A stretch of DNA of 64,000 bases from Phytophthora quininea (taxonomy: Eukaryota; Oomycota; Peronosporomycetes; Peronosporales; Peronosporaceae), in assembly GCA_011947345.1 (NCBI GenBank), contig JAAVTG010000614.1, forward strand, positions 62,001 to 126,000, written 5' to 3'. Within the stretch, counting starts at the first letter, position 1, and every line of letters starts with the position of its first letter. Positions 1-64,000 of this stretch are shown here, piece by piece. The notes below the pieces were generated by a model. That model ran no database searches, was not told where the DNA came from, and was given only the letters and a program-made list of their open reading frames with translations. The position numbers were made by a program, and so were the translations under genes.

Positions 1-479
1 AGCTCCGACTGCGCAGTTGGTACGCGACTCCGGCGCTGTACAAACGTGAGCGGCTGGTACCGTCCGATCGGTTGCCCCGCGTTTTTCTGGCTCCTGTCCC
101 CACGCTTCGGCCCTGCACCCACCGATGTCCTCCGTGTCATGCTCTGCAGCGGCAATGGGGTATGTGGCCAGCTCCGCGTCTTGAGCTGCTATCAGACGGA
201 GCACAGAGTTCAGACCAAGGCATCTAGAAGTAGCGACGAGGCATACCCGTTGTGGTTGTCTTTGCGCCACAGTAGCTGAGAGAGGAACACCACCTCACGA
301 CGGACCGCCATGACGCTCTTCCTCTTGCTTCTCGCTCACGCGCGACGCTGCAGAATGCGGAATGAGCAGCAAGAGTGAATGTTCAACTCAACTTCAACTC
401 TTTGGCCAATCAGCTCCAATATCTCAATAGTAGAACTGTTCTTTTAAGGAGAGAAAGATCAATGGTGCATCTCTTCCGA
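1..479. other. No recognisable gene
   Basis: Short ORFs only, with no domain or motif I recognise. The plus-strand frame that becomes the kinase-associated N-terminal region (next entry) may begin near 375, but no convincing ATG with upstream signal is visible. Confidence 0.4.
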
Positions 480-2090
480 ACTCGCCCCCGATCTCGTTAC
501 CACTCGGTCGCCATGGCGATGCGCAACACGATGCAGAAGTTCTGGATGGACTCCAAGATGCCGGAGGACAACCGCTGGCACTCCAAGCACTAGGGGCAGC
601 TTGTAGCATCCGACCGGTTGGCTGACCACTTCGTGGAGCAGCTTCGAGCTGTTGGACACGTGGAGCGCTTCAAAGACACGGGCAACGGAGAGAGCGAGTT
701 AGCCATCATGGTGCGCTTCGCTCGCATCATGAAGGAGCCCATGGAGTCGTACGAAGGCCAGCAGAACTTGCTGCTGAAGCTGGCGGACACGGGCCGCGTT
801 GCCGCGCTGCTGCACCGATCCATCGACAGTGCGTTGGACGCGCAGGGTACCCTGGAACGAGAGACGCACCACCTCTATCACAATGAGCTGCTGAGGGAGT
901 GGAGGGAGCGTCTCAAGACGTTTGAGGATCTCGTCAAGGACGATAAGCAGCTCATGCAGATGAAGACCAGCAGCTGGAGATCGTGACACTGCTACGCTAC
1001 TGTATTCACAAGTACTACGACGGCATCACTCCGTTTGCTGGCGACAGTGAATAATACCGTGACAAGTTGATGCAGTGCGAGCTGGATACGATTTCGATGG
1101 TGTACGACGTCGTTGTCAGCAAGGCCAACATTGTGGCAGCCAACATTCCAGAGTGGTTTGCACCTCGGAGCACGAGTGGGCGTGGATGAACAAGGACAAG
1201 CTGGAGGACAATAAAGCTGCGTGGAGTGGCAGCATGCACCACGGTGAAGAGGTTTGTGTGCGGACGGCTGCTATATGGACACAGCTAAACCACCCCCACT
1301 TACGCAAGTTTTACGGTGCTTCGCATGTTGGCAAGCCTTTTATTGTTCACGAAACATGCTACCCACCGACCTACGAGAATGAAATGTGGCGGTATTTGGG
1401 GAATTGTGCACTTGGTCTCCAGTACGTGCATGATCGTGGGCTGGTGTATCACAACGTGCTACCAGTGACGTTCCGCTGCAGTTATGCCGAGCGGTATGGA
1501 GTGGTTGATGGCCTGGGGTTGGTACCACAATCAAAGGTGGATTGGGTGGAGAAAATCAAAAACCAAACCAAAGAGACGCTCGAAAGTTACGACATGCTCA
1601 AGTTTGGCATTGCCATCTTTTCCTTCTGGCTGGGGCGCGGAACGCGCATTTACGATCAAATGTTCGAGACAAAACATTTGACAACTGGGACAAGAAAACA
1701 ACAGAGCGTCTTCCTGAAAAGAAACCTAAATTCATCGAGGAAGGCGAATGGGAAGTCCTGGTGGGTTTGTGTGATGAGAACCCTGCGAATCGCCCCAAAC
1801 TGGAAGCTGCAGCTATCAAAATGTATGCCTTGGTAGCGGACGACGACGCGTCTGGAACGAACGCGCCGAGCGTCGATAAAGCAAACTTTTGTCACCAAAG
1901 TTCTGCTCAATCTGTGGAGGAGTTGCTTGAGGAAACTATGATAGCATGTGAAGACGCAGAATCGAGCAGCTCTATGGGTGCCCAGTTCTGTCGCGCCTGC
2001 GAACGCCTAAATGACTTGTTTAAACAGCTGAAAAACGCGGGTCAACCTGTCAGGCATCGGACAATATCCATTGTGTATGGATTGTTGCCG
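480..2090 (+). pseudogene. Broken TKL-type kinase-like gene, N-terminal half (pseudokinase)
   Basis: Plus-strand pieces in different frames read as one degraded protein. A helical region (about 540-986) contains an in-frame TAG near 591. A kinase-like block (about 1190-1850) follows, with a recognisable N-lobe segment (TQLNHPHLRKFYGAS), a C-lobe helix (GLQYVHDRGLVYHN) and a C-terminal segment (LVGLCDENPANRPKL) that sits in another frame after about 1670. No glycine loop or ATP-binding lysine is visible, and the catalytic-loop HRD is replaced by VYHNV, so this domain could not be a normal kinase even if the frames were repaired. The final stretch (FCRACERLNDLF) resembles the spacer before a second kinase domain, which appears at 3.1-4.3 kb after an inserted hAT remnant. 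I infer one tandem-kinase gene. The TKL family call rests on recalled oomycete kinases, not an alignment. Confidence 0.6.
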
Positions 2091-2252
2091 AGACGATCGA
2101 CACAATCAATATTGGAACAATGTCAATTTCTTGGGAAAACAATTGCAATGCATCGATCAAATTGTGTATCTTCTCGTTGAAGTGTCTGTGCGGTCTTGCT
2201 CGACGAGTTGGCAGAGGCATAAATAACGTCTGCGGTCTCGAGGTACGAGGAA

Positions 2253-2925
2253 GTGGGAGAGCACGAGCGAGGTTTTTTGCTAGACGACGGCGCGCTCCAG
2301 CTCTCACTTTTTAACCCCACGACAGCCCCGCATCGAACCCCTCCGCTAACCACGTTACTATCGCAGCAGCCTCGTTCGTCTCGAATCACTCGCGCAAGCC
2401 TATTCCACCAACGATGTCGATCAGCTGGGCGTTTGCTCCCCAAGCCTCCAGAAGAAACTAGCACTATCCATCGGCTTTTGCGCTCCGCAGAAGAGGAATC
2501 GATTAATTTTGGTAGCGCTTGTGTCTCCACAGAGCGCAGCACCAAGCGCAAACACAGAAAATCTAAATCGACCCGCCCAGGCACTTCAAAGAAGAAGCGC
2601 ACCAAAGCCTCTAGTGTTCGTTCACCAAGGTCTGCAAGTCCGAGTGGTGTACGGCGAAACGAGGCAGACGTCGCACCTACCATCAGACGCCGCAGATCAC
2701 CTGGGGAAGTCAAAGCGTCTATCGAAGAGAGATCCAAGTCCAGAGAGGAAGACCACTCGAAGTACATCGATTTGCCTTGGCTTCCTGCTACCTCCGTCGA
2801 GTTGGAACGACTGTTCTCGGCAGTGAAGTGCATGCTTGGAGGATAAAATATGCGGAAGCGAATGAGTGCGAAGACGCTCGAGTCAATCCTCTCCTTGAGG
2901 ATTAAGTAGGCAGAGAGGGTAGCAT
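2253..2925 (+). mobile_element. hAT transposase C-terminal remnant
   Basis: The ORF ends with LPATSVELERLFSAVKC, which is the hATC dimerisation signature (TSxxxERLFS). After a stop at 2844-2846, another frame continues with MSAKTLESILSLRIK, the usual helix that follows that motif. The upstream part (2253-2750) is basic and serine-rich (KRKHRKSKSTR, RRRRSPGE) and not recognisable. Only the very end of a transposase is present, so the element is dead. Similar CACAATCAATATTG motifs occur at about 2099 and 3021 and may mark the edges of the insertion. It lies between the two halves of a kinase-like gene, which suggests it disrupted that gene. Confidence 0.6.
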
Positions 2926-3109
2926 GAGAAAATAGCGAAGTAGAGGCTGAAGAGTACGATTAGCTATGAGTAGAAGTTGCTAGTTGCCCTCACGATTCTG
3001 ACAATATTGGACGAGGTCGCCACAATCAATATTGTGGAGAACAATTTTGCAATGTAACAATGCCAATGCTTTTTCCCGATCCCTGTCAACCTGTCCCGCG
3101 CGTATATTG

Positions 3110-4338
3110 GCTGAAGATTTCACCTTGCTGTTGTTTAATCTCCTGAAACCTGAAAGCAGCTGAATCTGAAGGCGATCCTCTTGGCACTACCAGTACTGCT
3201 GCCCAATTTGCTGCAATCTCAGTAGCAGGAAAAGGGTTTCACTTCCACCACCGAATCGACCAGCTTCTACGGGACTGGCCGCAACTGGCAAGTTCTGATG
3301 GAGTTCATTTGTGGCAGCCCACGTGGGAACAAGCACAGTCGAAGCAGGAGGAGAAGTTCATCAAGAATCTGGAGAACCCAGCCCGTTTTCTTGATGAAAG
3401 CACTCCTGAGGACGTCGCAATGCTTCGCTTCGAGGCGCAAAATCGTTTTGGTGCATATCCGCCGGATGCTGTCGATGCGATGTATGTTGTGCTGGCAGAA
3501 GCTGGCCGCCGCGGCATGAAAAGCGAGGAATTGACTCCAAAATGGTTTATCCAGGCTATCAAGTGGAGCTGGGGAAGGCGATTGGACATGGTGGCTTTGA
3601 CTCAGTGAGCGAAGGCAAATGGCTTGGCACGAATGTCGTTGTGAGGCAATTGAAGTTTGTCACCGAGGAGGGAGAGCGTCAACGATTTCGAGAAGAAGCC
3701 GATTTGTGGTTTACCTTGAACCACTCCAACCTGATCAAACTCTACGGCGCATGCTATGAAGGTGTCCAGCCTTTCTTCGTGTGTGAGCGTGCGACTCGGA
3801 AGACCTTGGCAGAGTATTTACAGCCCGACAATGGACGAAGACGTGAGCTATGGTTCCGTCTACTGCAAGCAGCTCTTGGTCTAGAGCATCTTCACCAGCA
3901 CAATATCGTCCATGGAGATCTTAAGAATGACAACATTCTTATTTGTGACGGAGGTGGAGCGAAAAATGCTGACTTTGGACTGAGTATCCTGGGCACCGAT
4001 GTTGCAGCCGATAAGGCCACGGAGGCGGTGCAGTGAAAGGCCCCGAGTGTTAAATGAAGACTAGTCCTCCCACCTTTGCATTCGACATTTACGCGTTTGG
4101 GATGTGCACCATCCATTCCGTGACCGGGAGACCCCCATGGAAGATTTTAGCTGATGACGCTGTAAAGCGCTTGGTGCTGGTAGAAAAGAAGCTCCCTGAT
4201 TGCCCGGCCGACTTCCGAAGTCATGAGTGGGATCTGATTGAGCGCATGTGTCGCTGGGATCCTCAAGAGCGTATCGGCATCGGCGCCGTGATCAAGATCC
4301 TGGAGGATATTGGCATCAAAAACCTGATGAATCGCTAG
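3110..4338 (+). pseudogene. TKL-type protein kinase domain, inactivated
   Basis: This is a recognisable kinase in three frames. A spacer (about 3230-3540, GFHFHHRIDQLL then EKFIKNLENPARFLDE) precedes the glycine loop GKAIGHGGFDSV (about 3565). Next come VVVRQLKF, where the usual ATP lysine of VAIK appears as Arg, the catalytic loop HGDLKNDN (about 3910), the DFG motif (NADFGLS, about 3970), and then a nonsense TGA where the family has Trp before KAPE. One base is also missing in the PE-C segment just after it, near 4048. The C-lobe continues in frame from 4054 (FAFDIYAFGMC, GRPPW) to the stop at 4336-4338. The nonsense codon plus the adjacent frame change make this a pseudogene. It is probably the second kinase domain of the gene that starts near 0.5 kb. 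Confidence 0.75.
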
Positions 4339-4423
4339 GGGCAAATGTAAAGCATGTCCGGTTACTCAGGGGCCCCGAGTCAAGGCTCCAACATGCGTGT
4401 TCATTTCGTAATGGAAAAAATTG

Positions 4424-7044
4424 CTATGCGTACGCGACGTGGTTTAATGCTCCAGAATACATTTGCACGTATCTGCTACCGCCAGCTCCACCAGTAGGGC
4501 CATACATATTCGAGGAAGAATTTCCATAAGCATAAGCTGCTCGTCCACCTCCTCGGCAGGCAGACGAGGTGGAATCTGCGTAGCTTGGAGGTGTATTCCC
4601 GCCACCTCCATACGAGGACGACGACGCCATCGATGATCTTGAAGACACGTGGCTACGTGTCCCTCCTTGAGCAGCAGGTCTTCCAGCCGCAGCTGCACGC
4701 GGGCTGCGAACCCACTCCTGTTTCACCTCGCGGGACTTGGCATGAAACTGCAGTGGGTAATATTTCTTGTCTCTAAAAAGACGCCAAACAGCGTAGTTAT
4801 CTTCGACTGTCGGATTGTCTGAGCGGCAGCGCTCGGAGTCCTCTTTCGTCTCGAAGAAGCTCAGTTGCGCACCTTGCAACACAAAGTACCGCTGCTGCCC
4901 ACGGGCTGACCCACCGCCTCCAGGAGTCATGTGCTGTTTAATAAGATAGCCGAACAGGACCTGAGCAAAAGCCGAAGAAGCAAACTCGGTGGTGCGATAT
5001 CGACCCTTCTGGGCAGTGTCAGCTAGACGCTTCATCGTCGCATTGTGGTTCAGAATATACCCCAGATCGTTGGTTTTGAACTCTAAAGCGAAAACCAGCC
5101 AGCTCAGAAGCGCAACGCTGCTCCGCTTCTTTCACGCCTAACTCGCACTTCTGTTGCTGTTGAACAGAGAGTTCCTGGATGGCACCGGCCTGGCCTTGTG
5201 CCACCGCCACCTTCACGCTGAGTTCATTCATTTGTTTCTCGAGGCCGCAGACTTCCGTCATGTGCGCAGCGTTCGTGCTTTCTGTGCGTTGGATAACCTG
5301 AGCGATAACACGCTGACTAACAAACTCGCAATAGGCAGAATCGGCTGACAGGCCCACCGCGCGATGCAAGTACTCGGCATACTGTGCGCCAAGGTCATCT
5401 TGCAGGAACGTTTGGGTTTCCCGATAGAGTTCCATCGCTGACTTTAGACGATTCTGCTCCGGGTGGGCCAAATATTCCGTCCCAGGGCGGTTCAATACGT
5501 CCAACACGTGCCGGCAGTACGCCATTGATGCCCCCGCCGTTCTGCTGTCTGTATGAGCCAAACTCTGCCAAACTAGCAGAGCGAAAGAGAACGATATAGT
5601 CGTCACCCCCGCCAGCGCTAGTATCAGCGCCCATATCACCGTCTACGACTTCATGCAGCTTCTTCTTGGCCAAATGTTTGCACAAGCGATGCACATTATT
5701 AAGTCGGTCTTCAGCACAAGGTAAGCGTGTGCGTTCCACGCTGCGTGCAGCATCCTCCACAGCCGCATTGGCGTCTTTTTCCATGATCTCAATCATTTCG
5801 CTCTCTGGCGCCGTCGGATCCTCATCCTCGTCCTCAACGCCGTTAGAGGCCAGCTCTGGGCGAACCGCCATGCTTCGGAGGTTTCCGTTCTCATCAAACA
5901 TGGCGCTGTCGCCTTGTCCGTTGTTAACACTTCAAGTTCCCCTGCAGCGTTCTCATCTGTGGCGTCAAAACTTGCGTCTGCTTCGTTAGGCGACACGCAA
6001 CTGCGGACGCGTGCGCGCAGCTCCGACTTGTATCGCTCGACAGCGTCCTCTAGGGCATCGTTGCATTGCGCCTGGACGACGCGACTCCACGCACTCGAGA
6101 TCACCGGCGCTTTGCCGCTGTTCAGAGCTTCCACATATGATCCCGCCAAATTAACAAACGTTGAGCGGCTTGCCGAACATGCTCTTGGGTTTGGCCTTGC
6201 CGAACAGTCTCTTTCGCAGGCCCTCAAAAATGGACCGGAATTCTTCTCTCAAGTCCTCGTAAGGCACCTGCGGCAGATTCCGCAGCTTCTGCTCGTCATT
6301 CACCAGTCGTACAAGAGTGACACAGTCTCGTTGTCTGAAAAAGTCGCTCAGCAGTGCTCGGATCTGGTCCTTCTCCACAGCGTCATCGCTGTATCCTCCA
6401 GTGGGCGGCAGCGCGTTCTCCAGATACTGCTTAGCTGAGATCGGCTTGCCGTTGTCCAGTAGCTGCAGCGTAAAGTCCCTAACCACCCACATGAAGCTGG
6501 GGAAGAACTCGTGCAACCTCTCGCCATTGCCAGCGTCTTTGGCGCTGGACGACGTTTGGATGTGCTTGGACAGGTTTACCACCAGCGACAGATCTTCAAT
6601 AGCGTTGCCATCCATAACTCCTCGACTGTTTTACACAAAATTGGAGGCCAAGAGCAGCGCCAGCGCGAAAATCCGAGTGTCGTGGGTCTGCTCTCTGTCG
6701 ACGCTGCCCGGAATGGCACGCTGGTGTCACCGTCGAGGGGATGGGTGTCCCCACATCCAGATGCTCTTGGTGCAGGCATTGACGGTGCCGCCCACTGCGA
6801 AGCCCGCATCTTGTTGCTCGACCGCGTCCCTCGACGCAGTGACGGCCTTGACCAGAAGATTCAGCAGGAAGCTCTTACCCGTGCGGTAGAGCCCGGCCAC
6901 CGCCACCACCACGAGCCTGCCCTTGACCTTCTCCAGCACCGCGCAGGCCTGCGGGTTCACGCGGAAGCCGCCGTCGTCGTCCACCAGCACGAAGGGCAGC
7001 GGCTTGACCTCGCCCATTCCTGCCCGATTGTAAAAAGGCCTCAT
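4424..7044 (-). pseudogene. Guanylate-binding-protein (GBP/dynamin-like) GTPase with C-terminal PH domain, broken
   Basis: Read on the minus strand from about 7017. The GBP G-domain starts with VKPLPFVLVDDDGGF and the P-loop GLYRTGKSFLLN (about 6870). SIWMWGH (about 6750) matches the switch region that follows in GBPs. A second segment, NLSKHI then SFMWVVRDFTLQL (about 6480-6560), includes the RD guanine-specificity motif. Helical GBP segments follow at 6.2-5.0 kb in shifting frames. The last block (5035-4424) holds a PH domain (LFGYLIKQ, RYFVLQGAQLSFFE, PLQFHAKSREVKQEW) and a Gly/Ser/Tyr-rich tail ending near 4424. Frame changes occur near 6750, 6190, 5850, 5600 and 5035, and a TAA replaces a Tyr codon near 6635. 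GBP-like GTPases act on membranes. The fusion to a PH lipid-binding domain is visible here, but its function is unknown to me. Confidence 0.75.
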
Positions 7045-7560
7045 GATATTCGTAAAAAATCAAGTACTTAATAATATTTTCAAGTATATGTAGTATCCGC
7101 GACCTACCGGTTTTCATCCCGACGGATTCGCAGTTCGAAGAAGAAGCGCGTGTAAGGCTTAATATTTGCTTTGGCATTGCTGGTAGTTCGTAGCCGTGCT
7201 TGATATTGTTGAACGACATCATCTTCGTCAGTTCCAGCGCCAGCGCAATTAGTTTGTCGTCGTCAATGCAGCCGCAGACGCGCACCAGCAGCCGGCCAAT
7301 TCATCAGCACAGCGGCGCTACGTTTGTTCGGGTGCGATCTGCGTTGCGACGCCACTGGTCGTTGATTTTGCCGTACGCCATGGCCTTCACATTCATGTCG
7401 GTCGCGGTACTTGTCAGCATGGGAGATGTTCCACGAGGCCTCGATGCCATGCACATTGTGCACAAATCCGTGGCGAAGCTGTGGTCTTGGGCCTTGTGCT
7501 TCACCACGAGTTCTTTCACGTCGTCAGCAATCAGCTAACAATTTCCCATCGTATCTGCTC
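7045..7560. other. Unassigned region with minus-strand ORF fragments
   Basis: Two minus-strand frames (about 7519-7304 and 7285-7100) read smoothly into each other (DHSFATDLCTMC..., DDDKLIALALELTK...), suggesting a degraded coding segment. I do not recognise the family. The 7050-7120 stretch is AT-rich. Confidence 0.3.
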
Positions 7561-7707
7561 TTTTGAAGAGTTGAGCATCATCTCAAGGTGACGCGTAATA
7601 TGATACTGTTGGCGTGGGATAAACCAAGCCAATGCCCCAGTTTGCAACACCGCTTCAAGCCAGCAGGACTACAAAGACCGACGGGTATCGTCTTGGAGCT
7701 TTCAGTC

Positions 7708-8067
7708 ATGCGGCTGGATCACCTTCTAACGGCGTTCCTCTATTTCGTCGGCTTCATTTCTACGCTTTTGACGGTGGAAGCTCGTGCTGACGTCGCAACG
7801 CTTCATTCCTTCAGTGGTGGTCGCAATCTTCGATCTGGAAACAGCTCCGACGAGAGAATCAACTACCCGATTTTGTCGTCGATTGCAGCAAAACTGAGAG
7901 AGAAAAGAAAGCTGCGATGTGGAAGCAGACCGACAAATGGAAAGTTCGGCACTCCCGCCCACTCCTGCGCAAGCCCGAACAAAGTTAAAACTGGGGAACA
8001 AGTACGGAGCGAAACTCACTACCGCCAAGAACTACAAGTTTTACCGCTCATTTTTGGCCAAATTTGA
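7708..8067 (+). CDS. Candidate RXLR-type secreted effector ORF, possibly truncated
   Basis: An ORF opens upstream at 7588, but the ATG at 7708 starts a typical signal peptide: MRLDH, then a hydrophobic core to about residue 22 and a VEA-type cleavage region near residue 25. Residues 39-42 are RNLR, and DER follows at 48-50, the spacing expected for the oomycete RXLR and dEER translocation motifs. The remaining 70 residues (120 aa in total) show no recognised effector fold. The frame ends at 8065-8067, while another frame (7919-8581) is open across the same DNA, so the C-terminal domain may have been lost by a frame change. RXLR proteins of Phytophthora act inside host plant cells. That role is inferred from motifs only, and chance occurrence of RxLR is possible, so expression or a homologue would be needed. 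Confidence 0.55.
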   Translation: MRLDHLLTAFLYFVGFISTLLTVEARADVATLHSFSGGRNLRSGNSSDERINYPILSSIAAKLREKRKLRCGSRPTNGKFGTPAHSCASPNKVKTGEQVRSETHYRQELQVLPLIFGQI

Positions 8068-8648
8068 AAGCTATCTGGACAAGTATTTGCAGCAAAATCT
8101 ACCAATTCTCAACATGTGGGAGTTACGTAGACTTCAGGGCTTTCATACTGCTCATGAATTGGAGGGGTCCAAGATCTTCATCAAGTATGTCAATATGGTC
8201 GACGATAAGGCGATCAGATACTTGCTAAAGAACTGCACGAGAAGTTGGAGCTTCTGCAGCAGTCCAAGACCCGACAGTTCTCGTGGAGTGGACCACGGAA
8301 GTTTACCACAAGCTGAACGACCCGATCCTCAACAAAATGCATGCAATGCGGCAAGCAACGCAGCGACGAACGAGCTGAAGCGTGCCCAGTACAGCGACAA
8401 TTTGTCAAGAGAACGTGGAAAAGGTAACGCGCCTGTCACGCAGAGTTTCACGTCCAGGATATTTACAGGACCGCTTCCGCTCCGTACGGCACTACGGCTA
8501 CTTCAACAAGATGATGAACAGCGCAGAAAGCGCCGAAGGGGCCAAAACACACGCGTCGCACGTGAAGCTGGACCACTGTAGCATCGAGACGGACGAAGTC
8601 CTCCGCGAAGACATGCATTCAATTATCTTGAGCCATACTGTAGACTAA
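7919..8648 (+). pseudogene. Unrecognised coding remnant overlapping the RXLR-like ORF
   Basis: A 220-aa frame (7919-8581) and a second frame (8382-8648) read as continuous helix-rich protein (KNYKFYRSFLAKFESYLDKYLQQN, then FNKMMNSAESAEGAK). No family is recognised. It overlaps the 3' end of the RXLR-like ORF in another frame. It could be the original C-terminal domain of that protein after a frame change, or an independent relic. Confidence 0.3.
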
Positions 8649-8828
8649 TATCACTACAAGATGAGAGCCTTGCCATCTACAATTTGTTCATTTGCTTGAG
8701 CTTCATATCCTTCCGCCAAGCACAAGTTGGGTCTCCGCTTACTACCATGGGACGACACTAAGCACTTCTTCCCCTCGTTTGCTGACAGACGAACGGTATC
8801 ACAAACGTTTTAATCCGTCGGTGCAAAG

Positions 8829-8845
8829 GCTCATTCGCGAATCTC
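8829..8845 (+). promoter_or_regulatory. Oomycete-type initiator / flanking promoter region upstream of the PME relic
   Basis: GCTCATTCGCGAATCTC matches the oomycete core promoter pattern (initiator TCAYTYY followed by an A/T-rich flanking element). It lies 37 nt upstream of the ATG at 8868, a usual spacing. It is the clearest such match I saw in the window. Confidence 0.55.
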
Positions 8846-8867
8846 CTCTTTACCACTAAAACCGATA

Positions 8868-9583
8868 ATGCGCATCTTCGCTCTTCCTCTCGTGGCTCTC
8901 GCCGCTCCTGTGTCGGGTGTTGTGGCCGCCGAGGACAGCACTCGCCTCGCATAATACGCCTCCCACCGGTGCCATCGTCGTCGACGGTTCGGGCGCGTAC
9001 CAAGGCAGTCTCAAGGCCGTGTGACCCTACTCAACCTCAACTCTACCGAGGAGCAGCGGATCTTCATCCAGCCGGGCGTGTACAACGAGCAGATGCACAT
9101 CGCTTCGATGGCCGGTCCGCTCGTGCTGCAGGGCTGCACGTGCGACTCGTCGGTGTACTCCGAGGACACGGTAACCATCGCGCAGGCCAAGGCCCGGAAG
9201 GACATCCCCGCCGGCGCTGCCATGACCAGTACCACCCGTTTCCACACAAGGTCAAGGTGTACAACCTCAACATCGCCAACACGGCCGGCAACGTCGATCA
9301 GGCGCTGGCCGTCAACGTCAACGGTACCGACTACGTCTTCAACGCCTGCAACTTTACCGGATACCAGGACGCCATGCTGGCCAACAAAGATCGCGAATTG
9401 CACGCCAAATCGTACATCGCCGCCGTCGATTTCGTTTCCGGTGAGTATGCCAAGGTGTGGTTCGAGTCGTGCGACCTGGACGTCCTCGGCCGTGGATACG
9501 TGACCGGTAGCGGTCGTGAGAAATTTCGTTTCTGGTGTGCATGCCAAGGTGTGGTTCGGAAATGCTGGAACAAGACAGATTAG
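8868..9583 (+). pseudogene. Pectin methylesterase (CE8), frameshifted and truncated
   Basis: The ATG at 8868 starts a clean signal peptide (MRIFALPLVALAAPVSG...AAED) that soon meets a stop. The mature enzyme then appears in two frames: RIFIQPGVYNEQ (9051-9100, the GxYxE region), then VKVYNLNIANTAGNVDQALAVN, GYQDAM (the Gln/Asp region of the active site, about 9358) and DFVSGEYAKVWFESC, where the family has DFIFG. The frame ends at 9581-9583, before the usual LGRPW motif, so about a third of the enzyme is missing. PMEs de-esterify plant pectin outside the cell. A short internal duplication (GCCAAGGTGTGGTTCG at about 9449 and 9543) precedes the end. It is inactive as it stands. Confidence 0.8.
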
Positions 9584-10165
9584 CAGAGTAAAGTCGAAAC
9601 GACGGAGCATTCTCGGTTGTTGTGCAGGCAACGGTGTACCATCCGACAAGGACTGCTACGGCTAATATTTGCGCACCAAGAGGTACTGCGGCTACCGAAA
9701 AGTGTTGTCAGATTCACCGGAAATGTCTTTGTGTCCGCCTCGATCCACGACCCAAAGTTGGCCGCCCATTTGGTGGAGTTGACAGCGTCAAGGGCGTGAT
9801 TTGCATAGCAAGAGGCTGCGGACTGCTGAGATCTCTAGCAGACCAAGGCAACGAAGTCAATTACTGTGATCAAACTATAAAAAAACGCTGAGATTTCATT
9901 GAATATACATGTAGATTATATGCAGCTACTAATTCGGAAATATGAGCTTATCAACCTCCGTGATCGACTTGTTTTTTTGTCCTGGTCTTGAATCCACTTC
10001 CTGCAACAGCAGTACGCTCGAGTGCTTGACGAATCTCTGGCGGTGCTGCTTCCAGGGCGCCCTGGTAATGAAATACAGCAAAGCATTCCACATGGAATCA
10101 TCGCTGTAGTGAAACAATTAATGCTCGAATGCAGTGGCAAATCATAAGGTAAAAGAAAACAGTGT
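9584..10165. other. No confident gene; one minus-strand fragment
   Basis: The 9929-10117 minus frame (ALLYFITRAPWKQHRQRF... LLLQEVDSRPG) reads as plausible protein but is only about 60 aa long and unassigned. The remainder is AT-rich with no recognisable feature. Confidence 0.3.
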
Positions 10166-10713
10166 TTATTCAGTTGACATAGAAGTAAACAATTCTTCTG
10201 CGACTCGGTGGATCTGACGGGTCTTTCTGAGTCGTTTTCGCAGTATTGCTTTTCGGCGCCGTAACTCCATTTGTTGGAGTTGCAGCTCAGATTCCAGGCG
10301 CTCTATCTGCAGTTCGATCAGCTCCATCTCATTTATGTCGATCTTGAGATGTTGGCTACACAGACTGAGCAGCATATCACACGTTGCCTGTAGTTGTCCG
10401 TACCGGTCATGGATCTCTTGTCCGGCGAAGCGAACCCTCTTCGGCTGCGCTATATCCTCCTCGTCGCGCTTGCGCTTCTGAAGAGGGATCGCTTCACCTC
10501 CCTTGCCCTTCCGCCCGGTAGCCTCGGCGTCGCCCCCATCCTTCGTGTTGGCTTCCCCACATCTGTCTTGTTGTCTTCCACCCCAGCAGCCTTGGCATCC
10601 TCCACCCCAGCATTAACTTCGTCCCTCCCGGTCTTTGTTGCCGCTGTCGACTCCTCCTCATTCGATTTGGCCCTCCCTTTCCCCTTGGTCTTCTCCTTAC
10701 GGGCTGCTGTCAT
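10166..10713 (-). CDS. Hypothetical basic, leucine-zipper-like protein, one frame change
   Basis: It starts at 10713 (MTAARKEKTKGKGRAK), is highly charged and nucleus-like in composition, and then changes frame near 10500. It continues as KRKRDEEDIAQPKRVRF and a long amphipathic helix (LIELQIERLESELQLQQM) with heptad leucines, then RRKAILRKRLRK, ending at 10166. No DNA-binding family is recognised beyond the basic/coiled-coil character. It may be a small accessory protein of a transposon or a host relic. Confidence 0.4.
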
Positions 10714-11292
10714 CCTTCTTTTGGCGCCAGAAAATATTTTATAGAAGATTCACACTAATCAGTCGTAAAACAATGCGTTATGATTGCGCCATTTCACCCC
10801 GTTCCGGGAACTGGAATAGTACATGGGGACCCCATGATGGGGTCAATGCCGCGTAGAGGCGCTCGACAGCCAGCTAAAGCTACTACAAATGCCGACGCGC
10901 GCCCACGTCGCGCTACACGACGACCGCCAGCGGCGAGTTGGTGCGGTCGATCGAGGCGGAGACGGCGGCCGAGACGGAGACCAAGGACGGCGAGAAGACG
11001 TGGACCGTGGAAGCGGAGACCCGCGAGGAGACGGCGGCGCTGCAGACAACGCAGCCGACGCAGCCCGCCATCACGACGTCGACGACGATGCTCGGCATGA
11101 CAGGTATCCGGTAGAGCAAAATGTCAAGGCTTCAATGAAGCTTTGGTTGTGAACGTAAATACTTTGCATGAAGTTATCTTGTCAGCACTGTCGAGTCCTA
11201 ACACCGTGCCGTTGAGTCGTGCTGTTTTGAGAGCTCTACATTTGCTAGTTGGACATGGCGATTACAGAAGAAACAACATGATCGAACCACTA
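10714..11292. other. Acidic coding-like tail (10920-11114, +) and otherwise empty
   Basis: The frame 10920-11114 gives an acidic, threonine-rich tail (GELVRSIEAETAAETETKDG... ending GMTGIR, stop TAG) with no start codon of its own. It looks like the C-terminus of a lost gene. The arginine-rich and glycine-rich ORFs over the same bases are shadows of this GC-rich stretch. Confidence 0.25.
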
Positions 11293-12429
11293 TTAGTAGT
11301 AGACAATCGTTTTACAAACGTTTGCGATTGAAGAGTTAATTCTCGTCTGCCACTTACTAATTGCAGTCTTTGGTCTCTTCATCTTTTTCCGTGCCTCCCT
11401 CGCTGTCTTCCTGGGGACTGGGATTCGGAAGAGTCGCGGGCGAGATGTTGTTGCAGGCTTTGGCAAGTTACTTGATTGTCCGCTGCGAGCTCCGTACAGG
11501 TCGAAGTTGGGATTTCTGTCCTCATCACTCTTCGTTTCTTCGTCCAGATCCTGCGTCAATGGAATATCTCGTGGCGATGGCTCCGAATCCTCGTTGGAAA
11601 TGCATGATTCGAGCGAATTGCGTCGCAGTCGGCCCGCATCGATCGAGTCCTGAGACTGACTTGAGTCCGATAAATATTGCAACTGTTCCAAACGTACCTT
11701 CTCCTTCTGATAGTCCTCTTGACGTTTCTTCGCCATATCAAGACGCTGTTGTTGATAAAGCAGGTCGGCCTTGGCCGCGACTTCCGCTTCGGCAGCCATG
11801 GCTAACAGTGAGTCGATCTGCTCCACCTTCAGAATGTTGATTTTGGTAGGGGGCGTGTTGGCACGAGTCTGAGCATGATGCGGAACTTTGTTTTCGCTTT
11901 CTTTGTCTTTATCTCTTGTTGCAACTGAAAAAGCTGAATTACATAATACTGTCAGTGAACAGAAGATTGACGGAATAACGTAGGAAGCAAGTACCTTGGC
12001 GTGCAGCTCAATGACACTTCGTACTTCAACCGGCGTTTTGTCATCCACCAGCACATCGTGGAGTGTGCGCTTCAAATATCCAGCTTCATCACGAGCAGCT
12101 TCACCTTCTGCCTTCAACTTCTCCACCTCTTTCTTCAACTCTCCCACCTTCTTCTCGTGATCGGCCAGCTCGATCTTGTGCGTTATCGTTGCTGCTTCAA
12201 GATTCTCTTTGACCTCTTTCAGTTCTGCTGCCTGCTGCTCGCTCAATTTTTCCAACGCCTCGATCTCCGTTACCTGGGCTGCAATGACAACTTGAAAACC
12301 ATGCTTCTCTTCCTTGAGTTTGCAACGTTCCTCCCCGAGTTTGGCACGATCCTCCTCGAGCTTGACACGTTCCTCCTCGGGCTTGACACGTTCTTCCTGG
12401 ACCTGCTCCCCACCACGGGTGTGTGGCAT
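11293..12429 (-). CDS. Long coiled-coil protein, hypothetical
   Basis: 378 aa from an ATG at 12427-12429. Residues about 8-140 are near-uninterrupted charged heptads (EERVKLEEDRAKLGEE, ELADHEKKVGELKKEVEKL), then a short hydrophobic stretch (about 150-170), then a second helix (LLYQQQRLDMAKKRQEDYQ) and a basic C-terminus (RKTAREARKKMKRPKTAISKW). The hydrophobic stretch is bounded by GT (11994) and AG (11925 or 11934) and could be an unspliced intron rather than protein. The family is unknown. It lies beside another coiled-coil gene on the same strand, with which it may form a set. Confidence 0.45.
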   Translation of the reverse strand: MPHTRGGEQVQEERVKPEEERVKLEEDRAKLGEERCKLKEEKHGFQVVIAAQVTEIEALEKLSEQQAAELKEVKENLEAATITHKIELADHEKKVGELKKEVEKLKAEGEAARDEAGYLKRTLHDVLVDDKTPVEVRSVIELHAKVLASYVIPSIFCSLTVLCNSAFSVATRDKDKESENKVPHHAQTRANTPPTKINILKVEQIDSLLAMAAEAEVAAKADLLYQQQRLDMAKKRQEDYQKEKVRLEQLQYLSDSSQSQDSIDAGRLRRNSLESCISNEDSEPSPRDIPLTQDLDEETKSDEDRNPNFDLYGARSGQSSNLPKPATTSRPRLFRIPVPRKTAREARKKMKRPKTAISKWQTRINSSIANVCKTIVYY

Positions 12430-12780
12430 ACCCTTTTAGCAGAAGGGGGATGCGGCGGGGACGCTGAAGAGGCCAGCGCGCGCGCGCGTACGCATAGCCA
12501 CAGGTTCTAGTTTTTCCATGACTGGATTGGAACACTACAGGTAGAGATAATTTTTGAAAATAAATGTCTTCATTATTTATCCTCCCAATCCCTTTCTACG
12601 ACGCTTACACAGCCGCCGTTCTACATACATGGCTGGGCGTATGATTCTACGCATAACGAGAGTATCGAAATCGTCCGCTACCGCCAGGATCAGCAGTTGG
12701 ACGTGGCCTTGCAGCAGGACCTGGACAAGACGCATTCGTACGCACACAGCTCGACGCCACCGTAGCCTTCACCGTCGTCG

Positions 12781-13946
12781 TCACGATGCTGCCGTCCGTC
12801 TCCCTTCGACTGAAACACCTCCGTCGTCGCCGGCTCGTCGGGCGCCAGGATACCCTGGGAGGTCAAAAATCAGCTTGAGTGGATCAGCTATGAGATGGCA
12901 GCAGTATTTGTCAAAGACATCGTCGTGCTTAGCTTGCGCTTCTTTGTTGAAGACTCTTCGGAGAACCTCGAGGAGGATTTTGTCGACCGCTGGATGCTTT
13001 TTCGTCTTGATCGTGCGTCTGAGATAGATGACTTTTGGTCGAGGCTGCCCTGGAATATGAATATTAGTCCGAAAGACGAAAACAAGAGCGAAAGCGCGTA
13101 CCTCGCCGAGATCGTCTAGCTTCTTGTCGACTTCATCACGGGTCGTCGCAATCACGTCAGCGATACTCGTATCTGTCTCGGCTTGGAGTCTTGCGTACTT
13201 CCGCTTTGGCTTTCGCGCGTGGGTGAACTTGATCTCCGTAATTTGTCTTTCGTTTTCGCGTCGCGTCAAGAGCTGCTTGATCTCTCGCATCATCGGGGAG
13301 TCGTCCGCTCGAACAGGAAGATTGCCGGTGACGTTGGTGTGGGCTTGAAGCGTCTTCATCGATGCTCTCTTGAACGTGAGCAGCTCGCGCATGTCTCGAT
13401 CGTGAAGCGCCATAAGCTCCTTCAGGTTGGCCGACACCATTTGTCGATCCCTCTCTCGCTGTCGTTCGAACCGCTCCCCATGCGAGCGAGCTCTGCTGTA
13501 ACGTGCTTGAACTGATCTGTCACCTCGTCAAAACGATCCATTAGAGCATCATGTTGGGTCTCGGCGCGCTCGGCGCGGGCCTCGGCGCGATCGGCGCGGG
13601 ACTCAGCGCGATCAGCACGGAACTCGGCGCGATCGGCGAGGGTCTCGGCGCGATCAGCACGGGACTCTGGAGCAAAGAGCGCGGCGCGCACTTAGAGGAG
13701 CTCTTCGTCGGCGTGTTGGCGTGCGACGCGATCGGCGTGGGCCTCGGCGCGCAGACGCTCAATCTCGTTCTGGAGACGCTCAGCGCGGGCATCGGCGCGG
13801 GCCTTGGAAGCAACGAGTTGTACGACGGTGGCGCGCTCGGTCTCAAGCTCGTTCTGGAGGCGCACGGCCTCGGCGCGCAGGCGCTCAATCTCGTCGGCCA
13901 TGGTGACTTGGTGACTTGGAGAATGGGGTGGCTCCTCGTCTGTCAC
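12781..13946 (-). pseudogene. Coiled-coil gene with heptad minisatellite, frames broken
   Basis: On the minus strand, MADEIERLRAEAVRLQNEL starts within the frame beginning at 13946 and stops near 13692. The next frame (to 13422) consists of repeats of RADRAES-type heptads, and the third (13440-12781) continues with EIKQLLTRRENERQITEI and a globular-looking end. An intron-like GT...AG with ACTAAT (13101-13050) sits in the last piece. The plan (MA-D/E start, long Ala/Arg/Asp heptads, compact C-terminal domain) resembles the 298-aa ORF at 38,937-39,833 and its twin at 49,935-50,831. I cannot name the family. The Bro/KilA-N-associated C-terminal domains of large DNA viruses are a weak possibility. 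Confidence 0.4.
13559..13670 (-). repeat. 21-bp minisatellite encoding coiled-coil heptads
   Basis: About five to six head-to-tail units of a GC-rich 21-bp motif (plus strand core CTCGGCGCGATCGGCGCGG) with point differences. Each unit is exactly seven codons, so length changes preserve the heptad register of the coiled coil on the minus strand. Confidence 0.7.
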
Positions 13947-14044
13947 AAAAAAATCTTAACGAGGTTTTTGACAAGTGCAACAATCACCGGTTCACTATAG
14001 TTGGCAATCGGTGTGGCCCACACTGCGGGGGCCAATTCAAACTA

Positions 14045-15792
14045 TTGTACTGGCCATAAAAGTTGATACCGCATAGCGATGTTGGCCCACGCCGGTGTCC
14101 GTTACTCGGCTAATATTGGCCGTTTGAGGCCGTTTAGCCCCGCAAAATGACCCTGAAACACTCCTCTATCTACTATTCCAGGCCTCCTCGTGTCGTTCTG
14201 CGTGCCAGCATGGCGAGGGAAAGAAGACCAGTGAAGCCGAGGATGCGATTGTAACGAACTCTTGTGATCCTCCCGTTCCTGGAGTAGCCGCTAGCTCGTG
14301 TGCTGACCCTGCGTTGGATCGGATGGGCCGTTCGGCACTGACTTCAACATCTTTAACAAGTACTGGCCGACAGAGAACCAACTGGGTTCCCTGCGCCGGT
14401 GCGTGCCCTGGCCGACACTGCCACCTATTTATTATCTTTCCTCGACAACAAATGTCCTGCCTGCTCTCAACCTTGCAGCCCTGGCACCTCGTGAAGCGAA
14501 CTCCCTGCACGCCTGTCCTCACCACTTGGAGCATACTGGCCCCTTACGTCGCAGTGCGGAGACTCGAAGACACACTGGTCCCCTCCCGTTCGTTCGGTCC
14601 ACGCTAGCACCCGTTCTGCTCAGTCACCGTTGTCCTTGCTGCTGATTGCTGCTCGCTCAGCAAAACTCGAAGTGAGCCGTCGACTGCGGCTGATTCTCTC
14701 GCCTTCGTTCTCAACCCACTCAGTAGAATCCTTCTCTCTACCGGCAACACGCTCCCTGGCCGTCCATATCTTTACCAGCCATCGCGCCGTCCTTCTTCGC
14801 CATTCTCTGCGGCTTTTCGTCGGCGAAATCTTTATCCGTTATCGCACGAATCACATTCACTGTCCGTTTGCGACTGTTCACCTGCCAAATCCTCGCCAGC
14901 CTCCGTTCGTCCATACGTGTCCACAACCACGTACGCCGACATCGTCGGATTCAAACTCCGGTCAATTGAATTAGCGCGATCTTCATCTACACCGTGCAGT
15001 ATATTACACGATGATTGTAAGTGCCTACAAGCTTTTCCTCAAAAATCGAGAAGGAGAGCATCGAGGGGCAGGGCGGACACGGGGACTTGTCCACGAATGC
15101 ATTGGGACCCCAACAACCACCATTTCGCGCGTGTGGAGGGCCTACGAGGCGAGTCAGAATGCCGAAAGTGTCGAGGTTGGTGCTATGGAGCTTGCCAATC
15201 CTACTATTAGGTACCCCCAGTAATTAATACGGTCTATTTTCCAGGTCCAGGCTGAAGAGCATCGTGGACGTCCTTACAGCTACGAGGATGAGAATGTTTC
15301 GCCGTATATCGATGCCTGCATCGCGCGCTAGAGGATGAAACCATTGAGTGTGCGGATGCTGGAGAAGGGGAGATCGCCAGCGACAGTCAAGACGAGGACC
15401 TATAAGATTTAATACAAGAGCAGGTCCTCAGATTTGGCGTGATGCAATCATCATTTTGCTGTTTGGTCGAGTTGACGTCGGGTAACCCTAAATTTAACCG
15501 AAACACAAGATGTTTTGGCATCTGTTCTCCTTCTGGGCCAATGAAAGCCTCAGGTTTTGACTGATGATCGGTTAGCCCTAATGGAGCCCTTTCCCCAAAC
15601 TTTTGGCTGGCCGAGAAAGTTTTTGGAGCGGCTGTAGCTCAAAAACGACGCAGAATTGGCCAAATTTGACCTCAAAATCAGAATCTACGCACGCGAATTA
15701 CCCTTATTTCTAAGTATCGTATATGGAAAGTCACCATCTTCTTGGTGAAACACGCCCTAGAGTTACGGTATCAACTATTTTGGCCAGTACAA
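14045..15792 (+). mobile_element. TA-flanked DNA transposon with about 27-bp inverted ends (Tc1/mariner-like), deleted
   Basis: The left end begins TTGTACTGGCCA...AGTTGATACCG after TA (14043-14044). The right end is its reverse complement, ending ...GGCCAGTACAA at 15792 before TA (15793-15794). I count two mismatches in about 27 bp. TA duplication and the 1748-bp size fit Tc1/mariner. The only coding signal is a helix-turn-helix-like ORF at 15,011-15,223. No DDE catalytic core is seen, so this is a non-autonomous copy. Confidence 0.6.
15011..15223 (+). pseudogene. Transposase N-terminal helix-turn-helix fragment
   Basis: SAYKLFLKNREG...RGLVHECIGTPTTTISRVWRAY has the pattern of a Tc1/mariner/IS630 N-terminal domain (helix, then TTISRVW recognition helix). 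After the stop, the DNA continues with a second short in-frame-like segment (GRPYSYEDENVSPYIDACI, about 15265-15330). The catalytic domain is absent. It lies inside the TA-flanked element with inverted ends. Confidence 0.35.
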
Positions 15793-15919
15793 TAATTAGC
15801 GCCTAAGCCAAATGTACTCAGAGATCAGAACTGAAGCGACCAGATTTTGAGAGGGAGAAACCAATGTAGTCCACACAATTATGCGACTTGTGCGGATCTG
15901 TGACGTGAGGATGATATAT

Positions 15920-18040
15920 CTCAAGGAGCTTTATTCACACCGCGCACCAGCCGGGGAAACTTTTCGATCTTCATGACCTCCTGCGTCCGGGCGTTGATTC
16001 GAAGATGAACAACCTCGGCCAAAGCAAAGTGGACATCTTGTCCTGTAAATAGATCTTTGTACACTTGACGGGGTCTTTCTTTATAACGAGCGCTGTGGGG
16101 ACCCTTTTCATGCGCAAATGCACACTTTTTGTTGCATCGTTGGCTTCGCAGGCGAGGAAATCTATGTAGGTTTTCTTTGCAACGAAGTAAGATTATTCTG
16201 CGTAGATCCGCCCTTCGCTCCCTTCCAACCTGAAATCATTGTGGAAGTTCCCGAGTTGCTTTCCCTGTAGCTCTCGCCCATACTTTTCTCTGAACGCCTC
16301 GTTTAGCTTAGGGATCCCATCGAGATCAATATGCATTGAATCTGTGTCCTGGTATCAGGTGTCAATCTCAAGGTCCTCCGCGGGGCACATGACTTCGTTC
16401 ATAAGGCGCTTACTCATGCCCAAGATTTGGACACCGATGTGAGCCGGAGAGAAGTGTCTAGAGAGTGCCTTGTGCTCCTCAAAGAGCGCGAGGTCTATCG
16501 AAATTGGAGTGCGTCTGAATAGACGATTGATGCGCTTTCGAGTGTAAAGATTGATTTCCTCGGCGCCGTGTACAAATGTTTTTGCTTGACAATGCACCGT
16601 TGTATCAACTTTCCGTACGAACTGTTCAGAAGCAGCTTAATAACCTTTTCGATTGCGTTTTTGTCGGCTTTGTACTTTAACCTCTCGTTGGACATCGTCA
16701 CGATTGACTCGCAGATTTGTTTGTTAAACCTCTCGTTCCAGTAGAGCCCTTCGATTACCTCATAAGTCGCGCCCTGAAACTCTACGAGGTCTTCAAGCGC
16801 ATACTGATCGACAATCAGTTCCTGCCCGACAATGTCATTTGTAAAGTTGCGAGTGCCGTCCTCGCTGACCAGGGATTGGAGTGGGAAATGCCGCTCTTTC
16901 GCCAAGGACAAAATCTTGACGCGACTTATGTAGTAGTCACACTTCGGGATAACTCTTCTATGCAGTTTTGACATCCCTTTTGGAAAGCCTGAGAGGCGAG
17001 TCATGGCGGAAGGGTAGAGGCTCACCGCGTCCTCATCGGATACTTTATGTCTTGTGTGGTGGGGCTTGTTATCGCGTGTCATGACTCTACCACCAACGAT
17101 AGCTTTGCGGACAAAGGCCAACGATGGGCCTGAGAGAGAGTAGCATTTATCATAACATCCTGCGTTGTGGAAAACGGCGTAACTCACACCTGGCATGCTT
17201 ACATGCCTATCGACATCTTGTTCGTAGGGCTTTTGGAGAAGCATATCTCGGAACCGCGTAAAGCATGCCGCCAAGACATCAACGTCGCGACGGCAGTAGT
17301 GAATTGCGTACGCAACAGTGTCAAGAAAGCCGTCTTTTATTGCGCAAATCCGTTCTGTGTTGACCTTTAATTTTTCGATATCAGCATACCTTTTTCTAGC
17401 GTCTCCAGTGGGAGGGGCTTATTGTAAGTTTCAACGTTTATGATTTCATGTGGAAAACACTCTTTTTCGACTGGAATCGAATCACACGTCCCTGGAAACA
17501 TTTTAGGGGTTCAGCCAGCGGCTCATTAATGAAACTCATTGTGTCCTTAAAACAGAGATGGTGTGACTTGTAGTAGCCACTACATAGTTTCATCTTGTTA
17601 CCAGCTTCGATCACCGCGTCGGAAAAGTGGGTGAGGTGCTTGAGCACGAAACGGATGTCGAATCCCAAGCTATGAGCCCAAAAGAGGTAGCTGCTGTTTC
17701 TTGGCAGATAATCCAGCATCCGCGTCACACAGTCGAGCCCAAACGCATGCTGAGTAGGTTCGTTGCCAACCTTCCGTGCTGCAAGATAGGCGATGTGTCC
17801 ACAGTTGCTTTCATGATGGCCCTTGAACAAGGATGCGAGTTCAGGATGATGTGATAAAAGGCACTTCTTGAGCCCCGCAAACGTCTCCAAATCGAAAAAC
17901 ACACGTGTGTACTTCTCTTCTACGAAGATTCTCCCTTCGTGATGCTTGAGAGGACGGGTACCTTCACATACTACCTCAGGGAGTTCAGTAATCGTCTCTC
18001 CTGTATTAACATCGGTAACTGGTTCAGCCGGGAACATCTT
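15920..18040 (-). pseudogene. Protein-primed family B DNA polymerase (Polinton/Maverick or linear-plasmid type), degraded
   Basis: Read on the minus strand. All six signature motifs are visible. Exo I is FFDLETF (about 17890), Exo II is AHSLGFDIRF (about 17660), Exo III is YCRRDVDVL (about 17290), Pol motif A is SLYPSAM (about 17010), Pol motif B is KLLLNSSYGK (about 16630), and Pol motif C is YQDTDSMHID (about 16340). The C-terminus runs to RINARTQEVMKIEKFPRL (about 15960). Breaks are a frame change between 17438 and about 17400, another after motif B near 16500, and an in-frame TAA near 16195. The catalytic residues of both domains look intact, so decay is recent or partly due to sequence error. 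No integrase, packaging ATPase, cysteine protease or capsid gene of a Maverick is in the window, so element type is unresolved. Confidence 0.8.
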
Positions 18041-18230
18041 CTGCCCAATCTCTCGAAACCATTTTCGCTCTGCTGTGTCGGGCGTAAGCCTGGTGACTTC
18101 CTGAAACTTATTGTTGAGGAGTAGCCATTACCACTCCAAGACCGTCTCTGACAAGCTAATCTTTTGTTCCTGTGTCTGTAGCACGACTTTCGTGTCGTAT
18201 TAACCTTCGTGTTTGTGGTGCTAGTGGTCA
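18041..18230. other. Intergenic stretch
   Basis: Lies between the polymerase start (minus) and the basic ORF (plus). It could contain divergent promoters, but I see no specific element. Confidence 0.3.
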
Positions 18231-19033
18231 TGGCGCCCAGGAAGCGCAAATTTCAAAGCGAGGATGAAGTTTACGAGGAGTACGCGACTCCAGACGATGG
18301 AGACGCGAATGAAGCAGTCAAGAAGAGGAGGAAAGCCAACCTACGGTCAGCTTTACCGATTTCGTAGAGGGGTTATGGAAGAGAGGGCGCAGACAGCAGC
18401 GGCTGCTAACGCAACTTCAGCCTGGTGCTATGACGATTTCGGCGCCCCGTCCTGCTGGAGGCGTTGTAGGCGCGTCGACGACTGCCTCGGCATCTCCAAG
18501 AGCGGTCGCAGTTGCACGACCGTCGACACCTACTGCCGAAACTGCGTCTGTCCGTGAAGAAGGTTTGGAACGTGATAGGGTTCGAGTGGCAGATCGTCGG
18601 GCCGCCCGAACCTCGAGCCAACAGGATAGAGAACGTGCCTCTGATCGGGCGCGACAAGCAAACAGACGAGCGCGTACGACCCCATCACAGCGTGCGGCTG
18701 AACGTGAAAGAAATCGACTACTGGATGCAGCAAGACGAGCGCGCGATAGAGAGGCTGATGATGCGCATCGTTTGCAGGAGCAACAGCGGCGGGCAGGGCA
18801 AACACTGGAGGTGCGAGCGGGGAGTCGTGAAAGGAACACTACTGCGCGCGCATCGCAACATGATAACCTCTCGGAGGCTGCTGGCCAATCTATTCGTGAT
18901 CATCATGCTGCGCGCATGGCGGATAGACGCGGCCATATGCCTCGCGAGATGTAGCAGATCGAACGCGAGCGTAACGCCGAGCGGGCCAGAGCACGTGAGA
19001 CAAGGTGGTGAGCCTTTTTCGTCCAGAGTATAG
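18231..19033 (+). pseudogene. Helitron-type N-terminal basic region
   Basis: The ATG at 18231 starts MAPRKRKFQSEDEVYEEY with a nuclear-localisation-like cluster. After a stop at about 18366, another frame (18430-18954) continues as Arg/Ala-rich repeats (RASDRARQANRRAR, RERNRLLDAARRARDREAD), the kind of basic tract found at the N-terminus of many Helitron Rep-helicases. It stops at 18952-18954, and similar sequence follows briefly (ERERNAERARARE). The 1.9 kb of non-coding DNA before the clear Rep-like region may be an insertion. Assignment to the downstream Helitron is inferred from order and strand. Confidence 0.4.
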
Positions 19034-20940
19034 CGGCCCAAAGTTAAAGTACTCCTTAATATAACCGCCCAGTCCCTGAAATCAAGGATCAGGTAGTATA
19101 ATCAAGGATTGGCGTGTACCTAGTGAATCCCTCTTGGTTAGATTGACCTCGAGGCACCGTCCACCGTGTAGTTCTGAAGTTCGAGTGTCTTGGTTCTTGT
19201 TACTCCGGCTTGGTCCTTAGTCCTTGATCCAGAATCACACCCAAAACCAGGAATAATCAATGATATCCTTGATCCAGGTGCAGATTCAACGATTAGGAGT
19301 CCACGCGCAGTCCACCCAACCGAAAAAGCCAGGAATATAATAAACAGAGTCCACAAACGACACGTTATACAGAGCCCTTGTTATTTGTCTTAGCCGAGAA
19401 CTTGGGCTAATCACCGGTGTCAAAGGGGCTTCAGATCCTAGATAACAGGCTGATCCAAGACGCCCACAACGTACGCGCACCACTCTCTTCGAGAGAAATA
19501 CACAATCGATATCACAGCTTTGTCCAACGCTTCACGCCCACAGTCTTCAGTCACGGAACGAGGGGTCGAATCTGGTCCAGACGCCCTTAAACGCAGAATA
19601 TGAAATGGGTCAAGGAGCAAGCCCTGCCCAACTAACACACGGAATAAGCGGGGCTTGAACCTGAGCGAGCACGCCCAGAACCCCAACCTATCTGTGCCTT
19701 GAACTCGGTTGGAGTCCCGCAGACAGCACGCTCTTGACGACTGAACGCGATCCTTGTCCTGCAGCGACGGCGCGCCTGGATCCACCCACACGCTGTTCGG
19801 CGGGTCGATGTGGCTGCCTGTACAGCACGCACAGAGACAGACTTGGGCCCGAAGACTTGGCCCACTTGCGCTTGACAGGGAAAAATGAACTCTGTTTAAA
19901 ATTAATGGCTGACGTTCTCCTGCATGAATGCTAATCTGTGTGGACCACTTGAGTTGACTTCATTGACTATCACTTGACTTGAGTATAGGCTCTTGGTTGC
20001 ACGTCGTGAAGCGTCGCCCCGTGTTTGGCAACGTGACCTTTCCGAAAAGATTTGGAAAGATCTCACGACTCTGTCGCTCACGAGCCCAGCATATCTTGGA
20101 CTAGGGTTCTTGATCTTCAGAACTTGAAGATTGATAATCCAGGAATATCTGATCCAGAAACCATGATTCAGAAATGTCTGAACCAGGCAGTTTGGTACAA
20201 TGTTCTTTGACGAAAATCATCCAACCCCAGCCATGGATCAGGGCTCTGGTTCATCCATACTTAGCTTCGCGGTCATGGATCAAAGATTTCCAAAGCAGCG
20301 GCAACGCGGTAACAATATACACACATCGCTCAATCTGAAGTCCGAGCTAGGCTCAAGGACCAGAGAGTCTCAACCTAGAATCCGAGGAATATTCTCGGAT
20401 TAGGGAGCCGCACATCTTCAATCCAGGATCTCATGACCTTGAAAGCTTGATTCAGGATTCTGGTTGATCGTCCAGGGCTGCATACCCTGTATGTCCGGGA
20501 ATATGGTCTTGTGTTGAGGTTGAAAAGGGTTGATCCTTGGTTATCGGTGCCAGAATCAAGGTTTTCATAATATATCCTTGAATTCCGGGACAGATCTTGG
20601 ATTTTGGTGCTGGTCTAGGAATTTTTCAGCTGATTGTTGTATACAACATGTCAAGCCAAGTGGGGAAGCACTGTCCGATACATTCGAGACAGGCTTTTGA
20701 GGGAAACCCGCGTCAGGACGAGGGTGACTTGGACAGAACGTCTAATTCAAGGATCTTGAACGTGCACGTTCAAAACCAGACGTTTCCAAGTCTAGGGCCC
20801 ATGCTTGACTCAGCAACCCAACCAGAAAACCACCAATCATTCCGCATTTCATGTCCCAAACCATATGTCGCACTGAGTCTAATACTGAGCCAATCAGAGT
20901 GCATCTGAGATTTTCAGCCAATCAAAACACCATCGTCATG
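19034..20940. other. Non-coding, GATCC-rich dispersed-repeat region
   Basis: No coherent ORF. Short motifs such as TTGATCC, ATCAAGGAT and CCAGGAAT(A) recur many times in both orientations (for example 19080, 19215, 19265, 20110, 20155, 20420), suggesting degenerate repeat DNA. It separates the basic N-terminal segment from the Helitron Rep-like segment. Confidence 0.45.
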
Positions 20941-20987
20941 AATCTTTGGAATTTTTGAGAGCGCTTGGTGTCATACGCCGCGCCACC

Positions 20988-23900
20988 ATGGCCGAAGACA
21001 ATCGCGAGCTGGTACGCGTGGAAGAGCGATATCGTCGTCGCGCTGTTCAGCACAAGGCCGCGTACGGACACCACGAGAACTTTGACCCAGAATCCGTCAG
21101 AGGCGCCAACGTGGTGAACAGACGTCACTTACTCTCGAAGTTCCTCTCTACGGGCGAGGAGAGGAGGTGCATCCATGGCTGCGGCGCGTTGATTTCTCCT
21201 GCTGAGTCGGCTTACAGTTGTTGTGGAGGTGATAAGGTTCATGTACCTGCCAGGCGCGAGTCTCCCGCTGTTTTACAGGAGCTTTTCAGGGATCGTGATT
21301 TGAGGGAGAAAAGTCGAGCGTACAACAATGCGTTTGCCTTCACGTCCATGGGAGCGACTCCATACCACCCCTCAACGTGGATGAGGGTGTTGCCGGGCAG
21401 AGAGGCATCTACAACTTCAGAGTGACCGGGACGTTGTGCCATCGCATGGGATCGCTTCTACCTGCTTCGGGGAATGTCGAGAATGCCATGTTCGCCCAAT
21501 TTACATGAGCGATGCCGATGAGGCGGCACGGGTCGAACGAAGACTAGGGATGATGGACGGTCTCGACCGAGAGACTGTGGAAAAACTGGAAATCGTCATG
21601 CGTGGTAACCGCTACACCCAGGAGTACTTCAACGCTAAGGAAATTGTCAAAGCGCGGGAGCGGGCTATCAACGATTTCCGGCGTTGTCGCGCGGAGGAGG
21701 AAGGCAAAGAAGAGGAGCCGGAGCTATTGCAGGCTCACACGACCGACATGGTGCTTCGTCTGCATACAAACTGAAGAGCCGCTCGCGGGACTGGAAACAT
21801 GCCGACGACATCAGAAGTGGCGGTTATCATCATCGATGATCACGCCGCTGAATACCGCGACATGGTTTTCCATACCAGGTCCGGCCAACTCGAGCGTGTC
21901 TTCGAGGTCAGCGAGCATTACGACCCCTGCAGTAATCGCTACTGCATCCCTACGGTGAGCATGGTTGGACGTACCCCTACGCAGCACCGCCACCAGAAGA
22001 AACAGCCGCTGCTCCTGAAGCTATGTCTGCTCCTCGGGCCCCTTCAGAAGCACTAAACTCTAATGGAGAAGCACTTGGCACTCCCACAGAGCAGGAGAAC
22101 AGCGATCCTGAACAAATGGAAGATGAAATCGACGAAAACGACAACGAGAGCGGATCGCTGTGCCAGTTTGCAGCGTATCCATTACATGACAGGACCGACA
22201 ACCCTTCAGGTGTTCTGGATGGGGGTAGACTAACGCAGCAGTACGTGGTGGATCAGTGGGCAAAAATGGAGCAGCAGCGACTTCGTTTCACCAAGAAGGA
22301 CCAGGTCCGAATGCGGATGGATACACTGCAGGGGTTAACGGACGCTTTCAGGGACGAGAACCTAGAAGCGCATCGTCGAGAGGTTCAGCGGGACGTAGAG
22401 ATACGTACCCGTGTGTTGTGGCCGTTATTGAGGATCGTCAACAGCGCCAGCAAGATGAGGATTTGAGAGAGCCCTCCTCAAGTATGACAAGCGCCGCAGA
22501 GGGCAAGTATCCCATCTACAAGCGTCACCGACGTGACGCGGGTGAGCTCAAGCATAAGAACTTCAGGTGGGACAACCCAACGGTGAATCAGTGGGTTATA
22601 CCGTATAGTCCCTATCTGTCGCAGAAGTACAATTGCCATATCAACATCGAGGTGTGCACGTCAAACGGAGCCGTCAAGTACATCTACAAGTACGTCTACA
22701 AGGGATCGGATAGCGCTACGGTGACACTTGAGAATCTGGAGGAGGGTGTGAACGAAATCCTGTTGTATCAGATGGGGCGCTACATTTGCCCGGTTGAGTC
22801 GTGCATGCGGCTCTACAAGCACCCGACCAATGGCTCCACCCACAGTGTTGTGAAGTTGCACACCTCTCTTCCCGGCCAGAGCTCTGCTATGTTTCGTGAG
22901 GGTGCCACGGATGCGAATCTCCGCTATCTCATTAACCGTGGAGAGCGTACAACGCTGACAGTGTTTTTCCACATCTGTCAAGATGAGCCCGATGTTGCTG
23001 GCACCATGTTATACATGGAAATTCCAACAAAGTACAAGTGGGAGAAGAAGCAGAAGCTTTGGGTACGTTACAAGAAGTATGTTCCCAGCCTAGGCCGCAT
23101 CGTGCACGTGACTCCGAGGGACGAGGAGCGCTACTACCTCCGTTTGATATTGTGCTACATCAGGGGATCTACATACTTCGAGGACCTGCGTACCGTGGAA
23201 GGTCTGTTGTACCCTACCTTCAAGGTGGCCGCCCAGGCTGCAGGCTACCTCGACAACGACAGGGAGTGGAAACAGTGCCTCGCTGAGGCAAATGGGTTCC
23301 AGGTGCCGTACCAACTCAGACAGCTCTTTGGTATCATTTTGGTCTATTCCATGCCGAGCGATGCGTCTGCGCTATGGACGAAGTTCAAGGGGCCTCTGTC
23401 AGAAGATGCCCAGAGACATCTCGAAGCAGATGCCGAAGACAGACGCGTTGAGTATCTAACACTTCTGGCTATCGAGAAGGTGGTTGCGTCGAATGGCAAG
23501 GCGCTGAGAGAGTATCAGCTTCCGCCACTCGATGACTACAGGGACGTTGAGCGCATCGCAGAATCCGCTGGGGTTGCCTTGGCGACGGACGACCAGGACT
23601 ACACTGAAGAGCAGCTGGAGCGGACAGCAGCCTTGAGGTCTTCTTTGAACGAAGGCCAGCAGAGAGTTTTCGAGGCGGTGATGGAAGCTGTTGAATCGGC
23701 ACAGACCATTAACGGAGCAGTGGCGTACACGCCAACTGGTGGGGAGGTCCCGCGCTATTTTTCTCGATAGACCCGGTGGTACAGGGAAGTCTTTCTTATT
23801 GGAGCAACTTTTGGCGCGTGTCCGTCTCGATGGGAAGTCGACTATTGCGGTTGCTTCAAGTGGAGCAGCTGCCCAGCTTCTAACGGGCGGTCGTACTGCG

Positions 23901-25189
23901 CATTCAACATTCAAAATCCCAATCAAATTGGATGACACATCTACCTGCAACATCAAGAGAGGGAGTCCGCAGGCTAAGTTGATTCGCGGGGCAAGTCTGA
24001 TCATTTGGACGAGGCCCCCATGATGAACAGGTTCTGTTTCGAGGCTGTGGACTGGACGTTCCGTGACATTATGCGCAACAACAAGCCGTTTGGGGGCAAG
24101 GTCATCGTGTTCAGTGGGGACTTCCGCCAGATTCTTCCAGTGGTCAAGAACGGTTCTCGCGTTGAGACGGTTAAAGCTTGCTTCACTTCATCTACGATGT
24201 GGACAGACCTCACTCCGCTTCAGCTTTCTGAAGACATGAGAGTGCGACTGAGATAGAGGGCTTCTCGAGATTCCTTCTGGAAATCAGCGAGGGGCGCTTC
24301 CCCATGAACAGCGAGATTGACGAGGACGACATCAGCTTGCTGCGAGACATATGTCTTATTCCGAACAGAACGGAGCCACAAGAAGAAAAAGAGGCTGTTC
24401 CCAGCTTCGCACCTCTTCCTCCTCAAGAGGAAGAGAGTGATGTACCAGTTGTACACGACTACTACGAGCACAATCTGAACGCTCTCATTGATTCGGTGTA
24501 CCCTGGAGTGGAAGCGACGAACCTATCGGACGACTACTTCGCGGAGCGAGTCATTCTGGCTCCCACGAACGAGAACATTTGGCGCATCAGTGAGATGGTG
24601 GCTGATCGACTGTCGGGGAGACATGCGAGTACTTCTCTGTGGATTCAATGGAAGGAGCGGACAACATGCTATTCGAGCCGGAATTTCTGCATTCGCTGAA
24701 CTTCTCGGGGATCCAGCCCCACAGAATCGTGCTGAAGTTGGCAGACCGATCATCCTCATCCGCAACCTGACCAGCAAGGTGGACCTGTCCAACGGGACAC
24801 GACTTCGCGTTCTATCTCTGCGCGAGAAATGTGTCGACGCGGTGATCATGAATGGCGCACGCAAAGGCCAGCGCGCATTCATCTCTCGCATCATTTTCAT
24901 CAGCGACGACGACGACAGAAACTTCCCGTCCCAGACCCGACGCAAGCAGTCCCCGGTGTTTTCAGCGTTCGCGATGACCATCAACAGAGCTCAGTGTCAG
25001 TCGTTTGACCGTGTCGGCATCTGCCTTCAAGGCCCTGTGTTCTCTCACGGACAGTGCTACGTGGCGCTGTCGCGCGCGAGGTCGAGGAAGGGCATCACGA
25101 TCATGGTGGACGACTCGGCCATCGAGGAAGATGCTGTGCACACGAAAATTATCGACTACAGCGAGGTCTTCGCGGCTCGCCATTTCTAA
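20988..25189 (+). pseudogene. Helitron Rep-helicase, degraded, HUH region not found
   Basis: An ordered set of Helitron domains in several frames. The zinc-binding N-terminal part (EERRCIHGCGALI, 21150) is followed by the conserved IYNFRVTGTLCHRMG (about 21410), EVAVIIIDDHAAEYRDMVFH (21820), GGRLTQQYVVDQWAKME (22230), KYNCHINIEVC and KYIYKYVYKG (22640-22700). Then come the Pif1-like helicase with Walker A PGGTGKSF (23770), Walker B DEAPM (24005), FSGDFRQILPV (24110) and the C-terminal AFAMTINRAQCQSF and YVALSRA (24970-25075), with the stop at 25187-25189. Between LTDAFRDEN (about 22350) and GKYPIYKRH (about 22505) the segment that should hold the HUH nuclease motif is missing. Frame changes occur near 21420, 21770, 21960, 22470, 23750, 24000, 24250 and 24690. 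Confidence 0.85.
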
Positions 25190-25326
25190 CTGCATCTATA
25201 CATGTCTTTGCATTTGAAAATGCTTCTTTTTTGCGTCTACAACATGACCCACAGCTCCATCCCGCTGCCGAGTAGTCGAGCGAGATGCAAATCGAGCGGA
25301 ACGGACTGCATCGAACCATGTCCTGT

Positions 25327-25357
25327 CGCCCGCGTGAGCGGGCGATCCCAATGCTAG
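25327..25357 (+). mobile_element. Helitron 3' terminus: hairpin plus CTAG
   Basis: CGCCCGC-GTGA-GCGGGCG (7-bp stem, 25327-25344) is followed nine bases later by CTAG (25354-25357) and then a T. This is the canonical Helitron end (short GC-rich hairpin about 10 nt before CTRR, insertion between A and T). It lies 168 bp after the helicase stop. Confidence 0.8.
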
Positions 25358-25866
25358 TTGTGCTTCGTAATAAAGCCGTACACTGTACGTATGTCCGTCC
25401 GTTATTTTTCCGCCCTTTTACCTACATCCTACCTATCGTCATTAAATTATATATTGCGTGTGTGGTGAACTGTCTAGAACGTCATAGAACCTGCTGTAGC
25501 GACTTCGTACTTTAGCGGGAGGCGGTATCAGGCGGACTTTCGAACGCACTTCTCAAGAGCAAGCGGCCGGACGAAGCGAGCGAGGAGCGCGGCGACAGGA
25601 CAGCGGTTGGACAGGGCTTTTGTTTTGGGGCTGTGAGGGCTGCTGCTTAGCGTATTCCATCGTCAGGGATGCGCTGTATTAGGGAGATGTCAATATTGAC
25701 TGCATTTAAATGAAAGGATTATATAATTTGTATTGTAAAGTTATTATTGATGTTGTGTTCCAGTTCGATTGCACATATATATTATGTTATGTATGTTGTA
25801 AAATTCATACGGCCGTTGTAAGGATGGCTGAGAAAATTACGGTCTGGATGAGGTAGGTGGTATTAT
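25358..25866. other. No gene seen
   Basis: AT-rich stretches (25680-25800) and a short GC-rich patch (25550-25600) with no coherent ORF. Confidence 0.4.
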
Positions 25867-26421
25867 ATGGCTTCCTGTGCGTGCAGTTTTCACCAGAGTT
25901 TTGAGAGTTTGGGCGTACAACTGCATAATCACAATTGGATTGTCAGCGACATTGACGACGAAGCCTACATTTGGAATTCCATTTCAAATTGGTTCAGCAT
26001 CTCTGTGGCGACCGACCTCTCTACCACCACAGATACGCCTTCTGACGCAGCGCGCAGCGTCTTGACGCATACAGGATCGAGTGTCGTACCCCAGTGGATC
26101 CCCACGCTCGTCGGGGTCCCAGCTTCAATTGAGGACGTCCGTGCTGGAGCTCCAGTGCACGACGGTCCCTTCGGCATCGAGCCCCTCGTCGAGGCGTACA
26201 ATCTCAGCGACCAGGATAGGGTCGACTTGGCGCGAGTTTTGCACTCCGACTCCAGCGTGTCATTCCTGCAGACGTCCGTCGTTTCAGTAGCGAGACCTGC
26301 TGCAATCGCTGCTCTCCAGGACCCGCACATCCAGCGCGAGCTGCTGCCCGTGGTCCAGTATTTCGACATGACCAGCTTTGCTCAGCCAGAGGACCATCAT
26401 CCAATCAGCGATCAGAAATGA
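25867..26421 (+). CDS. Hypothetical protein, 184 aa
   Basis: A single open frame starting MASCACSFHQSFESLG and ending in the first unit of a tandem repeat (HPISDQK). The composition is protein-like with helices (EPLVEAYNLSDQDRVDLARVL), but no motif or family is recognised. The stop lies inside the repeat at 26.4 kb, so the true C-terminus may have been replaced by repeat DNA. Confidence 0.35.
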   Translation: MASCACSFHQSFESLGVQLHNHNWIVSDIDDEAYIWNSISNWFSISVATDLSTTTDTPSDAARSVLTHTGSSVVPQWIPTLVGVPASIEDVRAGAPVHDGPFGIEPLVEAYNLSDQDRVDLARVLHSDSSVSFLQTSVVSVARPAAIAALQDPHIQRELLPVVQYFDMTSFAQPEDHHPISDQK

Positions 26422-26700
26422 TAACTACGGCTGTACACACCCGTTGAGCTGAAAACTTAAGAGACTACGTTTTCCTACGCGGGGAACAAGATTGTGATAG
26501 TTTCAAGTGACAGAGACACGCTCATCAGCCAATCAGCGATCAGGATCGCTAACTTCGGCTGTACACACTGGGTTGGGCTGAAAACTTGGGGAATTACGTT
26601 TTCAGATGTAGGGAAGAAGATGGTGATAGTCTGAAGTGACAGAAACGGGGGCATCAGCCCATTAGCGTTTACAGAAGCCGTTGAAGGTATCGTACGCTCG
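26396..26700. repeat. Two tandem diverged units (about 126 bp) of a dispersed repeat
   Basis: Unit 1 (about 26396-26520) and unit 2 (about 26521-26650) share CAATCAGCGATCAG, GCTGTACACAC, GCTGAAAACTT and AGTGACAGA-A-AC landmarks. Related sequence occurs inverted at about 31200-31400, again in the right palindrome arm (about 52870-53065), and partly at 57565-57665 (CCATTATTATAATC...). I infer a non-autonomous interspersed repeat family. Confidence 0.55.
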
Positions 26701-26987
26701 ACTGAATAGATATGTTTCGACACACGATGAACATGCTGGCGGGATTCAACGAAGAATATAAAGAGAGTACGTATTTGAGTATGTGATTATGAGACAAATG
26801 GTGTGTAAGGTCGAATTATGCATAGCAACTGAATATGCGCGTGTAGGTTTGAATGTTTGTATAGAACGAGTGTATGTCGAGTGTAATTGGAGGTTGGTTG
26901 GGAAGTGTGTTGTAGATGGAGAATATACGAAGAATAAGCGTGCTGTATAATATGTGTGTGTATGGGAACGACTATATACATTCTGTC
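26701..26987. other. AT-rich spacer, no gene
   Basis: Low-complexity T/G-rich sequence (TGTATG, GTGTGTG runs). No supported ORF. Confidence 0.5.
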
Positions 26988-26995
26988 CCGGAATG

Positions 26996-28518
26996 GGCTC
27001 TCCCAAGCAGAGCTCCGCTTTTCTATTGCAACTTTCTAATGTGACATTTGTGAGAAATTTTCGGATGCATTTTGGAAACCTGCTGAAATCGCTAACACTT
27101 ACTAAAGGATACTACAAAAACAGTTCGAAATAGCTCCGTTTTTCGGCTCCAAACCGCAAAATAAACCGTAATCACATACTTGCTATTTGCATGTGGGAAA
27201 AGTATGGTTCCGGTTTCCCCACTCCACCTATTCGGCCACTCTGGCTTTTTCAGCCCCGCCCCCACCAAGCTCACAGCCTCCACTACCAGCCCCCCACCGC
27301 CAATGTCAAGCCACCCCAGCCACCATTACGCTCCCCGGCCCACCGAGCAGCTCTCCCTGAACGCTGACATCGCTGACATCGCTGCGACAGCGGATGAGGC
27401 CGGGGCAGTGAGGTGGTGGCAAGATGCAGGTGTGCTGGAGCGGCAAATGTTTTGCCCGAGGTGTGGAGGGTCCATGCGCGCCAAGGCCTCCGCCAAGAAA
27501 CCGTCTTGGTGGTGTTGCAAAAAAAAAACACGAAAATGGTAAAAAGTATTCTATTAGCATGTTAACGAATACGTGGCTGTCTGGGATGAAGCTCTCCCTG
27601 GCTCAGGCAGCGCGCTTGCTGTGTGCCTGGTGCATGCGGCTGCCGCAGGCACAGATAGCCGAGATCGCCGACGTCTCCGAGACCACGGCGGGGGACTGGT
27701 GCGTGTTCGTCCGTTGTCTGTGCTCGAAGCAGCTCACCAAGGATGAGTTCCAGGTAAATTTTGGTTTTATTTATTTTATTTTTATGCTACTAATATTGTT
27801 GTTTAGATAGGAGGAATTGGCCACATAGTTGAAATCGATGAAACCAGCATGAAAAAAGAGCAAGCACAATCGAGGTAGATTCTACGCTGACTACTGGCTT
27901 TTTGGTGGGGTCGATCACTCCACGGGGCAGTGGTTTGCCCGCTTCGTGAACGATGACCGCACCCTAGATAGTCTGTTCCCCATCATTCGGCAATTTATCA
28001 AGCCGGGGCAAGATTTATTTTTGTTTTTTAGAAATACGTTTTTTAACCTAAGCTTTGTATAGGACCACCATACATTCTGACATGTATGCTACTTACGTGA
28101 CTGAGCGGAAAACCAAGCGGGGCGCGACACGGGTGCGCACGCTCGCGAACAATCCTCAGATGTCTGACCTTAACTACGTACACAAGTACGTAAATCATAC
28201 GGAGCACTACGTTGACCCCGACGACGGCATCCATACCAATACAATTGAAGGCCTATGGGAAATCCATATCAAGAGACACGTCAAAGCAATGAGAGGCATG
28301 AAAAATCGGAGCTGAACGGGTACATTGATGAGTACCTTTGGAGGAGCTGGTACTTCCCGAAGAAGGCGACCACGGGACAGATTTTTAGTGGGCTGCTACA
28401 GTTGATCCAAAAACATGGAGCTTAAATTGTAAATGAACGTATATTTTTTTACAAATTTCTCACAAATGTCACATTAGAAAGTTGCAATAGAAAAAGCGGA
28501 GTTCTGCTTGGGAGAGCC
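26996..28518 (+). mobile_element. Merlin-family transposon with inverted ends and 8-bp target duplication
   Basis: Inverted ends begin GGCTCTCCCAAGCAG and extend about 70 bp (left 26996-27060, right 28449-28518) with few mismatches. The 8-bp direct repeat CCGGAATG flanks both sides exactly (26988-26995 and 28519-28526). Merlin elements are known for 8-9-bp duplications and an IS1595/IS1016-like transposase, which is encoded inside. The intact ends and perfect duplication mean recent insertion. Confidence 0.9.
27180..28425 (+). pseudogene. Merlin transposase (ISXO2-like DDE), three single-base frame slips
   Basis: In order: zinc-ribbon half (FCPRCGGSMRA, 27450), helix-turn-helix (QAQIAEIADVSETTAGDW, 27645), first catalytic Asp (IVEIDET, 27825), GRFYADYWLFGGVDHSTGQW (27890), second Asp (IHSDMYATYV, 28070), and NTIEGLWEIHIKRH with the third acidic residue (28235). 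It ends ...IFSGLLQLIQKHGA with the stop at 28423-28425. Two introns fit the protein perfectly: GT-AG 27754-27806 (53 nt) and GC-AG 28008-28062 (55 nt). The only frame breaks are in A runs, with one extra A at 27519-27528, one extra A at 27852-27857 and one missing A near 28300. The transposase would otherwise be complete. Confidence 0.85.
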
Positions 28519-28526
28519 CCGGAATG

Positions 28527-28710
28527 CCGTGCATTCCAGGGTTCTCCGGGTCCCCGAGAGGGCTGTATTTTAGGCGTTCCGGGTCCTGAAAACCCATTTA
28601 TCGGGTCCTTTTCACCCAAAGTAAATTAGTTTGGACGTCGGTGTTAACGAGTTTTGGGTAATTAAAACTTGATTTTCGTATAGCTAAGCCTGTGATAGCC
28701 CATCAGTGCT
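28527..28710. other. Short spacer before the palindrome
   Basis: Begins after the Merlin target duplication and includes GAGAGGGC and CCGGGTCC motifs. No gene. It ends at the left outer boundary of the large palindrome. Confidence 0.4.
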
Positions 28711-30834
28711 ACTTATGGTTTTGCTCCCGATTTGTCAGACGCACGTGTCATCGTTGTTCATGGAGCGACTGGCGCTCACAAGTTGTTCTTGGACACTTGG
28801 AAGTGTGATTGCGAGTTTTCCATGACGATGAGTCTCCCATGCCGCCATGCAATCGCCTATCGAATGCAGCATAAAATTGCAGTCCCTGCAATCCCTTGGA
28901 CTCGGATCGACGAGAGGTATGTGCTGTAGTTTGCAGAGTCCGCAAGTCACAATAGATCCCGGATGTTTATGACTAACTCACGAAAATTTCATGACTGTGC
29001 GCTGTTGTAGGTGGACGACTACAGTACGGCCGCTAAAGAAAGTAGCGCAATTTACGTATGAAAACTTTGACGTGGAGTCGTCTGTGAGAAAAAGAAGAAG
29101 TTGGGAACCCACGCAGACCGCTACAGGGAGCCGGTGAGGGCGACACACTTGATTGCGAGCGAAATGACTGATATCGATGATGATACGGAGTTTGAAGAGA
29201 TGCTACAAATTGTGTTAAAGCAGTGGAGAAATGTGCGTCAACGAAAGATCGACGTTGGGGACCTTACCGCCGAATCTACTAGTTCTCCTTCATGTAACAA
29301 CTTTGCTCAAGAAAACAGAGATTCACGACGTGAGCTTGGAGTTAGTTCAAGTGACAATGAGGAATTACAATCCACCCAAGACAGGGAAGATGATGATCAT
29401 AGTGACGAGCCCCGCGGTGCCGATGAAGTCGAATCTACTAGCCCTGTCACGATCCGCCTAAATCCAAAAGCCAAGAAAGTCGGGAGACCGGCAAAGCAGA
29501 AGAAGGAAACTGCAGTTGGTGAGAAATCCGACCGTAAATGGTACGCTGCTGTAGAAAAGGCTCGTAAAGCAGTAGGCGAGGTGACCTTAGACGGTCTACT
29601 CACTGCACTTGACCATTCCGAACCCGGTCTAATTCAGCTGCAGAGACGACTGGCAGGCATCATCGTAAAGTACAGCGAGTCGTACAGCAAGCGCCCCAAG
29701 TACAAACGCATGAAAAATCCTGTTTTAATCTTGGACCCATTTTACATACTTCCGCCAAAGCTTCTGGACGCGTGTGTGAAAGCTCTCCCCTCAGTAACAC
29801 ACTGGAAGAAGCCATTACTTTGGACGACGAAGTGGGCGCACAGTTGACACGCCAAGAATCAATGCAGGACAGTTATACTGATACTGTCATCATTACGGAT
29901 GTCGGGAATTTCTCTAGAAAACAGATCGAGACCTTCAAGCGGATCCAAAATTTAAAGACCGCGGTACAGTTGGGCTTGTGCTTACACAAATGGCTGGTGG
30001 ACGAAGGTCTACCGTCATTACCCGCGGAGTGCCATGATCTGGCGAATCAAGTCGCAGACAAAGTTTTGCGGACCTACCCGTACACGCAACTACCGGGTCT
30101 ACCAGACATACAAGACTTCCAATTCGCCCTGCTGTACAGAGCCACACTACCGACATGGTTCAGCGACGCAGCTATGTGAACGACTAGTCGCTGATTTCCC
30201 AGCATGTCGCTTTGCTGGATTTCAGTCTGCAGTCACGAAACTAAAGAAGACGCGAATGACAGGTATAACTCAGGTGGATGTATCGATGCGGAACTGCATT
30301 CACCAGCAAGTTAAAGAAAGCGGCGTGGACATAGTATTGCTGCCGCTGAATTTTGACAACGCACATTGGTGCTGTGTGGTTGTTCGCGTCGAGTCTAATG
30401 TCTAAACGCATATTCTACTATGACCCACTAAACCAACCAGTCTACCTGCAAGCTGCGAAAAATATTGCTAACGATCTCAAGATCACAGTCCTGAATGATT
30501 ACGACGTGTTGCCCCAAACCAATTCTATCCAATTCAATGCCTTTAGCTGTGGCGTGTATGTGTGCTGGATGTTTATCCGTCAAGTTTTTGCCGGAACTCC
30601 AGTGGACATGAGCGTGAACTCCTTGCCACAACGTCGCTTAGAACTCTTCTATTACTTGCTTACCGGACAACTACTGACATCACCCCTGCAGGAGCGGTGG
30701 CAGATGACGACAAGATTCCATCCCCTCAGAATGACGACGGTAAACGTGGCGAGGAGGGTGCACCATCCACCAAAATCGCGCGGGTTTTTGGTGCTGCCTC
30801 AAAGATAAAACTGGAGAAGTCAACGCCGCAGTAG
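28711..30834 (+). pseudogene. MULE 3' half: SWIM finger and Ulp1 protease, cut at palindrome edge
   Basis: It starts mid-protein at the palindrome boundary (PDLSDARVIVVHGATGAHK), followed by the SWIM zinc finger WKCDC...PCRHAIAYR (about 28800-28865). An acidic linker with an AT-hook-like KKVGRPAKQKK follows (29470-29505), then a Ulp1/C48-type cysteine protease with His (NAHWCCVVV, 30358), Asp (YYDPLN, 30415), Gln (SIQFNAFSCG) and Cys (30550). The transposase domain itself is absent here, whereas the right-arm copy continues into it outside the palindrome. Frame breaks lie near 29790 (C run), 30170 and 30400 and are shared with the right arm. Confidence 0.85.
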
Positions 30835-32059
30835 GTAGTTTGTATGCACTCGGCGCTATCGCGATGAATACATATAGCTTTGATTTTCTTGACCGCATAC
30901 GATAGTTGCCATAAAGCTCCTGTCTAGCAAAGCACAGTCCCTGGCTTGAGCTTCAACTTTCGAATGGGTCATAAAACAGCGAAGAGAAGACATAGTAGTG
31001 AGTACATGCAAATGGGTTGACATGCAACGACGCCTGTGCAGACATGTCGGCCAGGAGCGCGCCTCTAGGCGGACAGAGCAGATTCCGAAGCATAATCTAT
31101 TCATGATAAATCCTGAAGATGATGACGACCTCACGGTGCGTATCTTGATCGTCCTGGACGAATCTTCGCAATCTTTCCTTTACGGTTAATTGCTTTAAGT
31201 TACAAAATGTCGAACAGGATTAATCCTTGATGAAATCCTGATAAAATCCATTATTATAATCCTGACCTGCAACACCTACCAATCTTCAACGGATCTTCTT
31301 AACGCTGATTCGCTAATACACCTGTCTCTGTCACATGGGACTCTTACCATCGTGTTTCGCATATATGAAAACGTTGTGACCCAAGTTTTCATCACAATCG
31401 TGTGTACGTGGCCGTAGATATAGTAAGCTGCTTGTAATCTTTATTTCTGTTTGCACTACTGGTGACGTGACCGCCGTGTTGACCTGCTGCTCGCTACTGC
31501 GCCATCCTGCCCTTGGCCTCGGGGCGGTGCCTGGTGGACAACTTAGATGTCTCTCTAACTACTCGATACGCGCAATGCAACTCACTGTCTGGACGTGTAG
31601 TAGCTACTCAGTTGCTCCCTGACAGAAATCTTTCAAGGGTGTTATGCTCACCGGCCGTGCGGACTAATCTACCGCCGGGGCTGGCTTGGGGCACCCGTTG
31701 TTGGCCACTGCCACACGCAATACCAGGCTACCAGTACTGTGTCGCCCTTCCTCACGGGATAGCTCTACCGTGCTGGTCCTCCTTCTGACGGGTAGCTCGA
31801 TCTTCACGTCAGCCGTCACTAACAGCTTGAATGTATTCTGAAGCGGCACCAAACCGACACCTACTCGCTGCGGCTCAAATCTCTGACTGACCTCTACTTA
31901 CAGACGCATCCCCTGGGGTGTACGACGCTTTGTCCTCCTGCGATCTTTCCGCAGACATCTGCTCCCGGCGCTCGTTACGCCCTCTCAGTTCGGCTGGGCC
32001 GCTGTTGCCTTCGCTGGCATGCCCTGGCCTTCGGCCTTGCCGCTGTTAATGGAGTCTTC
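30835..32059. other. No confident gene; contains dispersed repeat
   Basis: 31200-31400 carries the inverted copy of the repeat seen at 26.4 kb (ACGTTTTCATATATG..., CCATTATTATAATCCTG). Short ORFs at 30998-31189 and 31513-31788 have no recognisable features. Mirrored at about 52205-53429. Confidence 0.4.
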
Positions 32060-32275
32060 ATGCGTGCTGCTGCTGTTATCCTCGTCGCGCTATTGCTGCT
32101 GTCCGTTACCGTAGCATTTTGCTCGAGAGACCTGCAACACCGGCTTTTTCAACTCCTGTCAACGTACAAAAGATGGTTGCATGCGATCATGAACGACAGA
32201 GAATGCTGCAGGGAGTCGTTTTGCGAGGCTGGCTGGGAAGGCCAAAAAGCTTCAGCGAATTCACGTTGTATGTAG
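32060..32275 (+). CDS. Small signal-peptide ORF (candidate secreted peptide), left copy
   Basis: 71 aa starting MRAAAVILVALLLLSVTVAFC, a strong signal peptide with cleavage near residue 21, then SRDLQHRLFQLLSTYKRW and four cysteines overall (residues 21, 49, 50 and 55 or so). No effector motif (the RDLQ after the peptide is not RXLR). The right-arm twin differs at the C-terminus because an A/T run differs by one base (GGCCAAAAAGC here). No family recognised. It could be a chance ORF. Confidence 0.3.
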   Translation: MRAAAVILVALLLLSVTVAFCSRDLQHRLFQLLSTYKRWLHAIMNDRECCRESFCEAGWEGQKASANSRCM

Positions 32276-32394
32276 ACACTAAAAAGAGGAGTCTGTTGCA
32301 ATTGAATTTTCACAAACTTACTCCAAACAGGACCATGCTTTCTGCGCCTAGCATGTTCAGCAAACATGATAGATCTGCGAAAAGTAAATTGATT

Positions 32395-32439
32395 ATTTTC
32401 CGCGCGGAGCAAGCGTAGCGAGCGCAGCAAGCGGAAAAT
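32395..32439. repeat. Short perfect inverted repeat
   Basis: ATTTTCCGC (32395-32403) and GCGGAAAAT (32431-32439) enclose 27 bases of AGCAAGCG/TAGCGAGCG-type sequence. A 9-bp stem, mirrored in the right arm near 51830. Function unknown. Confidence 0.5.
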
Positions 32440-33079
32440 GTGTTTTCCAGAAGAAGGAAGGCATTCCAGAACGAGCTATTTCGGACAAGATCGGTTGCTC
32501 AACGGACAAGACTCAAAAGGCTCTGGGTTTAGGCCAGCCAGCCGGACTCGCGTCTGAGCTGAGCAGAGTTTCCCTGGATTGAGGGTCGTAGTGGTCAAGT
32601 CAAGCAGCACATCGGTTCGCGCAAGACACCCTGCGACCCAGCGTCGCCACACAAGTTCTGCATACTACGGTCACCCATCGTTACTGACAGCATTCACGTC
32701 GACCTCGCATTCTTCCACCAGATACCGAACGACCTCTATGTACCCCCTCGAGCAGCGCTCATCAATGCAGTCGAACCATCCTTACTGACAGCATTCACGT
32801 CTGCCTTATATCCTTCCACCAGATACCGAACGACCCCCAGGTGCCCCTGTTTGGCAGATCTCATCAATGCAGTCCAACCGTCCTTAGTGACAGCATTCAC
32901 GTCTGCCTTGCCTTCTTTCACCAGCCACTGAACGACCTCCACGTGCCCTTCTTTAGCAGCCTCCATCAATGCAGTGTTACTGACAGCATTCACGTCCGCA
33001 TCACCGTCCTGCAGCAGACGTCGGACGGCCCCGCGATCGCCCCGTTTAGCAGCCAACAGCACCGCCTCACATGGGTTCC

Positions 33080-33322
33080 TGTCACAGTCCCATTAGAACT
33101 GTGGTGTTGAAACGGACAAAAGTAGCAACAGAAACCACAAAGCGGGGGTTAAAGCAAATACACTTCGTTATTTTCTCCAACAGTCACAAGATCTCGTTTA
33201 CATCTTGTCGTCGAGCAGCTTTCTGTTGCTCTCCAACTCGCTTCCTCAACGCCAAAGTGACTGTAAAGGCCTTCGACACTGGATAAGTTCTATCTGGAGT
33301 GGAGTCGACCATATTTACAACA
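33080..33322 (+). repeat. Gypsy 5' LTR
   Basis: TG...CA boundaries. Diagnostic bases versus the 3' LTR are two T after the G run (about 33149), T at 33222, C at 33253, T at 33262 and T at 33280. Confidence 0.95.
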
Positions 33323-33351
33323 TAGTAGAGCTTTACGTGTGAGACAAGAAG

Positions 33352-34710
33352 ATGAATGATCGTGAAGGAGTCGACATCGACGACTTCAATGGAGCTACAA
33401 CGTCCAGACTCAATTCGAGCGAACTGGACGAAGTCCGAGATCTACTCACAAAGTTGCCCCGGCTGGAAGAAACCCTCCATGCCTTACAAAGGGACCAAAC
33501 AAATTTAACGGAGTCGGTGGCGGCGTTTGCCACGCGAGTTGAGCGGCGTCACCACGAGAGTACGGCACAAGCAGGACGAACTCATCAACTTCTACAAGAA
33601 GTAATTCAGCAAATGCAGCAATTTTCGGACAGAAGTTATGCCACGATGGAGAGTCATTTGAGACAGTTAAACGAAATGCGCGGAGAAATAGAGCAGATGA
33701 AATCTGATGCTCAAGCTCAGCGTGAAGAAGTAGCTGATCTGCGGGCAACCATTACGGACATGTCATCTATGGCTGGTCCAAATGCAGTGGATAATTCCGA
33801 GCTGTACCCTGAGTGGGATGTGCTGGGCAAAATGCCAGAAGGAACCACATCGTACTCAGCAAACGATCTCGAGGATCGGATAGCCAAGACTTTCAAGCAA
33901 AAGAGACGCCAATATTTGGCGGGGAAGACAATGAAGACACTGATGTGTATGTGCTCAATATGATCTCGTGGTATGGAGCTTTCCAGTTATTTTTCGACAA
34001 CCACAAGTTGATTTCCGCGTCGGCCAGCTAATGATGAGTCACACAAAAGGCAAGGCAAAATCATGGCTACTGCAGGAATACAGTGGCGAATGGCGCTGGA
34101 GCTCAATTGCCAAGAAAATGAGACAACGATTTCTCACCAAGTCTCGCGAGGAAGATCGGGTGGCACGATTGTTTGACTGCACCCAAAGATATCGCTCGCT
34201 GGACGAGTACATTGAAGAGTTTTTGCGGCTGGCCCGAACGGAGGAAGTCTCCGTCAAGTTTAAGCTGATTCTCTTTAAGAAAGGCTTCCAATCGCAGGAT
34301 TTACAAAATTTTCTCCAGACGAAACAATATACATCGCTGGAAGACCTCGTCGATGCAGCTCGAACAATGAACCCACGTGCAGCGCTGAAGAGTCAAATAA
34401 GCGTGCAGCGAAATCCGCAAGCGCTGGCTCGGCCGATGGAGGAAAATCCCGCAAGGGGAGTCAGAACAGGGGCGAAAAGAAAACCGACACGCAGAAGTGC
34501 ACGCCAATGCACTGCACAGAACAAGGTCACACACCCGATAAGTGTTGGATGTTACATCCAGAACTGCAACCGAAGTGGTTAAAGAGCAAGAAAAACAATG
34601 CAGCTACAACAACATCAGCGACATCCAATAGCGTTGAAATGGATCAACTGCTCAAAATGATGTCTTCTCTCAAATCTGACATGGATAAGTTGAAAAGTGA
34701 TTTAAACTAA
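33352..34710 (+). pseudogene. Gypsy gag
   Basis: The ATG at 33352 lies 30 bp after the 5' LTR. The N-terminal half is a coiled coil (ELDEVRDLLTKLPRLEETL, EVADLRATITDM). After a frame change near 33910 comes the capsid-type Retrotrans_gag region (KGKAKSWLLQEYSGEW, MRQRFLTKSREEDRV, YIEEFLRLAR, 34040-34260) and a zinc-knuckle-like CTPMHCTEQGHTPDKC (about 34497-34545) in another frame, stopping at 34708-34710. At least three frames are used, so it is non-functional as read. Confidence 0.8.
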
Positions 34711-34749
34711 GCGGTTCTGGGGATGGCATCCCAGGACCTGACACTGCCA

Positions 34750-37700
34750 CCTCCAATGCAGAGTCGCAAGTGTTTGACCCAGGTAAGGAAGCGAACCTAG
34801 CCTACTTCCGAAAGAACGCGGCTGGCACACAGCTGGGGAAACGGTATTTGATAAAAATGTCGGCTGCACACGCGGTGACACTCACACGCAGGGTCGAACA
34901 TTCTTCGATGAGGGAGCAGACTTTTGCGGTGTGTCGGAGGAATTTATCCGACGAAACAAATGGGAGCATCATGTCATCGATTCGGGGTTCTTTGCAGTAA
35001 CCTACGCTAACGGCAAGACGGAACAAGTAGCAAATAGAACCATCACGCTGAAAATTTACGTGGATGACATGGAGTCTTTCACGTTCGATTTCAATATTTG
35101 CTTTATCCCAAACGGTTGTGATTTAATGCTAGGAGTTCCATGGAAGCGGACAGCGCTACCAATCATTGACTGGGAAACCGATCAAGTTTACAGCAAGCAG
35201 CAGTACATTGAAGAGGTTGAGCGAGCAAAGAAACTTCAGGAGAAACAGAAACAAAACCCCGATATTCACGCTGAACGGCAACAAACAAAAGAGTCCCCGC
35301 TTGCTATCCCAAAACTACCGACAGAACGTAGTGCATACTACAGCGCAAAGTGGGGATTCACGAAGCACATCTCGCTCAAGACGGCAAAAAGATATTCCGG
35401 AAAAAGATGTGGAATTCGCAGCTGTCATACCCCAGGCAACCATCAACGCAATATATGTTGAGGTCCTAAAAGAAGATGGATACTCCGGTGCAGTAGCAGC
35501 GGCAGCAATTGCAACAACGAAACCCACAGATAAACAACAACGACAACTAACTACAGACTTGAAAAGTTTTGCCGATAATCCTGGGTACCCTTTGCTGAAG
35601 GAATTCTCAGATATTTTTCGGACAGAATTACCAATCGGGTCACCAGCTCATGGTGAGCATGAAATGGAGATCAAAGAGGGCACTGGGGCAGTTTATCGAC
35701 AGCAATGGAGGCTGAGTCCGGACCAAGAACGAGCACTTCGAGAGTGGGTGAAAGCTATGTTACGAGCTGGGTTAATTCGACCGAGTAAATCACCACATGC
35801 CGCGCCAACGTTTTGCATTAAAAACCTGTGGGGTGGAGAGTAGTTCACGATTACAGAGCAATGAATGAGCGAACCGTCCGCCAATCCTCACCAATGCCAA
35901 GGAAAGACTCGATTATTGATCGCATGAGTCTGGCATTCTGGTTTAGTTGTTTCGACTTACTTTCCGGATATTATCAACTACACATGCGGGAAAAAGACAT
36001 CCCTTTTACGGCGTTCCAGACTCCCGATGGCTTATATGAATACATTGCCATACCAATGGGCCTCAGCAACGCGCCAGCAACTTTCAACCGTATCGTACAA
36101 GGAATCTTCGCGGATCTGCGCGACTTCACCGCAACGTATTTTGACGACATTTACATCTTCACAAAAACACACGACATGGAGGCACACCTTGCAGCAGTTC
36201 GAAAGGTATTCGAACGATGCCGGGAGAAAAAACTGTATCTAAAGCTAGCCAAGTCTACAGTGTGTGCGCCCGAAATTCCGTGCCTCGGAGATTTCGTGGG
36301 GAGAGATGGAGTTAGAATTGATCCTGACAAAGTTCGAGTCATCCAAGAATGGCCTCGACCAACCTCCGTGCGAGCATTGCAGTCATTCCTCGGAACTACA
36401 GTGTATGTGCAGCAATTCTGCAAAAATCACTCTGAGATTAGTGCGCCGTTGTTCGAACTGGTGAAAACAAAGAGGAAGTCAACATTGGAATGGAGTAAAG
36501 AACAGATTCTGGCGTTTGAAAACCTGAAAATTGCGATGAGTAAGACACCAGTCCTAGCTCTCCCAAATTTCACGAAGCCATTTCACATGAGAACGGATGC
36601 GTCGCGATACGCGTTTGGTGGGGTGTTATTCCAGCTGAACGACAAAGATCTGGAACAACCTATAGCGTTCTGTGGGCGAAAGATGGAAGCTGCTGAATTA
36701 AACTACCCGACCCATGAGCAGGAGATGCTCGCTATTGTGCATTGCCTGCAAATATGGAGAATTTATCTACTTGATGGTGGAGGTCTTGTCGAAACAGATC
36801 ACCACTCATTGGAACGGGTGCTGAAGCAGAAAACTATAAATCGGCGACTGTGCCGATGGTACGCTTTACTTGCAGAGTTTACCTTGCGATTTAAGTACAT
36901 ACCTGGGCCGACAAATAGCGTAGCAGACGCAATGAGCAGAAGACCAGACTTCGAGATTGACTTCTTACAACAGAAACAGCGTCAAATGAATGCAGCCAGA
37001 CGACTGCAAGAGAAGTCGCTACTCGAGATGATTCGACTGGCACAGCAAACGGCGGGTTTAGCAAGTCAGTCTTGCCAAAACCGACGAAAGGCAACGCGAA
37101 ATTCACATTTGTGGAGGAAGAAAATCTTATTCGTTGGACCTGTGGGGAGGAATCGCGTATTTTTATTCCACAAGAGGCGATTGAGTTACAACATACTATC
37201 TTATGGGAACTCCATGACATTGCCATTGCTGGACACCCGGGGTCGAGAAGACAATTGATGCTGTCCAACAACGATTCTACTGGAAACGAATGCAGCAGAA
37301 AATTCAGCATTATATTGCAACGTGCGAATCGTGCCAACGAAATAAGCATAGGACCGGAAAATCACCAGGTCTATTACATCCACTCGAAATCCCTTCGAGC
37401 CGATGGTCATCAATCGGCATGGATTTTATTACTGGCCTGCCGGAAACAAAAGTGGATATAACACGATTTTGGCCATTGCTGACAGGCTGACTAAACGTGC
37501 ACATTTTATCGAGACAGTAGCTACAATCTCAGCCGAAGAACTTGCGAAATTGTTCGTGAAAGAGTATGTTCGCCATCACGGCTTACCATCGGATATCGTC
37601 TCCGATAGAGACTCGAAGTTCACGTCGAAGTTCTGGACATCGTGTGCAAAACTTTTAGGCACTAAACTCAAGTTAGCTACTGCTCATCACCAACGAACCG

Positions 37701-38601
37701 ACGGGCAAGTCGAAAGAATCAATGGAATTCTTGCAGGCTACCTCCGGCACTACGTTAGCGGGTTTCAAGATGATTGGGACCAATACTTAGCGCTAGCGGA
37801 ATTTGCTTACAACAGTCGATACCAGTCAAGTATCAAAATGAGTCCATTTGTGGCAGACTTGGGATATTCGCCCAAACTTCCAACGGATTTAGCACTTCCG
37901 AACACGAACTGTGAGACAGCGAGCAAGTTTGTGGCGCACATGGAAAAAATATTGCGTTCTATACGAGCTCAACTTCGGACAAGTGCTGAAAAAATGAAGC
38001 TTTACTACGACAGAGGGAGACGCGATCAGAAATTCAAGATTGGCGATATGGTTCTTATCTCTACTAAAGATTTCAACCCGAAGACAATTGGCGCCGTGCA
38101 ACGAAAGTTGGCGTCGAAATGGATTGGGCCGTATGAAGTGCTGAAAATTCTACATGATGGAGCAAGTTATGAGCTTAATCTACCGCACGAATTGCAGATT
38201 CATCGGTTTTCCACACCATGGCGCTGAAGAAGTTCGTCAAGGACACAACGGGCTGTGTGCGAGACTCAACAATACCGACAATACGACTTAAAGATGGATC
38301 CGAAGGCCATCTCATCGAGGCAATACTAGATCATCGAATCAAAAGAGATGGCTCAGAGCAATACAAGTGCAAGTGGGTGGGGAAATCAGACGATATCACC
38401 TGGGAACCAACAGCAAACTTACTCTCAGTGCCCGGCTTGATCCGTGAATATCATCGACGAGCGAATAACCTACCAACGAGAAGGTCAACCAGACTACAAG
38501 AACAAAATCAGCAGCATTATCTGCACGGATATAAAATTCGCAGTTGGACGTTCAGCCCGGAGGACCTCGTTCTGAAGGAGGTCGTGTCACAGTCCCATTA
38601 G
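34750..38601 (+). pseudogene. Gypsy pol: protease, RT, RNase H, integrase, chromodomain
   Basis: The protease region (34895-35160) reads FFDEGADFCGVSEEF, with DEGA where aspartic proteases normally have D-S/T-GA. RT follows (35828-36300) with FSCFDLLSGYYQ and the catalytic TYFDDIYIF, then RNase H (RTDASRYAFGGVLF, YPTHEQEMLAI, VETDHHSLE, 36590-36810). The integrase zinc region (HDIAIAGHPG, CESCQRNKH) and D,D,E core residues (GMDFITGLP about 37420, IVSDRDSKF about 37590, RTDGQVERIN about 37700) come next. The C-terminal chromodomain (YKCKWVGKSDDITWEP, 38365-38410) marks a chromovirus-type element. Frame changes are near 34900, 35400, 35835, 37070, 37260-37400, 37460 and 38215. The RT-RNase H block alone is open for 476 codons. 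Confidence 0.85.
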
Positions 38602-38828
38602 AACTGTGGTGTTGAAACGGACAAAAGTAGCAACAGAAACCACAAAGCGGGGGTTTAAAGCAAATACACTTCGTTATTTTCTCCAACAGTCACAAGATCT
38701 CGTTTACATCTTGTCGTCGAGCAGCTTCCTGTTGCTCTCCAACTCGCTTCCTCAACGCTAAAGTGACCGTAAAGGCCTTCGACACCGGATAAGTTCTATC
38801 TGGAGTGGAGTCGACCATATTTACAACA
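38585..38828 (+). repeat. Gypsy 3' LTR
   Basis: 244 bp. A polypurine-like GAAGGAGGTCG precedes it and overlaps the end of the chromodomain ORF. It differs from the 5' LTR at five sites. Confidence 0.95.
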
Positions 38829-38936
38829 GTTCCCCATCTCCATTTTCTTTGAAGGCGAAGGGGGGAAGACCTCGGATCTTGACTGATTTACGTGACAAAA
38901 AAAGAAAACGACATCTTCCACAAGGTTTTTTCTCAA

Positions 38937-39833
38937 TCAATTATTACGACCGCGGTAGGCGGTTGAGCACTCGGTAAACGTTTCGCTGGTGAACGGCTGG
39001 AGGTCTGCGTCTGGGGTTGTGAGCAGGCTGTCAATCGTTTCCTGGAAGAACGATATGACGGCCGGGTTACAAAACTCGCGACGACTTTCTCGGAAGGCGA
39101 AGACGCCGTAGCGGATGTAGTTGGCGATACTTTGCGCGTCTTGGACCCTCTCTGTATCATCGTTTCCAACCACAAAAGCCATGTGAGTGTCAAGTCGCTG
39201 CAATGCCCACTCTGTCAACCTCCGGCGAATGCTTTCGCGCAGAGTGATGCCATTCGGATAGTGGATAGGATGTACGAGTACCTCACAGTTTTCCATTCTC
39301 AGAGAGCTGATCGCGTTCTTGGCATGGTATCCTTCTTGTCCTTCCACAATCTTGAACACGCGCTCATATCGAGTGGATGGCAGTCCGTGCGTCTCTCGAA
39401 CAAAGTCGGAGGCCGAGGCATCTAACAGCGCGGCCACGGGGCGCTTACGTCTCCTCTCGTGGTTTTCAATCGAGAGGCCATGGCTTAAATGGAGACGATT
39501 GTGCATCTCGAGCAGGCGTTCGGTTTGTAGATCGGCACGCTGGACAAAGTAGCGCGCGTCGTTCCTTGTTTGATCAGCCCGAGCGTTTGCTTGGTCAGCG
39601 CGAGCGTTTGCCAGGGCAGCTTCGTTTCTTGCCAGTGCAGCATCGTTCCTCGCTTCGGCGGCGTCATTCATAGCCTGGTCTGCTCGAGCGTTTGCCTGTG
39701 CAGCGTCATTCCTTGACTGCCTTCGCTCTCTTTCCGCATGTCGGCGCGCCCTACGTTCGTTAGCTGCTCGAGCATTCGCTGCCACAAGGCGCTCCTCCAA
39801 GCGAGCGATTGTTATGCGTGGGTCCTCAGCCAT
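38937..39833 (-). CDS. Coiled-coil protein with compact C-terminal domain, left copy (298 aa)
   Basis: MAEDPRITIARLEERL opens a long Ala/Arg/Asp/Asn heptad coil to about residue 100 (repeated ARADQANARADQ, EARNDAALARNE). A globular part follows: FVRETHGLPSTRYERVFKI, GYHAKNAISSLRMENCEVLV, LRESIRRRLTEWALQRLDTH. The frame is fully open in both arms, with only a G/D difference near the C-terminus (YRGRNN here, YRDRNN in the right copy). The closest resemblance I can think of is the C-terminal module that follows Bro/KilA-N domains in large-DNA-virus proteins, held at low confidence. The coil-plus-domain plan also resembles the broken gene at 12.8-13.9 kb. It is the best-preserved ORF in the palindrome. 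Confidence 0.55.
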   Translation of the reverse strand: MAEDPRITIARLEERLVAANARAANERRARRHAERERRQSRNDAAQANARADQAMNDAAEARNDAALARNEAALANARADQANARADQTRNDARYFVQRADLQTERLLEMHNRLHLSHGLSIENHERRRKRPVAALLDASASDFVRETHGLPSTRYERVFKIVEGQEGYHAKNAISSLRMENCEVLVHPIHYPNGITLRESIRRRLTEWALQRLDTHMAFVVGNDDTERVQDAQSIANYIRYGVFAFRESRREFCNPAVISFFQETIDSLLTTPDADLQPFTSETFTECSTAYRGRNN

Positions 39834-40209
39834 CGTTCCGTCCAGTTTTCAAACTGCTTAAAGCGGGAGACGATACCGAGGTTTAAAGGTTAAACTACTG
39901 AACAGACTAATCCTGATCGAAGTCTTCCTTGATCATGATCTCCGTTTTGATAAATATCGTCATTTTTCGCATTTCTTGATGTGAGGTAAATCTCTTCATA
40001 GACTGAAGTCAGTCTGAAAAAACGTTCCGAGTGAACCAACAGTCCGTTTTCCGTTTTGATAAAAATCGTCAAATATTTCGCATTTCTTGATTTGGGGAAA
40101 TCTTTTCATGATCAGTGTCACGATGGAGATCTCATAGACCTGAATAACTCCCGGCATGACCGCTAGACCTGATAATACTTTGACGAGGCAGATTACTGCT
40201 AGACCTGTC
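39834..40209. other. Non-coding, with an internal repeat
   Basis: TCCGTTTTGATAAA-ATCGTCA...TTTCGCATTTCTTGAT occurs twice (about 39941-39980 and 40049-40090), a diverged direct repeat of about 110 bp. No gene. Mirrored at 49559-49934. Confidence 0.5.
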
Positions 40210-40298
40210 CATTCCGCAAGCTGCTTGTCCGCGCGTCCAACGTACTAGAACCAGCGTCAGAGTCGCTCGCAGATATTCACCGGCGGACGAGTAACACC
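40210..40298 (+). repeat. 89-bp direct repeat flanking piggyBac, copy 1 (left arm)
   Basis: CATTCCGCAAGCTGCTTG to GACGAGTAACACC, identical to 44301-44389 in the same orientation. Mirrored in the right arm at 45381-45469 and 49470-49558. Confidence 0.9.
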
Positions 40299-40365
40299 CG
40301 CGCAATCCTCTCAACCTGATTTAGTTTTGAAAAAATGCTGGTCAGTAACCCCTGTAATCCCGGAT

Positions 40366-40390
40366 ATTATTCTGTATTATACAGAATAAT
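40366..40390. repeat. Subterminal palindrome of piggyBac
   Basis: Perfect palindrome with 12-bp arms around a central T; core TTCTGTATTATACAGAA. A second copy lies at the other end (44255-44275) and a third inside a transposase intron (43055-43069). A likely transposase-binding site, inferred from position. Confidence 0.6.
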
Positions 40391-40608
40391 GAAAACGTAC
40401 AAAAGCATTGCGTTAGCCTCTTCTATACAAAAATGCGCATAAATAATTCTGTTTTTCAAACAAAGATGCCACATTTTGACTTGCAGGTGGTGAGTTCGCG
40501 TACTATGATTGGGTTGTAGATATCTCGTAAGATGGCAAAACCTTCATTTGTTGAAATCCTGCTGAAATCGTTTGCTTTGATGTCCTGGCGCTGAGTGGAC
40601 GGGAGAGC

Positions 40609-41110
40609 GTGTGCTGCTGCGCGCAGAGGAAGAAATTGCCCAGTTCCATACTTGGAAGAAGAGGTGGAAGGAACTGGGCAATTCTTCCTTCTGCGTACAT
40701 TGTTGGTCAAATTGCTGCTAACAATTTACTGTTGCGGATTGCAAGTTTGAAGGGCACCAAGGTAGCTCGTGTAAGCGAGTGTCCATGCTTCGCGGCGCTT
40801 CGAGAATGCGACCCTGACGTATGCACGAGATGCGGTGCTAGCGCAGCCGCTGTCGCTGTTCTCAACAACTTGTCTACCGCTGTGGACGAACGGTTAGCGT
40901 GCGGTAACACGAATGTTAGCCGCGCTACCCACAAGAGACTCGGTATGAGTTTCTCAGATATTCATGGCTGGGGCATGTTTGCTGTGGCCAGCATCGCTGC
41001 CAACGAGTTCGTGTACGAATACACGGGCGCGATGCTGTCGCAAGACGAGGCCGAGCGGCGCGGCTTCATTTACGACAAAATGAAGGTGAGCTATTCAGAA
41101 GCGGCGCCGA
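40609..41110 (+). pseudogene. Captured E(z)-type CXC-SET methyltransferase fragment, left copy
   Basis: The frame shows CPCFAALRECDPDVC (CXC/pre-SET cysteines as in Enhancer-of-zeste), then ERLACGNTNVSRATHKRL, GWGMFAVASIAANEF and EYTGAMLSQDEAERRG followed by FIYDKMK, which is the E(z) SET start. The fragment then runs into GTGAGC, an apparent splice donor (about 41086), after which the sequence is unrelated. The NHS/cofactor and C-terminal SET residues are missing, so it cannot be an active H3K27 methyltransferase. No ATG is seen upstream. The retained donor suggests DNA-level capture, not a retrocopy. It lies tail-to-tail with the transposase inside the piggyBac ends. The right copy differs by two residues (Leu/Ser, His/Asp). 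Confidence 0.85.
40628..40689. repeat. Long hairpin at the start of the captured fragment
   Basis: The arm AGGAAGAAATTGCCCAGTTCC (40628-40648 in part) pairs with GGAACTGGGCAATTCTTCC (40669-40688) with one bulged A, giving about 19-20 paired bases around a 20-nt loop. Mirrored at about 49079-49140. Confidence 0.75.
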
Positions 41111-41166
41111 ACGTGTTGAGCAATCACAACAGAGTTCAAACATTCAAACGTGTATTTATGCAGTGG

Positions 41167-44069
41167 TTATCCTTCTTTTTCCTCCTCATCTTCTCTCTGT
41201 ACTCGTTTCCGTTTTGGCTTCCTGAAGCGAATCTCGTTGTAATGCGGTGGAATGTTCCTCCCGTCGTTCCAAACCTCATGCCATATCTGGGTGCACGTCA
41301 GGACATTGCCTTCTTCAATCCGACGGATCTTTGGACACAATGGTACGCGACCTTCGAACGCCTCACTGCATGTTGGACAGAAGTAGCTAGTTTCAAAGGA
41401 CTTGCCACTAGTATGCGCTGAGCACACCTTGCAGAGATGTTGGTACCTCTTCGAACCCTTCTTGGATTCGTAGAGGCTGCTAGTGTTGACCAGAGTATGG
41501 TCGCCGCGACCAACAGGGGTAGTGACAAGGTCTTCAGCAACTGGATGTCTAGCAAAATGATCCTCTCGAAGCGCCAACAGTTCTTTGTGTAGGCGGCGGA
41601 CGTAGGCGGCGTGTGTTGTTGGCTTCTCTGAACGCTGTTTTCTTGCGATATTATGAACAATGAACCCGTTCACAAGGGCCATGTCCACGATACCCAAAAG
41701 AGCTGCTTGTAGTATTTCTTGAAAGTGATGCACTTTTGAATCGAATAGCGCTGGAGACGAATCTGATCATGGATGTCCACGCCACCCATGCCACGAGCGT
41801 AATCCACAACTAACTGCGGGCACGGCGTGACGGTAATGCTTCCGTCCTTCTCTCTGCGGTTTACTGTCGTTTGACGCGTGCTGCAGCCAGTGGCAATCAT
41901 GTTGACGGGTCTTGAGTCCATCCAGGACAGCGCCACCAACTCGGGATAAGCTGTTGACTGTGCTATGCGGTACATTCCTCTAGGTGTCTTCTTCGTTCTT
42001 GACTTTTGTGTGAACTGGATGGCCGAGCACCAACCAAGACGGTTTGTCTGGACTGTTCCAACGTGGTACAGCCCCATGGAGAGCAGCTTGATTGACAATT
42101 GAATGGAGGAGTAGTAGTTGTCGGTGATAATGAGACGCTTGCGCGGCTGACCCCGCAGGACCTTGGTTATGTTTCGGACGACTGCCTTCGGACCCACGTT
42201 CGTCTCCTTCTTCTTTTTCCTTTAGACTTGCCGCAGTAGATCTCCACACTATTCAGGTGAATACAGAATTGCACAATACCGTCAGCTTATTCCGTCATGA
42301 TCAATTACAAAGAATACAGAATAGACCCTCTCACCGAGCGCAATATGCGGTCTCCGCACAGCAAGTCATATAAAACTTGGTCCCCCATTTCGTAGGTTTG
42401 TCTTTCATGTACACCTTCATGGGGTTGAAGCGGCTTCTGTTAGGAATCATGCCTTCATCAAGCGAGATGAATTTACCGAGGCGATATCCGCGGCGAAATG
42501 TTTTCTCCACCGCCTGAAGGACTGGCCGGATCTTCCAGGCCCTGTCCGACGCTGCGCCGTCAGCCTCGTTGTCGTTAAAATGCAGGAATCGAACGATGGC
42601 TTCAAAGCGAGCCCGCTTCATGTATCTCGAGAAAGAGCCTCTTGGAATAGCGCCATCTTCTGACGTCGACCAATGTCTTGCAAGCCCGTCACGGATGGGA
42701 GAAACAGCGCGAGCCAGCAGAAGTCCAATCACATTCACGACTTCGTGTGTCCTGATGGCCTTGAAACGTTGAAACTCCGCCTCAATCTCATCCAGCGTTG
42801 GGACAGTCGTTCTCGGGTCCTTTGCTTGCTTCTGAAGCAGCATCTCACGACGCCGATACAGGTTTGATTCTTCTGCGATGCGCATCCACAACTTCTTCGG
42901 CAAGAAGTAAAAGAACAATCCCAACGGAGAGTCTGCGAACGCGAGTGCCGAAAGGGTCGGGCCCCACGGTCCGTCGTAGTAATCTGATGCAGCTCCTAGC
43001 TGGAGATCACCTACACAACACATACAGAATTAGATATTCGGTCACATGCTCTATTCTGTATAATACAGACTCACCGCAACGATCGGCGTCGTACACTACC
43101 CAACCATTTGTTGCGAGTGCCCGGAGTTCACTATCCGTTGTCTCGAATGTCGGCTCCGCCTCTTCTTCACTCTCACTTGACGAGTCAGTGTAATAGACCT
43201 CTCGCTCATCGCCCGAAATATCGTCGATGCTGCTGTTCATGACGTCCTCACTCTCACTGCCCGACGAATCTCGGTCATTCGAAGAAGCCAAACACTTGTT
43301 GACATCATCAGCAGAGGCAGCGTCGAAAAGGACCTCGCGACGCAGCGCATCCAAGAAGGATCCCCGCCAAACAAGTCGATAAGTCCGTCATTGTCTTCGC
43401 CTTTGGTTTCTTCGTTGTCTTCGATCCGCTCCCCGCGATAACGGCGTCTTGGGGAGCTGGCAATTCTGTAGGCAGCGGAGCTGGCAACTCTGTAGAAGCC
43501 GGAGTAGAGACCGGTGGAGCTGGCAATTCTGTAGGCAGCGGAGTTGTCGATTCAGCCGATGACGGCGAAGCAATCGGCGATGACGACGGCCGTGAGCTCA
43601 CGAGAGGTCTGCAGGACTGTCGGGGGCGTCGATCCCCACGCTCAACAAGTCGTCCTTCTTCAGAGAGCTGAGCTTGATGTTGTTGACTTCCTCCAGCAGT
43701 CGGAGCAGGCTTCGAAGACTCTGCTGCCGCGGTAAGCTCGTGTCTTCGGCCCTTCGTACACAGACCGCTTGGAGGAGATGAAATCGGGGCTGCAGCACCT
43801 AAAGTCAGCATGTTGGATGCTCTGGCATAATCCAGAAGAGATGGTACACCTACAGCAGAAATATTAGCACTAGAGCGCAAGCAAAGTATAATATAAATCG
43901 ACATACCAACAAAATAATCTTGTCCTTGCTTGGAGGGGTCTAGACGCCCTTTCACGCCTGGCTTCACGTACACCCAATCTGAACTGAGGCCAGAAGGCTT
44001 GCGAGCCTTCCAACCAGCGGCTAGGAGCTCCTTCCACAGACATTTGAACGCCTTCTCCCCGCTGTTCAT
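41167..44069 (-). CDS. piggyBac transposase, left copy
   Basis: The start is ATG 44069-44067 (MNSGEKAFKCLWKELLAAGW). It runs through an N-terminal Ser/Pro-rich region, an acidic segment (SGSESEDVMNSSIDDISGDE) and the DDE_Tnp_1_7 core. Visible core residues are FISLDEGMI (about 42465), LIITDNYYSS (about 42130) and GMGGVDIHDQIRLQRY (about 41765), covering the three catalytic Asp motifs. The C-terminal cysteine-rich domain is YFCPTCSEAF...GNVLTCTQIWH (41390-41270). Three introns are inferred, mirrored from 45863-45919, 46695-46758 and 47434-47519. Remaining breaks are near 43385, a short A run near 42215 (one base missing) and about 41700. It has an intact T4 run at about 42906 where the right copy has lost one base, so this is the better copy. 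Confidence 0.8.
43055..43069. repeat. Intronic copy of the piggyBac palindrome
   Basis: TCTGTATAATACAGA inside the second transposase intron. The same core sits at both element ends. Confidence 0.6.
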
Positions 44070-44254
44070 TGCGATCGGCGCAATTTCTCACAGTGTGAGG
44101 CTAGCTACCTCCCACTCATTTATACTGTGCTTTTTGTATCACGGAAAATGTGTGCATAGCCTCCCCTCACAGTCCTTCTATGCGAATTTTACCCGATTCC
44201 CTCTCTATACAAAGCTCTTAATAAACGGAAAACCTTTGATCCTGTCATACTGAG

Positions 44255-44275
44255 TATTCTGTATAATACAGAGTA
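44255..44275. repeat. Subterminal palindrome at the promoter end of piggyBac
   Basis: GTATTCTGTATAATACAGAGTAC, about 14-35 bp inside the TTAA-proximal end, matching the other end's palindrome. Confidence 0.6.
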
Positions 44276-44300
44276 CGGGAGCACAGGGTTAAACATGTTT

Positions 44301-44389
44301 CATTCCGCAAGCTGCTTGTCCGCGCGTCCAACGTACTAGAACCAGCGTCAGAGTCGCTCGCAGATATTCACCGGCGGACGAGTAACACC
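44301..44389 (+). repeat. 89-bp direct repeat flanking piggyBac, copy 2 (left arm)
   Basis: Identical to 40210-40298 and in the same orientation, just outside the TTAA end of the element. Confidence 0.9.
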
Positions 44390-44864
44390 TAACTACAATG
44401 ACCGCGGTCATCCTGAAATGTGTGTAACGTTACCTGTGCGCGGGCAGCGCCGCCTTTACCCTACAAAAGTAGTTTTGATTTCCGCGATAGCGCCGTATGT
44501 CACTCTGAATTTTGAAAATGGTGCGATGTTTTCATTGGCTGATAGGGTCGTTTCAACTGCCCTTCCCCACCGTTCGTCATTGTGTGAGCAGTAATTATTT
44601 TTTGGTTGGTTGGTAAAAGTATCGACGGGTAAAAATAATGCAGCAGCACATGTTGGCCAAAAACGGTGCATGTTGAAGTATCTTTTGTTAGTCGCCTGTG
44701 TGTGTAATAGGTCTGTTTCTTAGTATAACGTCTCTATGTCCCTTCTATGCCCCCGTAATCATTTTGTAACGCCATGTGGCGTATCTTTCATTAGTGGAGG
44801 ATAGGTCTAGACTGTCTCTAGATGCGTAATCAGCCACCTGTTGGACAGAAACAGTCCGCGTTGC
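44390..44864. other. Inner end of left arm, no gene
   Basis: Contains a 14-bp palindrome ATGACCGCGGTCAT (44398-44411). Otherwise AT-rich, without a supported ORF. Differs from the mirror sequence by a 6-bp indel near 44443 and a few bases. Confidence 0.5.
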
Positions 44865-44910
44865 TTGCGAAGCAAAAACAGATTGGTGTAGCCACCGGAA
44901 CGGTCCTGTT
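44865..44910. other. 46-bp unpaired centre of the palindrome
   Basis: TTGCGAAGCAAAAACAGATT... to ...GGAACGGTCCTGTT. The only sequence at the axis that is not mirrored. Confidence 0.9.
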
Positions 44911-45645
44911 GCAACACGGACTGTTTCTGTCCAACAGGTGGCTGATTACGCATCTAGAGACAGTCTAGACCTATCCTCCACTAATGAAAGATACGCCACA
45001 TGGCGTTACAAAATGATTACGGGGGCATAGAAGGGACATAGAGACGTTATACTAAGAAACAGACCTATTACACACACAGGCGACTAACAAAAGATACTTC
45101 AACATGCACCGTTTTTTGGCCAACATGTGCTGCTGCATTATTTTTACCCGTCGATACTTTTACCAACCAACCAAAAAATAATTACTGCTCACACAATGAC
45201 GAACGGTGGGGAAGGGCAGTTGAAACGACCCTATCAGCCAATGAAAACATCGCACCATTTTCAAAATTCAGAGTGACATACAGCGCTATCGCGGAAATCA
45301 AAACTACTTTTGTAGGGTAAAGGCGGGCGCTGCCCGGTAACGTTACACACATTTCAGGATGACCGCGGTCATTGTAGTTAGGTGTTACTCGTCCGCCGGT
45401 GAATATCTGCGAGCGACTCTGACGCTGGTTCTAGTACGTTGGACGCGCGGACAAGCAGCTTGCGGAATGAAACATGTTTAACCCTGTGCTCCCGTACTCT
45501 GTATTATACAGAATACTCAGTATGACAGGATCAAAGGTTTTCCGTTTATTAAGAGCTTTGTATAGAGAGGGAATCGGGTAAAATTCGCATAGAAGGACTG
45601 TGAGGGGAGGCTATGCACACATTTTCCGTGATACAAAAAGCACAG

Positions 45646-45652
45646 TATAAAT
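45646..45652 (+). promoter_or_regulatory. TATA-like box of the piggyBac transposase
   Basis: TATAAAT, 49-55 bp before the ATG at 45701, with a CCTCACACTG initiator-like site about 20 bp downstream. Mirrored for the left copy at about 44118-44124. Confidence 0.45.
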
Positions 45653-45700
45653 GAGTGGGAGGTAGCTAGCCTCACACTGTGAGAAATTGCGCCGATCGCA

Positions 45701-48601
45701 ATGAACAGCGGGGAGAAGGCGTTCAAATGTCTGTGGAAGGAGCTCCTAGCCGCTGGTTGGAAGGCTCGCAAGCCTTCTGGCCTCAGTTCAGATTGGGTGT
45801 ACGTGAAGCCAGGCGTGAAAGGGCGTCTAGACCCTCCAAGCAAGGACAAGATTATTTTGTTGGTATGTCGATTTATATTATACTTTGCTTGCGCTCTAGT
45901 GCTAATATTTCTGCTGTAGGTGTACCATCTCTTCTGGATTATGCCAGAGCATCCAACATGCTGACTTTAGGTGCTGCAGCCCCGATTTCATCTCCTCCAA
46001 GCGGTCTGTGTACGAAGGGCCGAAGACACGAGCTTACCGCGGCAGCAGAGTCTTCGAAGCCTGCTCCGACTGCTGGAGGAAGTCAACAACATCAAGCTCA
46101 GCTCTCTGAAGAAGGACGACTTGTTGAGCGTGGGGATCGACGCCCCCGACAGTCCTGCAGACCTCTCGTGAGCTCACGGCCGTCGTCATCGCCGATTGCT
46201 TCGCCGTCATCGGCTGAATCGACAACTCCGCTGCCTACAGAATTGCCAGCTCCACCGGTCTCTACTCCGGCTTCTACAGAGTTGCCAGCTCCGCTGCCTA
46301 CAGAATTGCCAGCTCCCCAAGACGCCGTTATCGCGGGGAGCGGATCGAAGACAACGAAGAAACCAAAGGCGAAGACAATGACGGACTTATCGACTTGTTT
46401 GGCGGGGATCCTTCTTGGATGCGCTGCGTCGCGAGGTCCTTTTCGACGCTGCCTCTGCTGATGATGTCAACAAGTGTTTGGCTTCTTCGAATGACCGAGA
46501 TTCGTCGGGCAGTGAGAGTGAGGACGTCATGAACAGCAGCATCGACGATATTTCGGGCGATGAGCGAGAGGTCTATTACACTGACTCGTCAAGTGAGAGT
46601 GAAGAAGAGGCGGAGCCGACATTCGAGACAACGGATAGTGAACTCCGGGCACTCGCAACAAATGGTTGGGTAGTGTACGACGCCGATCGTTGCGGTGAGT
46701 CTGTATTATACAGAATAGAGCATGTGACCGAATATCTAATTCTGTATGTGTTGTGTAGGTGATCTCCAGCTAGGAGCTGCATCAGATTACTACGACGGAC
46801 CGTGGGGCCCGACCCTTTCGGCACTCGCGTTCGCAGACTCTCCGTTGGGATTGTTCTTTACTTCTTGCCGAAGAAGTTGTGGATGCGCATCGCAGAAGAA
46901 TCAAACCTGTATCGGCGTCGTGAGATGCTGCTTCAGAAGCAAGCAAAGGACCCGAGAACGACTGTCCCAACGCTGGATGAGATTGAGGCGGAGTTTCAAC
47001 GTTTCAAGGCCATCAGGACACACGAAGTCGTGAATGTGATTGGACTTCTGCTGGCTCGCGCTGTTTCTCCCATCCGTGACGGGCTTGCAAGACATTGGTC
47101 GACGTCAGAAGATGGCGCTATTCCAAGAGGCTCTTTCTCGAGATACATGAAGCGGGCTCGCTTTGAAGCCATCGTTCGATTCCTGCATTTTAACGACAAC
47201 GAGGCTGACGGCGCAGCGTCGGACAGGGCCTGGAAGATCCGGCCAGTCCTTCAGGCGGTGGAGAAAACATTTCGCCGCGGATATCGCCTCGGTAAATTCA
47301 TCTCGCTTGATGAAGGCATGATTCCTAACAGAAGCCGCTTCAACCCCATGAAGGTGTACATGAAAGACAAACCTACGAAATGGGGGACCAAGTTTTATAT
47401 GACTTGCTGTGCGGAGACCGCATATTGCGCTCGGTGAGAGGGTCTATTCTGTATTCTTTGTAATTGATCATGACGGAATAAGCTGACGGTATTGTGCAAT
47501 TCTGTATTCACCTGAATAGTGTGGAGATCTACTGCGGCAAGTCTAAAGGAAAAAGAAGAAGGAGACGAACGTGGGTCCGAAGGCAGTCGTCCGAAACATA
47601 ACCAAGGTCCTGCGGGGTCAGCCGCGCAAGCGTCTCATTATCACCGACAACTACTACTCCTCCATTCAATTGTCAATCAAGCTGCTCTCCATGGGGCTGT
47701 ACCACGTTGGAACAGTCCAGACAAACCGTCTTGGTTGGTGCTCGGCCATCCAGTTCACACAAAAGTCAAGAACGAAGAAGACACCTAGAGGAATGTACCG
47801 CATAGCACAGTCAACAGCTTATCCCGAGTTGGTGGCGCTGTCCTGGATGGACTCAAGACCCGTCAACATGATTGCCACTGGCTGCAGCACGCGTCAAACG
47901 ACAGTAAACCGCAGAGAGAAGGACGGAAGCATTACCGTCACGCCGTGCCCGCAGTTAGTTGTGGATTACGCTCGTGGCATGGGTGGCGTGGACATCCATG
48001 ATCAGATTCGTCTCCAGCGCTATTCGATTCAAAAGTGCATCACTTTCAAGAAATACTACAAGCAGCTCTTTTTGGTATCGTGGACATGTCCCTTGTGAAC
48101 GGGTTCATTGTTCATAATATCGCAAGAAAACAGCGTTCAGAGAAGCCAACAACACACGCCGCCTACGTCCGCCGCCTACACAAAGAACTGTTGGCGCTTC
48201 GAGAGGATCATTTTGCTAGACATCCAGTTGCTGAAGACCTTGTCACTACCCCTGTTGGTCGCGGCGACCATACTCTGGTCAACACTAGCAGCCTCTACGA
48301 ATCCAAGAAGGGTTCGAAGAGGTACCAACATCTCTGCAAGGTGTGCTCAGCGCATACTAGTGGCAAGTCCTTTGAAACTAGCTACTTCTGTCCAACATGC
48401 AGTGAGGCGTTCGAAGGTCGCGTACCATTGTGTCCAAAGATCCGTCGGATTGAAGAAGGCAATGTCCTGACGTGCACCCAGATATGGCATGAGGTTTGGA
48501 ACGACGGGAGGAACATTCCACCGCATTACAACGAGATTCGCTTCAGGAAGCCAAAACGGAAACGAGTACAGAGAGAAGATGAGGAGGAAAAAGAAGGATA
48601 A
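45701..48601 (+). pseudogene. piggyBac transposase, right copy with an extra frame break
   Basis: Same gene as 41167-44069. Introns fit as GT-AG at 45863-45919 (57 nt), 46695-46758 (64 nt, containing the CTGTATTATACAGAATA palindrome) and 47434-47519 (86 nt). Compared with the left copy it has lost one T in GGATTGTTCTTTAC (about 46858), which breaks the frame inside the core, and one C near 45833. Two codons in the catalytic region differ (FLVSWTC here, FWVSWTW in the left copy). Shared breaks: the A run 47550-47554 is one short, and there is a frame change near 46400. The left copy is therefore the closer to intact. Confidence 0.8.
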
Positions 48602-48659
48602 CCACTGCATAAATACACGTTTGAATGTTTGAACTCTGTTGTCATTGCTCAACACGTTC

Positions 48660-49159
48660 GGCGCCGCTTCTGAATAGCTCACCTTCATTTTGTCGTAAAT
48701 GAAGCCGCGCCGCTCGGCCTCGTCTTGCGACAGCATCGCGCCCGTGTATTCGTACACGAACTCGTTGGCAGCGATGCTGGCCACAGCAAACATGCCCCAG
48801 CCATGAATATCTGAGAAACTCATACCGAGTCTCTTGTGGGTAGCGCGGCTAACATTCGTGTTACCGCACGCTAACCGTTCGTCCACAGCGGTAGACGAGT
48901 TGTTGAGAACAGCGACAGCGGCTGCGCTAGCACCGCATCTCGTGCATACGTCAGGGTCGCATTCTCGAAGCGCCGCGAAGCATGGACACTCGCTTACACG
49001 AGCTACCTTGGTGCCCTTCAAACTTGCAATCCGCAACAGTAAATTGTTAGCAGCAATTTGACCAACAATGTACGCAGAAGGAAGAATTGCCCAGTTCCTT
49101 CCACCTCTTCTTCCAAGTATGGAACTGGGCAATTTCTTCCTCTGCGCGCAGCAGCACAC
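48660..49159 (-). pseudogene. Captured E(z)-type CXC-SET fragment, right copy
   Basis: Mirror of 40609-41110 with the same CXC cysteines, GWGMF and EYTGAMLSQDEAERRG motifs and the same splice-donor-like end. Two amino-acid differences from the left copy. Tail-to-tail with the right transposase. Confidence 0.85.
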
Positions 49160-49934
49160 GCTCTCCCGTCCACTCAGCGCCAGGACATCAAAGCAAACGA
49201 TTTCAGCAGGATTTCAACAAATGAAGGTTTTGCCATCTTACGAGATATCTACAACCCAATCATAGTACGCGAACTCACCACCTGCAAGTCAAAATGTGGC
49301 ATCTTTGTTTGAAAAACAGAATTATTTATGCGCATTTTTGTATAGAAGAGGCTAACGCAATGCTTTTGTACGTTTTCATTATTCTGTATAATACAGAATA
49401 ATATCCGGGATTACAGGGGTTACTGACCAGCATTTTTTCAAAACTAAATCAGGTTGAGAGGATTGCGCGGGTGTTACTCGTCCGCCGGTGAATATCTGCG
49501 AGCGACTCTGACGCTGGTTCTAGTACGTTGGACGCGCGGACAAGCAGCTTGCGGAATGGACAGGTCTAGCAGTAATCTGCCTCGTCAAAGTATTATCAGG
49601 TCTAGCGGTCATGCCGGGAGTTATTCAGGTCTATGAGATCTCCATCGTGACACTGATCATGAAAAGATTTCCCCAAATCAAGAAATGCGAAATATTTGAC
49701 GATTTTTATCAAAACGGAAAACGGACTGTTGGTTCACTCGGAACGTTTTTTCAGACTGACTTCAGTCTATGAAGAGATTTACCTCACATCAAGAAATGCG
49801 AAAAATGACGATATTTATCAAAACGGAGATCATGATCAAGGAAGACTTCGATCAGGATTAGTCTGTTCAGTAGTTTAACCTTTAAACCTCGGTATCGTCT
49901 CCCGCTTTAAGCAGTTTGAAAACTGGACGGAACG

Positions 49935-50831
49935 ATGGCTGAGGACCCACGCATAACAATCGCTCGCTTGGAGGAGCGCCTTGTGGCAGCGAATGCTCGA
50001 GCAGCTAACGAACGTAGGGCGCGCCGACATGCGGAAAGAGAGCGAAGGCAGTCAAGGAATGACGCTGCACAGGCAAACGCTCGAGCAGACCAGGCTATGA
50101 ATGACGCCGCCGAAGCGAGGAACGATGCTGCACTGGCAAGAAACGAAGCTGCCCTGGCAAACGCTCGCGCTGACCAAGCAAACGCTCGGGCTGATCAAAC
50201 AAGGAACGACGCGCGCTACTTTGTCCAGCGTGCCGATCTACAAACCGAACGCCTGCTCGAGATGCACAATCGTCTCCATTTAAGCCATGGCCTCTCGATT
50301 GAAAACCACGAGAGGAGACGTAAGCGCCCCGTGGCCGCGCTGTTAGATGCCTCGGCCTCCGACTTTGTTCGAGAGACGCACGGGCTGCCATCCACTCGAT
50401 ATGAGCGCGTGTTCAAGATTGTGGAAGGACAAGAAGGATACCATGCCAAGAATGCGATCAGCTCTCTGAGAATGGAAAACTGTGAGGTACTCGTACATCC
50501 TATCCACTATCCGAATGGCATCACTCTGCGCGAAAGCATTCGCCGGAGGTTGACAGAGTGGGCATTGCAGCGACTTGACACTCACATGGCTTTTGTGGTT
50601 GGAAACGATGATACAGAGAGGGTCCAAGACGCGCAAAGTATCGCCAACTACATCCGCTACGGCGTCTTCGCCTTCCGAGAAAGTCGTCGCGAGTTTTGTA
50701 ACCCGGCCGTCATATCGTTCTTCCAGGAAACGATTGACAGCCTGCTCACAACCCCAGACGCAGACCTCCAGCCGTTCACCAGCGAAACGTTTACCGAGTG
50801 CTCAACCGCCTACCGCGATCGTAATAATTGA
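49935..50831 (+). CDS. Coiled-coil protein with compact C-terminal domain, right copy (298 aa)
   Basis: Same as 38937-39833; fully open frame. The ATG at 49935 follows an AT-rich leader. Persistence of an open frame in both arms while neighbouring genes are broken suggests it may be, or recently was, functional. Confidence 0.55.
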   Translation: MAEDPRITIARLEERLVAANARAANERRARRHAERERRQSRNDAAQANARADQAMNDAAEARNDAALARNEAALANARADQANARADQTRNDARYFVQRADLQTERLLEMHNRLHLSHGLSIENHERRRKRPVAALLDASASDFVRETHGLPSTRYERVFKIVEGQEGYHAKNAISSLRMENCEVLVHPIHYPNGITLRESIRRRLTEWALQRLDTHMAFVVGNDDTERVQDAQSIANYIRYGVFAFRESRREFCNPAVISFFQETIDSLLTTPDADLQPFTSETFTECSTAYRDRNN

Positions 50832-50927
50832 TTGAGAAAAACCTTGTGGAAGATGTCGTTTTCTTTTTTTGTCACGTAAATCAGTCAAGATCCGAGGTCT
50901 TCCCTCCCCCCTTCGCCTTCAAAGAAA

Positions 50928-51594
50928 ATGGAGATGGGGAACTGTTGTAAATATGGTCGACTCCACTCCAGATAGAACTTATCCAGTGTCGAAGGCCTTT
51001 ACGGTCACTTTAGCGTTGAGGAAGCGAGTTGGAGAGCAACAGAAAGCTGCTCGACGACAAGATGTAAACGAGATCTTGTGACTGTTGGAGAAAATAACGA
51101 AGTGTATTTGCTTTAACCCCCGCTTTGTGGTTTCTGTTGCTACTTTTGTCCGTTTCAACACCACAGTTCTAATGGGACTGTGACAGGAACCCATGTGAGG
51201 CGGTGCTGTTGGCTGCTAAACGGGGCGATCGCGGGGCCGTCCGACGTCTGCTGCAGGACGGTGATGCGGACGTGAATGCTGTCAGTAACACTGCATTGAT
51301 GGAGGCTGCTAAAGAAGGGCACGTGGAGGTCGTTCAGTGGCTGGTGAAAGAAGGCAAGGCAGACGTGAATGCTGTCACTAAGGACGGTTGGACTGCATTG
51401 ATGAGATCTGCCAAACAGGGGCACCTGGGGGTCGTTCGGTATCTGGTGGAAGGATATAAGGCAGACGTGAATGCTGTCAGTAAGGATGGTTCGACTGCAT
51501 TGATGAGCGCTGCTCGAGGGGGTACATAGAGGTCGTTCGGTATCTGGTGGAAGAATGCGAGGTCGACGTGAATGCTGTCAGTAACGATGGGTGA
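50928..51594 (+). pseudogene. Ankyrin-repeat gene interrupted by a solo LTR, right copy
   Basis: ATG at 50928; codons 1-5 (MEMGN) end at 50942. The solo LTR (50943-51185) and duplicated GGAAC follow, then the frame resumes at 51191 (PCEAVLLAAKRGD). About four repeats end with NAVSNDG and TGA at 51592-51594, with one missing G in the run 51518-51522. Removing the LTR plus one target copy restores the junction of codons 5 and 6. Confidence 0.8.
50943..51185 (-). repeat. Solo Gypsy LTR
   Basis: 243 bp, flanked by GGAAC on both sides (50938-50942, 51186-51190), at the position where the left arm has the whole element. Diagnostic sites read as 5'-LTR type, 5' type, 3' type, 3' type, 5' type along the LTR, as expected for a recombinant between the two LTRs. 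Confidence 0.95.
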
Positions 51595-51988
51595 CCGTAG
51601 TATGCAGAACTTGTGTGGCGACGCTGGGTCGCAGGGTGTCTTGCGCGAACCGATGTGCTGCTTGACTTGACCACTACGACCCTCAATCCAGGGAAACTCT
51701 GCTCAGCTCAGACGCGAGTCCGGCTGGCTGGCCTAAACCCAGAGCCTTTTGAGTCTTGTCCGTTGAGCAACCGATCTTGTCCGAAATAGCTCGTCCTGGA
51801 ATGCCTTCCTTCTTCTGGAAAACACATTTTCCGCTTGCTGCGTTCGCTACGCTTGCTCCGCGCGGAAAATAATCAATTTACTTTTCGCAGATCTATCATG
51901 TTTGCTGAACATGCTAGGCGCAGAAAGCATGGTCCTGTTTGGAGTAAGTTTGTGAAAATTCAATTGCAACAGACTCCTCTTTTTAGTG

Positions 51989-52204
51989 TCTACATACAAC
52001 GTGAATTCGCTGAAGCTTTTGGCCTTCCCAGCCAGCCTCGCAAAACGACTCCCTGCAGCATTCTCTGTCGTTCATGATCGCATGCAACCATCTTTTGTAC
52101 GTTGACAGGAGTTGAAAAAGCCGGTGTTGCAGGTCTCTCGAGCAAAATGCTACGGTAACGGACAGCAGCAATAGCGCGACGAGGATAACAGCAGCAGCAC
52201 GCAT
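51989..52204 (-). CDS. Small signal-peptide ORF, right copy
   Basis: Mirror of 32060-32275 with the same signal peptide. A four-base T run (five in the left arm) changes the last dozen residues. Confidence 0.3.
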
Positions 52205-53429
52205 GAAGACTCCATTAACAGCGGCAAGGCCGAAGGCCAGGGCATGCCAGCGAAGGCAACAGCGGCCCAGCCGAACTGAGAGGGCGTAACGAGCGCCGGG
52301 AGCAGATGTCTGCGGAAAGATCGCAGGAGGACAAAGCGTCGTACACCCCAGGGGATGCGTCTGTAAGTAGAGGTCAGTCAGAGATTTGAGCCGCAGCGAG
52401 TAGGTGTCGGTTTGGTGCCGCTTCAGAATACATTCAAGCTGTTAGTGACGGCTGACGTGAAGATCGAGCTACCCGTCAGAAGGAGGACCAGCACGGTAGA
52501 GCTATCCCGTGAGGAAGGGCGACACAGTACTGGTAGCCTGGTATTGCGTGTGGCAGTGGCCAACAACGGGTGCCCCAAGCCAGCCCCGGCGGTAGATTAG
52601 TCCGCACGGCCGGTGAGCATAACACCCTTGAAAGATTTCTGTCAGGGAGCAACTGAGTAGCTACTACACGTCCAGACAGTGAGTTGCATTGCGCGTATCG
52701 AGTAGTTAGAGAGACATCTAAGTTGTCCACCAGGCACCGCCCCGAGGCCAAGGGCAGGATGGCGCAGTAGCGAGCAGCAGGTCAACACGGCGGTCACGTC
52801 ACCAGTAGTGCAAACAGAAATAAAGATTACAAGCAGCTTACTATATCTACGGCCACGTACACACGATTGTGATGAAAACTTGGGTCACAACGTTTTCATA
52901 TATGCGAAACACGATGGTAAGAGTCCCATGTGACAGAGACAGGTGTATTAGCGAATCAGCGTTAAGAAGATCCGTTGAAGATTGGTAGGTGTTGCAGGTC
53001 AGGATTATAATAATGGATTTTATCAGGATTTCATCAAGGATTAATCCTGTTCGACATTTTGTAACTTAAAGCAATTAACCGTAAAGGAAAGATTGCGAAG
53101 ATTCGTCCAGGACGATCAAGATACGCACCGTGAGGTCGTCATCATCTTCAGGATTTATCATGAATAGATTATGCTTCGGAATCTGCTCTGTCCGCCTAGA
53201 GGCGCGCTCCTGGCCGACATGTCTGCACAGGCGTCGTTGCATGTCAACCCATTTGCATGTACTCACTACTATGTCTTCTCTTCGCTGTTTTATGACCCAT
53301 TCGAAAGTTGAAGCTCAAGCCAGGGACTGTGCTTTGCTAGACAGGAGCTTTATGGCAACTATCGTATGCGGTCAAGAAAATCAAAGCTATATGTATTCAT
53401 CGCGATAGCGCCGAGTGCATACAAACTAC
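52205..53429. other. No confident gene; mirror of 30835-32059
   Basis: Contains the dispersed repeat related to the 26.4-kb tandem units at about 52870-53065. No supported ORF. Confidence 0.4.
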
Positions 53430-56400
53430 CTACTGCGGCGTTGACTTCTCCAGTTTTATCTTTGAGGCAGCACCAAAAACCCGCGCGATTTTGGTGGATG
53501 GTGCACCCTCCTCGCCACGTTTACCGTCGTCATTCTGAGGGGATGGAATCTTGTCGTCATCTGCCACCGCTCCTGCAGGGGTGATGTCAGTAGTTGTCCG
53601 GTAAGCAAGTAATAGAAGAGTTCTAAGCGACGTTGTGGCAAGGAGTTCACGCTCATGTCCACTGGAGTTCCGGCAAAAACTTGACGGATAAACATCCAGC
53701 ACACATACACGCCACAGCTAAAGGCATTGAATTGGATAGAATTGGTTTGGGGCAACACGTCGTAATCATTCAGGACTGTGATCTTGAGATCGTTAGCAAT
53801 ATTTTTCGCAGCTTGCAGGTAGACTGGTTGGTTTAGTGGGTCATAGTAGAATATGCGTTTAGACATTAGACTCGACGCGAACAACCACACAGCACCAATG
53901 TGCGTTGTCAAAATTCAGCGGCAGCAATACTATGTCCACGCCGCTTTCTTTAACTTGCTGGTGAATGCAGTTCCGCATCGATACATCCACCTGAGTTATA
54001 CCTGTCATTCGCGTCTTCTTTAGTTTCGTGACTGCAGACTGAAATCCAGCAAAGCGACATGCTGGGAAATCAGCGACTAGTCGTTCACATAGCTGCGTCG
54101 CTGAACCATGTCGGTAGTGTGGCTCTGTACAGCAGGGCGAATTGGAAGTCTTGTATGTCTGGTAGACCCGGTAGTTGCGTGTACGGGTAGGTCCGCAAAA
54201 CTTTGTCTGCGACTTGATTCGCCAGATCATGGCACTCCGCGGGTAATGACGGTAGACCTTCGTCCACCAGCCATTTGTGTAAGCACAAGCCCAACTGTAC
54301 CGCGGTCTTTAAATTTTGGATCCGCTTGAAGGTCTCGATCTGTTTTCTAGAGAAATTCCCGACATCCGTAATGATGACAGTATCAGTATAACTGTCCTGC
54401 ATTGATTCTTGGCGTGTCAACTGTGCGCCCACTTCGTCGTCCAAAGTAATGGCTTCTTCCAGTGTGTTACTGAGGGGAGAGCTTTCACACACGCGTCCAG
54501 AAGCTTTGGCGGAAGTATGTAAAATGGGTCCAAGATTAAAACAGGATTTTTCATGCGTTTGTACTTGGGGCGCTTGCTGTACGACTCGCTGTACTTTACG
54601 ATGATGCCTGCCAGTCGTCTCTGCAGCTGAATTAGACCGGGTTCGGAATGGTCAAGTGCAGTGAGTAGACCGTCTAAGGTCACCTCGCCTACTGCTTTAC
54701 GAGCCTTTTCTACAGCAGCGTACCATTTACGGTCGGATTTCTCACCAACTGCAGTTTCCTTCTTCTGCTTTGCCGGTCTCCCGACTTTCTTGGCTTTTGG
54801 ATTTAGGCGGATCGTGACAGGGCTAGTAGATTCGACTTCATCGGCACCGCGGGGCTCGTCACTATGATCATCATCTTCCCTGTCTTGGGTGGATTGTAAT
54901 TCCTCATTGTCACTTGAACTAACTCCAAGCTCACGTCGTGAATCTCTGTTTTCTTGAGCAAAGTTGTTACATGAAGGAGAACTAGTAGATTCGGCGGTAA
55001 GGTCCCCAACGTCGATCTTTCGTTGACGCACATTTCTCCACTGCTTTAACACAATTTGTAGCATCTCTTCAAACTCCGTATCATCATCGATATCAGTCAT
55101 TTCGCTCGCAATCAAGTGTGTCGCCCTCACCGGCTCCCTGTAGCGGTCTGCGTGGGTTCCCAACTTCTTCTTTTTCTCACAGACGACTCCACGTCAAAGT
55201 TTTCATACGTAAATTGCGCTACTTTCTTTAGCGGCCGTACTGTAGTCGTCCACCTACAACAGCGCACAGTCATGAAATTTTCGTGAGTTAGTCATAAACA
55301 TCCGGGATCTATTGTGACTTGCGGACTCTGCAAACTACAGCACATACCTCTCGTCGATCCGAGTCCAAGGGATTGCAGGGCCTGCAATTTTATGCTGCAT
55401 TCGATAGGCGATTGCATGGCGGCATGGGAGACTCATCGTCATGGAAAACTCGCAATCACACTTCCAAGTGCCCAAGAACAACTTGTGAGCGCCAGTCGCT
55501 CCGTGAACAACGATGACACGTGCGTCTGACAAATCGGGAGCAAAACCATAAGTTGTACACTTTTTAGCGCGACTGTGTACTGATGTCCAATCTGTTCCGC
55601 GACGTAATGAGTCGCGAAGGGCAGAACGTTCGACATATCCTCGTCGAAACTGCTGTTGACAAACTGTCCAATCCGTGAAACCCGATATTGATATTCGTTC
55701 TGCATTCGTCTGTCGTAGGCAACTATGGCCTTCACACACTGTGCCATACTCAAAGATCCGTCTACGCTCTCTTTTAGTTTGCCAAAAAAACTATCTATAC
55801 GGTTGTTAGTATGATTCTTGAAGTGCAGGAGCTTGGCCCGCAAATATAGCACCCAGCGATCTTTGCTCGCATCCCAATTTCTTTCAAAGTAGTCGAAGAA
55901 GCCTGCCATCTCCATTCTGTCGCACATTCCACGCAGAGATTGATGTGCATCGTTATACACCTTCTCCGAATCGGTGTACACCATCTTGTGTATTGCAGCG
56001 TCGATTTGACTAGCATCATCGCTCGAAAGCTTTCCAAATTCTGGCTTGGATCGTTTTTCCTTCAGGTACTTGATTGTGTGAAAGTGATAGATTAAAATTC
56101 GTGCCTGTGGGAAGTTAGACTGGAGCACACATATCTCGTTCAAGTCCTTATCAACAATAATTACTCGCAACATGTTGATGCGTGTAGGGTGAGAGCCAGT
56201 AAAGTGACCAATGGCTTTCTCCATGTGCCAGTCCCCGTTAGCCTCGATCAGAGACTGCTGCACCACTGCACCTTCACCGAACTCGTTCATATTCATGAAT
56301 TTAAGGAGCTGGTAGTTGTAGCTGCACGATAGAATCGGGAAATAATCAGGCATTATTAATCTTAAACATATCTTCAAAAAAATCTACACAAAAGAACAAC

Positions 56401-57275
56401 ATACCGATTCGTCTTGTGACTGCAGTCCACTAACAGAAGCCCACTGAGGCGAGCGTAAATGCGTCGCATGTGTGCCGTAACGAGAGAAATAACCCCTGTC
56501 TCGCCAGCTTCTCTGTCAGCTACGGAAGATATGTTATCAGGGTCTGCGGCAGAGAACGCGGCGACCTCTCTTGCAGTGGCGTTGTCATCATCTACGGTAG
56601 ACACAGATGACGGGTGCTCTCTAACCATGTTGTCGACGTCACTCTGGACGACGTTCTGGTCGTGCTCCAAAAGGTAATCGTAGATGCGCGAGCGTGTAGC
56701 ACCAACAGCCAGCATGCCCTCGACATGTGCACCTACGACTGGATCGTCAACCCCTCGTGAAGAAAGATACGTAGAGTAAGCGGCAGCCGACAGGGAGTGG
56801 CTGTGCTGAAAGCACCCATTTTTTAACCTGCAGCTCCCCACGCGCCAAATTCCACTGCACTACGAAGCGAAAAGGGCAATTCGTAAGCCGGATATGCTGG
56901 CGTGGTCGGCTTCCTTCACTGCGCGACCTCCGCTTGTTCCACCCGTGCGTACAAATGTACGTCCGCTGGTAAGGATCACAGGCTCGGGGAATAAGTTGGG
57001 ATCCGTCTGATCCTTTCTTCGTGTGTTGTATGCGTCTGTTGCGCTCTGCACGAGACATGGCACCTTTCACAGGAAGCACTTGCAGAGTGCGCGCACAGTA
57101 GCCACTCAAATAGTCTTGCCAAGCTTCCTAGCTGGGACTGCCACACTTGCGGGTGCTCGATATCGACGGCGGCGCATGCGGCACTACCAACACCATCACC
57201 GTGGACATTCGCAGCCTCTCCTCCGCGTTGGTTCTCTTTAACTTCTCCAACGTCATCCTGGTTATCGTCGCACAA
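53430..57275 (-). pseudogene. Complete-length MULE transposase with Ulp1 protease domain, broken
   Basis: On the minus strand: FAR1/WRKY-GCM-like DNA-binding part (QRTYICTHGWNKRRSRSEG, TNCPFRFVVQW, HSHSL; 57000-56780), MULE core (GLLLVDCSHKTNR then YNYQLLKFMNMNEFGEG, VDKDLNEICVL, ILIYHFHTIKYLKEK, 56430-56060), SWIM finger (WKCDC...PCRH, 55470-55400), AT-hook-like linker (54790), and Ulp1 protease with His, Asp, Gln and Cys (53910-53700). An intron 56404-56322 (83 nt, GTATGT...GCAG) fits the protein exactly. Breaks are a TAG for Trp near 57135, one extra A/T in 56819-56824, one missing in 55561-55565, and the linker and protease breaks shared with the left arm. No terminal inverted repeats identified. 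Confidence 0.85.
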
Positions 57276-58121
57276 TCATCATCCTGTTCACCATGTTCAT
57301 CGCGTCCACTGTCATCATATACAGCACCTGACGGCACATCGCATCCACGGGCTGGAGTGAATGACAGACCAGGGCTACAACGCAGTCGCGCCGATCGAAG
57401 TGGTTTCTGGGCATCCCTTGTGCCCTCGCCGACCGCGCTCTCCTCCGGCGCATTCATTACGCCTCGGGTGCCTTGAGCTTCGGTTTCTTAGCTGCAAAAG
57501 GAAAGTGGTGCGCGACAAAAATAGAGCTTGTATTTTATCGAATAAATTGCAATCATGGAATAACCCTGTTTGATAATCCTGCACGCTTCCATTATTATAA
57601 TCATGTCCTGTAACAGCGCCGTTGAAGATTTCATACGCCCAATTGAGCCGAAATTTCGAGAGCCACGTAAGATTAGGTGAACATGATTCGGGAAACCCAG
57701 CGATTGCGCTATACGGATGAATACAAGTAATAAAAAAATACCAGAGCTATAGTTTCTGTGATGAATTTAAAAACATAAGGACAGGTAGTGATTTTAGTAA
57801 AATAAGGATGATAAACAGTTAAGAGATAGATATGTAGCTTCGGAGAACGAAAGGTAGATAAAGTATGAAGTCTTTAGACGGTAAAGATAAGAGCACCTCC
57901 AACGGGATTGCAAATTGCATCAAATTACATCAATTGCGAGTATGGAACCTCCAGCGGTGTTGTGATAATGAAAAAAGTAGCTCGAAAGTAAAGCACTGTG
58001 CGCTTCGTGGAACTCGAAGTGATTAAACAGCGTTTATTTATTTCGTGTCCAGACGAAATACAACCAACAGTGCGCATCCTGCGAAACCCCACACCGCTCC
58101 CCTTCGTTCCAACGTATCCCC
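57276..58121. other. MULE upstream flank and AT-rich spacer
   Basis: The minus frame 57457-57128 (LEKLKRTNAEERLRM) could be the MULE N-terminus. 57565-57665 contains part of the dispersed repeat (CCATTATTATAATCATG). 57700-57960 is AT-rich without ORFs. Confidence 0.35.
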
Positions 58122-59156
58122 ATGCCCAATGCTGCCCAGTGGACAGCTGCAGAGGATGTCTGTTTGTGTCGGGCATACACAAATACATCAGATGACGGCT
58201 CGATTGGTACAGATCAAAAGTCTGCACACTTCTGGAATCGAGTCCACGAAACGTATGTTCAGCTGGTAGAAGAGAACCGTCAGCTCGTCAACGCGCCTAC
58301 TAGAAATCCAGGCGTCCTCCAAAGTCGCCGGTCTGGACTCGCCAGACCGGACGGGGCTGTCTTTGCTTCACCCATGGGCGTCACAGCCGCCTAAAGTGTC
58401 AATGGGACCCCCAGCTGTCTGTGTTATGTCTCCGTGCTAAAAACTATATTTAAAATGCTGACAAGTTTAATTTAAATGCAAACGGGTCAAAAGCGAAGAA
58501 CACAGTGGCTGGTCGGACGTTGACTACGTGAGTGAGGCCCTTAATCGTTTTACAGCCAAGCGGGAACAATTAAATGCGAACGCATTGCGTACGTACCGCG
58601 AAAGCGCTCAATCAGGCGCTGCAAAGACAAAGTCCAAGCCGAGTGTAAAACTAGAGATTTTTCGCCTCCACCATTGTCATGACATTCTCCAGCAGAGTGT
58701 TCGCTTCGTGCGCGATGTGCCACAGCCGAGGAAGAGGCCAAGATCGCCTAATGAGCTGTTAGACAGCGAAGGTATTGCCGCTTTCGATTGGTAGATAGTA
58801 TCTTGCTTTTTATTGTTTCAGGAGAAGACAGTGATAGTATTGAGTCGACCATTAATGCAGGAAATGCTGACAACAGTGTACATGAAGCGAAAGGAATGAG
58901 TAATAGTTTCCAGTCCCCGAAGCGTATCGGATCGTTATCATGACCATCGTCGGCTGAAAAAAGAAGTCAAAGCAGCTGCAACTAAAAGGTCAGGTCGATA
59001 AGGCTATAATGCACTCGCAGCGAGAGTTGGCAATGGCTACAACGGCTCATGTAGCTATTATGAAGGAGCAACTCGAGATATTAAAGCGAAAGATTGCAGT
59101 GATGGACAGGCCTTGGCGAAAATACTACAATTGCAATATTGCGAGTATTGTATAGT
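58122..59156 (+). pseudogene. Myb/SANT-like DNA-binding protein of transposon type
   Basis: WTAAEDVCLCRAYTNTSDDG...SAHFWNRVHETYVQL (58137-58270) is a trihelix/SANT-like domain. Later pieces ALNRFTAKREQLNANALRTY and FRLHHCHDILQQSVRFV (58530-58710) match the usual central helix of such proteins, and MKEQLEILKRKIAVMDRPWRKYYN (59060-59130) is the C-terminal coil. The frame is interrupted near 58390, 58795 and 58940. Proteins of this type accompany PIF/Harbinger elements or are host paralogues. No Harbinger nuclease is nearby. Confidence 0.5.
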
Positions 59157-59363
59157 TATTATTTATTGTTTTTATTAGCAGCAGTATAATACACAATTCG
59201 AGAAAATACGATTGTTTTTTCGACTGTTATCAGTGTCCACCCATTGTTGGTGGCTGTCCTCCAGTAAATTTTTCGTAGTGTCCACCAGTAATTTATTTGC
59301 TATGGCATTCACCAATTAGAGCCTCCCAAGCAATACAGACACCCTCCTCCAAGTCAGCACCCA
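59157..59363. other. AT-rich spacer
   Basis: No gene. Contains the near-repeat GTGTCCACCA/GTGTCCACCC (59230-59290). Confidence 0.4.
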
Positions 59364-59768
59364 ATGTCATCCCGTCAAATCTGCTCGTTCTTCTACACCG
59401 ACCTCGGAGAAGACAACTTTAAATGCAGGAAGCGTGGCCGGTCTCGCAAGCAATCCCCTGGCACTGGTTATAATAACTTGCTAAGCCATCTCAACGCAAA
59501 ACATCCCGACTACGCTGCTGAGTTCGCTGGTCTCCAAGTAGCGGCGCTAACAATTGACATGCTTTTTGTTGACGAAACCACGCTCAATATCTACCAATAG
59601 ATGGACTGGATTATTCAACGTAATATACCAATCACAGAAGTCGAAAACAAGATGACACGAGCGGTGGTGTCGATGAAGAGCACGATCGTCAAGACTCTGA
59701 AGTCCTACATGGCACACGTAGCCAAGAAAGTCGGGCTAGTCATTGCCAAAGAAATGGGCGACTCTTTT
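59364..59768 (+). pseudogene. hAT transposase N-terminal fragment with BED finger
   Basis: SFFYTDLGEDNFKCRKRG...GYNNLLSHLNAKHPDY carries the BED-type C...H...H pattern. An in-frame TAG (59598-59600) stands before MDWIIQRNIPITEVENKMTRAV, where hAT proteins have Trp. After KSYMAHVAKKVGLVIAKEMG the similarity ends near a candidate LTR start at 59769. No catalytic domain. Confidence 0.55.
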
Positions 59769-60975
59769 TGTAACGGGGTTACACGAAAATCATAACCGTG
59801 TGTAGACTTTTGGCTATGTAGCCATGGTGTAGCCATTTGGCTCTCCACCACTCATTTACATATCTCTTAGATTAACTATACCCCATAGTTTAGTCTATAC
59901 ATTTACAGCAAGGTCAGATAACAATTCAATTCAGTTCTATTTTGCAGTTAATCTGTGTCGTCCTTGTTTTAAGGGACACTGACTCTGCGAGTCCTAGTTA
60001 CGGGACTGTACTTGGTTCTTGTATAGAACCGAAGGCTGGAAACCTAAAGACACTGACTCGGGGAGTCCTACGCCTTCCTCTGTGCACGTGCACTGCTACG
60101 CAGCCCCGCTGCACCTGGTAGCACTTGTAGTCAATCCGACTCCTGAGCCGTCGACTGAACCTCTGTGAGGATGGAGCAAGCGACGTTTGCGCACTTGCCT
60201 CCTAGTCAGTAGGACACGCTGAACAAAGCTAGCGTCCTTGCTGGGCCCTGAGGGCACGACGCTCCTTGCCTCGCAAGGGCCTGACTCCGTGACGGCGCGC
60301 CTTGAGGCGTTCTCGAAGTACGAGAATGCTATGCTGTAGCATATCCAGCAGCGTGTCGCTGCCGCAGCGCTCCTCAGCGGGCGGAGCCGCTCTCCGTGAG
60401 CGTGAAGACCTTCTCGGGGAAGAAGGGGGCTCCTGTTGTGGACCCGAGAGGTCGAAATGGCCATGGGTTCGGCCATGCTCCACATGGAGAACCAGCGCGT
60501 AGTGCTTGCGATCTCTAAGCTCGAAGGGCGTGCGAGAGAATGTGCCTTGACGTCGGGGACGTCCGTCGAAGTGGCCTTCCCGACCTGGAAGGAGCTGAAG
60601 GAGAAGCTCCTGCAGGTGTTCTCCCCGCCTAACCAGGCGTACCACGTGAAGTCACGCTTCCTTGCCACCCGCCAGGGCAAGAAGGACTTGGTGGACTATG
60701 TTCCAGAGCTACGAACGCTCATTGCAGGCATGGCTGCCGACCCTCTACCCGAGGTGGTCACCGCGACCGTCTTTATGGAAGGGCCCCGAGCTGGAGTGGC
60801 TCGCATGGAAGTACTCCGTCAGAGCCCGACCGACTTTGAGAAGGCCGTCAGTGTGGCACTGAATGCCGAGTTCAACTTTAAATTGTCTCGGGTCGGTGCC
60901 AGCACCAGCTCTACCGGGTCGAATGATTCTGAGCCCATGGACCTCAGCTATGCTGAGGATAGAAGTAGCCGGTGA
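59769..60975 (+). mobile_element. LTR-retrotransposon fragment: candidate LTR plus gag
   Basis: TGTAACGGGGTTACACG at 59769 resembles an LTR start cutting the hAT fragment. The 59800-60110 segment is non-coding, with two GACACTGACTC-GAGTCCTA repeats (59978, 60050). The ORF 60436-60975 encodes a capsid-type gag (FPTWKELKEKLLQVFSPPN, YVPELRTLIAGMA, MEVLRQSPTDFEKAV). No pol follows, so it is truncated. The LTR extent is uncertain. Confidence 0.5.
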
Positions 60976-61116
60976 TGAAGGAGTATGTGGAGAAGTGACC
61001 CAGAAAGATTTTGATTGAAGAGTCGCGACTGGTCAGCGGGCGCTGGACTTATGGCGCAATCTTTGGGATGTGGCTTCAGCGAGTCCATCACTCACGGATC
61101 TTCAGTTGTACCATCA
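60976..61116. other. Spacer
   Basis: No ORF or repeat recognised between the gag remnant and the Helitron end. Confidence 0.3.
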
Positions 61117-61144
61117 CTAGCCGAGCGCCGCCGCTACACGGCGG
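61117..61144 (-). mobile_element. Second Helitron 3' terminus (minus strand)
   Basis: On the minus strand, CCGCCG-TGTAG-CGGCGG (61144-61128) is followed seven bases later by CTAG (61120-61117) and T. Same architecture as the end at 25357 but a different sequence, about 250 bp beyond the helicase stop. Confidence 0.7.
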
Positions 61145-61365
61145 TGGATTATGGTTGGATGCAGCTGTGTGGACCGCCCGCCTCCGCTACGCTCTGGCGG
61201 GATGATTTAGCTTTTCACACGAATTAGTACGAAGTTTAAGCTAAAACGTAAGGCTTAGAAAACATGAAAATTGCCAAGTGCCATTTGTCCAACATAAAGC
61301 TAGGTTCTAGTTCGTAGTGGCAAGCTACTACAGTACATCTAGCCTAGAAATGCACCTCGACTCCT

Positions 61366-62925
61366 AATTGAAAATCTGCGTGTACACGATGTTTCTCGTG
61401 TACACTCCTCCGTCCGGGTCTACGAACTCTGGATACTCAATCAATGCCTTGAACTTGCTTCGAGAGGTCACGCGAGACAACTCCACATACAACTGGCCAT
61501 GCGAAAAGCACGGGAAGCCAAGTACAGCCCCAAGTTTAACACCGTCTGACCTTGGGCCTTGTTAATCGTCATGGCGAATGCTGGTTGCACGGGAACAGCT
61601 TTCGTCGTAGCCGGAAGGGGAAATCGGAGCTGTCGTCGTCGCTCACGAACATAATTCTCGGAATGAGTACTTCTTGGCCTGTTCGTTCTCCAGTCATAAT
61701 TGCTGCTCTAATGACGTGGTCCTTCAAGTCGACGATTCGCAGACGCGTTCCATTGCACAGTCCAAAATGCGGGTTCAGATTTCTCATCATCATGATGGGG
61801 ATGCCATTCTTGAGCAGTAGTCTGTGAGGTGGAATCCCGTTCACGTTCACCGAGTGGAGGAACTCCTGCTCAAAAACGTTCCGTCATCATCCTCCACTGA
61901 GTCCACCGACAAATACTCCCGCGCTGTCTCCGGAAGTCGAGCTGCGACTGCCTCGTTGATTCTCCGTACCGTCTCATTCGTAGTCGTCAAAATCGTCCGG
62001 CTGGCAAAATATTCATCCGTCGCAACCTCCGGATTGGCAACGTCGGCATACATTGCGTCAATGATGCGGGTCATACCCCTTGGTATTGCCCCTGGAACTA
62101 TTTCCTCGTCCTCATCGTCTTCTACAGGAGGATTCGGGATCAGCATATCAACTGGAATCTTGATGTAGTCATTGCCAAGATCAGCACGTTTTTCGTGCCG
62201 ACCCTCCCCAACAGCAAGCAAAAAATCAGAGAAGGTCAGGATATCCTCGTCGCTTTCTCCTGTCCCCTCGCTCCCAATGCGCATAATCTGCGTTAACCGA
62301 ACCTGCAAAAAGTGTCTCCACAGAGGCGATTCCTTCATACACATGTTGATCGTTTCTACAGGCGTGCCTCTCTTCACGACAGGAAGGATCTGGCAGACAC
62401 CTCCTGAGAGGACAAAAACCTTTCCGCCGAAAGGCTCCCTTGGGTTATCCATAATGTCTCGTAGCGTCCGGTCGACAGCCTCAAACGCGTGGCGATGCGT
62501 CATCGGAGCTTCATCCCAAATGACCAAACTGGTCTACTGGATAACCTTGCGCAGATGCGATTGTTTGAAAACCGAGCACGTAGAATCCTTGTCCAGTTTC
62601 AGCGGAATTTTGAAAGTAGAATGCGCCGTACGCCCGCCCATGAGAAGCAGAGATGCAATTCCACTGGACGCAACAGCAAGTGCAATCTTTCCATCCAGAC
62701 GCACCCTGGCCAGAATGTGTCGAAGTAGCGTAGACTTTCCCGTTCCACCAGGTCCATCAACAAAGAAAAGCTTTTGTAAAACGTCCCGCGTAGATGAACT
62801 GCCCCCGCCGTTACGCGAAGCGCTAGTCGTCGATACATCATGTCTTGACCCTGTGATTCAAATGCAGGATGCATGCCTCCACAGGAGCAATATATCCAGC
62901 ATCTAAATAACGCAGGATTTCGTTT
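61366..62925 (-). pseudogene. Helitron Pif1-like helicase domain, second copy
   Basis: Minus strand: Walker A GPGGTGKS (about 62750), SGIASLLLMGGRTAHSTFKIPL, then a TAG where Glu is expected (about 62536). Next are Walker B DEAPMTHRHAFEAVD (62512), VLSGGVCQILPVVKRG (GGVCQ where GDFRQ is usual), GTRLRIVDLKDHVIRAAIM, and the C-terminal AFAMTINKAQGQ and LYVELSRV (61570-61460), ending about 61366. Frame changes occur near 61850, 61600 and 61520. No Rep domain is present, so this copy is 5'-truncated. Confidence 0.8.
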
Positions 62926-63256
62926 GGCTTCTCGCGCGGGCGGGCCAACGGACGACTATCACCTGGAACGACCACGACAGTAATCACGGTCCTATCCGAA
63001 CTCTACGCTGTTGCCCGTTTTACCAGTTTTTACATCGATACACAATATGACACAAATTTAACCCAATTGAAAATGCGTGTATTGATGTTGGTTATTTACA
63101 GCCAATAGGCTACGCCTGGTGGTAGCGACGGCGACGCGCGGTCTGTCGCTGGTGGACTCAGCGGCGTCGACGACGGTGGCGAGCTTCGCGAGGTGGTAGT
63201 GGCGGCGGCAGCGGCGGCGAGCCGATGGTGACCGCCACCAGGGCCATGGTCTCCTG
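62926..63256. other. GC-rich spacer
   Basis: From about 63110 the sequence becomes GC-rich with GGCGGC runs. Overlapping arginine/alanine-rich ORFs are likely compositional. Confidence 0.35.
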
Positions 63257-63535
63257 TCACCGGTCCAACCGTGGCAGCGGCGGCTCGGCGGCGGTGCTGT
63301 GCCAGAAGCGGCACTGGCCGTCGCACGCCCGACACCGCCGCGATGCGCTCCTGGCGCGTGGCCTCTCGAAGGCATCCCACTCGAGGAGCTCCTCGCAGCA
63401 AACGCAGCGGAGGCACTGGTGGCCCAGGTCGTCGAGGTCGAGCGGCGCACACGTCACGTCGGCAGAGCAGCGAGCGCAGGTAACGTTCCCACGCTCCATC
63501 GCGTTTGGTTGGGGGACTACTATCGACCTCTTCAT
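63257..63535 (-). CDS. Small cysteine-rich (zinc-binding-like) ORF
   Basis: 92 aa. CARC, then CLRCVCC and CRACDGQC give a CxxC...CxxCxxC...CxxCxxxC pattern similar to LIM/RING-like zinc modules. It starts MKRSIVVPQPNAMERG. Family not recognised. The surrounding GC bias makes chance ORFs likely, so confidence is modest. Confidence 0.35.
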   Translation of the reverse strand: MKRSIVVPQPNAMERGNVTCARCSADVTCAPLDLDDLGHQCLRCVCCEELLEWDAFERPRARSASRRCRACDGQCRFWHSTAAEPPLPRLDR

Positions 63536-63694
63536 TAAGTACGTTTGGTGTGGACCACCCTACTATTGGTGTGATCCACGTCTCGCGCCGCCTTCGCTCC
63601 GCTCGGCAGCCAATGGCAGCGCCGGATCTTGTCCATCGAAACTCGGCGACGGACAGACAGCAAGTTTCTAGTAGTAGTCTAGATTCATTGATGT

Positions 63695-63757
63695 ACCCAG
63701 TTCCGACTTGACCATACCCAGTTCCGACATGACATATCCCCGTTCCGACTTGACCAT
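63695..63757 (+). repeat. Three units of a 20-22-bp tandem repeat
   Basis: CCCAGTTCCGACTTGACCAT, CCCAGTTCCGACATGACAT and CCCCGTTCCGACTTGACCAT in succession. The plus-strand ORF beginning at 63708 starts inside it. Confidence 0.75.
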
Positions 63758-64000
63758 GTACTCATTTCTCAACCTGGCCATGATGCCAGTGGGTAATCGG
63801 CTGAGGCACGTAATCCAAGCCAAGGTTGATGTGAAACGTCGCAGGCTAGCCAGTGCAGGGACTTCGACACAGTCTTTCAAGGGCGGGGAGCGAGAGGGCA
63901 AGAATCAAGTGGCGCGCAAGGTTTGCAAAGGATGGTGCGGTAAAGTAGTGGCAGGCACTTAGCTTAACAAACAAACGGAGAGCCGAATTTCCTTCGAAGT
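63758..64000. other. Window edge, possible ORF
   Basis: The frame 63708-63962 (+) ends ...KGWCGKVVAGT. It is basic and not recognised, and may be chance. Confidence 0.2.

Follow-up and report, generated by a model that had tools for sequence, protein, structure and literature searches.

The window analysed here, a stretch of 64,000 bp corresponding to positions 62001-126000 of the 805,255-bp contig C606, contains two long arms of nearly identical sequence that face one another across a 46-bp centre. The left arm (28711-44864, minus strand; 16.2 kb), which we assign as the copy, holds a full-length Gypsy element, and the right arm (44911-55553, plus strand; 10.6 kb), which we assign as the original, runs unbroken into the rest of a MULE transposon and the right flank. 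Self-BLAST of the window mirrors 28711-33322 onto 55553-50943 (4,612 bp, 99.8% identity) and, with the spacer included, 38585-51188 onto 51185-38582 across the centre (12.6 kb, 99.3% identity); alignment of the arms places the ends of their homology at 28711 and 55553. Together these analyses bear out the original prediction of a giant, near-perfect palindrome with a 46-bp centre, and ~10 kb of such near-identity means that chance is not a possible source. The centre itself (44865-44910) is a non-palindromic spacer that occurs once in the assembly searched (87.2 Mb in 993 contigs) with up to three mismatches allowed, and it folds no more stably than shuffled sequences do (z = -0.66). The innermost match between the arms is 5 bp long (GTTGC/GCAAC) and, being part of the palindrome by definition, offers no independent test; one mismatch lies beyond it and would pair as G-T in a folded strand. 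A search for tRNA genes in the window, run with bacterial settings, returned none. Protein comparisons place the host in or close to Phytophthora: one search gave three proteins, all of that genus, at 34-43% identity, and among 60 proteins in another the named match with the highest score was from P. ramorum (69%).

Transposons make up most of the recognised contents of the arms. Nearest the axis, a PiggyBac-like element with a DDE_Tnp_1_7 domain occupies 40346-44295 of the left arm (minus strand), with its mirror copy at 45475-49422 of the right arm (plus strand); its limits were set by comparison with a relative on contig C290, from which it differs at 46 of 3,884 aligned bases. In each arm this element is flanked by an identical 89-bp direct repeat (40210-40298 and 44301-44389 in the left arm, mirrored in the right), one copy beginning within a few bases of where the C290 match ends and the other lying ~47 bp away. 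Farther out, a 102-bp unit is repeated three times in tandem at 32675-32975 (mirror 51290-51590), and by eye this unit reads like ankyrin-type repeats. A segment of ~660 bp at 52188-52848, with its left-arm mirror, has relatives at 73-75% identity on C50, C548, C508 and other contigs.

At the outer edge of the right arm lies a 4.6-kb MULE transposon (52984-57621, minus strand), complete over its whole length and extending past the palindrome edge (55553). Its ends were set by matches to copies on C464 (95%) and C850 (94%), which stop there, and they carry imperfect 28-bp terminal inverted repeats (52990-53017 and 57588-57615) bounded by a perfect 9-bp target duplication (52975-52983 and 57622-57630). 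These terminal features and a MULE-type transposase place the element among the MULEs, the domain support consisting of a ZSWIM RNase-H-like match above its cut-off and a MULE domain match of 21.6 bits, below the cut-off of 27.6. The transposase reading frame is oriented toward the axis. In the left arm, the corresponding element (28711-31280, plus strand) is truncated: it keeps the inner terminal repeat (31247-31274) and the inner target duplication (31281-31289) and is without the outer 2.1 kb. Because the right edge at 55553 falls in the middle of the MULE, no joining took place at that position. Moreover, a MULE that is whole, with its target duplication, on the right and cut on the left points to the right arm as the donor and to the left arm as a truncated, inverted copy; judged by sequence arrangement, the right arm is the original.

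The full-length Gypsy LTR retrotransposon of the left arm (33080-38828, plus strand) has LTRs at 33080-33322 and 38585-38828 and is bounded at each end by the 5-bp target duplication GTTCC; its open reading frames of at least 150 aa form several separate pieces. At the mirror position of the right arm is a solo LTR (50943-51185, minus strand), a single LTR flanked on both sides by the same GTTCC that bounds the full insertion. The expectation that the Gypsy element had inserted in one arm only was therefore not borne out, and a late insertion into one arm is ruled out because the other arm also bears this insertion, reduced to a solo LTR. The two LTRs of the left arm differ by four substitutions and one indel in 243 bp (1.6% substitutions), and the solo LTR is a mosaic of them, showing the 5', 5', 3', 3' and 5' LTR states in order at these five differences, of which the 5' state at the last site (38786) may be a later mutation. 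This mosaic and the shared GTTCC show that the right arm lost the Gypsy interior by LTR-LTR recombination after the duplication. The insertion itself predates the duplication, since the LTR pair has diverged by 1.6%, against 0.14% for the arms, and both arms carry the same target duplication. Elsewhere, other LTRs of this Gypsy family have no partner 5.5 kb away among the matches listed.

On the left of the palindrome, a 191-bp flank (28520-28710) that occurs once in the assembly meets the truncated copy; the joint at 28710/28711 shows no strict microhomology, as the adjacent base differs, and AGTG is common to both sides at a 2-base offset. On the right, the first 2.1 kb past 57600 has no second match in the assembly, and the remainder matches repeats only. 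Within the arms, three pieces (44700-45080, 38830-40340 and 51150-53000) have near-identical copies in the two arms only, one of these searches also giving relatives at 85% identity or less. Searches with longer pieces, whose listed matches did not include the query's own place, were not counted as evidence that further copies are absent. Outside the left flank, a segment at 26390-26972, and an inverted one within the arm at 31303-31404, are relatives of a tandem repeat spaced at ~1,260 bp (on C581, for example). A 1.5-kb element with inverted ends (26995-28519) adjoins the first of these segments, and two other copies of this element, on C59 and C282, have that tandem repeat on both sides.

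Over 10.6 kb the aligned arms differ by 15 substitutions (0.14%) and eight small indels, with one large difference, a 5,506-bp gap, set apart from the latter. The raw alignment holds 26 substitutions and 11 indels; excluded from the count are two substitutions at the outer joint (28708 and 28710) and nine substitutions and two indels in the spacer. Single bases in homopolymer runs account for six of the eight small indels and could be sequencing errors. There is a 4-bp gap at 38862, and a 6-bp indel in the original prediction does not stand as a single event, the difference there consisting of a 7-bp gap and a nearby 1-bp gap of opposite sign (44434 and 44449). Transitions, counted by eye, constitute 11 of the 15 substitutions (P = 0.002 against an expectation of 1/3). 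Third copies serving as outgroups (two of the MULE and one of the PiggyBac-like element) allowed 9 of the 23 differences to be polarised: four substitutions are new in the left arm, and three substitutions and two single-base indels are new in the right, where both indels sit in homopolymer runs and the PiggyBac assignments depend on the one outgroup copy. Changes thus fall on both arms, in agreement with the predicted separate histories, and a single read folded back on itself becomes an unlikely source of the structure. The differences are also unevenly spread, as judged by the sum of squared gaps (all 23, P = 0.002; the 15 substitutions, P = 0.005), by the longest run free of any difference (3.4 kb; P = 0.005) and by the longest run free of substitutions (3.5 kb; P = 0.04). 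For eight of the 23, the nearest arm end is no more than 450 bp away (P = 0.001, corrected for six distances chosen post hoc). Such clustering could come from arm-to-arm gene conversion or from allelic haplotype blocks, and some later gene conversion between the arms is possible.

We favor, with reasonable though far from full confidence, a real interstitial inverted duplication that arose in one fold-back event and was later edited by solo-LTR formation. First, a double-strand break would have occurred just left of the present centre, and its right-hand end would have been resected. The resulting 3' single strand could then fold back, leaving a 46-nt loop, and prime synthesis on its own strand, so that the region, then holding the full Gypsy element, the PiggyBac-like element and part of the MULE, would be copied outwards. 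The new end would halt inside the MULE, and end joining that used no obvious homology would connect it to the left side of the break at 28710/28711. Afterwards, the right arm lost the Gypsy interior by LTR-LTR recombination and both arms gained changes. The order of events read from the nested elements is the MULE, PiggyBac and Gypsy insertions, then the duplication, then loss of the Gypsy interior from the right arm. With one event, fold-back followed by end joining explains the direction of copying, why the spacer is single-copy and why the far end is truncated. Counting against it are the lack of strict microhomology at the outer joint and the much larger spacers of human cases, and the divergence of the arms could be allelic. 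Replication-based template switching would give the same anatomy. The locus looks like the scar of a known type of DNA-break repair and not like a new kind of genetic element.

Fold-back inverted duplications described in humans (PMC3907307) and yeast (PMC7467729, PMC10622511) offer the closest parallels. In these, as at the locus described here, an inverted copy adjoins its original across a short, single-copy spacer at the axis, one arm being original and the other a truncated copy that ends at an unrelated joint. In wild-type yeast, two of three events used inverted repeats of 5 bp separated by 35 bp (PMC10622511), and the median loop in yeast with intact MRE11 and SAE2 was 36 nt (PMC7467729), values closer to the 46 nt seen here than are the far larger spacers of 766-70,466 bp given, along with the mechanism, for human cases (PMC3907307). 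This agreement in loop and stem is a fit and not a proof. In contrast to the human and yeast examples, the present duplication is interstitial and short (10-16 kb), its arms differ and its host is an oomycete.

The palindrome is probably a genuine structure, but two other accounts of it deserve discussion, each of which we regard as unlikely. In the first, two separate real copies or alleles were falsely joined at the centre during assembly, for example through a fold-back chimeric read. Palindromic chimeras are known in long reads after whole-genome amplification (PMC6218980), and the predominance of single homopolymer bases among the small indels (6 of 8) is like that of long-read errors. 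However, the palindrome, at 90.7-117.6 kb of C606, lies deep within the contig and not at its end, and the 5.5-kb difference, the mosaic make-up of the solo LTR and the presence of changes on both arms are not what a single folded molecule would give. False joining of alleles, for its part, requires a second false join at 28711, and the confinement of near-identical copies of the three arm pieces to the two arms, together with the single-copy left flank, also speaks against an artefact. A sequencing adapter at the axis was also considered: the centre is unlike the PacBio adapter (P = 0.69), and comparison with the ONT hairpin, one of the two tests, gave a nominal P of 0.04, which would fit an artefact; we did not retain an adapter as the explanation.

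In the second account, to which we give similarly little weight, the homologous chromosome supplied the template for the left arm or was fused to it; the differences between the arms would then represent heterozygosity, and the palindrome might be of very recent origin. Substitutions at 0.14%, combined with a full element opposite a solo LTR, resemble what two alleles might display, and the clustered differences could be haplotype blocks. Against this, an additional step is needed, and two flank searches that recovered their own places found no second near-identical copy of the flanks, an argument that is weak if the assembly is haploid-collapsed.

We consider it quite improbable that the palindrome is old and that gene conversion between its arms has kept them homogeneous, in the manner of mammalian sex-chromosome palindromes and Caenorhabditis inverted repeats. 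Long, near-identical arms and possible gene conversion are shared with those systems, and a C. elegans inverted repeat with 2.2-kb arms and a 126-bp spacer is said to be ~100 million years old (PMC1803023). The clustering of differences, the 3.4-kb run without any and the excess near the arm ends (at distances chosen post hoc) are features that conversion could produce. By contrast with the sex-chromosome and Caenorhabditis cases, the recognised contents here are mostly transposons, the spacer is very short and there is no sign of long maintenance; the arms have just 23 differences, and conversion would be expected to erase the contrast between full element and solo LTR as well. Transposition as the cause of the palindrome is rejected, as 28711 lies inside an element and none of the element ends found lies at the axis.

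The original prediction held such arms to be unstable. A 46-bp centre may nevertheless be tolerable in a eukaryote (compare PMC7999016), and nothing observed here requires the palindrome to have a function. The notion that it is a natural trigger of transposon silencing, an oomycete counterpart of maize Mu killer, strikes us as highly improbable. By this analogy, read-through from the MULE at the right edge would cross both arms to give a long hairpin RNA, which in turn could yield small RNAs directed at all three transposon families (MULE, PiggyBac and Gypsy). Like Mu killer (PMC3440606), the locus is an inverted duplication in which a Mutator-family transposase gene is truncated, and inverted repeats in the oomycete group are strong sources of small RNAs (PMC3804510). 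Yet the inversion point of Mu killer is inside the transposon, whereas the axis here is ~8 kb from the MULE, and the idea is weakened by the need for read-through exceeding 8 kb. Furthermore, the silencing antisense RNAs of Mu killer were found not to be long enough to form a large hairpin, nor to derive from read-through of flanking genes (PMC3440606).

More broadly, no paper on large Phytophthora palindromes was among the literature entries listed (20 of 511 and 12 of 6,097), judged from the listings. If confirmed, this locus would represent an inverted duplication of natural origin in an oomycete, with a very short axis and with nested transposons that record the order of events, and it would suggest that fold-back repair operates in this lineage. 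It would also suggest that a near-palindrome of 10 kb built around only 46 bp of centre can last long enough to gain differences and to lose the interior of one arm's retrotransposon, and would provide a place to ask whether such palindromes seed transposon-silencing RNAs.

Toward the left end of the window, 3085-8215 resembles a segment of C790 (92%) and 8216-12846 a segment of C281 (96%), in a search whose listed matches did not include the query's own place; these matches abut at 8215/8216, which may be the junction of two dispersed segments. Toward the right end, 61116-63617 is a high-copy repeat of ~2.5 kb with several sites on each of C455, C815, C233, C610 and other contigs.
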